Of a stretch of 64,000 bases of DNA, positions 1 to 64,000 are shown piece by piece. Source of the DNA: Arbacia lixula (taxonomy: Eukaryota; Echinodermata; Echinoidea; Arbacioida; Arbaciidae); assembly GCA_963669155.1 (NCBI GenBank), contig OZ022580.1:16545636-16609635 (forward strand), given 5' to 3'. Numbering within the stretch: the stretch's first letter is position 1; every line of letters begins with the position of its first letter. The notes under the pieces are model-generated. The model did not search any database. It was not told the DNA's origin and saw only the letters and a list, made by a program, of their open reading frames with translations. The translations under genes were made by a program, and so were the position numbers.

Positions 1-1060
1 AAAACCAAGGCCCGATCATCTTCTTCCTGACGGATAACATGAGAATCGAGTCTAGTCTTTCCTCTAAACCCGATTATTTAAAAAATGAGAGCGTAGGCTT
101 CTCTCCAGACCCGTTTCATTCATTTTTGTAAATCTTCAAAACCAAGGCCCCATCATCTCACTCCTGTAGAATAACATGAAAATTGAAAAAAAAGGCTTTT
201 CTCCAGACCCAATTATTTCATTTTTTCAATTCTTCAAAATCAAGACCCCGCCATCTTATTATGAAACAACATGAAAATCAAGCCTAGTCCTTCCTCCAGA
301 CCCGATTATTTCAAAATTAAGAGCGTAGTCTTTTCTCCAGACGCAATTATTTAATTTTTTCAAATGTTCAAAACCAAGGCCCCATTACATTTTTCTTGTG
401 GAATAACATGAGAATCAAGCCTAGTCTTTCCTCCAGACACGGTTATTTCAAAAGTAAGAGCATAGTCTTTTCTGCAGACCCATTTAATTAATTTTCTAAA
501 TCTTCAAAACTAAGGCCCCATCATCTTATTCCTGTGGAATGAAATAAGAATCGTTTCTAGTCTGTCCTCCAGACCCAGTTAGTTTAAAAGTTAGAGCGAA
601 GTCTTTTCTGCAGACCCAATTAATTAACTTTCTAAATCTTCAAAACCAAGGCTTCATCATCTTATTCCTGTGGAATAACATGAGAGTTTCCTCCAGACCC
701 GGTTATTTTAAAAGTTAGAGCGTAGTCTTTTATCCAGACCCATTTAATTACTTTTTGAACCTTACAAACATCAGATTCTCATGGAATAACATGAGGATCG
801 AGCCTAGTAGTCTTTCCTTCAAACCCTGTTATTTCACAAATAAGTGCGTAGTCTTTTCTTCAGACCTATTTAATTCATTTTTGAAACCTTAAAAAATAAG
901 ACCATCATCACCTTATTCCTGTGGAATAATGTCAACATCTTCTAAACTAAGACCCTGACTGTGATAAATCAAATGTTTAGAGCGTAGTCTTTCCTCGTAA
1001 TTGAAATTTAAAAGCAAATCTTCAAAACTAAGATCCTATCAACTAATTCCGTTTTTTTAA
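1..1060 (-). repeat. Tandem array of ~136 bp units, left arm
   Basis: Units contain recurring blocks such as CTTCAAAACCAAGGCCCC, AATAACATGAGAATC and CTAGTCTTTCCTCCAGACCC, repeated about every 130-137 bp, with some units shortened. The same unit occurs in reverse complement in the right arm. The array continues beyond the left edge of the window. Confidence 0.85.
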
Positions 1061-1394
1061 TAAAAATATACAACTCAAAAAGTCAAGCACTTTGAGCATG
1101 TACATAATGTGTATATAGCTCATTATAAATACTCATCATTATTGTCATCTTTTCTTGGCGATGCATGGCATCGCTTTACATTGTTACATATGTGGATACA
1201 GCACGTCTCAGTGGTCGGCAATCACACAAACTGACGAATCAGTCAAAATAGTACATATATATATACTTGTATATAACGCACAGAGGTGGGACCGATTCGA
1301 GGGTACGTTGACTGTCGACTATTCTTTCAATCATCTGTGCCTATATTCTAATGGTCTAATTCAATGGTCGTATAGAAACAAAGTAATTGGATAA

Positions 1395-1585
1395 AATTTG
1401 GGCGATTCAAAATCATTACCTTTGTTGGTAAAGGGCGTAACTACGTTTGTGGTTGAAACTATTGCATTTGTGGGTAAAGTGTTATTACATTTGTGGGAGT
1501 TATTACATTTGTGGGTTTACGAGACACCCACAAATGTAATAACGCCCACAAATGTAATAACACTTTACCTACACATGTAATAATT
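1395..1585. repeat. Palindromic centre with TTACATTTGTGGGT repeats
   Basis: Direct copies of TTATTACATTTGTGGGT on the left (about 1460-1516) face reverse-complement copies ACCCACAAATGTAATAA (1526-1542 and onward). Only about 9 bp separate the innermost pair, so this is the fold-back axis. Confidence 0.9.
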
Positions 1586-2109
1586 TCACCGACAATTGTA
1601 ATAATGTTTTATGGTCACTAATTCGATTTCTTCTTTTTTCGACGACCATTGAAATCCAGGATATTTGTGGGCGATAGAATATTTCCATGATTAAAAAAAA
1701 ATCCGTCCATGATCAACGATCCATCACATCGGTTCCTCCTGTCTTTGTTATATGACCATTTGGACTGATTCGTCAGTTCGTGTGACCACCGCACAATCAT
1801 TTATTTGCGACGTGTTGTTCCACATCATTATGCATCGCCAAGAAAATATGACGATAATGATGAGTATTTATAATGAGCTATATACGCATTATGTACATGC
1901 TCAAAGTGCTTGATTTTTTAGTTGTATTTTTTTATTTAAAAAAACGGAATTAGTTGATAGGATCTTAGTTTTGAAGATTTGTTTTTAAATTTCAATTACG
2001 ATGAAAGACTACGCTCTAAACATATGATTTATCACAGTCAGGGTCTTAGTTTAGAAGATGTTGACCTTATTCCACAGGAATAAGGTGATGATGGTCTTAT
2101 TTTTTAAGG

Positions 2110-3640
2110 TTTCAAAAATGAATTAAATGGGTCTGGATAAAAGACTACGCTCTAACTTTTAAAATAACCGGGTCTGGAGGAAAGACTAGAAACTCTCATG
2201 TTATTCCACAGGAATAAGATGAAGGGGTGTTGGTTTTGAAGATTTAGAAAGTTAATTAATTGGGTCTGCAGAAAAGACTACGCTCTAACTTTTATTTTAA
2301 ACTAACTGGGTCTGGAGGAAAGACTAGAAACGATTCTTATCTTATTCCACAGGAATAAGATGATGAAGCCTTGGTTTTGAAGATTTAGAAAATTAATTAA
2401 ATGGGTCTTCAGAAAAGACTATGTTCTTACTTTTGAAATAACCGGGTCTGGAGGAAAGACTAAGCTTGATTCTCATGTTATTCCACAGGAATAAGATGAA
2501 GGGGTGTTGGTTTTGAAGATTTAGAAAGTTAATTCATTGGGTCTGCAGAAAAGATTACGCCCTAACTTTTAAACTAACTGGGTCTGGAGGACAGACTAGA
2601 AACGATTCCTATCTTATTCCACAGGAATAAGATGATGGGGCCTTAGTTTTGAAGATTTAGAAAATTAATTAAATGGGTCTTCAGAAAAGACTATGCTCTT
2701 ACTTTTGAAATAACCGGGTCTGGAGGAAAGACTAGGCTTGATTCTCATGTTATTCCACAAGAATAAGATGATAGGGCCTTGGTTTTGCAGATTTTTTAAA
2801 AAACTAAATAATTGGGTCTGGAAAAAGACTATGCTCTTATTTTTGAACTACTCGGGTCTGGAGGAAAGACTAGGCTCGATTACCATGTTACTCCACAAGA
2901 AAAATATAATGGGGCCTTGGTTTTGAACATTTGAAAAAATTAGAGCGTCTGGAGAAAAGACTACGCTACTAATTTTGAAATAATCGGGTCTGGAGGAAGG
3001 ACTAGGCTTGATTCTCATGTTATTTCATAAGAATAAGATGACGGGGTCTTGATTTTGAAGAATTGGAAAAATGAAATAATTAGGTCTGGAGAAAAGACTA
3101 CACTCTTACTTTTGAAATAACCAGGTCTGGAGGAAACACTAGACTCAATTTTCATGTTATTCTACAGGAGTGATATGATGGAGCCTTGATTTTGAAGATT
3201 TAAAGAAATGAATGAAACGGGTCTGGAGAAAAGCCTAGGCTCTCATTTTTTTTTTAAATAATCGGGTTTAGAGGAAAGACTAGACTCAATTCTTAGGTTA
3301 TCCCTCAGGAATAAGATGATCGGGCCTTGGTTTTGAAGATTCAAAAAATGAAAAAAATTGGGTGTGGAAAAAGACTACGCTCTTTTTTTAAAATTATCGG
3401 GTCTGGAGGAGAGACTAGGCTCGATTCTCATGTTATTCCTTAAAAATAAGACGATCGGGCCTTGGTTTTGAAGATTCCAAAAATGAAATAATTGGGTCTG
3501 GAGAAAAGACTACGTTCTTATTTTTGAAATTTTCGGGTCTGGAGGAAAGACTAGGCTCCATTCTCACGTTATTCCACAGAGAGAAGGTAATCGGGCCTAT
3601 AATTGGGTCTGGAATAAAGACTGCGCGCTATATACCGATG
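2110..3640 (+). repeat. Tandem array of ~136 bp units, right arm
   Basis: About eleven units carry GGGTCTGGAGGAAAGACTAG near 2165, 2310, 2445, 2580, 2717, 2853, 2987, 3125, 3260, 3398 and 3535, a spacing near 136 bp. Each unit also has ATTCCACAGGAATAAGATGA and CCTTGGTTTTGAAGATT. Short reading frames here are by-products of the repeat. Confidence 0.9.
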
Positions 3641-3689
3641 CATCAGTACAGGGTTTCAGTTTTGAAGAAATTCGACAAAATATCCCCTA

Positions 3690-3892
3690 AAAATTATTAC
3701 ATTTGTGGGTAAAGTGATTATTACATTTGTGGGTGGTTCAAAATTATTACATTTGTGGGTGAAGTGCATTATTACATTTGTGGGTAAAGTGTTATTACAT
3801 TTGTGGGCGTTATTACATTTGTGGGTAAAGTGTTATTACATTTGTGGGAGTTATTACATTTGTGGTCGATTATTACATTTGTGGGTGTAACA
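3690..3892 (+). repeat. Cluster of ATTACATTTGTGGGT repeats at right end
   Basis: About ten imperfect direct copies of ATTATTACATTTGTGGGT with spacers such as AAAGTG and CG. The motif is the same as at the palindrome centre, so this probably marks the terminal or subterminal part of the fold-back element. Immediately downstream is a poly-C run. Confidence 0.85.
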
Positions 3893-5100
3893 CCCCCCCC
3901 CCCCCCCTTCGATTTGGTGGGGGGACTCCCGTCCCCCGGGCCCGTCCCACCCGGGATTTCCGCCCATGCATAAAAATACCTCACCGGGCAAGTCCTGGGG
4001 CGAATTACGGCCCATTCATAGACGATCTTCTGTTCGCCTTTTCGCGGTGGCAGGCTCCCTTCCCATTTTAGCACAATCACGATTCAACTTGAACCATGGC
4101 ACGGAAGCTAAAATATGTTTATGGTTCATAATCTGAAAAAGGTACAGAGCAACAATAGCTCATTCATCAAGTTCTAAGGCGAAGTACGGCCCTAGAGGTT
4201 AATAGTGTTAGCAGGCGGATGTGGAGGAAGATTGTTCTTTTTTGTAATATAATGGAGTACGCTCAGGTGTTGACTACTTGTTTTCCATTTTATTTGTTCA
4301 CCACTTTGTTACACAATATTTTCCTTTAAAACAATCCAGTGCAGAACTAGCGCCTGATTTATAATGCTTATCTGTCGGGATCTCTGCACTCTCAAAACAA
4401 TGCGGCGAACAGTGGGTCATAAGTGAACACAAAAAGAGTAAATTTGCTAATATGCTTAAACAACTTTGACGCTATTTTGATTAATTGAAATTGCTCAATG
4501 GTGAGCAATCCACACCACACTAGATATAATTACTTACACCATGATAGTAGATCAACAGAGAAAAAAAAAACCTTTATCAGAATAGAAATATTTTTAAGAG
4601 GACACTGGGAATAATCATTGTATTAGAAAAAAAAAAGATGTTTGGGCACACATGGAAAGATCCCCGAATATTTCCAGTGGGTTCCTTTTCTTCCTCTTGT
4701 CCACGATAACTTGCTGTCTATGCTTAGCTCACAGAGATTCCACCAGTTAAGCAATTCTTCTCATCGTATTGGCATGGTAGAGTTGTTAAAATAGTGAATC
4801 GGAGTAGCCCTGTGTCAACTATAAAGTTAGGAAACAATGTGACTTATAACACTAGTAAGCTTTCACGAATACCAACAAACAAGTTTAACATGATTTTTGG
4901 TTTAGCATATAGACCTACATCTATTATCACAACACAAATGCACACTGTTCGCTGCTAAAACATAATTTTATGCAGCGGGGTGTGTGCAGTGTCAGTTTTG
5001 AGCCTTTATGCTCGTTTTGAATGTGGTATTTCTGATCTTTCAGAACATTCATTCATTTATGTGGCTTCATCTTCCACTTCTTTTCGACCTACAAACCTAG
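3893..5100. other. Non-coding stretch, poly-C then unique AT-rich DNA
   Basis: A run of C at about 3893-3907 is followed by a GC-rich segment to about 4070 and then AT-rich sequence. I see no supportable exon, RNA gene or repeat. Upstream exons of the transporter gene were looked for and not found. Confidence 0.5.
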
Positions 5101-5666
5101 GTATGTTGTCTATCGGCCCATTCGTGTACTTCCTCATCAACCGTCTTGGATGGCGTCTCATGCTAAGGACTATAGGATTGATGAACCTGGTGATTACGGT
5201 TCCGGTATGTCTGCTCATCTTCAGACCGCCTTCAACAATCCCCACGTCATCAGATGACACTAGGTACCGGAATGTTCCAGAACGTAAGCCGGACCCTCCG
5301 CAGCCCAGCCCGCAGTCTCGAGGCGAGCGCTACGATGACATTGTTGTAGGACATAACACAAATAAGACCATGAATGCATCACGCGCATCGCACGAACACG
5401 GGCAAGAAGATGCATCGTTTTATCAGCAAGAGAGCTCGAATAACTACGAGGATGAAAAGACACAAGGCGAAGGAAGTGAAATGTTGCAGAAGGATCGCCA
5501 TGACATGGAAAAGGACGATGAACATGATGAAGGAATAATTGAGAAGAGAAGAAGCTGGCAGGCTCTTCGGAGGCTCTGTTTTGTCCTCTCTTGTCCTGAT
5601 GTCCTTCTGTTGGCGGTTTCCATATTTGGTTACGGGCTCGTAAACTCCTTTGTTATCGTTCAATTG
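5101..5666 (+). CDS. MCT-like gene, exon with helix 6 and central loop
   Basis: The acceptor CAAACCTAG precedes 5101 and the donor GTGAGG starts at 5667. The exon enters at phase 1 and ends at phase 0. It encodes GMLSIGPFVYFLINRLGWR, then a helix, then a charged loop rich in D, E, K and H, then the start of helix 7. An alternative acceptor at 5041-5042 would add residues but fits the family less well. Confidence 0.75.
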
Positions 5667-8198
5667 GTGAGGGCTAGTAATACTTAAAACTTAAATGGTT
5701 ACTAAATAAGCCAGTTCGTAATCACAATTTGCGCATGAGCAGATGAAGGTCATAGTGACCAAACCAGCTTGTTGGTTTTTAAATCACTGAGATAAGCATC
5801 ATCATTAATAAGTTATTTTAGAATATGCTTGTTATCCAATTTATAAAAGAACACCAAGGTGTTCAATCATGGGGTATTTGACAACAGGTCAAACGACAGC
5901 AATTAGTTTACAATAAACAATGTAATAGAAGCTTTCCCAATTGTTCACAGACCGTAGCCTACTATTCTTGTCACCTGTTTTGAGATGGTTCCTTTATTAG
6001 AGGTTGAATATCGCAAATTGCTATGTCGGGTAAGCACATTACGTAACATCTCCTTTTGAAATGATATATTAATCAATAGCTTATCCTAATGAAAAAGGGA
6101 AAGGTCATAGTGACCAAACTTGCTCCAGAGCTAACTACGAACTGGTGTATTAGAAAATACTTATCCACTAATCTATGTGAAATTATCCACTAAAAACGAA
6201 TTTCACATTCGTATGGCGCAATAAGGTCTCATTTTGAAGAAAATTTGAAGAAAAAAAACACACGCCTCCAGTGACTTCAGTCAAAATGCCATAAATGCCA
6301 ACTGCGTGAATAAAATATTTTATTCACGCCATTCAAACAATACGTTTCCAATGGGAACCCCAAAGCTTGTCCGAGGTTTCTCCGAGTATCAAAAACTAAT
6401 AGATTCAAAGTGCATTCCATCCATTGAATCTGAATGAAAAGATACAGGTGAATGCAATAACGCGTTGTGAATACATAACGAAATTGGTCTATTGTTGACT
6501 TCCCTGACGTCATTGGAAGCCTGCGTTTTTTTTTTCACATTTTCGTTTAAATGAGACTTTATTGCGGCAAACAAATGTGAAATTCGTTTTTAGTTGATAA
6601 TTTGATATAGATTAGAGAGAACTTATTTTTCTAATTTAGTAACCTTTAAAGAGCATCAGAATAATTCAACCCTTTCAGTCCGCTCCATTGTCAATTTGCC
6701 CTCTTCACTTCTCTTGGCACCTTTGGGTGACCTGTCCCCGACAGTGCAACGAGGTTAGATAACACGTGGATTAAACTAATCACACGTTCTTATTGGTGTG
6801 AACACTGAGGTTAACGACTTTAGGAAACATTTGCAGATTCTTGGGAAGTTTCTGAAAATAAACTGTTTAATTCTTTCCTACTCCACCCCGCCCCTTTTTC
6901 TCTGTATGTTTGGACCAATTACACAATTCATATAATATCATAATGAATCATAGTTTTTCTTGGACACACCACTATATGGTTAGCCGTAATTTATATCTTT
7001 TTCTTTAAATTTCCTTTCCATTCGTTTTCATGGCTCTCATACCCTTCTTTTTCGCTGCCTATGCACTACTGCATTAGTTTACATGTTTTACCTACTACAG
7101 TCATTCCTGGTTTTACCATGTTGATGTTATCTCCATTCCTTTTCCCATATCTAGGGAAACTTCATGCTCTCTGTCGGGTTAACTGAGGAAAATGGCGCGC
7201 AGGCCGTGGTTGCTATGGGAGTCTCACTCATGACCGGCAAGGTGTTACTAGTCCTGTTTGCAGACCGTGCTCCGTTTCCGAAACTCGGTTTCTTTGTCAT
7301 CGGGAGCGTGTGTGGTATTTTAATACTGGTCATCCTGCTTCACGTCCACAGCTTAGCCGTGGTGATGGCAATGACTGCAGGTGATATTGCATTACATTAT
7401 GATTTATACATGTATCACTCATTCATATACAATTAAATATTTACTAGAAAAAACAGGGTGTTCCTATGGCAGGTCAACATAATGACATTTTGTAAAACCA
7501 CGGAAAATTGAAGAATAATACTTACTGTATAAGAATTTCAAACCAATAAAAGAACTATAAACTGAACTCTAACGAAGTCATAGCGATCTCTAAATCTCGA
7601 GGATATTTTGGGTGGGTCGTCCGAAACCCCTAGGTTCTCGTAACCTGGAGATCGAAGACCGCTATGCGCTATGGTCATCACCACAGTGCATACGTTCAAT
7701 GGGAGCATGCTCACTGTACCTTGCGCATCGCGCATTGACAGGGACACTACGATTGTGAATGTAGACTACTGCCGCTTCATTTCAAACGAAAATGTTCGTG
7801 AAGCTATGGCTGTGAGATTGTTCACACCTTATCTTTGTTTGCAACAAACGTATTAACAAAAAATTACTTCTCTGTGTACAGTTGCACATGAGTAATTCGT
7901 CTATATTAGGGATCTTGGGCCTACATAATCTGTGCACATTTGGAGCAATGGCTACATTTTTCATGTCTCTCGTTCTTCACCCACCCCCACCATATTTCTT
8001 ATCCTTCCTCTTCGATATTGTCTACCCACATGTTTCCCATTCTCGCCTGTCGGACCCCTCTGCCATGCGCTATCAATCGTGTTTTCCCGGCTCCGTCCTG
8101 GTTCATAGTCTTATCCACCCAAATGTATTTGATTAACATGTTTAATGACGTCTTTACAATTCAACCTGCTCCCGCCCCTACCCTCTGCCCTAGCTCCA

Positions 8199-8260
<62 letters not shown>

Positions 8261-10190
8261 ATCTATCTATCTCTCTCCCTCCCCCTCTCTCTCTCTGTAT
8301 AATACTTATTCATTTATTCATAATATTTCTCCTTCATATCACTTTCCTACAGCTCTCGGCGTGACGGTAATGGGGACAGCCGACAGCCTTCCTTACTCGA
8401 TCTGCAATCATATCTTCGGAATGGACATTGGCACAGAGGCCCTAGTTGTTATTAGCACATTTCACGGGGTTGGCTTCGGGATGGCTTCGTTTCTGGGTGA
8501 GACCACCAACACCAAATTCTGAATATTTGGTTATATTAACGGCATATATTAACAATACTCGTTATCTATCTACAAGTATTCCCTTAACATACCACTTGGA
8601 TATATTACAATAGCAACGACGCTGATAATCACAATGCTACAAATCATTATGTAGTCAATATTTAGAGATCGATGCTTGATACCATAGCTACATCATCATG
8701 ATCAAACAGAAGTTCATTAACGTTGCTGTGATACATACTGCAGTTACCTACATTGAATATAGTATTACTTCATCATATCGCTACCACATATTAACGTTGT
8801 GTTTTATGTCGATAGCTTGCTTACATAGTACATCATCGACTGCCGCATGCTTCACACGCATTCACCAATTAGCATGCTTGCCTTTCAAAGCAATCATGGT
8901 TACCGCTCATCTGTGATATGAAATGTCATAATTGAAAGTCAGTTAGGCATATGAATGCAATTAACAATTGTTTTAACGACGTTACAGCATTAGGGCTGGA
9001 ACACTTGTACCTTGATATTATTTGTAATGTGGAAACATATACATGTATTTTTGGTTTTGGTTTCGGTGATTGTACCTGTAATAATGTTGACTCTTACCAG
9101 TTATCAGTATTACCGCGTGATATTCGCGTAGGAAATTCAAAATTCAGACTTTTATCCAGCACAGATTGAATAAAGATTATCTAGCTAGACATGGAGTTGT
9201 CTCTTCTATAGATCAGCGAAACCGGGTTTAATGATGTTACCGCATCTACGGTTACAAACAATACCCTCAATGAAATGAAAAAAAAAACACGAAGTGTAGG
9301 ACCAACCAACCTGTCTGACCTCAGTCAGTATGTATTACTTGCTTTAGTAACTAATAGTAGTCTATTCTACGGATATAACCCTCCCCCCCCCCCCTCCCCT
9401 CAAATTCACTCATGAAGCTGTCTTCATAGAGGAAATCACTAAAAGAAGTGTTTCCGTTTACAAAATCATTAAATTTGTTTAGTACCACCACTAGAAACTA
9501 AAATGTGTTAGCTTTGGCAGGGCTTATCATCTACCACTCATGATGTATGGTTATCGATAATGCATACTCTAACGTGAAGATAAAGCACATCATTTTGGAT
9601 GTCAAATGCAAATGCGCTTCTGGCACTAAAGCACCTTAACATTCTTTCGTCTCCAATCGTCCTCATTAAGTACATGATCAGGAAAGGAACGGTGAAGAGG
9701 GCTCCCACGAGCAGCCCTATTGGAGGACAAAACAATAAAAACCTGTGCATCAGACCATGAAAACAACGACTTTTGATGGACTGGTGCACATGTTTTTATT
9801 GTTTGTCCTCCAATATGGAACCCTCTATCGTCATTAATTGATTGTACATGTAATATTTCCTTCCATCGGAAGGAACAATGCTTTGCCTGTATGTTAATGT
9901 TGCTTTGAGTACTTTGCTAAACGGGTGTATCCAGAATGATAACCATTCTTTTCCTACAACGGTAGAATTTCACGCATTGAACCCTTATGTGTCGCTTGTT
10001 AACAAGACATATTACAGAAACATCCCATTGAGTTTATCTGGCATTAGGGTTTAATTACGGTTTAATATAATTGTGCACATGTGTGCGTTGACGATTTGTT
10101 AGCATGTGCAACTTTCATCAATCGACATCCCCACCCCACACACACATCCGCCTCTCTTCACGCGTTTCCCTCTCTCTCCATCTTTGTGTC

Positions 10191-10240
<50 letters not shown>

Positions 10241-10722
10241 GTATCCTGTCTTTCCTTCTGTTTCACGTTTCCCTATCCCCCTCCCCTTTACGCCATCATC
10301 CATACGTCGCCCCACCTCACCTCTCTTGCTTAATTGTTTGGTCTCTAGTTTTCCTGCTTTCACCCCTTTACTTTCACTCTTTGTCTACAAGCAATTTTCA
10401 TCTTTTCCTTGGTATCCGTCCTCCGCTTCCTGTTTCATCCTCTGCCCTTTTTTCTCATTTTCTCGATATACCTGCAGGTGAAAGCGTCGATCAGACTGGT
10501 TCGTACGACATGGCCCTGTATGCCTGTATCGGTGCTTACGCACTGTGCGGTCTGCTGTGCGTGTTTGTCCCTGTATATCAGCAATGCTTCGTGAAGAATC
10601 GCCATGTTATGGACATCTCCTTCGGTTGGAGAAGAATGCAGAAGATCACAGCCGTCGCCGACCCACCAAAGACACTAATCGACACAAATGAAATGATGAT
10701 TGAGCGTGTATCGTCTGTTTAA
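5101..10722 (+). CDS. Monocarboxylate-transporter-like protein (SLC16/MFS), 3' part of gene
   Basis: Four exons (5101-5666, 7155-7380, 8353-8496, 10478-10722) join in phase (1-0, 0-1, 1-1, 1-stop). The product begins in a transmembrane helix with the GWR motif typical of MCT-type transporters, followed by a long acidic cytoplasmic loop of about 110 residues, helices 7-9, and a last part with the DQTGSY motif that precedes the final helix. MCTs are 12-helix membrane proteins that carry monocarboxylates or related acids; the substrate cannot be told here. Helices 1-5 are not in the window. About 35 residues expected between the third and fourth exon (around helix 10-11, with a GPP motif) were not found. 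Stop at 10720-10722. Confidence 0.75.
5748..5760. promoter_or_regulatory. Perfect ERE-like palindrome (copy 1)
   Basis: GGTCATAGTGACC is an exact GGTCA-n3-TGACC palindrome, the consensus of oestrogen-receptor-type elements. It lies in an intron, and an identical copy lies 355 bp downstream, so it may simply be part of a repeat. Confidence 0.4.
6103..6115. promoter_or_regulatory. Perfect ERE-like palindrome (copy 2)
   Basis: The same GGTCATAGTGACC with matching flanks (AA before, AAAC after) as at 5748. Function is not shown. Confidence 0.4.
6149..6639. mobile_element. MITE with ~140 bp terminal inverted repeats
   Basis: The left end (ATTAGAAAATACTTATCCAC...) is the inverted copy of the right end (...TTATTTTTCTAAT). 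Both contain CTAAAAACGAATTTCACAT or its complement. There is no coding capacity. The superfamily is not identified. Confidence 0.75.
7155..7380 (+). CDS. MCT-like gene, exon with helices 7-8
   Basis: The acceptor CCATATCTAG precedes 7155 and donor GTGATA starts at 7381. Phase 0 to 1, in frame with the previous exon. The protein has GAQAVVAMGVSLMTGKVLL and then another hydrophobic helix, as expected of the second half of an MFS transporter. Confidence 0.8.
8200..8300. repeat. (CT)n microsatellite
   Basis: A long CT run interrupted by GTCTGTCTGT and ATCTATCTAT. Reading frames across it are serine/leucine repeats and not genes. Confidence 0.95.
8353..8496 (+). CDS. MCT-like gene, exon with helices 9-10
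   Basis: The acceptor TTTCCTACAG precedes 8353 and donor GTGAGA starts at 8497. Phase 1 to 1, 48 codons. It ends in GVGFGMASFLG, which corresponds to the beginning of helix 10 of the family. Confidence 0.8.
9706..9830. repeat. Short inverted repeat around a CCTCCAATA block
   Basis: On the minus strand TTTTTATTGTTTTGTCCTCC (about 9720-9742) matches the plus-strand block TTTTTATTGTTTGTCCTCC at about 9791-9810, giving a hairpin with an arm of about 30 bp. Confidence 0.6.
10190..10238. repeat. Poly-C plus (CT)n microsatellite
   Basis: A run of C followed by about 18 CT units, upstream of the last transporter exon. The several overlapping reading frames here are artefacts. Confidence 0.95.
10478..10722 (+). 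CDS. MCT-like gene, terminal exon
   Basis: The acceptor ATACCTGCAG precedes 10478. The exon enters at phase 1 and encodes GESVDQTGSYDMALYACIG, the last helix, and a hydrophilic C-terminal tail of about 45 residues ending at TAA 10720-10722. The DxTGSY motif is a family hallmark. Confidence 0.85.
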
Positions 10723-11329
10723 AGAAAGATGACACAATTACCGTGTGAGCGACACACAGAGACGAAAAGGTGAGCATCACCTTAAAACATCTATCTGGCA
10801 CTGTTTGGGTGACGAACAAATACATTTAAAAAAAACTATGCAATTGCGGTGTAGGAACGCAACCTCTTACATCTTTTGATATGACCAAGGAGGTACTACG
10901 CGAGCTGGAGATACAGCTCGCGGAAATTCTTTCTAACAGCTTCGAAGCCGCCTCGAACTAGCAGCTGCTCTCAACAATATGATACGTGATTGCGTCACGT
11001 TCACCTAGATTTTGTGATTCATTTCTATACATCATACTTTCTAGTTTTCGCTACTGAGCTTTTAATGTTGTCACTAAGTGCTTGCTATGTAGTTAATAAG
11101 AACATGTTTTTCATGTTATTTGTCTGAAAGGAAAATTTCTGAAAGTAACGTTTCATGCAATTGTTTTAATGGAATATCATGCGGAACATTGTGCAATTGA
11201 GACTTTTGTACTGCAACTTGATATCATTTTTAGAGCCTTTTTGCCATATTGTAACAAGATTCCTCGATTTGATTTTTATAGATGTGGATAGAGTGCCGTG
11301 GGCAAATTTCTTAGCTGAAAGCTCACGTC

Positions 11330-11335
11330 AATAAA
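11330..11335 (+). terminator. Candidate poly-A signal of MCT-like gene
   Basis: AATAAA lies about 610 bp downstream of the stop codon. It is the first canonical signal seen after the coding region on this strand. Confidence 0.5.
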
Positions 11336-12354
11336 AAGATGAATCATGTGACCGTTGCTTATCTATTGGAATCCACTATTAAAATGAAAGACCGCGAAGG
11401 GTGGACGTGCGTACATTAATTTCTAGTAGTCGCGTGTATAGATTTATTATTAAAGTTGGCATCATAATTGTTATAGGTGTTAAACAAATCTTTAAAGTTT
11501 GAAAATGATTAAAAATACGTTATAACTCAAATCAAGCTGGAATTGACACAACATAAATCTAAATTTATTAGAAGCAGGTTTAGCGACATTTCATGACTTA
11601 TTAATATTGTAATAATCTTTTGAATATTCAAAAAGATTTTCACTTTTGGACAAATTTAAATCGAAATATTTGTGTGTATTAGATAGTTAATTAAAAACAT
11701 AACAACGGCCATTGTGCGTCACACATGTCACGTCACGACTCTCTTTCTGCTGAAAATATCAGGCATTATTAATGACACTGTGATGGCAGTAGTAGTGAAT
11801 TGACAGGTGTACTACATAATGATCATTGGTAATTTCTGAATCAATTATCTGATACACACTAATTTTGAGGTCCAAAAGTGAAATGTCATTAAACATTCCA
11901 AAAATTATTCCAAGAATAATAATTGATGATATGTCGCGAAACCTGCTTCGAAAAAAAATTGACATCCTTTATAGGATGTTTTAATTTCAGCTTGTTTTTG
12001 AGTTTTAGTTTATTTTGCATTATTGTTAAAAAATGCCAATATTTTTTTAACACCTAGTACATGTGACGAATTAAGATTTCATATTTATTGTTTAACATCA
12101 AGTGACCTTCAAAATGCCCTCTTGTCTCTCACGGTTTATGCATAATGTTATATAATAATCATGTGATATTTCTTACTGTTTGAAATCAATACAAAAGTCT
12201 GTAATTTCATGCTGACTTTCTAAGTTAACGTATGTTCTGAAGGGGACGTGTGGTTCACCCCTCCTTACTAACGTATTCGGCTGCCGATGAGAGTTCCGAT
12301 TGTACCAAGGGTCCGTCGTAATGATATCACAGTGTTGAAAAACAGGCGGCATGC

Positions 12355-12420
12355 ACACACTAGAGTTCGATTGAGAAACGCGCCTTAAATCAAGTACAAC
12401 AACAACAACTACAGCGTGAA
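12355..12420 (+). repeat. Possible SINE tail ending in (CAA)n
   Basis: GTTCGATTGAGAAACGCGCC then TTAAATCAAG and CAA units resemble the sequence before the CAA tract at 20755 (TGATTGAACACGCGCC then TAAAATCAA). The shared block next to a CAA tail suggests two members of one short interspersed family. Confidence 0.4.
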
Positions 12421-12958
12421 CATGAAACTGGTGCTTATGACGCAACGCTTTCCAGAAAACTTACAAAGTAATCTCCCTACAGACCACTGATACTATGCGT
12501 GATTTTTTAAACCAATAATGAGTTATGGTAGATACGTGGACCTCGTAAAGATTTTGTCTTTTGGTGATTATAAAATTATAAAGGATGTAAAAAGGACTCT
12601 TGTTAATAGAAACACTATATAAGCATAATTATACTTCTTTGAGCTACTCGGAATAAATTTATTTCATTACATAAATAATGAATGCTTCATAGTTGTCTTT
12701 TGTTTCTCCTAATCATTCAACGTGTCAGATTATCATCCAAGTTGATACTTACTGTGTCCAAGCTCTCCATTGTAACTTGGGTCATTTGTAATTAACAAGG
12801 GAGCAAAAGAGTAATTTGCATTACTAATTCCCCTCTGACATCGTTTTTCGATTTTTTTGCACTCCCGACCACTCGCTCGCAATTATATATGCAAGCACAT
12901 CTCTTCTCGTTCTGTCCTTGTTCTTTCTCCTTCTCCCCGTCCTCTCTCCTTTCTCCAT

Positions 12959-12959
<1 letters not shown>

Positions 12960-13008
<49 letters not shown>
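12960..13008. repeat. (CT)n microsatellite
   Basis: About 23 CT units. It generates spurious reading frames on both strands. Confidence 0.95.
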
Positions 13009-13009
<1 letters not shown>

Positions 13010-13687
13010 CCCTTCCCCTCTCTTCATGCACTTTCTTTCCCTTTTCTTCCAAACTAACACACACACACACACAAACAAAAAACACAAAAAAAAACCTCAT
13101 GCAGACACACCTTTCCTGTACATCCCACTATCGATCGTTGGATGTTCCGTCCGATAACATGTATAACGTGTACCTAGTTTTTTTTTCAACTATAAGTGAG
13201 TATGACGTACATGGCAACGCGTCGTGATGAAGCAATTATTATTTATTGTGAGGGAAATCAATGTTTTCAAATCAATACGAAAAAGGCACGTCCTTATATT
13301 ATTAAGGAACTAGTATTTTCTACGTTGCCACTATGTTTCATCCTCAGAGGAAGTTGTGTGAAGCATTCACCCACTTCCCCGACCGATCTGGTCTCTTATA
13401 TTGCCATCGATAACTATCATCTTGTTTAGAATGGTTGCAGCAGATTGAGTTTCATACTCACTTTCATATCATACAGTATAACGATCGATGTGATGAGAAT
13501 ATGATGATTAGATGTAACCATTGTTTATATCTTTTACTCTCCCTCTGTCACGTATGAACCTATTTCTCTTTAGGCCTATGTATTTTTATTTCAACAGCTT
13601 TATCAGCGAGACAGGCTCGACTAGCACATGTGCTAGTTTATATCATTATGTCACGAATTATGTTTACAATGTCTGTCTTGACAAGAA

Positions 13688-14788
13688 GTGTTTTTTAAAT
13701 TGTTATTTAATGTATTGATGATCGATGATCAAAAACAACATGTAGGCGGAAGTTTCATTTTTTCTTGTGACTATTTACTTGGCCTTTTGAATTTAACATT
13801 GCCAAAATTCTATACAGATCTTCTGGAAGTGTGGATAGAAACGAGGAATTTCCAGCAGAATTATGAACCTTATAAAGGAAATGAAATAATGTTTAATAAT
13901 ATATTCATACGAGTTAACGGAAAGTGTATATTTGACAGAAAGCTTTTTGACAAAAAAGTATATAGATTGAACCACATAATGGATAGTGACGGAAAATTAA
14001 GATCCCTTGGATACTTTCAACGACGAGGATTAGAATCCAATGACGTTGAATTGATTGGGAAGATCTATGATACACTTCCGGTGAGCTGGAAGAGAAATAT
14101 GAGAACAGATAGAGACACAATTCCTGATGATCCTGACATAGTTTTTTTATTAGGGAAAAACGTTGTAGCAATAAATAACATTGCATCAAAAAAAATTTAC
14201 ACAACATTTCTTAACCAGAAAGCAATAACACCTGGAGTATTCACAAGACTAAAGTGTAACTACCGTCTTTCAGATAAAGACATAGAAAATATTTTTAAAA
14301 GACCCAGGCAATGTACATTAAACAGCCGACTTAGAGAGTTCCAATTTAAATTAATACACGGAATCATTTATACAAATCAGCATTTGTATTTATTTGGGAA
14401 AGTTGATTCTAATCTGTGTAGCTACTGTAAAAGAGAAGAAGAGACTTATCGTCATTTATTTTTTCAATGCGGAAAAGCAAAATTAATATGGAGAGACTGC
14501 GAGAATATTTTTGACTTTGTTTCTTTCACCAATCTTACTTGGGAAGACATATTTTGGGGGATAAAATTAGCAGATCAAGGAAAAGAAAAATTGGTTAATC
14601 ACTTAATAATCCTTGTGAAGTATTTAGTTTTCAGTGGTAGAGAAAAAAAATCAGAAATAGTTTTGAATAAGATTAAACGTAAATTCAAAGAAGATGAATT
14701 TGAAGAAAGAAAATTGGCATTAAATAGAAATAAATACCCCCTTCACTTAAGAAAATGGGAATGTTGGGAGGAGTTTAGGGAGAGCTAG
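13688..14788 (+). pseudogene. LINE ORF2 C-terminal fragment with RT-associated zinc knuckle
   Basis: The frame is open for 366 codons. Residues about 220-270 carry LREFQFKLIHGIIYTNQHLY followed by CSYCKREEETYRHLFFQC, the CxxC...H...C knuckle found downstream of reverse transcriptase in L1/Tx1-like elements. The upstream part (LPKFYTDLLEVW, FDRKLFDKKVYRL) also fits the region after the RT domain. The catalytic RT and endonuclease domains are absent, so it is a remnant and not an autonomous element. The first codons are probably host sequence read in frame. Confidence 0.75.
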
Positions 14789-15504
14789 ATGTGCAAAAAA
14801 AAAAATAAAAAAATAATAATAATAATAATAATAAAATAATGATAATAAAAAAAAAATGAAGTGAAAATGAATAAATGAAATAAATAACATGTGTGTATAA
14901 TAACGATAATGAATAAACTATTTGAGGTATGAGAGTATTTTTCATTAATATATATATGTATATATATATATATTTTTGTTTCATTCTTACCATTCAGAGA
15001 AGGAAAGAAAACGTTCTTTCCGCCCCCACACGAGTAGAACGGGAAGGTTGTGACGACGAAGGGCATGGGAGGGGGAGGGGTTATGGGGAGGTGTAGGGTT
15101 CAGGGCCAGATGCTGTTGTTGTTGTTAGAGGATATGAAATATTTGAGGAATGAGGCCAAGGTGGGGAGGGGGGGGGGGGGGGGGGTTATGGAAAATCCTT
15201 GTTAATGGCTTCAATTCGACTAGGTTGTATTAATGATTGGCTTTGTGTATTTGGAAAATTTGTCATGTTATGAATATTTTGACACTACAAAAAAATTGAG
15301 TACGTTGAGTTTTATTAGGTGTTATTGTAACACTAAAGGAAAAAAGAGAAAATGTAAAGTGTTAACTATATGAGTTTACAATGTATTCATATATTAATTT
15401 GTAAGGATATATTGTATTGCCGTATGTATTTTATTTTGTATATCACATGTATGAATTGAAGTTGTTGACAAATAAAAACTTCTTAATACAAAAAAAAAAA
15501 AAAA
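13730..15504 (+). mobile_element. 5'-truncated non-LTR retrotransposon (L1/Tx1-like)
   Basis: The copy contains the C-terminal end of an ORF2-type protein, then a 3' untranslated region, a late AATAAA at about 15471 and a poly-A tail at about 15490-15504. 5' truncation with an A-tail is the usual form of LINE insertions. The 5' boundary is approximate and no target-site duplication was established. Confidence 0.75.
14800..15490 (+). other. LINE 3' UTR with AAT, AT and poly-G tracts
   Basis: It holds an (AAT)n run near 14815, an (AT)n run at about 14945-14972 and poly-G at about 15168-15185, then AT-rich sequence to the poly-A tail. No coding potential. Confidence 0.5.
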
Positions 15505-15585
15505 CATTGCAACTCTTGAATCAGTTTCCCGTTGCTGTGTTACAAAATTGGATTGAAGGACACGATTCGCATGTTACATATTTAA

Positions 15586-16214
15586 AGGGCCCCTGTCATC
15601 AAAATGTCTGTTGACTTCTGTTGATGCAACTTAATATGAATATAACAAAATTACTAACTGTTCAATGGAAATATGTGTCCTAGATTTTAAAATAATTTTT
15701 TATATATTTTTTTCTCAGCCTACAAAATATCCTCCAACTCAAGATTCCCCCTGTGACATCATCAAAGGTAGAAATTAGCAGGATAATATACATAATTTAT
15801 GCACAAACTAAACATTGCAATGACTACCTGCAAGTGCTTATAATAGCATCACATAGCTAGCACATTTCTGACATAAAAGGAAACGATTAATCTCACATGA
15901 AAGGTTGTTAAATGATATTGTGTGAATTAGACATGTGATGCTCTTGTGGGCAGGTGGAGGTAGTCACTGCAATGTTTAGTTTGTGCATAAATTCTGCTGA
16001 TTATCCTGCTAATTTCTACCTTTGATGATGTCACAGGGGGAATCTTAAATTGGAGGATATTTTGGAGGCGGGGCTTATCAGTGCTGAGAAAAAATAAAGA
16101 AAAATCATTTTAAAATATAGGACACATATTTCCATTGAACAGTTAGTGATTTTGTTATGTACATATTATGTTGCATCAACATGAGTTGAAATACTTTTTG
16201 ATGACAGGGGACCT
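15586..16214. mobile_element. TTAA-flanked MITE with ~240 bp inverted repeats
   Basis: The ends are AGGGCCCCTGTCATCA on the left and its near-perfect complement TGATGACAGGGGACCT on the right, each bordered by TTAA (15582-15585 and 16215-16218). The two arms pair over about 240 bp, for example CAAAGGTAGAAATTAGCAGG with its complement. TTAA target sites occur in Kolobok and piggyBac elements; the AGGG terminus fits Kolobok better, but this is inference. Confidence 0.85.
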
Positions 16215-16847
16215 TTAAACAAAAAAAGCCTAAACATTGACACAAAATGAGCTGCAGCTTTGTTGTAGTCTAAAGTCTAAGAAGGCCTATCAGCATCTCT
16301 TCGGTCTGATGGCAATTATATCATAAGTTTGTATTTTTAGACTGGCGTCCCAATAATGATGATCACATGAGCAACGGTCATGCATCCAATGTACATTTAC
16401 TATGCATCTTGTCGCCGAGTCGACCATGAAAACATCTTTACAACAATGACCGCAAGTTGGCGCCATCCATATCCTATAGTACACCCGAGATCCCATACAG
16501 CATGTAAAAAGCTCTACGGTAGCACAACGGTAGAGTCCCTGTACAGGTATTGTAGGCCTATTTACTGCTATCGATGTCTACCCAATGGATAGCGCGTTGT
16601 TGGGTGGCTACACAAGGTTAGCGCATGCTACGCACACACTTATCTATGCATTAATGGGAATAGCATTCGAGCTGATTGCACGCATCATCTAACAGCCTGA
16701 ATGCGGTAAAGTGATTAATGAGTTACGTTCGTTTGAAAAATACTCGACTGAATGGCTGACCAATAATTTGTGGTAGCCACATCAACATCAGACGCAAGAG
16801 AGATATATAGAGAGGAAGAGAGATAGCTAGATAGATTAATAGATCGG

Positions 16848-16848
16848 T

Positions 16849-16882
<34 letters not shown>
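16848..16882. repeat. (GA)n tract
   Basis: A GA-rich run upstream of the receptor gene. It may be a plain microsatellite or a GAGA-type promoter element. Confidence 0.7.
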
Positions 16883-16899
16883 CGAGATCTACTTTCGCG

Positions 16900-16993
16900 T
16901 TAACAATGGGGCTGTGGTCATCTGGCCTATACGGCAGTGGACAGTCGATCCACAGGTTACATAGACGGAGGGAGAAGATATCTTCCATGCGGG
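16900..16993 (+). other. Candidate 5' UTR exon of receptor gene
   Basis: A strong donor (GTGAGT at 16994) follows ATATCTTCCATGCGG. The first coding exon downstream looks as if it has its own acceptor, so an upstream non-coding exon is expected; this is a plausible position. No transcript evidence. Confidence 0.25.
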
Positions 16994-17382
16994 GTGAGTG
17001 AACATACTACACGTTTTTCGAATGCTGAAAATTCGAAAATGGGTGAACGTATTGTGTCAAACATGTGTCGCAAATTACGGCAGTGAGGGAAAATTGAACT
17101 TTTTATACCTTTTTGGTTTCTGTGAGTGACGATGTTTCTATATAGTACACTTCAGTCACGGTATAGACATGCGTTAATGTTTTATTATGCGTTGTTTATC
17201 TGAAATTGCAGAAATACATGTTAGGACAATAACAGCACGGTCGTGGCAATACCACGGACGCGCTATGATAATTCAAACGATCGACTTATTCATTAGACAG
17301 ACTTGAAAAATCCTTGAAACATTGCATTTTCCCTGCTAACAGTTGCACCATCTATATACCCCCCTATTCACTCATCCTCCCC

Positions 17383-17415
<33 letters not shown>

Positions 17416-17577
17416 ATGTACATCTCTTACCCATTCCTATCTGATTATTTACCTGTCGCACGTTTCCAATTCCACTCTTTCTCACCATTTATCTTCTTTC
17501 CCTCCCACCCCACTCCATAAATGTCTATGCCTATATTGCTCTACCCTCACTCTCTCACCCTCCCGTCTCTACTTTGT

Positions 17578-17580
<3 letters not shown>

Positions 17581-17612
<32 letters not shown>

Positions 17613-17630
17613 GCTCTCTTGGATTGCCAG
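17581..17630 (+). promoter_or_regulatory. (CT)n tract that could act as polypyrimidine tract
   Basis: CT repeats run straight into CTGCTCTCTTGGATTGCCAG followed by GGGAAACCATG. The microsatellite plus CAG makes a good 3' splice site just 8 bp before the start codon, so microsatellite length could affect splicing. Inference. Confidence 0.4.
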
Positions 17631-17638
17631 GGGAAACC

Positions 17639-17720
17639 ATGACTCGGCCAGCCATCCACACCCTCGTCCTCAATGTCCTCGCCATACTGCTAGTCTGCAG
17701 CACTAACTACGCGGTCGGAT
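17639..17720 (+). CDS. Receptor exon 1: start codon and signal peptide
   Basis: ATG sits in AACCATGA and is followed by a hydrophobic core (TLVLNVLAILLVCS), typical of a secretory signal. Donor GTAAGT at 17721; phase 1 end. Codons 1-27. Confidence 0.8.
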
Positions 17721-20700
17721 GTAAGTATATGCAGGGCATAGTGCTAAAGCAGTTTGTTTTTTCTTGAGGGGATAGGAAGAGATATTGATGATGGTTTCAG
17801 GGACATCAGGCAAAAACAGTTATATTGTTGGAATCTTGGATCTCAGCATACCTTATCTAAGGTTTACTCTTTACTGTTCACTAACATATTAGTTATGGAA
17901 TTTGAAAATCATTATTGAACAAACCATTTAACAAACCCGTTCTACAAATATGTTCAAAGTTTTACCAGGTGTCATGCAGTGCAACAAAACCCAATAGAGA
18001 GAGAAGAATTAGCAGCAGAAAAGACGAAGCAAAATCACCAACAATTTTAGAAGTAGAAGAGGCAATAAAACAAGTGAAGGAAAACAGAGCACCAGGGCCA
18101 AGTGACATTATTAAAGCTGGTGGGAGGACAACTGAAAAAAAATGTTCAACCAGATTCTGCAGGAAAAGAAAATCCCAACCAAATGGAAGTCAGGAAAGAT
18201 TATTCTTCTGCACAAGAAAGATGACAAGGCAGACATAAAAACTACCAACCGATCAGCCTACTATAACATACCTGTAAAATGTTCACAAATATATCGTATA
18301 CAATCAATCAAACAGCTCATTAAAAAGTCCAATGAGTACCAGCTCAAGCTTTGTCTAGGCTTCGAAGACTTCCAGAAAGCATTTGACTCCATAGAACATA
18401 AGGACATGTTTGATCCTCGAAGAAATATAGGAATTGAAGAAGGTTACATTCACATCTTGGAAGACACAATGCACAGATGATACTGCAAGAATCCACATCG
18501 ATAATGATATTTCAAAGGAAGTGAAGATAAATAGAGGTTTCATACAGGGGGACATATTATCACCCAAAACTTTCACAGCAGCATTGCATTACGTGTTAGA
18601 AAGTCCAACCTTAAAAGAACAGGAATCAACATGGATGGAGAAAAATTAACTGACCCACGATTTGCAGACAATGTGGCACTGATTACAACCCCTGAACAAG
18701 ATCTGGAAGAACAGTTGCGCAGTCTGAACGTTGAAAGTAAAAGGGTTGGCTTGCAAATGCATATGGGAAAGACAAAATTCATGACTAACTTTGAAATAAC
18801 AGAGGGAATAAGAATATACCATTACCCGTTAGAGAACATCTACAGTTAAAAATGCGAAAGTCAAAGATATTGTAGTAAAAATTAAAGAGATGAAAATGAG
18901 ATGGGCAAGGAACACAAGACAACAGACAGACCAAGAATCTCACAGAAGGGCAACCAAGAACAGGCAAGTGAAGAAGGGGTCGACAAAAGAGAAGGTGGAG
19001 AGACGAAATATCATCATACACAACCACAGCAACATGGAACAGAATGACAGCAAATAGAAGCGAATGGAAACTGATTGGGGAGGGCTTCATCCAACACATG
19101 GTTAAATAATGCCTGATGATTGATTTAACAAACTATTTATATAAACATTCTACATCTTAAATGTAACCTCTTGCAACTTCAGCGCCCATCCAACACATAT
19201 ATTATTTCCACTTACTATGAAATGATTACTTTGCAAATAGGCAGGGATAGATGTGTAAGTAAACTGTATTTGTTTGAGCTATTCAATATAGAATGTGCGC
19301 GTGTGCTGTGACCCAAATAAAAGAGCCAGACAGATAAGTAGCTCACATTGTTCGTGAATAAGAGTATCCTTTCACGATCCCGTGGTCCTGGCGCATGAAA
19401 GAGGGCATTGCCAGTGATATTGTAGCTATTACGTAACACTGTGTCTCTGAGCGCGACAGTCGCACGTACACCATACACGTCTGTGTTTCGAAAGTCTGTA
19501 CTAGTAGGTGTGGCGGGTATCTAGTTTTCAATAACCAATGCCATCACCAGCTTTTTTGAAGGAGGGGGGGGGGGGGGGGGGTGGGGGGTGCTTTTTTTTT
19601 GGGGGGGGAGACAACAAAAATTACTAATAACAGGACGCCCATCTGAAAGAACTGTAACCCCTTCCCCTCGGCGACGTCCCCCCCCCCCAAAAAAAAAAAA
19701 AAAAAAAAAAAAAAACACACAACAACAAAACTAAAAGACCTATAATCTGCCTCCCCCCCCCCCCCCCCCCCCCTTCGGCGACAAAAAAAAAAAGAAAACA
19801 GACAAAATTAAAACAAAACAACAACAACAACAACAACAACAATAAAACCAACTCACCCCCTTCTAACATTAACACCAAAAAAAAATCGCACCCTCCGCAC
19901 TCCCCCCCCCCCCCCTGGTGACGGCCATGCAATAATCCATACAATATGAAATGGATCATGATCGAGAGTAAATTGATTCATGTAAAATAATGCGTTGCAA
20001 TATGTGTACGTACTGAAGATGAGTTTCACATTTGTGTTGCAAAGCAGGATCTCCGTCCTGCAATGATTAATTTGTATGAATGCACTGAATCAAATACCAC
20101 TAGACTGCTGAGTGGGATTTATTATGAAGTAGTTTTGGATGATGGATGTAAAAGTGTGTCCAGAACAAAAGTACAGGCAGGTGCCCATGGTGGAATGTTC
20201 TTTTACTACCTTTCAGAGCTGTATAGCTGTTTATATATTTGCGTGATAATGAATAGAAACGTGGTCGACTATCTAATGATTTGCATTTTCCTCTGTGAGT
20301 GGTACAACTGAGCTGGGGGCATTCGTACCAGCGATAATCTGCTCATGCGTACACTGCAACTACGAACTCGCTTATTCAGGGGCTCCGTAGCTCTTGCGAT
20401 CTCTTTCTCCCTCAGTCTATAGTTTTTGTATTATACATGTCAAAAGAAAGTAATAACTAGTTGATAACCAGCCACCCCCCTTTTTTATATAAAAATATGC
20501 GCGCTTAAAATCATTAGAGAAAAAGAGTTAAATGAATTGTCAAAGGAAAAAAATGTAACAATAAACTTCTAATGAACTTGAATGCACCTCTTACAAAAAT
20601 TATTAACAATATAAATTCTAAACAGTAAACTAAACAAACAAACTAAATGTGCACAGTACAGGATAGTAGACTCTTTTCCGGAGAGCCTGCCACCTCCTCA

Positions 20701-20800
20701 GTGACGTGGAGCTGCATTCGACCCACTACAATGCCGGCGTGTTCATAATCGGGTGTGATTGAACACGCGCCTAAAATCAATCAACAGCAGCAGCAACAGC

Positions 20801-20853
<53 letters not shown>

Positions 20854-23800
20854 CTCTTTTATGAGACAGGGAGTAGTCTGAGAGTACTAGACCCTATTTT
20901 GGATAAGAAATATCCAAAAGTCTTGACGCCAGGGTACGGTTATTCAATTGATATACAGTCATGTGCCACCTAGGCTCTGGCCTACTGTTAGTCTCGGTTA
21001 AAGACGCATTTTATCAGCCCGAATCCTAGCCAGGTACTAGGCTGTGAGGTACATGGGCACAACCCAGTCTCTAAACAATTATGTCTGGTAACACAGACTA
21101 TGCCCTAATCCTACCCTCGCTCCTCCGAGAAGCCAGAGAAGCTATGATGTAACTAGGGCGTAGTCTGCGTTACCAGACATAGTTGTTACTAGCCTGGGAC
21201 GTGTCCATGCATTTCACAGCCTAGTACCTAGTCTACCCGAATCCGCGATCGAACTCGTGATCGCCGAGAATGGATTGTCAGCCCGAAGAAAGTTCTCCAC
21301 TGTAGGTTTATGAGCACGCCGTATTACGAGGAAAGTTTCATTTGTTTATTCGTTTGAAATGCTTTCGGAACCTAGGATGGCATCACTGCCAAATAAATGT
21401 GAAACACCAGGGCCATGCTGCATATAGGTTTTCAATTTCTCTTCTACCTCCATGTTGTAACTTTCCATCGGTGGTAGTTACCATCAGATGGCAACCTGTG
21501 CAATAATAAGAGCTCATTGGCTGTTACCATGGTAGCAACCATTGGTGGTAAGTTACAATAATTGAAAACATGTATACAACATGGCCCGCTCCTCCCAGTA
21601 CACCGTACTCGTAGAATACAATTTTGTAAATTGTTCATGCGACAAAATTATGAGTCTCGATCCTCACCATCTAGAGAATAATTTTCATAATAATACACTT
21701 CTAATGGTTGAATCCCACAATTCTGGAAAAATTCGGCAAGTGAAGAAATAAGTCAATTTTGTAAAAAAGAAAAGTATATTTTATCACCCTTTATTCATCA
21801 TTCCTCAATACTGTAGAAGATGCATATAACAGGAACTTAAATGGTGTTGACCTTAGCTTTCATGAAAATTGTAAAATAATGTGATAATAGACACAGCTTC
21901 GAGAGACAACATTGGCAAATTAAGATTCGTCTTTCCACGTTGACATCCGATAAAAATCGGTGCTGTATGAGCATGGGATATCAGAGCATCGTCGCGATTT
22001 TTTTTTATGGAATGCTTTTGATTATCACATTTTAGAGTCTATACAGAGGTTTGAATATATCATGCCTTATTAAGTTGTTTCTCCTTCTTAACACATCCCT
22101 GCGTCAACCATTCGTTTACCAAAAGGACGCACATAATTATGAAGAGCTAGGGACAACATGAAAACATCATAACTATGCATCACAATTTTAGGAATAAATA
22201 CATGTACCACCATTTGTTTCACTTTTATAAAGTATATCGCTTCGCCTTATACACACTTATATAGATGCAATTCGACCGATGGTGTTGATCTTTCGCTATA
22301 ACGATCGACTCAAAACCGCGAAGTCTTATCATGGACGTATTAGATTAAGACATCCGTAGTCTTAGCATAAGCAAGGTCTTGCTACGTAAGCATGACGAGA
22401 CAACAATGATTTGACCCTCGGTCTGCAGGAATTTCAATTTTGGATATCTTTAAATAAAATGTGCTCGATGTGTTGTGGTTATTGTGTTGTGGTGTTGTTT
22501 GTGTCCGTCATAATTCCTAGACTATTTTGATCACGCCTATATGACTTATTATACTACATGGATGATACCTTCTTTCTAGCTTTGTCATGTCCCCGTTCAA
22601 TGCAATCACCAAACATAGAAGAAATGATTTAATGAAATGATTTAAATAATGGAAAAGGGATAATATGAAATCATTATTAGAGTTAAGCTCGAGAAACAAA
22701 TGTAGTGTCAACTTGTAGAAAGTAAAGCGAGATATTTACCTCTAAAAATGTGTGATAATTGAGTTTGATAAGAGGCGGGCAAAGAAGACGATGAAAAACT
22801 AGGGATGGCATATGTGTAGTAATAGCTAAATATAACCGTGACTGGCAGGACTTTGCTCTGAGGTCATTAGTCAAGTCAAGTCAATATCGGAGAGTATACA
22901 AACATCCACCCGCTATATGCATAGCTGCTGAATATTTAACATTGACATTTCACTCGGTCAATATGAAATTAGAGGGATGTTTGACATAATAAAGGAATGT
23001 ACATAGAGGAAGAACAATTAAAGGGAGGAATGTGATGCTGTACTACAGCGTGGCAGCGCAGTGTATATCTACACCTTAATCCTTTCATTAGAAATGCCTT
23101 GAACACTTGTAGTAAGCCAATGCAGATTCTAATGGCTTGTACTGGAGAGGGTTAAGAATGTAATTTGATATCATGCATATGTGAACTGTGACCCATATTA
23201 AGATCTTGATCTAAGCCGTTTATTGATTTTCGTTCCGTTTTTTTTTTATTCTCTGTCATGTCTAAATTCGTGGTCTACAGCTGAGGACAATGCAACAGGT
23301 ATGTAATTTTCATTTATCTGTCAACTCGCTGCTATGGTCATAATCATAACAAAGCAAAGTACTTATGAATACCAACCGGCTGCACATCACTGTCATGATA
23401 TACTAATACGGCTTTGAGTAATAATTTTTTCAGCAGATTTGGGCTCTCTTACAATTGCGAAGATATTGTTTAGCTATAGTGTGGTCATGATAGACACAGG
23501 ATAGTCGAATAATTGATAACTATGGTTGTGATAGGAAAATGTTATAAACTATGCTTTTCAGATATAGCATGTTACGTCACCACCATGTTGGCATTCTGAT
23601 TCATGAAAGGAGCTTAGGCGTTATATGCAAATGTGTTATTAGAAATGGCACTGGACAGATACGTAGAGAGGGAATTTTTATTGTATAACACATAGCATGA
23701 GAGAGGCGATGTCATTGCCTAATTCCAAATGTAGTATTAACAATAAGTGCCTCAGTGATACATTTGTGTTCAAGTATAGTAAACACAAGTTTCATCCAGC

Positions 23801-26800
23801 AGCATACAACTGGTTAGATAATCGGCGTACTGTTATGTTAAAGCGACTAAATAGAACACGTATGTTATGTCAGTCACTAACTGGACAGACTTTTCCTTGT
23901 TCATGCATTCTCAAGTACGTCTCGTCGGAGGAAGCATCCCTAGTGAGGGCAGAGTCGAGGTGAAGGTCGGCGGTGTCTGGGGTACCGTCTGTGACGACCA
24001 GTGGGACCAGCTTGATGCCGAGGTTGTCTGCAGGAGTCTTGGCTTCCGGTACGCTCTGGAGGCCCTTCCATACGCCTGGTTTGGCGAGGGATCGGGGCCA
24101 ATTGTCCTCGACGATGTCAGGTGTCAGGGAACAGAATCTACCATCTTCGACTGCGTGGCTATCACCTCCCACAATTGCCGCCATTCTGAAGATGCAAGCG
24201 TGATATGTGCACCAGTCATTTCTGGTAATTTGTTTCTAAATGTGAACATGCTTGTTATCATATAAATGTCTTTCCGTGATGGCTCGTGAATTTAGAAAGT
24301 ACCGAGTCATCTGCTCTGAATATATTCACGAACACATTCTATAACACAGCCAAGGCAGCTATTTGTTCTAAAGTATTTTACAATTTTCACATAGTCATTC
24401 AATTCGTTCACTTCGAAACGTTTAAAATGATCCATTATAGCGATTTATTGACATGACTTTTATGAGTATACATTTCAATTACACAACTGTCGGTTGCTGT
24501 TCAGCAGCATAGAAGGTGTTTACATGCTGATGTAAGTTGTACCCAACGATATGAAGCACATTCTGTTCAACAAATACATTCTGCTAAACTCCACACCTTC
24601 CCTTTCAGATGATGCAGTATCATTCATATCAGATAATGAAACGGTCAGGATTGCATCAACGCAACCACTAGGAGAGAGTTTAACGGTCCTAGAAGCAGAA
24701 GGTTCGAGGGGGTTTCGTGTGAGGTTTGTTGAACTAGACATCCGCACGAGTACCTTCATTCGAATAGGTAGCGGGAATCTATCCATGAGCTTGCAGCCCA
24801 TTGCCAGATTCCAAAACATCAACAGTCCCCCCGATGACGTGTTCCTACCAACTCATCAGATGTGGATTGTATATGGAAGGCACGCTACACGATATACAGG
24901 CCGCGTTCAACTTCTCATTACTACTCTTCCGGCTTCAGGTAGAGAAACCGTTTGATATAATCAATGAATGACCCCTTAACTATGAGACGCCCGTTCGGCC
25001 CCTGATTTTGTTATTTGCGTGTATTATGTATGCAAATTGTAAATACATGTACATTGATTGAATACTAAACATTAGGCCCAATTGTGCTTGAGCTACTGAC
25101 GAAAAGTCGTCACGAATTGTTGCTGTAGGCTGCTAAATGCTTATAGAGCATTTTACTTCTCATTTTACAATATCTTGACATTCAAGTACTGCTGTCTTTG
25201 ACACAATGTATTCCAAAGAGACCCAGGATAAACCTAACACCTATAAATACAGTGTCCTCATACTCCTGTTATACATTTTTTTTAATCATAGGAAAGGTCG
25301 CTGGCTCTTGAATTCACCAGCTCCTCGTGTTTTAAACATATTTCTGAAAGACTAGAGAATATGAACATGATTAAGTGCTGACATTATAAAGTGTGAATGT
25401 ATATAATATAATTTGCACATGTATAAACCAGTATTAACCCTTTGTGTGCCTGACGAAGTACTGCTCTATGGGATATGTGTGTCTTATTTGTGCAAAATGC
25501 ACACATGACGTGTCAAGGGTTAATGAGCTTGAATCTCGAATGATTCTTTACTTAGACTTGTTCCAGTGCACTTCAGAACAGACGTCAATCCTTGTGAGTT
25601 CTACTTGCAATGGCGTGCAAGAATGTGCACGCGGGGAAGACGAAGTGGGATGTTGTAAGTACAACTCTACTTATCTACTCTAACCTATCTTCAGGCAACC
25701 TACAATAATCCCAATAATTCCATGTGAATGTACCCAATCGAGAAATGTTACTTGTACTACTTTATAATTTGTTCGGAGAGTGTGATCAGGGATGGTTATT
25801 AGGAAGTTCATTTACAGCTGAATAAATTATTTTAGATGAGGTGTTCAGGCAGTCATTACAAAATAGATTTGTAGTATGGAATGGATTTTTTTTTATATTT
25901 TAACAAGAATGATCACGTACTGTTTTCTTTCCGTAGACATCCACCTGGCAGACGGGGAGAGTCAGCGGCTGTTGTCTTACAACTTTCCATCATCTAGAGC
26001 CGGAGCTTCTCTTCACAACGCTAAGTCCTTCTGGATCTTCTCCATGGACACTGAACCGTCGGACCAGTCTCCGAGAACGTATTACATCAACATCACAGAC
26101 GTATACATCGGCGCGGGTGACAACCTCACGGCAGCCACTGGGGATCATCCTGGCAACAGAACGAACACTGTGTTTAGCTACAGCGGGTATTCTCCAGCTG
26201 AATCCCTTCTCCCTATCGGTCATATGCTCAATGACACAACCTTCTTCATCGAATTTTCGACAGACCTTGAGGATGCAATAAGGGGATTTTCAATCAAAGT
26301 TTCTATAATTAATCCTGAAGGTAACCGTTTTCTCGTCCATTTATACTATGTTGAAATAATTGGTATATTACATGTCAGAAGTAAAGAAAAGAACAAAAAC
26401 AGAAAAGTGTCGTTCTTTAAACTCATATTACCATAGTTACCACCTTCCTTCATTCTCCAGGAACCTTTACCAAAATAATCTTATTATAAGTATTATTACA
26501 GATACTTTCTTATTTTAAACTACACATACGGTAATTGTATTCACCAAACATCATGTTTAATCCATGTGTGATATGCTCCGGTGACAGATTTGTTCTTTGT
26601 GGTCAAATTCGTACACTAATAATATTTAACATTCGACCAATGATTACATTTGATATTAATGCGGTGCCATAACGGGAAAACGTTAGCTACGAAGTACCAG
26701 GCGGCGAGCGGCACCAACAAATTGGTTCCGTGTGGACGTAGTTATAACCTTTATCACCAGCAACGAAATTACAATTGGGGGAATGTTGACGGAGCAATTC

Positions 26801-29800
26801 TAAGTTCACCTTTGAGTATACATCCATATTCACGATAGGTATATAATGTGTCTATTCATGAAACCAGATTGGTTCTCCTGCCGTCAAAGTGGCAGGTTAG
26901 CGCCCGCTGATGCGACCTGCGATGGGACTTACCAGTGCGACAACTACGCTGATGAAACGTCATGCTGTAAGTGAGAAGATATCTATTACCATTCAACAGG
27001 GGGTTGTCCTTTTCGTCACTATGCACTCAAAGGAAAAAAAAAACAGGATGACATTCGGCACTAGCGTTAGCGGCACCAAGTTTTAGTCCAAATAGAAAAC
27101 CTTCTTTCAATGAGACCAATGGACATGACAAGAATAATGTCAAACCAACATAATGTATCCAACTCAAAAAACATGCGTTTAGACGAAATTAACTATCCCT
27201 ATTCCATTTGTATACTAAGGGTCGCGTTGTAATGCATTTCGTACATTTACATACATCATATAGCATGTACTCGATAACACTACTTAAGACCCCGAGATAA
27301 TGTGTTTTTGGAACGGCGTTTTCCCATTGTTTCTTAGATTCACCGATATTCTTATCTGCGATGGATGTGTATACCATCATCATGCCATCTTTCATAATCG
27401 GTGGTTTCAATCTGTCGCTGTTCCAAACAAACTCAACGGTATTTCAAGTGAAGTTTACAGATGTGTATCTCCCAACTGCTGGTGACGTCATAAAGATCGG
27501 TACTGGGACTGATCCGCTGGACAACGGGTCGTTGGTGTTAGCTGCAGAAGGGGACATCAGCCACATGGATGATATCTTTATAGGGAGCAAGGAAATGTGG
27601 ATTGCTGTCATTGGTAGTTGGTCATCAAGCGGCGGTCGTGCCCAAATAAACGTTTCAACCTCAGGTAAGAAATTGTAAAGTTAAACGTATCTAAGCTCAA
27701 TACAATAGAACAACGGGAGTGTATTTTGTTCTTGCTAATGTGTATGGATACCTGACGTGTGTATATTCTCGTGACAGTTGTAAAAAAAATGAGTGTAGGT
27801 TTTTCTTGTATAAAGCTTTCAGACGAAATGTATTCTTCACATTTTAAAATCTCTTTTATCTGACTTGTGTTGATACCCATGCCTTTGACAGAAGTACTGA
27901 TTACCAGTAGCATGTAAATTGAATATCAATCAATTTATTGTAACTTGTATGATTTGCTCTATGTGTAGATCAAGCATTGTACGGTTGTACGTCTGAAAGG
28001 AAGTGGCTCCCGGGAGATCCAACTTGTGATGGTGTCCCAGACTGTCTACGGGGAGAGGACGAAGGGAACTGCGGTAAGTTGTACTTCACCTCTTACCATC
28101 CCGCTTCTTCATATGAAAACGGATGATTGCAAGCTTACGTTTCACTGCAAACCTGGTCGTGCTTGTTTCATCGATGGGGGTGAACTTTGATAATATTGAA
28201 ATACCATACCATATGAAATTCCTATGTGGAATTGCCGTGTATTTTCTTTTGAATATCGTTGTTCAGATTTCACCTTGACGGACGGAGAAGCCCAGCGGTT
28301 GGTATCGCATAATTACCCAGGCAACTACCGGGACAACGCTCACGCTCATTGGGTTTTCTCCACGGGCAGTTCCTCTAGTCAGGCTCAGATGGCCTTTTAC
28401 ATCAACATCACGGATCTATCGATCGGTACTGGTGACAGTCTTACGGCAGCAGCAGGAATCTATCCTGAAAACACCACAACGACTTTGTTTCGCTACGCTG
28501 AATATTCCCCAAGCTCGGATATTCTTCCTATTGGCCATATCGTCGATGTTGCAACATTTCACATTGCATTTTCAACTGACTCATCCGGCACACAAGGTGG
28601 ATTTTCGATGGAGGTGTCTGTTGCAACTGTGGAAGGTAGTGTGGTTTGTGTGATATGTTATGTTAAAATAGATCAACAATTTTATTATCAACAGTATGTC
28701 GTAGAACAAATGGTATTGAGAAAAGTGTCAAAGTCAGTAGGGAAAGAAATCGATTGCAGCGACAAAAAGTCAAATTTCACTAAATATCTAATGGGGAGAG
28801 AGCGTGATTATAAAATTTCTTTTTCGTTGAACAGGGCAAGTGACCCGCATTTGTAATATTAGTATTATCTTATTGAGAAGTAACTATATTAGACGTTTGC
28901 AATTCAATACTGTCTTGCCGTTACATCATAAATTTTGAAGCAAGACCTTTTGAAAGCGAAAATGATTACCATCTAAGCCAATGGCATTGGTATAGAGATG
29001 ATCAGTATGTAATATCGGTAATAGGTATTACGATGATTACCGTTCAAGGCCCGTTACTGCACCTGCCTACAAAATGTTCCCCTTCTTGTTGGCAGTTCTT
29101 CTCAGTGAAGGAGCCAGGGCGACCGAAGGGAGAGTAGATGTCTTCTTGGATGGGAACGTCGGCACTGTATGTGATGAATCCTGGGACATCCAAGACGCAG
29201 ACGTCGTTTGCAGTAGTCTTGGATTTCAGTTGGCACTTCACGCTTTACCGGGCTCGTGGTTCGGCCCGGGAACTGGAGCAATTTATTTCGAAGAAATCGA
29301 CTGTGAGGGCACCGAGTCCAGTATTTTACAGTGTCCAACTAGTCTTGCAACGGGATGTGAACACAATAAAGATGCAAGTGTGATCTGCTTTCCATCATCA
29401 TTTGGTAAGCCGTTCAATTCCATATTTGTGTTGAATTTAAAACACTATTCCATCTTAAAGAATATAATCTAAAGGAGGAAATCCGCCAACAATCACGCCT
29501 CCGCTTTGAACGGAGATGCTATTACAAGCAAACAAACATATTGTACACTTATAATATGCATGCCATGCCATTCTTTCACTTTCGCTTCAATGTAAGAACA
29601 GCATGTTCCGTAAAGGGGTTCAATTTAGTGTTTACCACCACACATTTGTATCAAAGGTAGTGTGCCCTAGTAGCAAACTTCATCGAAGTTAGCATAGATA
29701 TTGTCGATCGACATATTATTCTTTAACGATAACGTGTGTGAAACAGCTCTAATAACCTTTTCAGAGAAAATGACAGTTCAACCGTGTTTTGTTTAAAATT

Positions 29801-32800
29801 TAAAATGTTTCGCCGCGACTGATGTCTACATTCTTAGACAGTTTTCCATTGGCAGCATTGACTTTAGTACAGCATTTTTTAATCTGCGTAACGAGAGTTC
29901 ATCCGCCCGAGACGAGTAAAACAAAACGTGGCATCTTGCTTTGATTTTTACAAATCTTAATTTTAGACAAAAAGATGGATGTAGTTTTGTCAGCCAAACA
30001 AATTACAAACCGTCTACGTATTTACATGCGTATGACAACGTACTTCCATCAGGCGCAATTTCATCACCTAACATCACTGCAGACCAAGAAAACTAAAATG
30101 TCTGTTTTCCTTAAAATCGTGTCTGTTTTGTAAACCCTTTTTAAAAACACACATGAGTGTTCCGTTTTCTTTGCACAGATGACACAGTTCAGCTCACACC
30201 GGATGATTTCGTGGATGTCTCTATTCCATTCTTTGCGCCTCGTTCCTACAACGTCTCATCATTCCAAATCAGTTCAGAACATGGATTCAGAATTACATTC
30301 CTAGACTTGTATCTTCCGGATGGTGACGCCATGATTCAACTGGGCTACGGGAGCATCTCTAGCACCTTGCAGCGAACTCATCGCATCCAAGGCAACACTC
30401 GCGAGAACGATGATATAGTTATTGCAGCTAATGAGATGTGGATAGCTGTAAGCAATTTGGGAGCCCAGTCGGGGGGTAACGTCCGCATGCATATCTCAAC
30501 TCTCGAAATAAGAGGTACGAATACATTTACTGTATTTTTCAAAAGTAATGCACACGAATCCCATAAAGAGGTTAATAAACATAATCGCGAGTCCTATTTT
30601 GTCAAAGATTTTTCTTTTTTTTTAAACTCTTTGCTTGCCTAGCACGCAACTCTAGTTTGTCAAGTTACTTGTTCAAACAAAAAAAATTAAACTGGGCATT
30701 TTCATGCATGATAGTATGTGCATGGCTTACATGATGGAGATCACGTAATCTGAAGGATTAAAGGATTAAGTAGCACATTGTTATTGTTGACATTGATAGA
30801 GTAATTTTGTTGTGATCGTCAAGGTTGGTACACCAACGAATTTTCAATTAACAAACAAAATACATAATTATTCATTTTGAAAGTACGTTTAGTCCAAAGC
30901 GATTCATTCATTCCCTACATGAGTTTGATAAGATATATTTCTTGCCACAGAACCTCTTTTTGGAAGAGGAATTTCAGTCATTACTTTGACAGACGCAACC
31001 ATTTATCTGTAATATCTTATTTTTAAGCTTTATTGTTTTAATATATCGTAGCGTGTTTCAGGTTCATTACATTACGGGTCAACTTTCATTTGTGTTCTTG
31101 TGTCTGCATGTAATGTATGCACAAACCGGATATGTGCTTCGTTGACTGTTTTGTATTGCAAACGCGCAATTCCCTGCCAACATCGATACTCACACATGTG
31201 AACATAGATTAATGAAGGTATGAAACAAATCAGTTAATTTCTTCTTTTTTCAGACTTCCATAGATGTGACTTAGAAGGAGAGTGGATCCATCGAAATCGT
31301 ACATGCAATGGCATACAAGATTGTGTCCATGGAGATGACGAATTCGGCTGCTGTAAGTACATGCATGCATGTTTCTAAACTAAATGGAAACATGTACCAC
31401 TTTTTTCAATGTAGATTGTTCTTACGCAGTGATAAGAGTTCGCAATATACATTACTTGATAGAACTATTCATGATAATAATTGATAATGCGTTATCAATC
31501 ATGTCGTATAGTAGTATTCATGTTTTGCTTTAAGAAGTATGGAATGAATTTGTCTAATGAAAACAATATAAGTGGCATTCAGTTGCCATTTTACGAAACA
31601 TGTCCAAAGAAAAGGTGACATATTTTTTAAAGAGCATTATTCTGGTACAAGATTATTACAATTGTTTGAGGAGTTAAATTCAGGGGAAGAGGATTAAAAT
31701 AAAAGACATGGAAATTCTGGCCCGAAGTTCCTGGACATGTTGATCCTGCAGAGCATATTATGAAAACAGATGGTAACGCGGCTTTTTTTCAATCACAGCG
31801 TGAAAGATGAAGTTCATAAATTTCTTCTTAACTGTTAGATCGTGTATGTTATCGGGAATTATGAATATAATACACTGACCAGCAGTGTATCAAGTAAGTT
31901 TAACGATTATTGCATGTCGTGTTTCCTTTAAGATATCCACATGGCGGATGGAGAAAGTCTGCGGCTGACGTCTTTCAACTACCCGGCCAGCTTCTACAGC
32001 AGCGCCCTCTCTCGCTGGGTTTTCTCCATGGAGCCGAATCAACTTTCTCGATCATTTTATGTCAACATCACAGTCATGATCCTCAACGGTGATACCTATC
32101 TCAAGGCAGCAACGGGAAATCATCCCGATAATGCAACATCTACTATTTTCCGCTATGAATATGGATCATACGCCTTTTATTTTCCAATCAGTCATGTCAT
32201 CAATAATGAAACATTTTTCATTGAATTCTCGACTGGCATGAACAGTTTTGCTTAATTTTCAGTGGATGTATCAGTCCTAAACGTTCAAGGTAAGCCATTT
32301 TTTCGTGGGTAGTAATACAATGAATTAAACGTTTATTGAGCTTATAAACAGGGTAGATGTGAAATATATCTTTATGGTACATATTGATCCATTGAGAATA
32401 TTTTAACCAGCTTTAAACAAAAAGATAATCAAATTCATATACATAGCACAGTGGTGTGAATATGAGTATATTCTTTATACTAATAGTTTAATTGATAACA
32501 GCCTTAATGCAAAGATAATGAAAGATAGGAGAACTGAAGAACAGGATGTGCTACATCCAGTCATAATATCTTCTCTGCAAGTATCATATTAATAACTATG
32601 TATGTTTTAATCTTTTGTTTAAGTCTGTGCTTATGTGAAATGTCGTTGCTATCACAATAACTATTTTATAATCTATTAGTCACAATTTTGTTTTCAAGTC
32701 TTAACCTTAAGTCTATGATATGTATATCTTAATCATTCTGTGTCACTTGCAATTACACAATATGCCAAATTATAGAATAAAAAATAATATTTGTCCGTTA

Positions 32801-35390
32801 CATTTCCGTTAGATTAAATCTTAAATTCACATGAAGAAAATGATTTCCATTACCACACCCATTCAACCAAGGTCATTATTGAAAAAAGGCAAAATTCAAG
32901 ATAACATTCAGATAAGAAACCATAAACAACATGACGAATGAGAGAATAACCGCATTAAATCAATTGCGAGACGCACGAATGATAACACAATTTTCTATTT
33001 TATTTTGATTGACAGACTTCTATTTATGTAGTTCCGATTCGAGATTGCTTTCGTTTGAGAGCAAATGTGACGGCGACCTAGACTGTCTCGGCGGTGAAGA
33101 TGAAACAGCTTGTCGTGAGTAGAATCTGGCATAATAGACGAATGTCATTATCATTATCTTATACCACAGACAACGGGAAAAACTACCTGCAAGCATGTGT
33201 CTAGCCAGATTTTCCTGATTTAAACAAATAACCATGACAGTGTATTACATCAAACGGCAGAAAGATTTCTAGCTAACGGAGTGTCAGGATATTATATATG
33301 TGAAGTTCGTGAAATATAAATAATACATACATTCTTGTAAGGGCAGTTGTGTGATGACGTTGGTGCAGATGTAATTGTTAACGAAATGAGCAGTTCTAAG
33401 GGAGTGATGTACGATGCAGAAAAGTAGCGGCGGCGTATCTCCTCAAGAGGAAAAAAAAATAAATGTTCTCTTAGGCCTGTCTTTGACCCGAGCCATAGCA
33501 TTAACATCTTACTCAAAGCGGAACGATAATATAGGAAAGTATATATTTCATAATGGTAAAAAATGTATTTACTGTCAATGTCATTTTATGATATTAAATG
33601 CTTGGTGTGATATGTATTTAGGTTATAACGCCCTTTCAATTTAGATTTCGTCCTTGGCGACGGCGAGAGTCAAGCCTTGGCGTTCCAAGGGACTTCGTAT
33701 TTTCACCCAGGCAACACCAACACTGTTTGGGCCTTCTCCATGGATACTCAGGCGAACAGGTCTTTCTACATCAACATAACAACCATGCATTTGAACGGGG
33801 TTGGTGACTCTTTCACAGCGGGCATTGGGGATCATCCCGACAATACAAGCAGAATTGTTTTTAGCTACAGCGGAGTTGTTTTCATTTATAGCCCTTTTGG
33901 CTATGTAATCAATGATGCAACGTTCTACATTGAGCTGTCTACTGTCCTTCAAACCGCCTATCGACGCGTCATTCTAGACGTATCCACAATACATCCAGCG
34001 GGTAAATACCGTACCATAGGTATTGGAGAGCTATGGCCCTCCAATAAACATTTTTTTCTATTGTTTAATACCAAAAAATGTGCGAAAGAGTTTCATGGTT
34101 TGTTGAGCACTGCACATTTTTGTAAGGACATACAGATTAGGGTGCAAAGTAATTAGTTGTCCACTTCAAAAGAAGTGCAAAGTTATCCAGTTAGTATATA
34201 AAAGTTACAACACGAAGGAAGCTGAAACTTAAACATCAGCAAGTTCATCCTTGATTTTCATCCAATTACTGCGTAACATAATCTCCATGAACTTTACAGA
34301 GTGGGTAATGCTCATTCAAGCATTACACACTTTCGGACTCCATGTTGTCATGTGGTGGCAAAGACCTTTAGGTATACACAATAAAACAATTCGATAACAG
34401 TTTCTATCTAGCGGCCATTCTCAAAGTTTATCGTTTTGGGGCGATAGATAGTAGAGTAGATGTTAGTTCACTGTACTACAGTGTATCTTTAATAAAAGAG
34501 ACAGCCGTGATCCGTCAAGTGGTATGCTTCAGATGACTGTAAACATATAGGTCAGTGCACTGCTGTGTTACTGTTCTCTGTCTATGTACGTAAGATATCG
34601 ATACATCTTATGAAGACATGAACGCTACAGCATGTTTGTGAAATCTGACATGAAACGGTTTTTGTTTTAGCATTCTCCACTTCTCCAACTTCGATGTTAT
34701 TAAAGAGAAACACTTTAGGTCGGTCTCGACCCATTCCTTGATGTGGCGCCCTACTTATACAGTATGTCCTTCCAGGCTACACAGTCCTTATGGATCTCAT
34801 TATGTTACATTACCTTTATGTATGTTACAAGTAGTTACACATTCAGGATAATTTTTAGGATTCAAGTGCAGACTTTTCGAGTAGAAACATACTATTTATT
34901 ATTTCACAATTTCAATTTCACATATGCAAACAAAAATAAAAGGACTATAGAACTATGACAGTACTATTATCCATGTACCTGAATTTTCTTTTATCCATAG
35001 ACTTTTACAAGTGTGCGTTTCAACAGCTGACTATTCATAAAGACTTGTTATGCAATGGTGTTCAAGACTGCGGTCGTGGAGATGATGAAGATGACTGTCG
35101 TAAGTAGTTATGGGGGTAGATTTTTTTCTATGTATGTATTGGTATTGTTTACCCAGGGTAGCCCCTTCAGCGGTTGAACCGTGTTCTACCAGGGGTCCTG
35201 CTTTGATATGTAACACAACATGGTTTACATATATACAAATACATAACATGGACAGTTCACTGTTCAATGAACACCATTTTGGAGTTTGCATCATATCTGT
35301 AGACAATAACAGTTGAAAATATATCCCAAGTAGAATCACTTGTAACACTGGGCACATGTATGATTTCTTCTCGGCACGACTTGTAACCAA

Positions 35391-35424
<34 letters not shown>

Positions 35425-35855
35425 ATCCATTTCATCCATTTCTTTCACAAAATATTTAAATAAAAGAGTTGCCAAAGCTGTTGTATATGTATAATTTCTT
35501 ACATTGATATACTTTCTCCCATACGTGTACTGCATCAAACTACTAGCTTTGATCCAGCTGAGGCATGGCGGCTTGTCATTGTTCAAAACCCACCTGCACC
35601 CAACAAAGGAAATTATAATTGGTATAGTGTCGAGAATTTGTCAATCTGACGGTCAATCGTATCGGGGTCGCCTTAGCCACTAACCCGTCTCTGTGGTCTA
35701 GTGGTTAAGGCACCGGCGTTCAAAGCTGGGGGCCCGGGTTCGATTCCCGGCAGAGACAATTTTTCGGCATCACCAATTTTTCCAAAGGGTAGATAGGTCT
35801 GGGGAACCTTGATTTAAGCTACGCCTACCATTGTTCTCTTCATCCATTTCTTTCA

Positions 35856-35909
<54 letters not shown>

Positions 35910-35949
35910 GGTTACAAAACGTGCCGAGAAGAAATCATATATGTGCCCA

Positions 35950-35986
<37 letters not shown>

Positions 35987-38900
35987 TATGTATATATGTG
36001 TGTGTGTGTGTGTGTGTTTACAAAAATGATAATTGTATCTGTTTTTGCAGTGATCAATAAAAAAGTTGAAACAGTCGCTTTGCATCATTTTCTTCTTAAA
36101 ATGGTGATTTGATTTAAAGCTGATTATTTTTCGTGCGCTAGCAATGAATCGAATCTGAGTATTGTACATTGTTGTGCTTAAATAGTTTTCAAAGTTTTCA
36201 ATGGATGGATTGAAGTGCACATAGACAATGTTTAAGGATAGACTGGGCAATAACGCCATGTGAAAAAAATATAAATTAAAAGAAGAGAGAGAATATACCA
36301 ATCAACATTTTACTACTTCGACATTGTTGTGGAAATGTAAAACAAATATGTCTCTAATTTGTGTTATGTCTATCACATACATGATTGTATTTTGTTTTGG
36401 TTTAGGTTTGTGTGTTGAATATTATGTACTGCAGTTCGATATCATAAGCCATTGCGTTTACTGAAATGCTTTGCGTCATGTCTACTATACAGCTAATAAA
36501 GTGATTATTCCAATGTGTAGTGTATTTGTACAAATTACCGAATATTCTCTGTTCATTGACAGGAATTGCTCTGGGAAGTGGAGGAAGTCAACGCCTAACA
36601 TCTTACTTGGCTTATATGTATCCGTACGGCTCTACTCCCAACGCCCACTCTCGTTGGATCTTCTCCTTGGACACTCAGGCAAATGAGACTGAGGCGGCCT
36701 TTGTGGACATCACCCTCATATCTCTCGACTCTGGTGACTACCTCACGGCAGCTATTGGAGATCACCCAGAAAACAAAACAGGGACCGTCTTTAGCTACAC
36801 TGGATATCGGCCGAGTTCGTTTTCGAATCTCGGTTATCTCATCACTGATACGAAGTTCTACATCGAATTCACATCAAATACCATTACTACCCGAAGATCA
36901 TTTGATTTGGTTGTATCCGTCGGGCCATTGCGAGGTAAGATATATCAAATGCATACCGTCGCATAATCATTTGCATGAGTATCCATGGGCAGTGAGAGTG
37001 TTTTATTACGTGGTCTGGGCACTTGAAAACGTGTCTATCCAGTACAGTTGACATTGATTGATCCTGGCGGTGCCCTTGTATCAGCATTAATGCTCACACA
37101 ATTTATGTCCTCCAAATAGCAAGTCAGAATAATTACATATCCAAAACATTAACCGAAAGAAAAGGGCACATTGAATGATATAAACCGATGCAAGGTTGAT
37201 AGAGGGATGCCAGTTTCCCAGCGGAGGATGATTTCGGATAGGCAATTCGGAAATGTTAAGGCTGCTGAAAAGGATCTACATTTTAACCGTTGGATGCAGT
37301 ACCCTTCTATAGGATTTCGAAATGGTCTTTAAATTCTTAAACCTTGGAGAAAAAAAACAATATGAAGTTCTCGTGAAAAAAGATCGGGATTCATTTACGA
37401 TCAATGCCATTAATTTGCATTTCCCATTCCCGTGGCAGTTCGCCTCGGTGGAGGCAACAGAGCTTCTGAGGGAAGAGTAGACGTGTACATAGCTGAGAAC
37501 GTCGGTACGGTATGTGGTGGCGCCTGGGACATCGAAGACGCTGACAGCGTCTGTAGAAGTCTTGGATTTCAGCTGGCCCTGCATGCGCTTCAGGCAGGCG
37601 GATGGTTTGGGGCTGGATCTGGGCCATTCCTTCTTCATAACGTACAGTGTGTGGGTGATGAATCCAGCATATTCCAGTGTCCGTACGCTGGCAACACGAC
37701 CGACTGCCCACAGGATGATGTGGCAGGTGTCATCTGCTTCCCATTGTCACCTGGTAATATAATGTATTCCATTGCATGCTTTTGTTTGGTGAATAATTGT
37801 GAAATGAAATATTAAATGATTTGCTTCTGCTTTCCAGCACAATAGAACAACATGTTGTCATCAAATTCTGCGTCAACTCGAATTCCTCTGCGTTCCAACA
37901 TGTTCAAGATTAGTATATTTAATTATCACCAATCTAAAAATTACTACACAGCAAATTCACAAACATGCTTTACTTTTCTTACAATCTAACCTACTCTTTT
38001 GGAAAGAAACTGTCTTAAAACCAACACTAAATGGGGAAAATATATAAATTGTACGTGGGTACGTTGAATAAATTGTTGGTATAACCATGGTTGTCATGTA
38101 ACCAGCTTATTGGGATTACGTAGTGTAAATTGCGTGTCACCTGTGGTAAAACAGTATGCGAGAACCCTTCTGGTCTGATTATATATGATATATCTAATAA
38201 TTGCCCCCACAGATCCATATATCCACATGAAAGTCAGGTAGAAAAAAAACCACCCTTCCCTCAATGATTATTACCCTCCGTTTATTGCAGAATCAACATC
38301 GTACATCTCACCGGGAGATTCCGCTGACATTACTCTCCAAGACTTCTCGCCGCGCTCATACAATGTCTCCTGGTTCCGAACGGATTCCTCACTGGGTTTC
38401 AGAATAGCTTTCATAAAGATGAATTTCCCCTCCGGCTCTATCATCCAAGTGGGTTACAACAGCACCCATGGCAACCTGCAGCGAGTGCACAACATTCAAG
38501 GTCCTACCAATGGACACGATCATATCTACATTGCAGCTGACGAGATGTGGATATCTGCAAGCAACCTATTATCGTTCACCTCGGGATACGCTACAATAAA
38601 TATTGCACCTATGCAAATGGACGGTATAACACATACCCCTATTTAACAACATATGTGGACTGTTAACCCTTTGGGTGCCATATGTGCATTCCTTAATGAG
38701 TGATGCACATAATTCCCTTATAGTAGCGTTTTGCCTTGCACACAAATATTCTAATAAGATGAGGGCATACAATGCTAAATTGAAATAAAGTATAAATTTG
38801 ACGATGGTATGCTGAGTATTACAGTGGTACATTATATATCGTGGTTATACTGATTCAAAATTCAATTAATTATTTAATAATCAATCATCAAACATTGCCA

Positions 38901-41900
38901 TAAATCCTCTGTGTGCAAGGGAAATTGCTATATATCGTGATATTTGTGTTCATACAGTGGTCCGAGAATACATCTTCCAGATCAAGAACAAGTTAACCAA
39001 ATTCTGTGTGCGTGTGTACATTGTAGAACTCGTTGACATTAGAATCAAACATGACAGCAATTCATCTTTTCTTTAATCTGTGAATAATTCATTGAATGAA
39101 TCCTGAATTGATAGAAATAACATGGCACCGTGGTCCACGAACTACACAGCGAATCTACCTTGAGTCCCCGACTCTCACCGTATTTATTTGTTGAACTCAG
39201 TATATTGACGATAATTTATACTCGAGTCCCAGCCGCAAAATGCAGTCACATACGGTACACACGGGTGTCACCAATAAACCGCAAAAACGAAAATAAATTG
39301 AGAAAAGCATCAAATCATGGGTGGAGTCTATTACATCGCCGGCCTTGTTCTCTTCACCGGCTGATATGTTTTGTTGTTTTCCCACTCTCCATAACCACCA
39401 TTGCTAGCTATCAGCTCAAATAGTAACTGTTGTTTTCCCCACGGCAGTTCGTCTGCACGGAGGAAGCACCGTGAATCATGGGAGAGTGGAGGTGAATCTG
39501 GACGGAATCTGGGGTACTGTTTGTGATGGCAACTGGGACCTTCAGGATGCTGACGTCACATGCAGGAGTCTCGGCTTTCCGTTTGCTCTGGAGGCTCTAC
39601 CAGCAGCCTGGTTCGGTCAAGGATTAGGATCGATCTTCCTCGATGATGTCGAGTGTACTGGAACAGAAGCAACCCCTTTCCATTGTCCGAGTAGTAGCTC
39701 CAATGAGTGTACTCATGAAGAAGATGCAAGCGTGGTCTGCTCACCAATCATCACAGGTATTATGATCACCCTTATGTCGAGTTGCTCAACTGATAGACCA
39801 GGATAAATCAGGATACTATTAGACATAACATTATTACAATCAAATAATGTAGAAGTTATATCGAAGTGGAAAAAAACTGACTTTCAATTGTCTGCTGTGT
39901 TAGTGAATAGATCCAAACGGCTTATAGACTCCATAATGAGAGGCCTGGGAATTATTTTCACACATAATGATTTGTATACAGTTTTGGAATTGTCTGTTAT
40001 TCCTTTGGGTCAATTTTTCAACATGTAAATAATTGTATGCTCATGTGTTGGCATATGTTGAAACTGAATAGTGAAAATATTTTCATAGCTTTGCGGTAAC
40101 AAAATTGGGTCTTGACAGACATCTTTATTGAAAGAAACTCAAAAGCTTATTCGTATTAGAACACCTCTCCACAAAATATTTTACTATAGCAGTCAGTACA
40201 GCACCGTTGATGTTACGTGTGCACTTCTCCTGCGGCACACGGGGTAATTCACTGTGAAGTTGTGAAAGAATACTGTGGTAAACTAAATTTACACGTTTTA
40301 AAATCATTTGCTTTAACGACGCAGCATCAATTATCTGCAATGATGATTCTAGTTGCTCTGTCTTGCTCAACCAAAACAACCATGTAGACATATCAGTAAG
40401 GTTTGACGTACTACCAAGATATGTATTCATTAATTTATTTGGATTGTTTCTCTTTATCAGAAGAAGCCATTTCCTTTGTGCCAGAGAGTGGAACTGTTAA
40501 CATCACATTCAACCAAGCTGGAGTCTCCAATGTCACCTTGTTGCAAACGATTCCTTCTTATTGGTTCCGAGTGCAGTTAGTTGAACTAGATGTTTCCCAA
40601 AGCAATGCCTTCTTCATACAAATAGGCGGTGGAAATTTATCGAGCAGCTTGCAGCCTCTGAAACGGATATCAAGCACTGACAGTCGCCAGGATGATGTGT
40701 ACATAACAACCAATGACATTTGGGTTGCATATGGAAGCCGTTACGATTTCACCGGCCGCATTGTAGTTGTCATTACTCCCGTTCAAGTGTCAGGTACATC
40801 AAATAAATGTGCTCGATTATGCACCTGCCTCTTGTCATTTAAGTCTAACCCTTTCAAGTAAAATATTAATGAAAGATGATCATGTAGAGAGCTCAACGTA
40901 AACAACAAGACGTGAAGTTCACTAATGCCAGTAATGCTTTCCACACTGTGCCTGCTAAAGCAACGAATTGCTCAGTCTTTTCATTTGTTGCACATTATCT
41001 GGACCATTGCTGTATAAAGGAGCGATTCATAGTTTGCATATGACAAATGTCACTTTTCCTGGCACATTTTGATTATTGAAATAAGGCAATTAGCTAATCA
41101 GAATGGTAACATATCACTGATTTCGTACAGTGCATAATCAGAAAACTAGTTCATGAACCGTGTCCTTCTACCCAAACCCCCATACTGTGCCTGCAAGTCC
41201 ATCTATCCATCGTAGTTTCTGATGTTGAAAGAGCTTTAATGTTTAATACAGAAATCTTGGGTTTCTACTGTCTTTCGTGAGTTATATTTGACAGTAATAC
41301 ATACATTCGTGGGTAACCTTTTTTCACCATGCATTGACGAAGTAACAACAGATAAATTCACCTTGAGACAGCATTTGTCCGCAATGCGTAACATATTTAG
41401 CAACATAAGTCATGTTTCTGTTCAGATCTGTACATGTGCGAATCTGAAATGAAGTGGATCCATCAGGATGCTGTGTGTGACGGCATTCAAACCTGTGAAC
41501 GCGGGGATGACGAGATGGACTGTCGTAAGTAAAGCTATATCTTTCCAACAATAATATTCAAATAAGTATTAAAGGGATAGTCCACCCTGAAATAGTGTTC
41601 GTTTCTATAAAAGCAGAAATATCAAAGAAACATGTTACTGAAGGTTTGACCAAAGAAAGATTTTATCTCATAAAATTTCAATTTAGGACGTCATGTGCGC
41701 GGTGCTCTCCCATTTGAAATTGTTAGGTGTATGATTCCATAAATATTTTCCTTTTCTGTTTTTCCAAAATAGATGTGTGTGTAAAATGCTTATAATGCTG
41801 TTTTTAATGCATTCATATCCTTCTATGAAAATCAACAATTTTAATGAAATTAGTGCACAACATATAGAAGAGCATATTAAACGTGACGTCACATAATAGC

Positions 41901-44900
41901 AATTTAAACAATCGTAATTTTCTTACCCTTTGACGGATTTTCATCAAATCAAACCTTCACTAAGAAGTTTCTTTTATGTTTCTGCGTTAAATTTATTTCA
42001 CGGTGGACTGTCCCTAAATTTGAATTACTAAATGTTGCAGCCTTGAACAGATATGACAAAAGGATTCTATTAAATCGATATGGCAAAGCACATATCAAGA
42101 AATGGTGAGAAGGGCATTATATCTATAATTTCAAGGCAGATAACGAAGTGCCCGGAACAGTACATAATACAATTCCAAAATTAGAACGCATCACCAACAT
42201 AACCTTACATGAGTAGCGCTTATGTCACGTGCTGGGCGTAATTCGAAGTTTGGATTTCAAAAAGTGTGTACAAGATTCAAAAGAATATTGTAGAAACATA
42301 TTTAGGACATGAAATTTAAATGAAGATTGAGTCACATATGGGTATATACGGGTAATATATTAATCAATAGTATTCATGTCATATTTACGAATGGAATCGC
42401 ACTATGTTCACTATCATGACTATGAATAATGTATAATTAGAAAGCATTGGCCTACCGTTTTTGTACATTTTGTCAGATTTCCAATTGGAAGTTGGAGGTA
42501 TTCAGCGGCTGACGTCATATGACTATCCTTTCAACTATTCAACGAACGCGTACTCTTTATGGGTCTTCTCGAGAGATGATCCGTCGAACCAGCCCCAGAT
42601 GCCCCTATACATCAATATCACTGATATACTCCTTGCCCCGGGTGACAACCTCACGGCAGCTATTGGAAATCATCCTGAAAACAGAACGAGAACTGTGTTT
42701 AGCTACAGCGGGTATTCACCACCTCAGTACCTCCTCCCCATTGGCCATATCATAAACGATACGACCTTCTTCATCGAATTTTCCACCAACTCGACTGAAA
42801 CAGCAATGGGATTTTCACTGGACGTCTCTCATATTAATACTGAAGGTGAATGTTATTAACTAAATTAAGAAAAATGATACCTTTATCGGTAATATGATCC
42901 ACATACTTGAGGTTTGCGTCTCTGATCTGAAAGGTTGGTCCTTTTTGGGAAGATTATGAATACTGCTTTTATTACCAGGCATTTATTTACGGCAATAGCT
43001 GTTCCACCAATATTAAACAATGACATCTTCTCAACATTACGTGAGAGCAGTGTCTCCTTGCTATATTGATTCACAAATCATTTGAATTGATTGTAGAGAC
43101 TGACCGAACGTGTACATCTATCGAACAAATCGATCGGGCAAGTACAGGATGCTTCAAAAAAGAAAAAAAAACTTGTCAAATGTTGAGTTGTACAATGTTT
43201 CACATTCCCAAATTAAAACTAGTGGTCCGTGTTGTTTGGTACTTACTGCGTTTTCACAATTACATCTACATTATCGTTGTAAAAGATGTTGATCTATCAA
43301 TTCTAATTTTGACCGTCTGTGTTAAAAGCGATGGCAAAAATACTCACATGGCTTCTTTCTTAAAACTAGATTGGTTCTTCTGCGGTGATAGTGGAAGGTT
43401 AGTATCCCGAGACGTTACATGCGATCGGACTTATCAATGCAAGAATTATGCTGATGAAATATCATGTGGTAAGTATATAGGGCAAGTAAACACGAGCAGT
43501 TCTTCAAGAGAATATGAAAATAAACTGAAACTCTCTCTTGCTGCTCTGCCAAATAAAAAAAATGTTAAACAAGCCCGCGAAGAATATTTAACTTCGCAAG
43601 AGACATAATGTTTTTATCACGAATTTGCATGTTTATAGAGAGACATATATTTGTATGTATATAATTGTGTCCGGAAAGCAAAACCTGAATGAATCATCGA
43701 CTAGTTTACACAACTGATTGCAAAAACGATGCAAGACGATAAATGACAATACGACTAGGACTACCTAGAACAGTGACGCAAGTATTACCCTTCTGGATAT
43801 TCCACATCGTGATTGTACGTTCAAATTGATTATAATGTATGATATAATCCATAAATAATATATAATTTGTGTTTACTTTAGAAAATTGGACAACTCAAAT
43901 GATTTCTACTATACAGACGCAGAACCAGCACAAAAGTAATTGCTAAAAATCGATATGTTTTGTTTAAAAACAAAAAATGACCGAGGAGCACATTACATCA
44001 AAGCCAAGTCCATGGTCAAACCAAAAGTATTAAAAATGTTAAAGGCTCAGACAAAAGTTTTGTAAGTGATCATTTGCACCAAAGATAAATACCAAATGAT
44101 ATGATATGCATCAAAGTAAACACATGACAATTTATGATGATTTCGATTCATCGGTGATTTTCTTTCCGTTTTCTTCCAGATTCACCTGTCTTCATTTTTG
44201 ACAAACAAGTTTTCAACTTCAACGTTCCATCGATCAATATCCGTGGTTACGATCAGTCGCTGTTCCAAACGAACTCTACTGGATTTCAAGTGAGGTTCAC
44301 CGATGTCTTTCTCAGTAATAATGATGAGATCATTAGGATTGGTGTTGGAAATGATCCATTGGACAGCGAGTTTGTATTTTCATACCCGCAGGGATCCATC
44401 AGCCAGATTAGTAAATTATACATAGGGAAGAGCGATATCTGGCTTGCGGTCATCGGAAGTAGCTGGTTGCCGAGCGACGGTTACGCCCATATTGAAGTCT
44501 CTCCTATAGACGGTACGTTTATCATGGGGTATGAATTGTACATCCTGCCAAACCTGTGATGAGATGACCTGATTTACGTAACTATCAGTGCGTGTATAGA
44601 ATTTAGGCATTATGATATTCCTATATGTATATAAAAAACAGAAGTGGGATGAGAGACATACTTTAAGCACACTATTTTGGAAGTTAGGATCATTGATCAA
44701 ATTGTAACAATTGCTCAAACATTATTTTTTTCGTAACTACTATAATTACCCATCTTTGGACTTTAATATTTCGTTCTATCCCCCTAGAAATCTAAAAAAC
44801 TGAAGGCTTGAAAATACGATAATGTCTTTTCAGGGAAGTGACAAATGACATAGACACGACGAATTTATTTCGTTTCGTTTCTATCATTCCAAAGATCTGT

Positions 44901-46280
44901 TCAGTTGTACGTCTGAGAGAAAGTGGATCCAGGGGAATCAAACTTGTAACGGTATTACAGACTGTCTACAGGGAGAGGACGAAGACAACTGCGGTGAGTT
45001 TGTCATCAACTCAAATGCTATAATATTATTTTTTACATCTTTTTGATTTTGGTATGCTCGTGCCTAAATCCAGTTTTGTTCTGAATGTGGCTCACTTTTA
45101 TGTGTAAACTAATTATTTCTACAGCAGTAGAATGTGACAGTTTTTGATGAAAAAAACGACTGTATTTTTCGAAGAACATCTTTTATTATGCTTGTTTATA
45201 TCTATGGATGTGTACTTTAGTATTCAGTCAAATACGCCATTTCTTCTAATCTCCATACATTTTCGTATATTTAAACAGATTTGAACAGTACAACTTCGAT
45301 ATTATTTTGTTGTCGATTCACTAAAAGTTATGATCCGTGATTGCATTATTTTTCAACAATTGGAAGCAAACAAAACAGCACTTTGTCAATTCCTATCAGG
45401 GGGGGAGGGGGCATTTAATGAAAGTTGTCAGTACTGACAAGTTGTCTTTCTCTGACATTTACCATAGTAGCAGTCAGAGGCTAGTGTCTCTCAGCCAATC
45501 AAAACCAAGGATTTCAGTGAAATTGTTGGCACTGACTATTATAGTCAGTGCTGACAACTTTCATGATGGCCCCCCAGAAGTAACTTTAATATTAATTCAT
45601 TTTGCTTTGATAAGTGTTACATACGTTTCACAGGTGGACTGCAGAATGTTTATTTAATTGACAAGAAAATACAATGGTTCATATGAATTTCTCTCTTTCT
45701 GTATTCTCTCTTCTTTATGCAGAAAATAGTCCTTGTGATGACCCAACAAACTGCCCCGGGATACAAGAGTGCGTTCGAAGACACAACACAGCTGAATTCA
45801 CGTGTGTCTGTAAAAACGGTTATACCATGGATTCTTCAATGGCATGCGTGAACATCGATGAATGCATTGACCCAGCAAGACATAACTGCGCTGACACGGC
45901 CGAGTGTGTCGACAATTTAGGATCATATACTTGTACGTGTCCTCTAGGCTACGTAGGAGATGGCATGCAATGTCAATGTGAGTACATACTCTACTGATAT
46001 ACTGATATAAGTTAGATATACGATATTATATGAACATTGGCTTCGACGCGATGTGTTTCATTGTATCCCATTGCGTATTGAGACTCCATGATTTGATATA
46101 CGTTCCCGTGTACAACTACAAGGTTTGTATAACTGCGTTGACCACGATATTTATTACATTTGCTAACTGCATCTATGTTACCGGAAGGGAAATACTAATA
46201 GTGTGTCATTTCAAACGGATGGGACGAGTGTTTTAAATGTTACAACCATCATTAAACGGCCTATATTATGCAAAACACAC

Positions 46281-46328
<48 letters not shown>

Positions 46329-49300
46329 ACACACAACATTTCCATAGGCTATACTTTGCTTAACACCAATAAAGGTTAGGTCGGTAGAGTTACTCGTAAG
46401 TGAGATCGTGATTAGACGTCGTGACAATATTCTTTGTACCAGGAATACATCTGCTTTTTATATAATTATGCTGACGATGTTTTTATTTAATGCTGATATC
46501 CAACTATGAATCATGCTCAAATTTGTTTCCCCTTCTTAGTGATCTCCAACCCATGCCCTGTATTCGAACCATGCGTGAATGGTGTTTGCGTGAACTCTGC
46601 ACCTGGGGAATACCGTTGTGACTGCCAAGACAACTTTCAAGGGGTCTACTGTGACGTCATGACGCAGGCTCTACGTACGATTTCTTTTTGTTTATACCAG
46701 TCCATTCCCTAACTCTTAACGAGTCTACCTGTCTCTTTCTCTAAGTATGTTGAGATGCATTGTATTGTATTGTATTATGTTATACGAAATTTTTTTCTTG
46801 CAGTACAAGCCATGTAGGGTTCGATCCAATACGGAGTAAAGAAAACATGGTTTAGTGCTGTCTAATCATTAATGTGAGCACACACTGTAGGTCTACGCAT
46901 TATTGTTCAAAATCAGCTAAAAGAGTCTAAAATACTCATGGGAAAAGGGCGTGGTTTTGAATATATACCGCATGAAACGCACTCATATGTTGGTTAATCA
47001 ATTTTCCACCTTTCTACCACATCTTTTAGCTTGAAGTGTAAAATTATCAGCATATACTCAGAAGATTGTTCTTCTGAAATATCATAACATATCTAATTGT
47101 CTCCAGTTCCCTTGGAAATCGCCCAACACCCAACCAGCACAACCGTGGACATAAACACACGCATACAGCTGCGATGTGGATTCACTAACGCCGAGCGGTA
47201 CGAGTGGTTCAGAGATGGGCTCGCCATTCCAAACACCGAGAACGGAAGTCCCCTCACCATTTCCTCGATCACACCAAGTGACATCGGATATTACTTCTGT
47301 AGAGGATATGGGCGAAATAACATGACATTGGACACGCAATGGGCGTCTGTGTATGTGAGAGGTAGGGTGCTTTTTTTAGTATTGTGTAATCATCGGAGGT
47401 ACTATAGACTGTCTGATGGATAGGAAAGTAATGTGAGGGACAAATTGATCCACGAGTCATTCTCTTTTTTCATGTCATAATGCATTATATTGTTGATTTC
47501 AGTTGTATATTTCTGTTGAATTCGAAGAATCGTAGTTGTACTTTAAACATATTCAAATATTCATCACAATATTGTATGAATATATCCGTTAATAGCTTTG
47601 TACATTTATGTCATTGATACAATGTTATCCCCTACTGTTAATCTATTTTACGAAATAGGTCATGCAATAACACGTAACCGTGTTGACAATAAGTGGTTCT
47701 TTCTGTAGTGTTTTTATGTGATCAGTTAGTAATATGTTAGGTATGAACAATTGGAAAAGAAATATAACCAAAGTAAACGCCTGTCTACACCATCTACCTT
47801 TGATCTTGAAGTGCAACATGGTTAAAGTGATTGTCATATATGTATGTAATGATATGAAAGTGATGGCAATTATTAAACAAAGGCGTGTCATTGGTAAAGT
47901 CAAGTTTATTTCATGGTTAATATTAAAAGTACTTCTGCATTGCTTGTTGTTCGATTGCATGATGACATGACGACATCATGATCGAGGCGAACGAACTTGT
48001 TATCAACATTAGTGCTAACACTTTTCTGAAATAACATGAACATTGTTGATAGATCAATGCTACAAAAGTTATTTATGATAACTAATTTTTATCATGACTG
48101 TACTTAATTCTCCGTATTCCTTTAGTTACAAGCACATCTTTGTTGTATTGTCATTGCAGACCTGGCGAGTATAGAAGTGTCAAATGCAAGGTTCGACATT
48201 GAATACCAGAGTGACCTCAGTGACGCGACGTCAGACCTCTTTCAGCAAACTATTGCGAGAATCAGTACTTTTGTATGTAACAATTCATATGTGTTATACG
48301 AGATCTTGTTTTTACAGTTCCCTCTCCCTTTACATTAAATCTAACTCTTACCTCACAAAATTGCATTTCAGTACGTTGATTAAAATTCACTCGTACGTTT
48401 TTAAACCTTGTGTAAACATCATGACTAGACATCCTCATTTTTTAGCCTTCAAATTCAACCGAAAATGAACTACGTAAAAATGACAGATGGTTGTAAATAT
48501 TGTTATTGAATAAATGGATTGCGTTTCAATCAATTTCCCAATGCCGTGATAATATACACAAATGTCCCACATTTCCTAGTGATTTTGTCCAAGACATATA
48601 CCATTCACCTATTTCTCCTTTAGCCTGAAACATTATGTTACTGATCTACAATTCATGCTAAATAAAGTTGTATCGGAAGACGTCGTATACCAGCAGTGGA
48701 GATATGTGTCGTGTAATAGCAGTAACAGTTGTATATGGTTTTATTAATGTATGTATTGAACGTAGATGCACGTTACAAGTAGATTTGTCATCATTGACTC
48801 TTACCATCCCAGTAATCTTATAACAAATTATTACTTGTTGACATTAAGTCAAAAATAAAAACAAACAATACTTAAAGCTCAAAGGAATATACAACCTAGC
48901 AATTAGTCGTGTTGTGTTTTACGCTACACTTAATCTGGTACGCAACTAGTGAACACTTAGGCAAACGAAATGGTTAAAATGTGGGGCAGGTAACAGTACA
49001 GCTCCATCAACGCCCACCCAGAGAAAACATTGATGTCCATCAACAATTTAAATTCATAAACGGTCTATAACCTCCTCCTCCCGAACCTTTCAGGTACAAA
49101 CCGGTCTACAGAACAGCGAGGGATTCGATGTCCTAACACCGGCCGTTGTGTGCAGAAACCTCCGTCCAGGGAGCGTCATTGCTGACATGGACATCTACAT
49201 CGACGACACCAGTTTGTCAGCCTTGGATCAGCAGACTCTTATCACCAAGTCTCTTACAAGTCTAGAGGCAAACTCCAACGGCTATCTTAATGTATCTGAC

Positions 49301-52300
49301 ATAGGCGTCCTAAGCAAAGGTTATTGCCATGATTACACCATTTCTCACATCAACATCGACATTAAATCCTTCATCTATTTTATCCGCGTAAACATAATAA
49401 TAAGTGTTATAATATATGAGCGAAAATTGTTGTTTAAGGCCACAATGTTTGGATTGAGAGGTTTAATTTCCGTTGTCATGGGCGAACATCAGCGTGGATA
49501 GGTCCTAACCGCCTCCACTCCTGACTGTGAGGTATTTATACAACTTTCAAACACTGCTTCTAAGGAAATCAACTCCATAAACAAAGTCATAACAGCGTAT
49601 AGTGAAATGAGTCAATTTTATGTGTTGAGTATCATTATTTAGACATTTGATTTATGTAACAATCGCCACTACACTCATGGGATAATGTGCTGAAAGATTT
49701 TGGTCAGTATTGGAAGTAATACGAGGTTCAGATACGAATCTTTGTCATGTTGATTGTAATGGCATTAAAGCTCAAAACTCGTGGTTGCACATTATGCTAA
49801 ACATGTCCATCATTTATACAGGACTCTGTTTGAATACGACATGGGACTCGCCTCGATTCGGAACGGTCGGGTTTCCGCGTGGAGAAAATGGAACGTGGGC
49901 AAATTCAACAGGCGTTTGCCCTTTTAACACAACTCGGGGTAAGTTCGCGATCGGGATTCTCCAAGATATCAATTTATTATGTGATGTCAGGAAGTGATTA
50001 TGATTCTGATTACATTGTAAAAATGAAATCATCGCGTTTGAAATCCAGAATTTACGTTCGGTTCATTGATATGATTAGAAAGTCTTCACAATAATTTGAT
50101 ATCACACATCACAAATCAAAAGACTCACAATGTTCGGCCCGAACATTTTGAAGATTTATGATTTAATCACTGATTACTCTTTTATCTTCCCAATAGAGTA
50201 TATTTCCTTTAGCTACACACTACGCGGTAGATAGTTTTGTGGTTGACGGAGTAGAAGATGGGGGAAGAAATGTTCCAAGATCTGATTTCTCGCCAGTATT
50301 CCTACATTGATTATCTATATGTTCGGCGGCCCATTTAATGTTGTGACAGTTTTTCTTCTTTTCTATTTCTGTTTTATGAAATTTTGTAAACCCATCATGA
50401 AAAAGGTTAACACTTTCTGTACAAAGCCTTAATAAGCACATTGAGTTATTGCGCATTATGTGCTCCCAAGGGATTCGGAGAGCTAAGAAGCTCGTTTCTC
50501 ATATTACAGCTGGTGAGCCGATAGCTCGAGCCCTGTGTGTTGGGGACTTCATCCTGCAGAGCACCTGGCGCCCAGAGGACAACTGTGGTCCAGTAAGAAC
50601 AGTCACAGACCTACTCACCGACCTATCCCAGGTTAATCCTTTATTCTTTTGTTTGCATAATGGGCATTTGTTTCTTAATATTTTCATAGAGTTTTAACTT
50701 GACACGACTTTAACTGTTACTGTGACTAGAGGCTGCATTTAACGATACGATGTATACGCGTTTGCGTCACGTCCACCTGGATTTTACAATATGATGTGCA
50801 AAAGTCTTCGTTGCATTCACAGTTGTGGTAAAAAATATTTTATAGCATGACCTTTTAAGCCACACGTTGCACTGAACAGTTCCCCCACTCAGCCCATTCG
50901 TACATACAGACGATATTGAACATTAAAAATTGCCATGGGCTTGCGCTAAGCCTGCCGGGAAATGAGTGTTCTCTATTGCACCTCTCCCATTCCATATCAC
51001 TCTCACCCACACATGCAGTAGCATACAGGAAGTTAAGGCGTTAACTAGAAACTATCTAAAGACAAACTAGATGCCATGCCCACGAACATGGATGCACTTG
51101 CAACCAAAATCAAAGAAAGTGTGCAAAAGTGGCGATAAATCTCTTAACTTAACCGCATATTTCCTTTCATGCATTCTGTGTTTGTTTAAACCTTTAATCG
51201 GGACGATTGAATGCCCTTTTTTTCAAACTCCACTGTTTTCTAACTCTACAGATTGAACTAACAAGTTCCTCGGTAACAGTGATCAGCGAGGAGCTGTCAG
51301 TTGTGACGATGAACACGGAAGAGATAACCTCACAGGACATTATCTTGGTTTCTGACCTGACGTCCAGAATTGTGCAACTGACGTTAACAGACGATGCTCG
51401 AATCGCGGAGGTTAGTTTTTGAATTAACACAAATTTACATGCCACGTTATCAATACAAAGTATCCATGATCCATATGACCCTACTAACGTGACTTTGCTG
51501 ACCTAAGGTTGCAATATAGTTACATTCAGTCAATATGCAGATAACTATCCTGGGTACACGAAATACGTTTCCGGAAACTTCATATAACTTCATTGTATGG
51601 GTAACTGAGTTCACATTCTTTGAAATCAACATAATTACCTTTTAAACATGCTACTTATGGAGCTCATGTGCATCATTCGAATATATATAATACATGCAAT
51701 GTTCATTGGAGATACATTTATGCATTGACAGCATGTCTTTTTTTCTTAGATACGTTTCGAGATTAAATGAGTTGTCAATTATGAAATAAATAAAAACTGT
51801 GACCATAAAGCGGTTGAACACTGTGCACATTGTGCTCATCATGAATCAGTGACCGTCCTTCTCACACTGCTTCCCATTTAGGTTATTTTCAGAAAAGTGC
51901 ACGGAAAATAGAAACATGAGATATTTTTACCTGTATTGACAGTTCCAAATGTAATATTCAGAAAATGCATGTTCTTCGTTAATTTTATTTTCAAAATGAC
52001 ACGCGCATAAGTAAGGCATGTTGCGCGTGAACGTTGATTTGGAAAGAACAAAATGGATGAGGTATTCGGAAGCCCGTTGGCCTTGTCAGCTATGGTTTTT
52101 CGGTAACTTGAGCATCGTGACATAATGGATTTATTTACATTCAGGTTGCAACCTCGTTGACAAGTATCGTAAACAACATAGCTGACGTAGCCGTCACTGA
52201 GCTACAGGCGGCCGAGGAAGAAAGTGGAGCGACCAGACGGTTGGTGAAAGCTTTTGAGGAACAACTTCAAAAAGTAGAAGTTGCTGAAGGGATGAATCTG

Positions 52301-55300
52301 ACCGTTATGCAACCAAATGTTGCCTTGCTGGTGAGGACGTGAGCGTATTTCAAAAGTTTATTTACGCACGCAAATTGTAGTTAGAGGTGTAGTCAGAGTA
52401 AGTGGTTCGAGCTTTTGAGGAACTTAAAAATTAGAAGTTACCAACATGACCAAAGGGATGATTCTGACCGTTATGCAACCGAATGGTGACGTGCAGGTGG
52501 GTGAGCATATTTCCTAATTTGGTTTTACATACACAAATCTTGGTTAGAGGCGTGCATTTACTAAAGCTCGTTAGGTGTTGGCTTATTAATTGTAAGTCAT
52601 CTAAACTTAATCATTGTATGGTGAGATCTATAGCTAAATTATTTTCATGTGTGTTTCATGCTCGGCATTGATCATAAAGCAGGAAACATGTTAAATATGA
52701 AATATGTTACATTATGCACTGCTCGTTATATTACATGATTCACAGGCCGCTATTGACATGATTGAGACAATCAGTATGCGCTTGAAATTTTCTGTTTGCT
52801 TACGTCACTTCTGAATACTGATAATCATATAAATGGGTCAGATGAACTATTAAAATTATGATTTGTACTTAAATTATCCAATTACCAATAATGTATAATA
52901 TACCTTCAACTTGTTCTTTTGGCACAAACAGATTCAATATGTACCTGAAGCTGACATATCTAGAGGTTTGATGCTATCTGTTTCTGCATCGAGCTCTTCC
53001 GACTTGACAACATCCAGTATCACTCTCGAGAACAGCGACGGGGGAATAGGCGAGAAAACCGATGTCCTCACTTCCGTACGAATCCCCACAGCGATCTTGT
53101 CTGTCCTGTCTTCTTCGCCTGGCTCGAGCAGCGTCCGTCTTATCTTGAGTGTGTTTTCCACGCCAGTTCTCTTCATATCACCGCTAGTTCGTAAAATCAA
53201 TGAGGACAATGGAGGCTTCAACCGATCGGCTAACACGCCGGTGGTGTTCCTCAGGGTCGGTGATGGGCAGGTCTCGGGGCTAACAGAGCTCATCAACTTC
53301 ACCTTCACTCCCATCGAGGTGAGCTGAACATAGGCTTCGAAATCGTTTCCTGTATATGTCTCGTGTGCAAAGGGGGGAGGGGTTATGAGGGATGGCAAAA
53401 AAAACAACATGTAAGTATTATTTTAACCTCTTCTATGCCATTCGAAATTTCATGGATAGCAATAACAGGCACGAATAATAGGGAACGGTTTATAATGTCC
53501 TCTTCCACCACCCATTTCGCCCTGGCCGTTCTTTGAAGTCACTAGTAAGGGTGTCACATTCTAAATGCACGCCAACACCACGTTTTGGTATTTGTGGTTG
53601 TCAAAAATAATTCTTTAAATAATCAACATTGATATGATAAGTAACGGTCCAGGGAAGCCGCATTTGCTTTTTTCCCTGTTTCCTCCTGCATTGGTTTTGT
53701 TTGATCTCCGATAGCTTTCGAGATTCCCTGCATGTGTGAGTCTTTAGCATTATCGTCTTATGTATATCCAATACCTTCTGAGATTCCCTGAATGTACACG
53801 ATAACGTCCAAGATGAAACGAATAATTACGTGTTGTGATTTAATATTAAAGTTTTCCTAGCATTTGGACCATTTGAGAGGGACTTATCCACGGGATGACA
53901 GTACTTTATTGAAGATGATCGATTATGATCATTGAAATATACTCACAAATTGTCTATACCAATGTGTAATTGCGCGAACACCAATAGATGTTCAACCCTG
54001 CTTTAGGTCTATGTATTTATTCATATCTATTTATTTATTTATTTATTATTATTTATTTATTAAGTCTTTTTTAAACAGGGTAGCCCCATCAGTGAGCTTG
54101 GCACTGTTCTCCCTGGGGGCCCTGTGTACAAATAACACAATAATATAGAGTAACATGAATAGATAAACAAATAGACACATAGATTACACAAACAAATGCT
54201 GTAAACCAAAAAGCAGCGTAGGTCATCTAGTAAGGAATATAACAAAAAGAAGAAGGCGAACCGATGCTTTCACATGCATGACACAAGCGAAACCTTGTAC
54301 ATTTTCTGACTAAAAATTATGTGATTGATACTAATATCGATGTGATTACTTTAGAAGAGCGTGTCATATGTCTTCAAATTAATATCAAATGTTTTGTTTG
54401 TTTGATAAAGTCTGGCCTGGGCTATCCTAGGTGTGTTTTCTGGGATGACGTCCAGAGTGATTGGTCTAACGAGGGCTGTAGATTAGTGTCCTCCACGGGA
54501 CTGACTCAGGACACCGCGACCACCTCGACAGTGTCTGGGTCGAGCAGTGAGACGGAAGAGAGAATCGTGTGTGGATGCAACCATCTCACAAACTTTGCTG
54601 TGCTAATGGTAGGTAGGAAATTGATATTTTAATGGGCATATACTGTACTGGGAACTAGACAAAAAAAAGTGTGATCGTGAGCAATTTTCTTACAAATGGT
54701 CTTAAATTTATGCATTGTCCATTTTAGAAACTTGCTGAAAGTTATTTGCCCTTAAATGGTCTACGTTGTATCACAAATCCTCAAAATGTTCGGCGCGAAA
54801 CATTTTGAGGATTTGTGATATTTTCTAAAAAGTTCCTAAAATGGATAATACCTGAATTTAAGACCATTGGCAAGAAGATTGCTCACGATAACCCTTTTAA
54901 AGGCTTCTTGTCTTCCCAATACAGCATATCCCCTTTAATGGTATCGGCTGAATGCAGTTGTTATGCTTTTCTTGTAAAAAGATGATATCTCACTTTAGCA
55001 CATTAGTCCCGTTGCTATGTCGGCCGAATAGGTCTCTTTCGTATTAAACAAGGCCGTCTAGTCTCCCTTTTGCTCTGAAAGATCATTACTTTAAATCGAT
55101 AAATTTGATCAGAGTACTTTACATGTTCACGTATTATTCATTTTAGAAACTTTTTAGAAAATATCACAAATCCTCAAAATGTTCGCGCCGAACATTTGAG
55201 GATTTGTGATATTTTTGAATCTAATGAATCTTATGAATTTAAGACCATTGGTAAGAAGATTGCTCACGATTACCCTATTAAAGGCTTCTTGTCTTCCAAG

Positions 55301-58300
55301 TACAGTATATTTCCTTTAATGGTATCGGCTGAATGCAGTTGTTATGCCTTTCTTGTAAAAATATGATATCTTACTTAGCACATAACTCCCTTTGCTTTGT
55401 CGGATGAATAGGTCTATTTCGTCTTAAACAAGGCCGTCTACATGGTCTAGTCGCCCTTTTGCTCTGAAAGATCATTATTTAAAATCGATAAATTTGATCA
55501 GAGTACATTACATGTTGGTTTTTACAGCTTAAAATATATCACCACCTGTTAGACTCAATGACCAACTGTTATTAGTACATGGTTTAACGTGGTAAGAATG
55601 TTCGTTCCCTCATAATTCCGGTGGAAGATTATTTCGTCAAAGCGGCCCTAGTAGGCTGCTTTAGATTTGTGGGAAAGTTGGTGGCGTTCAGGTCCAAATG
55701 ACGTCATTTTGAAGCATTGCGCATGCCCCAAAACTTGAGAGCGGGGTGCTCGTTTTCATGAAGCCAGCAAATCTCCAGTTTACGCTTTTTCGATGCAGGT
55801 ATTGGAAAGGAAACAAACCTTCAGGCATGCGCAAAGCATCACTATGACGTTTTTGGACCCGAACACCGTCCGCGTTTTCATAAAATATATACACGAATAT
55901 ACAAATTGTAATACCATGATGCATATCATAATGATATATTTCTGTTCATATATATATTTATTTATAAAATGTAATTGATTGATATCCAATGGAAGTTTTT
56001 TCCTCAAATTCGTCATGCTAAAGGATACCTACAACGACGTAAGGCCTCTTATACCCAAGGCGTATGGCACGGTGACGTATGTAGGGTGCGGAATATCCAT
56101 CGCCAACCTCGCCATTACTCTTCTGATTTATCTCTTCAAAAGGTAATATCCCTAATTAATTAGGAACACTAGTGATAGTTTTAAGAGGTCCATACGGCAT
56201 GCACAATCTGTCTTTTTTAGTGTTGTTTCAGAGTAGTGTTTCTGCAACACCGTGTGTGTGTATGTGTGTGTGTGTGTGTGTGCGCACACACACATTGTTG
56301 GGCAGGGAAAGTTGAACATTAAACAATACACATAATTTTTTAGCGCAAGCTCCTGCCTCATATTCTTCCCCTCCCATCCCCCGTTTGATAAACAAGGGCT
56401 TTCCGGGCTTACCATCTGAATGTACAATTAGATTCACACCATTATAGTTTTGACGATGAATGTATAATCATTTTAATTTATAAACAAAAATAGGGAAATG
56501 TGATCGTAAGCACTTATTTATATCGCGACACTTGTCGTGATGAAAATTAGCAACAATAAGCAGTTTCTTTTTTTTTCAGGCAGAAAATAAACTATACTCC
56601 TAAAATATGCCAAATTAGATTACTAATGTTAATAAGATATAACCAAATAAGCAAGTTCACCCTTTTCTCCATTTGCACCTGATTAATCATCATTTGTATT
56701 TCGACTCTTCCAGAGCATTAAGGAGAATCATGGCTAATCGGATATTCATCTGTCTGATTGGTACCTTGCTCTGTCTCTACGTGGCATTCGTCATCATGCT
56801 CGGCGTCGACATCTTCCACGACCACGCCGAGGTTGCGCTAGGTCCGTGTGGCTTGCTTGCGGCCCTTGTCCACTTCTCCATGCTGTCAGCCCTGGCCTGG
56901 ATGGACGTCGACGGGTTCTTTATGTACCTCACAATCGTCAGGGGATCCAACACAAACGTTGAGAATGTCATGGTGAAAGCTGGTCTGGTCGCCTGGGGTA
57001 GGTTGAAGCAACTGCAGACGGCACGATTTTGCCACAATTTTGCAATCATTAGGGCCTACGACTGCAAAAGTGACGTCACCCTCGTGCACATAACCGGGCT
57101 CTGAGTTTTCGTCAGTCGCAGAGTCGTTTGACTGATCATGCTCATTGGATCGTGTCCTGTACTGTGGCCTTAACATTATATAGTGTATATATAGTGTATA
57201 TAATGTATCAGGCTTATCCAGTGTGTTTCGGTGCGCATGTGTGTGTGTGTGTTCATCTACGTTTGCGCTTAAGTTAGTGTTAGCTAATGTGAAAATAAAA
57301 ACGCAGCCTACAATGAATAAGTTTTTGAAAAACGAAACGACTTATTAGAATTGTTAAAGAAGTTATGTCGTATAACTCATGTCCATTGTTTTAGTTCTTG
57401 GGAGTCTGTACCCTTATATATACTGTAGGTATCCTGTTTTCTTTTAATGTCTATGTAGTTTTATTTCAGTATGTCGTTGGCCAGTGGTTTTCCATCTCAG
57501 TGCTATATTTATTTATATGGTCTCTACTCAAGAGCAGTCTTCGTAAGTTAAAGGACTACCCTGTTGGCATGAAGCTCAAACATTACTTTTTTTCCTTTTA
57601 GGTCTTCCTGCCGTCATTGTTGTACTAACAGGAGCTATCGCTAGAGACATGTACGCTTATGATGATGTGTAAGTTCTTGTTATTTATTCGTATAATTGAG
57701 GCCAGAAGTTTGCATACACCCAGAAAATTCAAAGAAAAGTTGACACTTGCCAAACATCATACAATTTGCTGTATCTTGTCAAATGTTTGCGCCATCATGA
57801 CGAATTTGATATCAAACAAATGAGTATGTCACGCCCCTTCATCACATTGCTTTGTCATCAGGATCTGAAAAATATTTAGGTTTCATTCCCCCCCCCCCCA
57901 AAAAAAAAAAAAAAAAAAAAAAAAATGATATTTTCGACAAATTGAAAATAAAAACTTGACAGAAACATCTAATATTTTAATAAGTTACTTCTCAACACAA
58001 ACATTTCAGATTACACTTTTTTGTTCAGTGGTGACATATCATGATAGAGAATGTAATATCAATCATAGATTTGACATTTATAGATTTGTATGAACCGGTG
58101 TTTAAAAATATAATAGCAAACAACAGAATACATTTGACACGAATATTACATTTTTTCTTCAAAGAAAATTCCATCTGAAATATAATTTAATCCAAATAGT
58201 ATTCCAATCATGTGAAAGGGCTTAATACGTTCTTTCCTTTGATATCGAATTCGTCATGGTAGGAGTTATATTTCCGTAAATTTTACGATGTTTGGCAAGC

Positions 58301-59714
58301 GATCAAATTTCACTAAATTCCATGTCTGTATGTAAACTTATGGCCTCAACAATTTGTGTTCAAATATAAATGTTAATAGTCTATACTCCTTGACTATGTA
58401 AATACCTTATGTTTGTCAATTTAAAAATGATTTGAATTGTACATGTTTATTCAAGGATTATTACGTATGCGACTGCACATATTACCAAAACTCGGTAACA
58501 ATTTGAATGGCTTGGTAAGTACAATTCTGTTATTACCCAGTTCATCTGAAAAGCTGACGGGTTAATCGATCATCATTTCGTTAGTTAGAAGATGGAAGCA
58601 GTGTTGTTCTGTATACATTCCTCTTCGCCCAATCAACCAATATGCAGGTGCTTCCCTCAAGCTTGGGCCCAGATCGGAGGGCTTCTCATTCCCGTGGCCA
58701 TCATACTCCTGATCAACATCGTGATCTTCGTCATGGTGGTTCGAGCACTGATTCAGTCGGCCAACCCTTTAACTCATGCTAAGGACGACGACGCCAGGGA
58801 ACGCCGTGACGCCATCGCGCGAGTCCAGAATGCCATCTGTCTTCTGCTGATGTTTGGTATCACGTCCATTACTGGATATTTCGTCCTATTTCCGGAATTC
58901 AGTCAGGTATAGTAAGCCTCCAATGATTATTATAACTCGTAGTACATAATATCATGAATTCAGACGACATATGCCAAGAACATGACAATATATGCCAAGT
59001 TTTGTTGTGTTAGACCTTGCACAAAAGAAAACAATTAAGTACAGATCAAGTTTGAAGGATTTTGTTTGTCAATACCTACTCTCTTTGACAAGCTTTCATG
59101 TAAAATGGGCAGCTCAGACTATTTAAATATTTCATTTGTCATGCTCTTCGTTCTGAATTTCATGGTGTAATATTATATTCTTTTTCTTGTAGGTCTGTTT
59201 ATTTTGATTTTGTCAGAATATTCAATGTTTTCGAAATTCACATAATTGCTATTTCATGCTCTTGGTTCTGATTTTCATTCTCTCTGACACATTTTCCTTC
59301 TTTTAAGTTTCTTTAGTAAGAATTTTTCAGGGATATACTCATTACTTTCGAAATTCACATGGATGTGCATGATCTGTATTTCAGGTGGCCCGGGTAATCT
59401 TTATCATTGCGAACATCCTTCAAGGCATCTTCTGTCTGCGCAGACCGCTGGCCCGCAATCTGTACGGCCTGACCGGGTGTGACGGCAATCCCACCTCCGA
59501 GTCTCCCACGAACTCCGGCTTGACGTACAGCTCTCAGGACCCGTCCTCCACGGGGGGACACTTCACTGCCCCGTCACAACGCCGAGGCAGTAACAAGTAC
59601 AAGTTACAAGAGGAAGTGTCTGGCAGGGATGATCTTACAGGTGTTGCGCTTAACAATCCCGTCTATGACAACATTATGCTAGACGTTAAGGGCGAGGAGC
59701 TAATGCCGCTATAA
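17639..59714 (+). CDS. Giant SRCR/CUB-like/LDLa/EGF/Ig/SEA adhesion GPCR
   Basis: 43 exons joined in frame give 9,651 nt (nominally 3,216 residues). Order: signal peptide (1-27), linker (28-33), SRCR/CUB-like/LDLa array (34-2146), three EGF (2147-2276), Ig (2277-2361), SEA-like (2362-2474), HRM-like (2475-2530), GAIN (2531-2798), GPS with CNHLT (2799-2864), seven helices (2865-3130), short tail. Adhesion GPCRs are surface receptors that cut themselves at the GPS and signal through a tethered agonist; here TNFAVLM would be its start. SRCR, CUB and LDLa modules bind proteins or polysaccharides, so recognition of microbial or matrix ligands is plausible but not shown. Codon 1063 is TAA (32253-32255) in a skippable exon. 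No single known orthologue is recognised. Confidence 0.85.
17960..19125 (+). pseudogene. RTE-like non-LTR reverse transcriptase, degenerate
   Basis: Fragments in three frames: APGPSDIIKAGG, then IPTKWKSGKIILLHKKDD and FQKAFDSIEHKDMF, then INRGFIQGDILSPKTF, then DPRFADNVALITTPEQDLEE. FADN stands where active RTs have FADD. The end (EMKMRWARN, then remnants of GRP..RW..D) fits the C-terminus of RTE-type elements. Frame changes near 18140, 18470 and 18630, plus stops, make it non-functional. Confidence 0.8.
19560..19915. repeat. Cluster of poly-G, poly-A, poly-C and (AAC)n tracts
   Basis: Runs of G near 19562-19580, A near 19689-19714, C near 19755-19773 and 19903-19914, plus an AAC run near 19818-19841. 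Glycine or leucine-rich reading frames here are artefacts, and assembly error is likely at such runs. Confidence 0.9.
20755..20852 (+). repeat. (CAA)n microsatellite, possible SINE tail
   Basis: About 26 CAA/CAG units follow TGATTGAACACGCGCC and TAAAATCAATCAA. A polyglutamine reading frame crosses it but has no other support. The flank resembles 12365-12400. Confidence 0.85.
21018..21243. mobile_element. Palindromic MITE, ~90 bp arms
   Basis: CAGGTACTAGGCTGTGAGGT and TATGTCTGGTAACACAGACT on the left pair with their complements on the right (ACAGCCTAGTACCTAG, GCGTTACCAGACATAG). A loop of about 45 bp separates the arms. Confidence 0.8.
21404..21600. mobile_element. Palindromic MITE, ~75 bp arms
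   Basis: GGCCATGCTGCATATAGG and GGTGGTAGTTACCAT on the left pair with ATGTATACAACATGGCC and ATGGTAGCAACCATTGG on the right. No coding capacity. Confidence 0.75.
23281..23298 (+). CDS. Receptor exon 2: 18-nt microexon
   Basis: The acceptor TGGTCTACAG and donor GTATGT bracket 18 nt encoding SEDNAT. It is phase 1 on both sides and links signal peptide to the first SRCR in frame. Its short length makes it less certain than the others. Confidence 0.6.
23916..24224 (+). CDS. Receptor exon 3: SRCR domain 1
   Basis: A 103-codon, phase 1-1 exon. It begins VRLVGG, has GRVEVKVGGVWGTVCDD, VVCRSLGF and ends DASVICAP. Six cysteines mark a group A SRCR. Closest in this gene to SRCR 4 (both have ALEALPxAWFG). 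Confidence 0.95.
24609..24938 (+). CDS. Receptor exon 4: CUB-like module, type B
   Basis: Phase 1-1, 110 codons, cysteine-free. It has FRVRFVELDI, GNLSMSLQPIARF, DDVFLPTHQMWIVYG and a final strand. Most similar in this gene to exon 22. Confidence 0.85.
25556..25654 (+). CDS. Receptor exon 5: LDLa-like module 1
   Basis: 99 nt, phase 1-1. CNGVQECARGEDEVGC fits the calcium-binding C-terminal half of LDLa. Only four cysteines are present instead of six. Confidence 0.85.
25937..26320 (+). CDS. Receptor exon 6: CUB-like module, type A
   Basis: 128 codons, phase 1-1. It shows LADGESQRLLSYNFP, a WIFSMD strand, GAGDNLTAATGDHP, VFSYSGYSP and NDTTFFIEFSTD. The pattern is CUB-like (YP, GD, SG, F-SD positions) but no cysteines remain. 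Several NxT glycosylation sites. Confidence 0.85.
26868..26966 (+). CDS. Receptor exon 7: LDLa-like module 2
   Basis: 99 nt, phase 1-1; DWFSC at the start and CDGTYQCDNYADETSC at the end. Very close to exon 25 (DWFFC, CDRTYQCKNYADEISC), supporting block duplication. Confidence 0.85.
27338..27664 (+). CDS. Receptor exon 8: CUB-like module, type B
   Basis: 109 codons, phase 1-1. LSLFQTNSTVFQVKFTDVYL, IGTGTDPLDNGS and EMWIAVIGSW closely match exon 26, which has the same positions in the second block. Confidence 0.85.
27969..28073 (+). CDS. Receptor exon 9: LDLa-like module 3
   Basis: 105 nt, phase 1-1. YGCTSERKWLPG and CDGVPDCLRGEDEGNC; matches exon 27 (CTSERKWIQG). Four cysteines. Confidence 0.9.
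28267..28635 (+). CDS. Receptor exon 10: CUB-like module, type A
   Basis: 123 codons, phase 1-1. LTDGEAQRLVSHNYPGNY, WVFSTG, GTGDSLTAAAG and FSTDSSGTQGGFSMEVS. The intact end of this module shows what is broken in exon 14. Confidence 0.9.
29096..29404 (+). CDS. Receptor exon 11: SRCR domain 2
   Basis: 103 codons, phase 1-1. EGRVDVFLDGNVGTVCDESW, VVCSSLGFQLALHALPGSWF, DASVICFP. Six cysteines; closest to SRCR 3. Confidence 0.95.
30179..30514 (+). CDS. Receptor exon 12: CUB-like module, type B
   Basis: 112 codons, phase 1-1. PRSYNVSSF, FRITFLDLYLPDGD, STLQRTHRIQG, ANEMWIAVSN. Closest to exon 20, which also follows the related SRCR. Confidence 0.9.
31254..31352 (+). CDS. Receptor exon 13: LDLa-like module 4
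   Basis: 99 nt, phase 1-1. HRCDLEGEWIHR and CNGIQDCVHGDDEFGC. Donor GTAAGT. Confidence 0.9.
31933..32289 (+). CDS. Receptor exon 14: CUB-like module with in-frame stop
   Basis: The exon is 357 nt with phase 1 ends and good splice sites. It reads MADGESLRLTSFNYP, RWVFSME, NNETFFIEFSTG and then hits TAA at 32253-32255 where the family has GFS. The following codons resume the family pattern (FSVDVSVLNVQG) to the donor GTAAGC. Inclusion would give a 1,062-residue soluble product; skipping removes 119 codons and keeps frame. Could also be a sequence error. Confidence 0.85.
33016..33114 (+). CDS. Receptor exon 15: LDLa-like module 5
   Basis: 99 nt, phase 1-1. FYLCSSDSR and CDGDLDCLGGEDETAC; donor GTGAGT. 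Confidence 0.9.
33645..34001 (+). CDS. Receptor exon 16: CUB-like module, type A
   Basis: 119 codons, phase 1-1. LGDGESQALAFQ, VWAFSMDTQANRSFYINIT, GVGDSFTAGIGDHPDN, VINDATFYIELST. No cysteines. Confidence 0.9.
35001..35099 (+). CDS. Receptor exon 17: LDLa-like module 6
   Basis: 99 nt, phase 1-1. DFYKCAFQQ and CNGVQDCGRGDDEDDC; donor GTAAGT. Confidence 0.9.
35155..35230 (+). repeat. Dispersed hairpin repeat, copy 1
   Basis: AGGGTAGCCCC, a small stem-loop around GCGGTTGAACCGT, then GGGGTCCTG and TAACACAA. Related copies lie at 54077 and 63421. Confidence 0.55.
35346..35391. repeat. Left arm of inverted repeat enclosing tRNA-like gene
   Basis: CACTGGGCACATGTATGATT and onward is the inverted copy of 35907-35952, differing at about three positions. 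Both arms border (AT)n tracts. Confidence 0.8.
35395..35420. repeat. (AT)n microsatellite
   Basis: AT run; further AT runs lie at about 35863-35906 and 35953-35980, followed by a (TG)n run near 35998-36015. Confidence 0.95.
35687..35757 (+). tRNA. tRNA-like gene, anticodon TCA
   Basis: A 71-nt cloverleaf folds fully: acceptor GTCTCTG/CAGAGAC, D stem GTCT/AGGC with AGTGGTTA loop, anticodon stem CCGGC/GCTGG with loop GTTCAAA, T arm CCGGG-TTCGATT-CCCGG. A and B boxes look good, and a T-run terminator starts at 35760. The anticodon reads TCA, which would pair with UGA stop codons. The long variable and acceptor arms of tRNA-Sec are missing. The body resembles tRNA-Glu/Asp types, so a mutated copy or tRNA-derived SINE head is more likely than a working suppressor. 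Confidence 0.75.
35907..35952. repeat. Right arm of inverted repeat enclosing tRNA-like gene
   Basis: Ends in ATATGTGCCCAGTG, complementary to the start of 35346-35391. A direct repeat CATCCATTTCTTTCACAAAA also occurs inside, near 35431 and 35842. Confidence 0.8.
36563..36934 (+). CDS. Receptor exon 18: CUB-like module, type A
   Basis: 124 codons, phase 1-1. SGGSQRLTSYLAYMYP, RWIFSLDTQANET, DSGDYLTAAIGDHPEN, DTKFYIEFTSN. Precedes an SRCR, as exon 10 does. Confidence 0.9.
37439..37753 (+). CDS. Receptor exon 19: SRCR domain 3
   Basis: 105 codons, phase 1-1. VRLGGG, EGRVDVYIAENVGTVCGG, VCRSLGFQLALHAL, AGVICFP. Six cysteines. Confidence 0.95.
38291..38623 (+). CDS. Receptor exon 20: CUB-like module, type B
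   Basis: 111 codons, phase 1-1. PRSYNVSWFRTDSSLGFRIA, GNLQRVHNIQG, ADEMWISASN. Unlike most type B modules it is followed directly by an SRCR and not by an LDLa exon. Confidence 0.9.
39448..39756 (+). CDS. Receptor exon 21: SRCR domain 4
   Basis: 103 codons, phase 1-1. VRLHGG, GRVEVNLDGIWGTVCDGNW, VTCRSLGF, DASVVCSP. Starts the second copy of the seven-exon block. Confidence 0.95.
40461..40793 (+). CDS. Receptor exon 22: CUB-like module, type B
   Basis: 111 codons, phase 1-1. FRVQLVELDVSQS, GGGNLSSSLQPLKRISS, DDVYITTNDIWVAYGS. Matches exon 4 in nearly every landmark. Confidence 0.9.
41426..41524 (+). CDS. Receptor exon 23: LDLa-like module 7
   Basis: 99 nt, phase 1-1. YMCESEMKWIHQ and CDGIQTCERGDDEMDC; donor GTAAGT. 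Confidence 0.9.
41573..42015. mobile_element. TTAA-type MITE in receptor intron 23
   Basis: Ends AGGGATAGTCCACC and GGTGGACTGTCCCT are inverted copies and pairing continues through AGGTTTGACCAAAG/TCAAACCTTCAC. TTAA precedes the left end; the right flank is TAAA/AAAT, probably mutated. Same AGGG terminus as the element at 15586. Confidence 0.8.
42477..42845 (+). CDS. Receptor exon 24: CUB-like module, type A
   Basis: 123 codons, phase 1-1. GGIQRLTSYDYPFNYSTNAY, LYINITDILLAPGDNLTAAI, VFSYSGYSPPQYLLPIGH, NDTTFFIEFSTN. Matches exon 6. Confidence 0.9.
43370..43468 (+). CDS. Receptor exon 25: LDLa-like module 8
   Basis: 99 nt, phase 1-1. DWFFCGDSGRLVS and CDRTYQCKNYADEISC. The CDR in place of CDG is a small deviation. 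Confidence 0.9.
44180..44512 (+). CDS. Receptor exon 26: CUB-like module, type B
   Basis: 111 codons, phase 1-1. QSLFQTNSTGFQVRFTDVFL, GVGNDPLDSEF, DIWLAVIGSSW. Matches exon 8. Confidence 0.9.
44895..44993 (+). CDS. Receptor exon 27: LDLa-like module 9
   Basis: 99 nt, phase 1-1. DLFSCTSERKWIQG and CNGITDCLQGEDEDNC. Acceptor ATTCCAAAG, donor GTGAGT. Confidence 0.9.
45401..45576. mobile_element. Short palindromic MITE in receptor intron 27
   Basis: GGGGGCATTTAATGAAAGTT and GTCAGTACTGAC on the left mirror GTCAGTGCTGACAACTTTCA and GATGGCCCCCC on the right. Confidence 0.75.
45723..45977 (+). CDS. Receptor exon 28: two EGF modules
   Basis: 85 codons, phase 1-1. The first EGF ends FTCVCKNGYTMD; the second begins NIDECIDP and has GSYTCTCPLGYVGDG, the calcium-binding EGF signature. 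Confidence 0.95.
46268..46335. repeat. (CA)n microsatellite
   Basis: CACACA run interrupted by ACGCAC and ATACAC. Confidence 0.95.
46540..46674 (+). CDS. Receptor exon 29: EGF module 3
   Basis: 45 codons, phase 1-1. NPCPVFEPCVNGVCVN, then YRCDCQDNFQGVYC. Donor taken as GTACGA at 46675. Confidence 0.85.
47107..47361 (+). CDS. Receptor exon 30: Ig-like domain
   Basis: 85 codons, phase 1-1. RIQLRCGFTN, YEWFRDG, then SDIGYYFCRGYG, the paired cysteines, Trp and DxGxYxC pattern of an Ig fold. Last of the symmetric ectodomain exons. Confidence 0.9.
48160..48272 (+). CDS. Receptor exon 31: SEA-like domain, first half
   Basis: Enters at phase 1 and leaves at phase 0. ASIEVSNARFDIEYQSDLSD then TSDLFQQTIARI fits the N-terminal strand and helix of SEA modules, which sit before GAIN in several adhesion GPCRs. 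Confidence 0.75.
49094..49319 (+). CDS. Receptor exon 32: SEA-like domain, second half
   Basis: Phase 0 to 1. CRNLRPGSVIADMDIYIDD carries GSVIA, like the GSVVV autoproteolysis motif of SEA. The donor (GTTATT at 49320) is weak, so the 3' edge is less sure. Confidence 0.7.
49822..49938 (+). CDS. Receptor exon 33: HRM-like segment
   Basis: 39 codons, phase 1-1. LCLNTTWDSPRFGTVGFPRG and STGVCPFNTT resemble the C-W-G-CP pattern of hormone-receptor-motif regions in adhesion GPCRs. Donor GTAAGT. Confidence 0.8.
50095..50200. repeat. Diverged copy of the hairpin MITE seen at 54.7 kb
   Basis: CTCACAATGTTCGGCCCGAACATTTTGAAGATTT resembles the tip of the 54770 hairpin, and the downstream TCTTCCCAATA...AGTATATTTCCTTTA matches its flank. 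Sequence is quoted in parts: CAATGTTCGGCCCGAACATT forms the palindrome. Confidence 0.6.
50510..50631 (+). CDS. Receptor exon 34: end of HRM-like, start of GAIN
   Basis: Phase 1 to 0. ARALCVGDFILQSTWRPEDN followed by a cysteine and TDLLTDLSQ, which starts the helical GAIN subdomain A. Confidence 0.8.
51252..51410 (+). CDS. Receptor exon 35: GAIN subdomain A
   Basis: 53 codons, phase 0-0. Acceptor TAACTCTACAG, donor GTTAGT. Mixed helical sequence ending TDDARIAE. Confidence 0.75.
52145..52330 (+). CDS. Receptor exon 36: GAIN helices
   Basis: 62 codons, phase 0-0. VATSLTSIVNNIADVAVTEL and LVKAFEEQLQKVEV are typical GAIN helices. Its 3' half is duplicated in the next intron as a degenerate copy. 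Confidence 0.85.
52401..52560 (+). pseudogene. Fossil partial duplicate of GAIN exon 36
   Basis: GTGGTTCGAGCTTTTGAGGA and GATTCTGACCGTTATGCAAC repeat the exon sequence at 52239-52330, and the following GTGGGTGAGC... and GGTTAGAGGCGTG repeat its intron. The copy contains in-frame stops and a shortened middle, so it is not used as such. Confidence 0.75.
52932..53318 (+). CDS. Receptor exon 37: GAIN subdomain B
   Basis: 129 codons, phase 0-0. SVRIPTAILSVL, VRLILSVFSTPVLF and GLTELINFTFTPIE fit the beta-rich GAIN subdomain B. Confidence 0.85.
54077..54160 (+). repeat. Dispersed hairpin repeat, copy 2
   Basis: AGGGTAGCCCCATCAGTG, loop, CACTGTTCTCCC, GGGGGCCCTG, then AATAACACAATAA. The CAGTG/CACTG stem is perfect. 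Confidence 0.6.
54411..54608 (+). CDS. Receptor exon 38: GPS motif
   Basis: 66 codons, phase 0-0. CVFWDDVQSDWSNEGC then VCGCNHLTNFAVLM. Both disulphide pairs, the WS and the HL-T cut site are intact, so self-cleavage is expected. Confidence 0.95.
54672..54893. mobile_element. Hairpin MITE, ~105 bp arms
   Basis: GTGATCGTGAGCAATTTTCT at the left pairs with AAGAAGATTGCTCACGAT at the right, and the tip is ATCACAAATCCTCAAAATGT facing ACATTTTGAGGATTTGTGAT. It lies in the intron after the GPS exon. Confidence 0.8.
54722..55516 (+). repeat. Direct duplication of ~380-400 bp containing the hairpin
   Basis: Copy 1 (about 54722-55129) and copy 2 (about 55140-55516) share the hairpin, AAGGCTTCTTGTCTTCC, ATGGTATCGGCTGAATGCAG, and AATCGATAAATTTGATCAGA in the same order. 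Both lie in the intron between GPS and TM1. Confidence 0.85.
56024..56142 (+). CDS. Receptor exon 39: TM1
   Basis: Phase 0 to 2. YGTVTYVGCGISIANLAI and LLIYLFKR make helix 1. Acceptor ATGCTAAAG, donor GTAATA. Confidence 0.85.
56250..56290. repeat. (TG)n/(CA)n microsatellite
   Basis: TGTGTG run turning into GCGCACACACACA. Confidence 0.9.
56714..56997 (+). CDS. Receptor exon 40: TM2-TM4
   Basis: Phase 2 to 1. RIMANRIFICLIGTLLCLY, then CGLLAALVHFSMLSALAWMD (TM3, with the WMD motif like WM.eg of adhesion GPCRs), then VMVKAGLVAWG. Confidence 0.9.
57602..57668 (+). CDS. Receptor exon 41: TM4 end and ECL2
   Basis: Phase 1 to 2. GLPAVIVVLTGAIARD is the GLPAxIV signature of family B-like receptors. 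Acceptor CCTTTTAG, donor GTAAGT. Confidence 0.9.
57694..58352. mobile_element. Tc1/mariner-like MITE in receptor intron 41
   Basis: The left end TTGAGGCCAGAAGTTTGCAT and the right end TGTAAACTTATGGCCTCAA are inverted copies, and pairing continues over about 140 bp (CTTGCCAAACATC, GACGAATTTGATATCAAA). The GAGGCCAnAAGTTTrCATACA terminus is typical of Tc1-like elements. The middle has poly-C and poly-A and no transposase. Confidence 0.8.
58648..58906 (+). CDS. Receptor exon 42: TM5-TM6
   Basis: Phase 2 to 0. GGLLIPVAIILLINIVIFVM (TM5), a basic third loop with DDDARERRDAIARVQ, then ICLLLMFGITSITGYFVLFP (TM6). Confidence 0.9.
59385..59714 (+). CDS. Receptor exon 43: TM7, tail and stop
   Basis: Phase 0. 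VIFIIANILQGIFCL is TM7 with the N-x-x-QG motif. The tail of about 85 residues is Ser/Thr-rich with NNPVYDN near its end. Stop TAA 59712-59714. Confidence 0.9.
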   Translation: MARVIFIIANILQGIFCLRRPLARNLYGLTGCDGNPTSESPTNSGLTYSSQDPSSTGGHFTAPSQRRGSNKYKLQEEVSGRDDLTGVALNNPVYDNIMLDVKGEELMPL

Positions 59715-60824
59715 TTACATTTCTTGAGGTTTCATGGCCGAATCTGGGCCGAAAACCTGATGGACGGATCTCCTATAAGTTTGCATTTCGTAGGTACGTC
59801 AGAATAAACGCGTACGTTTTTGATATGTGGCACGTACGAAATGATGGGAGGGGCGTACTAGATATCGAACGATGAACAAATTAATATTTTGAAACACAAT
59901 TTGTCGAATTTCCTATTGTTGAAGGGAAGAAAAAATGACCTACGAACCATTCGGTATATTGAGCCTTAGGTCTGTAGGACAGTATTTGGTATAGTCACGA
60001 TAATGACCAACCGCACAACGATTACTGCGCATAATTAACGTATTCGTGAAAAAATGCTAATAATAAAAACTGCATAGACTTATAACAATTATATCTAGCA
60101 ATTTATTTAATCAATATCCTTTCTATCCTTTGCTTCATCCTATTCATGTAATGGTGTATATAAGACATCTCGATGTGGTTTTCGGAAAGCAATTTCAGAC
60201 ATGTTATTGAGCGAAAAATGAAGATGTTGTTTTGTATTCCCTATAATTTCGATTAATTACAATGAATACATTTGTGTGTGTGCTTTGTTTTATCATTTTT
60301 ATCATAAAAACATTGTACTTTTAAAGGTAGATTCATTATATTTCATTTTCATCATATTTCATCCACTTGGGGACCTCCATGTAAATCATACGAAATACAG
60401 CATACTTTTGTATAAATCGTTTATCAAATCGTATAACACACTACTTTTGAATTTAAAGATAAAATCATGTTCATAAAACAAACAAATCAATATAAAATGT
60501 ATGTATGAAGATATTGAATTTGGACTTTTCCGTTTGATTTATAATCATATGCCAGTCAGGCTCGGCTATTATATGATATGTGACTCCAATATAGTACCAT
60601 TAGTTACAAATCTCTCTGACAGTTTTTAAATGTTTTTCTGACATGTTTTAAGTATTCATATATCTATATAACGTACTTGTTAGTATGAATGTCATGTTAA
60701 GTCTTTTTTCTATTTTCTTGTCAATAATGATGATGGTGGTAATAAAACAATTAATCAAACAAACTTTTAAGTAAAATACTGTTATCATATGAATTGAATT
60801 ATTAGATTTGGATTCAATGTGAAA
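59715..60824. other. Receptor 3' UTR and intergenic DNA
   Basis: AT-rich, with candidate poly-A signals near its start. No other gene or RNA is recognised. Confidence 0.5.
59803..59808 (+). terminator. Candidate poly-A signal of receptor gene
   Basis: AATAAA about 90 bp after the stop codon; a second one lies at 60062-60067. Which is used cannot be told. Confidence 0.45.
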
Positions 60825-61220
60825 AATTTTAATTTGGGGGTAACTTTTAGCTATTTTTTTTCAAAGTTCACTGACCTTTGACCTATGACATCTCACCAAA
60901 TGTGTCACCAGTCTACCCCAAGTAGTGATCCATCTTTGCACCATGTTTGGTCAGAATTGCACTGTTGGAGTTAGATTTCTCATGACAAATATCACTTTGG
61001 GGGCAATTTTTTTGCTAATTTTGACAAAGTTCATTGACCATTGACCTTTGACCTTTCAGGAATTTTACCCAAACTTTCACCAGTCTACCACAATGTAGTG
61101 GTACATCACTGTACCATGTTTTGTTAGAATTGCACCATTGTATTTGCATTTGGATTCAATGTGAGAAATATCAATTTTGGGGCAATTTTGAGCTAATTTT
61201 GGCAAAAGTCGTGGCGGAGG
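60825..61220 (+). repeat. Tandem repeat of ~175-180 bp with TGACCTTTGACC motifs
   Basis: Two full units and part of a third share TTTGGGGGCAA/TAA, AAGTTCAxTGACC, CACCAGTCTACC, CACCATGTTTnGT and AGAATTGCAC blocks. TGACCTTTGACCT occurs at 60872-60884 and 61042-61054. Confidence 0.8.
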
Positions 61221-61470
61221 CATAAACATCAGACGTAAGGAATAATCAATAATGTACAACAACATGTTTCGCGCAATGTGTGTAGGCGGGTGCCTGATTT
61301 GTTTTGCTTTGTTTCTTTTTGTGCCCACCGAAACGTTACTGGAAGCTTAGTTGTTATTCCTGCATATGTCAGTACGATATTTACCTGCAGTCCCTTTGCT
61401 ACTCATGTTGAGGACCAGGGATTACTGTTGCTTTTCTTCAACTCAACCAATTCGCCATCAGGTACGGCGG

Positions 61471-61707
61471 TCATGGCGTGCTCTTCGGCGGTGAACTTGA
61501 AGCTGTGGTTGCAGGATCGGGCTGCGATGGGTCTGCGTGGTCACGGCTGCGTGCTGCATCATTTTCTTCTTCAATTGCGGCTTCATGCTCGTTTTCAGTA
61601 TTGTGTTCGTCGCGTTGTAAGACGAGTTCGATAGCAGCGCTACCAAGACGGATAGGTCGGGTGATTGGGTATTTCTTTTGTGTGGTATGGTAGTAGACTT
61701 GATTACT
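61471..61707 (-). CDS. Possible minus-strand terminal exon, unknown protein
   Basis: On the minus strand the acceptor TCTTGTAG is followed by 78 open codons and a TGA (61471-61473). The peptide begins SNQVYYHTTQKKYPITRP, has a hydrophobic stretch, and turns into an acidic Glu-rich and then Pro/Ser/Thr-rich tail ending PPKSTP. Its composition looks coding and the local GC is higher than its surroundings. No family is recognised and no upstream exon was found up to 64000. It would be convergent with the receptor gene; a transposon protein fragment is an alternative. Confidence 0.35.
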   Translation of the reverse strand, partial: SNQVYYHTTQKKYPITRPIRLGSAAIELVLQRDEHNTENEHEAAIEEENDAARSRDHADPSQPDPATTASSSPPKSTP

Positions 61708-61926
61708 CTACAAGATGCTATCTTTTGTTGGACAATCATTCCATCAAATATCTATAAAATACAAATGAAATACTTACTATCAACATTAACTTTTTCTATG
61801 CATTAGCACTGTTTGAACAACAAATATCCATATCTGTCGATGCCGCAAAAAGAACTCGGTGTGAAATGGAGTAGCAAAAACGAATGCATAACCGTCATCC
61901 GGGGAATCCAGCTTAATTCAAATTTA

Positions 61927-61946
61927 GCCCCCCCCCCCCCCCCCCC
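61927..61946. repeat. Poly-C tract
   Basis: C run interrupted by A; assembly uncertainty is likely here. Confidence 0.9.
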
Positions 61947-62269
61947 CACCCCACCCCTAACGCAAAACATAGCTTTATTCTCATGCCGTTGTCTTTTTTC
62001 AGTCTGGCCTGGTTTCCATATATGTTGCATGGACAATATGATTTGTCAGAGAAAATAATAACAAATATCTTAACAGAAAAAAAAAACAAATTACAAGGCA
62101 ATCTTCTCTGTGCCACCCGCGCAAAGCAAACAATAGCGACAACAACAACCAAAGCCGGGCGGACCCGCCGACAATTGTAGGCAATTATGGATGGCGCGGC
62201 CAACAATAGTTTTGAATAAATGAATGAAATTTGCATAATGACGTAGTCGTTTTGATGTTGTTGTGCCCC

Positions 62270-62530
62270 TCATGGAAATTAAAGAGAAGAAAATGCGAGG
62301 AAGAAAGGGCAAAGAGCTGAACCGAAAGAATATAAGTGGAGATTGCAAATTAGAAAAGGGGAATGAAAGATTGAAAGGAATGAAAGATAGAAAAACAGAA
62401 AATATTAAAAGGATTGAAAGAAAGAGAAACTGAAGAAAGATTAAAAGAAAGGCTTGAAAGAAAGAAAAAGAGAAGAAAGATTGAAATGAATAAAAGATAG
62501 AAGAAAGGGATGAAAGAAAAACAGATTCAT
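62270..62530 (+). repeat. Polypurine tract, GAAAGA/GATTGAAAG minisatellite
   Basis: About 260 bp almost entirely A and G, with recurring GAATGAAAGATAGAAAAA and AAGAAAGATTGAAA blocks. The Phe/Ser-rich minus-strand reading frame across it is an artefact. Confidence 0.85.
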
Positions 62531-63061
62531 TAAAAAAATACAATGTCGTCATCAAACGTGCAATTTTGGATCCATTCATCCTGAAATTTTGGATCCATAC
62601 CATTGCACCAGTACTCGTGTGTATTGTGCATGCGAATCGCGACCGCTCAGCAGCAGTACTTGTGCATCGAGCTAATTTGCCTACAATCTCTCACACGGCT
62701 AGTGTCATATAAAACAAATAATAAATGTTTTTTTTTTTTCATTTTGCGATTGACAGAATATTTAATTTGGTGAAAGATTAAATGATTGATCCATTCAACT
62801 CGGCTACCGGCTACACCTCGTTAAATGGATTTTTTCATCTTTCACCTCATGAAATATTTTGTCCATTGCACTCGTGAACATTCATATCATTGACTGTACA
62901 GTTGGTAAGTTGGACATACAGGATTTTAGTGAGTTATTGATATCGTCATCTTTCCTATCGTGACAAACGCCCTCTCTTGGCAGCTCTCTGTGCTCAACAC
63001 TTCTCGTCATCCAACAGGCATATATATATATAATTCTCCCTAGAATGCAAAGAAAACCTAT

Positions 63062-63062
63062 G

Positions 63063-63116
<54 letters not shown>
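63062..63116. repeat. (ATC)n microsatellite
   Basis: About 17 CAT units, directly upstream of the LINE endonuclease fragment. Confidence 0.95.
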
Positions 63117-63119
<3 letters not shown>

Positions 63120-63390
63120 GTATATGCACCAATACCTGATGCACCCCGAAATCCCTGAATTCCATGGGACTTTTCAGGATGTGATGGACAATATATACAT
63201 CTAGGAAAGAATGATTTTAATGCTAAGGTTGGTAAAACCCAAGAGAAATCAAACTACATTAGAAGATATGGTATTGGTCTGAGAAACGAAAGAGTAGACA
63301 GACTGGAGGAATTTTGTGAGGAAAAAAAAAACTATCCCATCATTGGAAACACTTTGTTTGAGCAGCACCCTGAGAGAATGTGGACATAGA
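63117..63390 (+). pseudogene. RTE-like LINE endonuclease fragment
   Basis: QVYAPIPDAPRN, then DFNAKVGKTQE (the GDFNA catalytic-site motif), NERVDRLEEFCEE and NTLFEQHPERMW, followed by a stop. The segments are in two frames with a stop between them. This is the middle to end of an APE-type endonuclease; the RT part is absent. It may be related to the RT remnant at 17960. Confidence 0.75.
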
Positions 63391-63420
63391 TGATCCCAAG
63401 TGATTTAGTTTTATTCGTAT

Positions 63421-63500
63421 AGGGTGGCTTCTTTAGTGATAGAACTGCTGTCACTAAGGGCCCTGGCAGATATCACTTTTTAACAAATACAATGCTAACA
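63421..63500 (+). repeat. Dispersed hairpin repeat, copy 3
   Basis: AGGGTGGCTTC, stem TTAGTGA/TCACTAA, then GGGCCCTGGC and TTTTTAACAAATACAA. The stem differs from copy 2 but still pairs fully. Confidence 0.55.
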
Positions 63501-64000
63501 AATGCAAAACATATTAACAGTTTTAAAAAAATCAACGTATCTACATATCATGTACTAAACACTGTAGTCCAAATATGTGGTTATTACAGATACAGAGATA
63601 TTGCAGAATTCACGAGATATTACAGGATTATAAAAAATGTACATCATGTGTAAAGCGCAAAAGTATTCAAAGGTGAATAGAGTATGCAAAGTTATAACTA
63701 AAATGTAATTAGACGTATATTGATAAACGACATTTCAACATGGTTGCATTTGAAACTACATTTACTTTACATTTGTATGAATTACAGATGATTAATTTTT
63801 GAGGCTGGAACCAAATTTATTAAATCATGGTTAAGAGGAGGGGACGAGCATCACTGAAAAGCGTCAAAATAAGACCTAGAGCAAACTGCGGTAGCGATCG
63901 CCGGCTGCTTGTTGATCAAGTAAAAGTGAGACTAAAATAAAAAGATGGATAACTGGACTTTTGACATGTTTATTGGCACGATTTAGGGAAATATTCACGG
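63501..64000. other. Unassigned AT-rich end of window
   Basis: No exon, RNA gene or further repeat is recognised. Confidence 0.4.

Follow-up and report, generated by a model that had tools for sequence, protein, structure and literature searches.

Parts of the receptor described here are known from other adhesion GPCRs. The ectodomain of ADGRG6/GPR126 contains a SEA domain. This vertebrate receptor, like the gene reported here, has a CUB plus HormR-GAIN ectodomain (PMC13197933), but it carries one CUB and a pentraxin where our gene has an array of 25 modules; Pfam finds no pentraxin match in our gene, the remaining ADGRG6-type order is present, and the vertebrate ADGRG proteins listed in our search are 25–29% identical to the query. 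SRCR repeats have been reported on an adhesion GPCR of the sponge Amphimedon (PMC4302439), and SRCR, CUB and LDLa have each been reported on amphioxus adhesion GPCRs (PMC2246102); the combined 25-module array is not described in the available parts of these two papers. In a sponge, an SRCR gene and an adhesion GPCR gene, separate from each other, are both reported to be induced by microbial patterns (PMC6208332), and BAI1, an adhesion GPCR described as an LPS receptor, is a precedent for microbe sensing (PMC9533005).

The nearest relatives are echinoid proteins that NCBI lists as uncharacterised adhesion GPCRs: LOC100891145 of Strongylocentrotus purpuratus and LOC129271821 and LOC129271822 of Lytechinus pictus. 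They have the same domain order as our gene, share its four-cysteine LDLa and B-type CUB-like repeats, and are 46–50% identical to it from GAIN to 7TM. Unlike our gene, they have no SRCR or type A module that we could find, they keep the TM6 tryptophan and their TM7 is full where aligned. S. purpuratus LOC115922802 and LOC764348 have two SRCR domains on the same kind of cassette, compared with four in our gene, and HYR domains instead of its CUB and LDLa modules. We recognised no published description of this echinoid cassette family in a literature covered mainly through titles and abstract openings, most subscription literature lying outside that scope.

Here we compare with these systems a gene in a 64,000-nucleotide stretch of the Arbacia lixula genome (C5:16545636-16609635, GC 38.2%; "the window"). 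With a probability of about 0.6, we read it as an adhesion GPCR in which a head of SRCR, CUB-like and LDLa-type modules sits on an EGF-Ig-SEA-HormR-GAIN-GPS-7TM cassette that paralogs appear to join to other heads, and whose signalling is likely weak or lost in this copy.

Gene structure

The locus was rebuilt as a single predicted gene of 42 exons, 9,633 nt and 3,210 codons on the + strand, positions 17639-59714 of the window (Table 1). The gene finder was small and ad hoc, trained on this gene's own long open exons, and doubtful exon borders were set afterwards by similarity among the modules or to paralogs. When the optional micro-exon is added, the model has exactly 43 exons and 9,651 nt; this is presumably the model of the sequence-only reading, which had described one gene of that size with all exons joined in phase. 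The single + strand gene is upheld, the exon count and length are reproduced only with the micro-exon, and the open frame is interrupted by a TAA in module A3 (below).

The 28 exons that run from SRCR1 to Ig are all of phase 1-1. The median splice sites of the model exons are strong, a score as high being reached by 2.1% of GT sites for the donor and 2.8% of AG sites for the acceptor; weak sites are also present (donor minimum 1.2, acceptor minimum 1.6), those of SRCR1 and TM1 included. That the stalk linker before TM1 is missing was considered and rejected, since comparison with paralogs places the start of the TM1 exon earlier, at 56024; a separate micro-exon for the linker was sought within the window and not found. 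The Pfam scan, the search for protein relatives and the TM2–TM4 genome search were run with a TM1 exon 36 nt short.

The join of head to cassette is, like all the splice sites, predicted, and the locus might instead be divided, positions 17639-44993 encoding a secreted SRCR/CUB/LDLa protein and positions 45723-59714 a separate, shorter EGF-Ig adhesion GPCR. In favour of two genes, the 43 kb read upstream of the nearest paralog, on contig C11, contains no SRCR, type A, type B or L module. On the other side, the L9–EGF junction is open and in phase 1 across an ordinary 729-bp intron, and the same EGF/Ig/SEA cassette is preceded by B and L modules in annotated proteins of S. purpuratus and Lytechinus. 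We regard a division into two genes as very unlikely.

Table 1 Predicted features of the receptor gene, in window coordinates
Feature	Position	Strand	Basis or remark
Exon 1: start codon and signal-peptide-like sequence (by eye)	17639..17720	+	phase 0-1, donor 5.3
Optional 18-nt micro-exon, outside final model	23281..23298	+	first-pass gene finder
SRCR1	23916..24224	+	phase 1-1; weak acceptor 1.7; placed by similarity to other SRCR exons
CUB-like B1 (type B)	24609..24938	+	module comparison
LDLa-type L1	25556..25654	+	Pfam E 6.5e-6
CUB-like A1 (type A)	25937..26320	+	module comparison
LDLa-type L2	26868..26966	+	module comparison
CUB-like B2	27338..27664	+	module comparison
LDLa-type L3	27969..28073	+	module comparison
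CUB-like A2	28267..28635	+	passes Pfam CUB, E 8.3e-5
SRCR2	29096..29404	+	Pfam
CUB-like B3	30179..30514	+	module comparison
LDLa-type L4	31254..31352	+	module comparison
CUB-like A3, with in-frame TAA	31933..32289	+	module comparison
Possible internal intron of A3, removing TAA	32089..32262	+	174 nt; donor 3.4, acceptor 4.8
LDLa-type L5	33016..33114	+	module comparison
CUB-like A4	33645..34001	+	module comparison
LDLa-type L6	35001..35099	+	module comparison
CUB-like A5	36563..36934	+	module comparison
SRCR3	37439..37753	+	Pfam
CUB-like B4	38291..38623	+	module comparison
SRCR4	39448..39756	+	Pfam
CUB-like B5	40461..40793	+	module comparison
LDLa-type L7	41426..41524	+	module comparison
CUB-like A6	42477..42845	+	modelled, CUB fold
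LDLa-type L8	43370..43468	+	Pfam E 0.0016, below cut-off
CUB-like B6	44180..44512	+	modelled, CUB fold
LDLa-type L9	44895..44993	+	module comparison
EGF pair, first exon of cassette	45723..45977	+	Pfam, paralog comparison
Third EGF	46540..46674	+	Pfam, paralog comparison
Ig domain	47107..47361	+	Pfam, paralog comparison
SEA exon 1	48160..48272	+	Pfam, paralog comparison
SEA exon 2	49094..49319	+	Pfam, paralog comparison
HormR-like exon 1	49822..49938	+	cysteine pattern; weak Pfam GPR128_N, E 0.012
HormR-like exon 2	50510..50631	+	cysteine pattern, paralog comparison
GAIN exon 1	51252..51410	+	position and relatives
GAIN exon 2	52145..52330	+	position and relatives
GAIN exon 3	52932..53318	+	position and relatives
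GPS, CNHL/TNFAVLM	54411..54608	+	Pfam GPS E 2.3e-9
Stalk linker and TM1	56024..56142	+	paralog comparison; weak acceptor 1.6
TM2 to TM4	56714..56997	+	Pfam
TM4 end and ECL2	57602..57668	+	paralog comparison
TM5 and TM6, switch W to S (residue 3088)	58648..58906	+	alignment of relatives
TM7 (five residues short) and cytoplasmic tail	59385..59714	+	alignment

Several other features lie in the window. Exon-like stretches at 4959-10719 (+) are membrane transporter-like, one of four pieces having a weak Pfam MFS_1 match (E 6.5e-4, below cut-off), and we take them to resemble SLC16. Reverse transcriptase pieces occur at 13682-14785 and 18136-18849 (zf-RVT E 2.4e-7; RVT_1 weak, below cut-off), the latter inside the 6.2-kb first intron. 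An interspersed repeat at 20079-20300 has at least 39 further genome copies of about 81–83% identity among the best 40 of 1,860 candidates.

The head array

The head consists of 25 modules: 4 SRCR, 12 CUB-like (6 of type A and 6 of type B) and 9 LDLa-type (L). Profiles made from the gene's own modules and run on the window found 9 L, 6 A, 6 B and 4 SRCR stretches, far above chance, and tblastn found no further modules in the window outside the model exons. These are the numbers given by the sequence-only reading; its domain names suit the SRCR modules, and for the LDLa and CUB-like modules they need qualification by cysteine content.

The SRCR domains match Pfam at E 6.9e-54 and 8.8e-49 in two pieces, with two stretches each, and the whole scores pass the cut-off. 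All four have six cysteines, a number that marks one SRCR class. An LDLa domain canonically has six cysteines in three disulfides; all nine L modules have four instead and retain the acidic DE cluster, and Pfam LDLa stretches cover seven of them. CUB domains have four conserved cysteines in pairs, and these pairs are absent from our CUB-like modules, not one of the twelve having any cysteine. Only A2 passes the Pfam CUB cut-off among the twelve (A3 was submitted only in part), and the type A and type B sequence profiles found nothing significant in the PDB (best E 0.057 and 0.62). The identification as CUB thus depends on fold comparison. AlphaFold2 models were made of one module of each type, A6 and B6, each with six window sequences as the alignment. 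The A6 model (pLDDT 84.1) has as its top Foldseek match 6gh8_A, an entry with the neuropilin-2 CUB (E 3.5e-5, TM 0.70), and the top matches of the B6 model (pLDDT 88.6) are enteropeptidase (TM 0.69) and the TSG-6 CUB (TM 0.72). For both, the majority of the 50 PDB matches listed are CUB proteins, with a few other folds, and the ADGRG6 ectodomain 6v55 is among them. These two modules are accordingly modelled as, and predicted to adopt, the CUB fold.

The order of the modules is itself repetitive. The block SRCR1-B1-L1-A1-L2-B2-L3 corresponds to SRCR4-B5-L7-A6-L8-B6-L9, with 61, 42, 44, 59, 68, 46 and 65% identity between successive partners, six of the seven pairs (all except L1/L7) being reciprocal best matches, and SRCR2-B3 pairs with SRCR3-B4 (57 and 43%). 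As far as module similarity can show it, the array grew by direct block duplication, and exons of phase 1-1 fit classical exon shuffling.

We searched the whole genome (606,990,701 bases or 607 Mb, in 590 contigs) for both types of CUB-like module. At E 1e-3 type A matched at eight places, of which six lie in this gene and the other two, both weak, on contig C21; the latter (C21:3312181-3312519 and C21:3501822-3502160, 28–29% identity) are the sole type A matches outside the gene, and C21 is absent among the 120 7TM/GPS matches listed. The type B search had three matches, all in this gene; since it found only three of the gene's own six B modules, its sensitivity is limited.

Relatives in other species

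Protein searches returned 126 relatives, with isoforms and near-copies counted separately. The best are echinoid (S. purpuratus and Lytechinus), 46–52% identical over the region searched; for the cassette, matches to annotated proteins reach E 9.2e-203. Within this set, type B modules occur in 10 proteins, L modules in 10 and SRCR in 4; type A occurs in none, nor does SRCR occur together with B or L. By sequence comparison, then, parts of the head appear on the same cassette in other species, and the combination seen here is not among the 126 relatives. The sequence-only reading had recognised no described orthologue; that remains so for the full architecture in this set, while its parts are known on the same cassette. 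A search with the B1–A2 portion of the head had zero matches at E 1e-3 among 7,989 candidates, and it missed the B-bearing proteins P0001-P0003 despite their fitting the length range, for which reason we give this negative little weight.

Isoforms X1, X2 and X3 of S. purpuratus LOC100891145 (P0002, P0039 and P0038) are identical except for L-B blocks of 153 aa (about one L-B unit) and 298 aa (about two), and by their example splicing may include or omit such units. We built a tree from 23 sequences and 870 columns, in which the window gene and C11 form a pair (support 100). With an amphioxus protein as the root, the tree places this pair with the S. purpuratus and Lytechinus LDLa/CUB and SRCR receptors (support 79), and those LDLa/CUB and SRCR echinoid receptors group together with support 97.

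Paralogs in the same genome

The TM2–TM4 exon has at least 17 other places in the genome at 45% identity or more and E ≤1e-20, among the 120 matches listed. Four loci were compared by tblastn, three of which were modelled with the gene finder, and parts of two more were modelled; the C11, C3 and C5 models hold doubtful exons, and the gene finder missed the TM1 exon of C11 and C5.

The nearest paralog, C11, is 41–82% identical per exon from EGF to TM6 and 38% in the TM7/tail exon. Ahead of its EGF exons are 30 HYR-type exons (the two tested in Pfam are both HYR). In C11:7158195-7182318 (loci L012-L015) these tandem exons are mostly 240 nt, often at a spacing of about 741 bp, and the near-identity of units suggests recent tandem growth. 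The C3 head has repeated EGF, EGF-fn3 and fn3-like exons, which form near-identical tandem blocks before the cassette copy at C3:6941296-6965529 (loci L026-L028). For the paralog on C5 at 16.42-16.45 Mb, the head comprises LDLa, LDL_b and CUB and overlaps that of the window gene in kind (LDLa and CUB). At C10 the head contains seven EGF exons or more (Pfam was run on one of the seven), its 7TM lying just beyond the stretch read. Elsewhere on C5, the head at 17.30-17.34 Mb has EGF matches, and no module array was found in the 20 kb read at C5:11267001-11287000. At C5:16409111-16410074 (loci L017-L018) there is a long open exon that looks like a rhodopsin-type GPCR by eye; it precedes the next adhesion GPCR paralog by about 10 kb, and the gene finder fused it to that model.

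C3 shares the exon phases of the window gene from Ig through TM7, and C11 shares them as far as the GPS exon. Seven C11 cassette exons keep their lengths (255, 135, 255, 113, 226, 122 and 186 nt), the others being off by a few codons or mis-modelled. From these models, at least four sister genes (C11, C3, C5 at 16.4 Mb and C10) appear to join the same cassette to other heads, and the window gene is likely one of a mix-and-match receptor set.

Relative to C11, dN/dS is 0.25 over 1,052 codons (dN 0.248, dS 0.99) and 0.28 in TM1–TM6. The window copy has the longer cassette branch (0.35 vs 0.22), and at 316 columns unvaried in the outgroups used it shows more lone departures than C11, 23 vs 6 in the 7TM and 20 vs 8 elsewhere. 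A relaxation specific to the 7TM is unsupported (Fisher p 0.55), the acceleration spanning the whole cassette. From these comparisons, constraint on the window copy was real and has probably loosened, and the cassette-wide acceleration is as compatible with general relaxation, and hence with early decay, as with a loss specific to signalling.

The cassette and its seven-helix domain

Pfam found three EGF domains, Ig and SEA beside the array, as had been read from the sequence. HormR and GAIN are assigned provisionally, by cysteine pattern, position and relatives, the Pfam match being weak. The 7tm_2 match has E 6.8e-32 over profile positions 6-249 of 250. The GPS, previously called intact, is so: its four cysteines, two tryptophans and HL/T cleavage site are all present, and autoproteolysis there is predicted. 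The sequence after the cut, TNFAVLM, agrees with the TxFxxLM consensus given for the tethered agonist (PMC13197933). By 7tm_2, GPS and tethered agonist the gene belongs to the adhesion GPCRs (class B2), and together with the domain order these bear out the proposal of an adhesion GPCR with immune-type binding modules; the TM6 tryptophan, common in the class though not strictly defining, is lacking.

The 7TM had also been called intact, and here the sequence-only reading fails. At the TM6 switch position the gene has S; of 121 relatives, 120 have W there and one has Y. In TM3 it has D in place of the E found in 114 of the 121, and five residues are missing from its TM7, a helix that is full in 18 of 18 other aligned sequences and in 4 of 4 own-genome paralogs compared, a count that excludes the 121 relatives because fragments there were trimmed and a pattern count mixed in unrelated Q-G sites. 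The TM6 tryptophan, called a conserved toggle switch (PMC13197933), is reported to contact the tethered agonist in ADGRD1 and ADGRF1, where alanine changes in the core around W6.53 lower basal activity by more than half (PMC9046087). Judged from these residues, the loss of the switch tryptophan and of part of TM7 has likely left this copy with weak signalling or none.

These changes bear on the possibility that the gene is an ordinary signalling adhesion GPCR, mechanosensitive or pattern-recognising, whose head binds ligand and whose 7TM couples to G proteins. It retains the GPS, TNFAVLM, both extracellular cysteines and the TM7 Q-G pair, and its dN/dS relative to C11 is low, in TM1–TM6 as well. 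The TM6, TM3 and TM7 changes, and the effect of alanine changes around W6.53 in ADGRD1 and ADGRF1, argue against it, and we find such a receptor doubtful. The link to G-protein signalling that had been proposed is weakened by the loss of the tryptophan and the shortening of TM7.

An in-frame stop in module A3

The full-length A3 exon contains an in-frame TAA at 32253-32255 (+), codon 1057, so the full exon cannot be translated throughout. The gene finder preferred a 174-nt internal intron that bypasses it (Table 1), whose donor and acceptor scores are equalled by 6.2% of GT and 3.2% of AG sites. Skipping A3 could also avoid the TAA, and would keep the frame because every module exon is symmetric. 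The A. lixula assembly was made from HiFi reads, and high heterozygosity is reported (PMC11310861); the former lowers the chance that the TAA is a base error, and given the latter the TAA may be present in one allele only.

Taken with the TM6 and TM7 losses and the faster evolution of the whole cassette than in the nearest paralog, the stop could mark a recently inactivated paralog in early decay, the 7TM changes likewise reflecting loss of function. However, neutral change simulated at 0.01 per site in a gene this long gave about 3.7 stops on average (20 runs), and we observe one stop and zero frameshifts in 3,210 codons, which suggests that the stop is recent, allelic or dealt with by splicing rather than the mark of an old pseudogene. 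The pairwise dN/dS of 0.25, the strong median splice sites (some are weak) and the location of the TAA in a symmetric exon that can be skipped in frame also speak against decay, and we think it rather unlikely.

Discussion

Under the reading that we prefer, a receptor with an exchangeable head and a weakened or lost switch, exons ended in phase 1 would have been duplicated and exchanged in front of the cassette, such that the head determines what is bound and the cassette determines the readout. The GAIN domain would cut itself at HL/T, and the SRCR/CUB/LDLa head would bind a fixed partner, which may be the matrix, another cell or a microbe. Such binding would put the N-terminal fragment under pull, and the tethered agonist TNFAVLM would be uncovered. 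The 7TM response of the window copy would likely be weak or lost, and unless decay has already begun, this copy would serve mainly for adhesion or binding or as a decoy.

A broader form of this reading, which we offer tentatively, treats the cassette as a universal socket: germline mix-and-match surface receptors would arise by exchange of phase-1 exons, with no gene rearrangement, and the window copy would be a giant decoy or shedding receptor that has lost the switch and kept the self-cleaving socket.

If transcripts agree with the models, one genome carries the same receptor engine under at least five heads (window gene, C11, C3, C5 at 16.4 Mb and C10), and these natural head swaps would make the contribution of an adhesion GPCR's head directly testable. 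The window gene would be the sole one with an SRCR/CUB/LDLa head among the heads compared here, and a natural experiment on a self-cleaving receptor after loss of its switch residue. SRCR genes are reported to be expanded in echinoderms and expressed in immune cells (PMC6208332), and the gene, if correctly read, would tie this echinoderm SRCR repertoire to seven-helix receptors. The main interest lies in the shared cassette under exchangeable heads, more than in the single gene.
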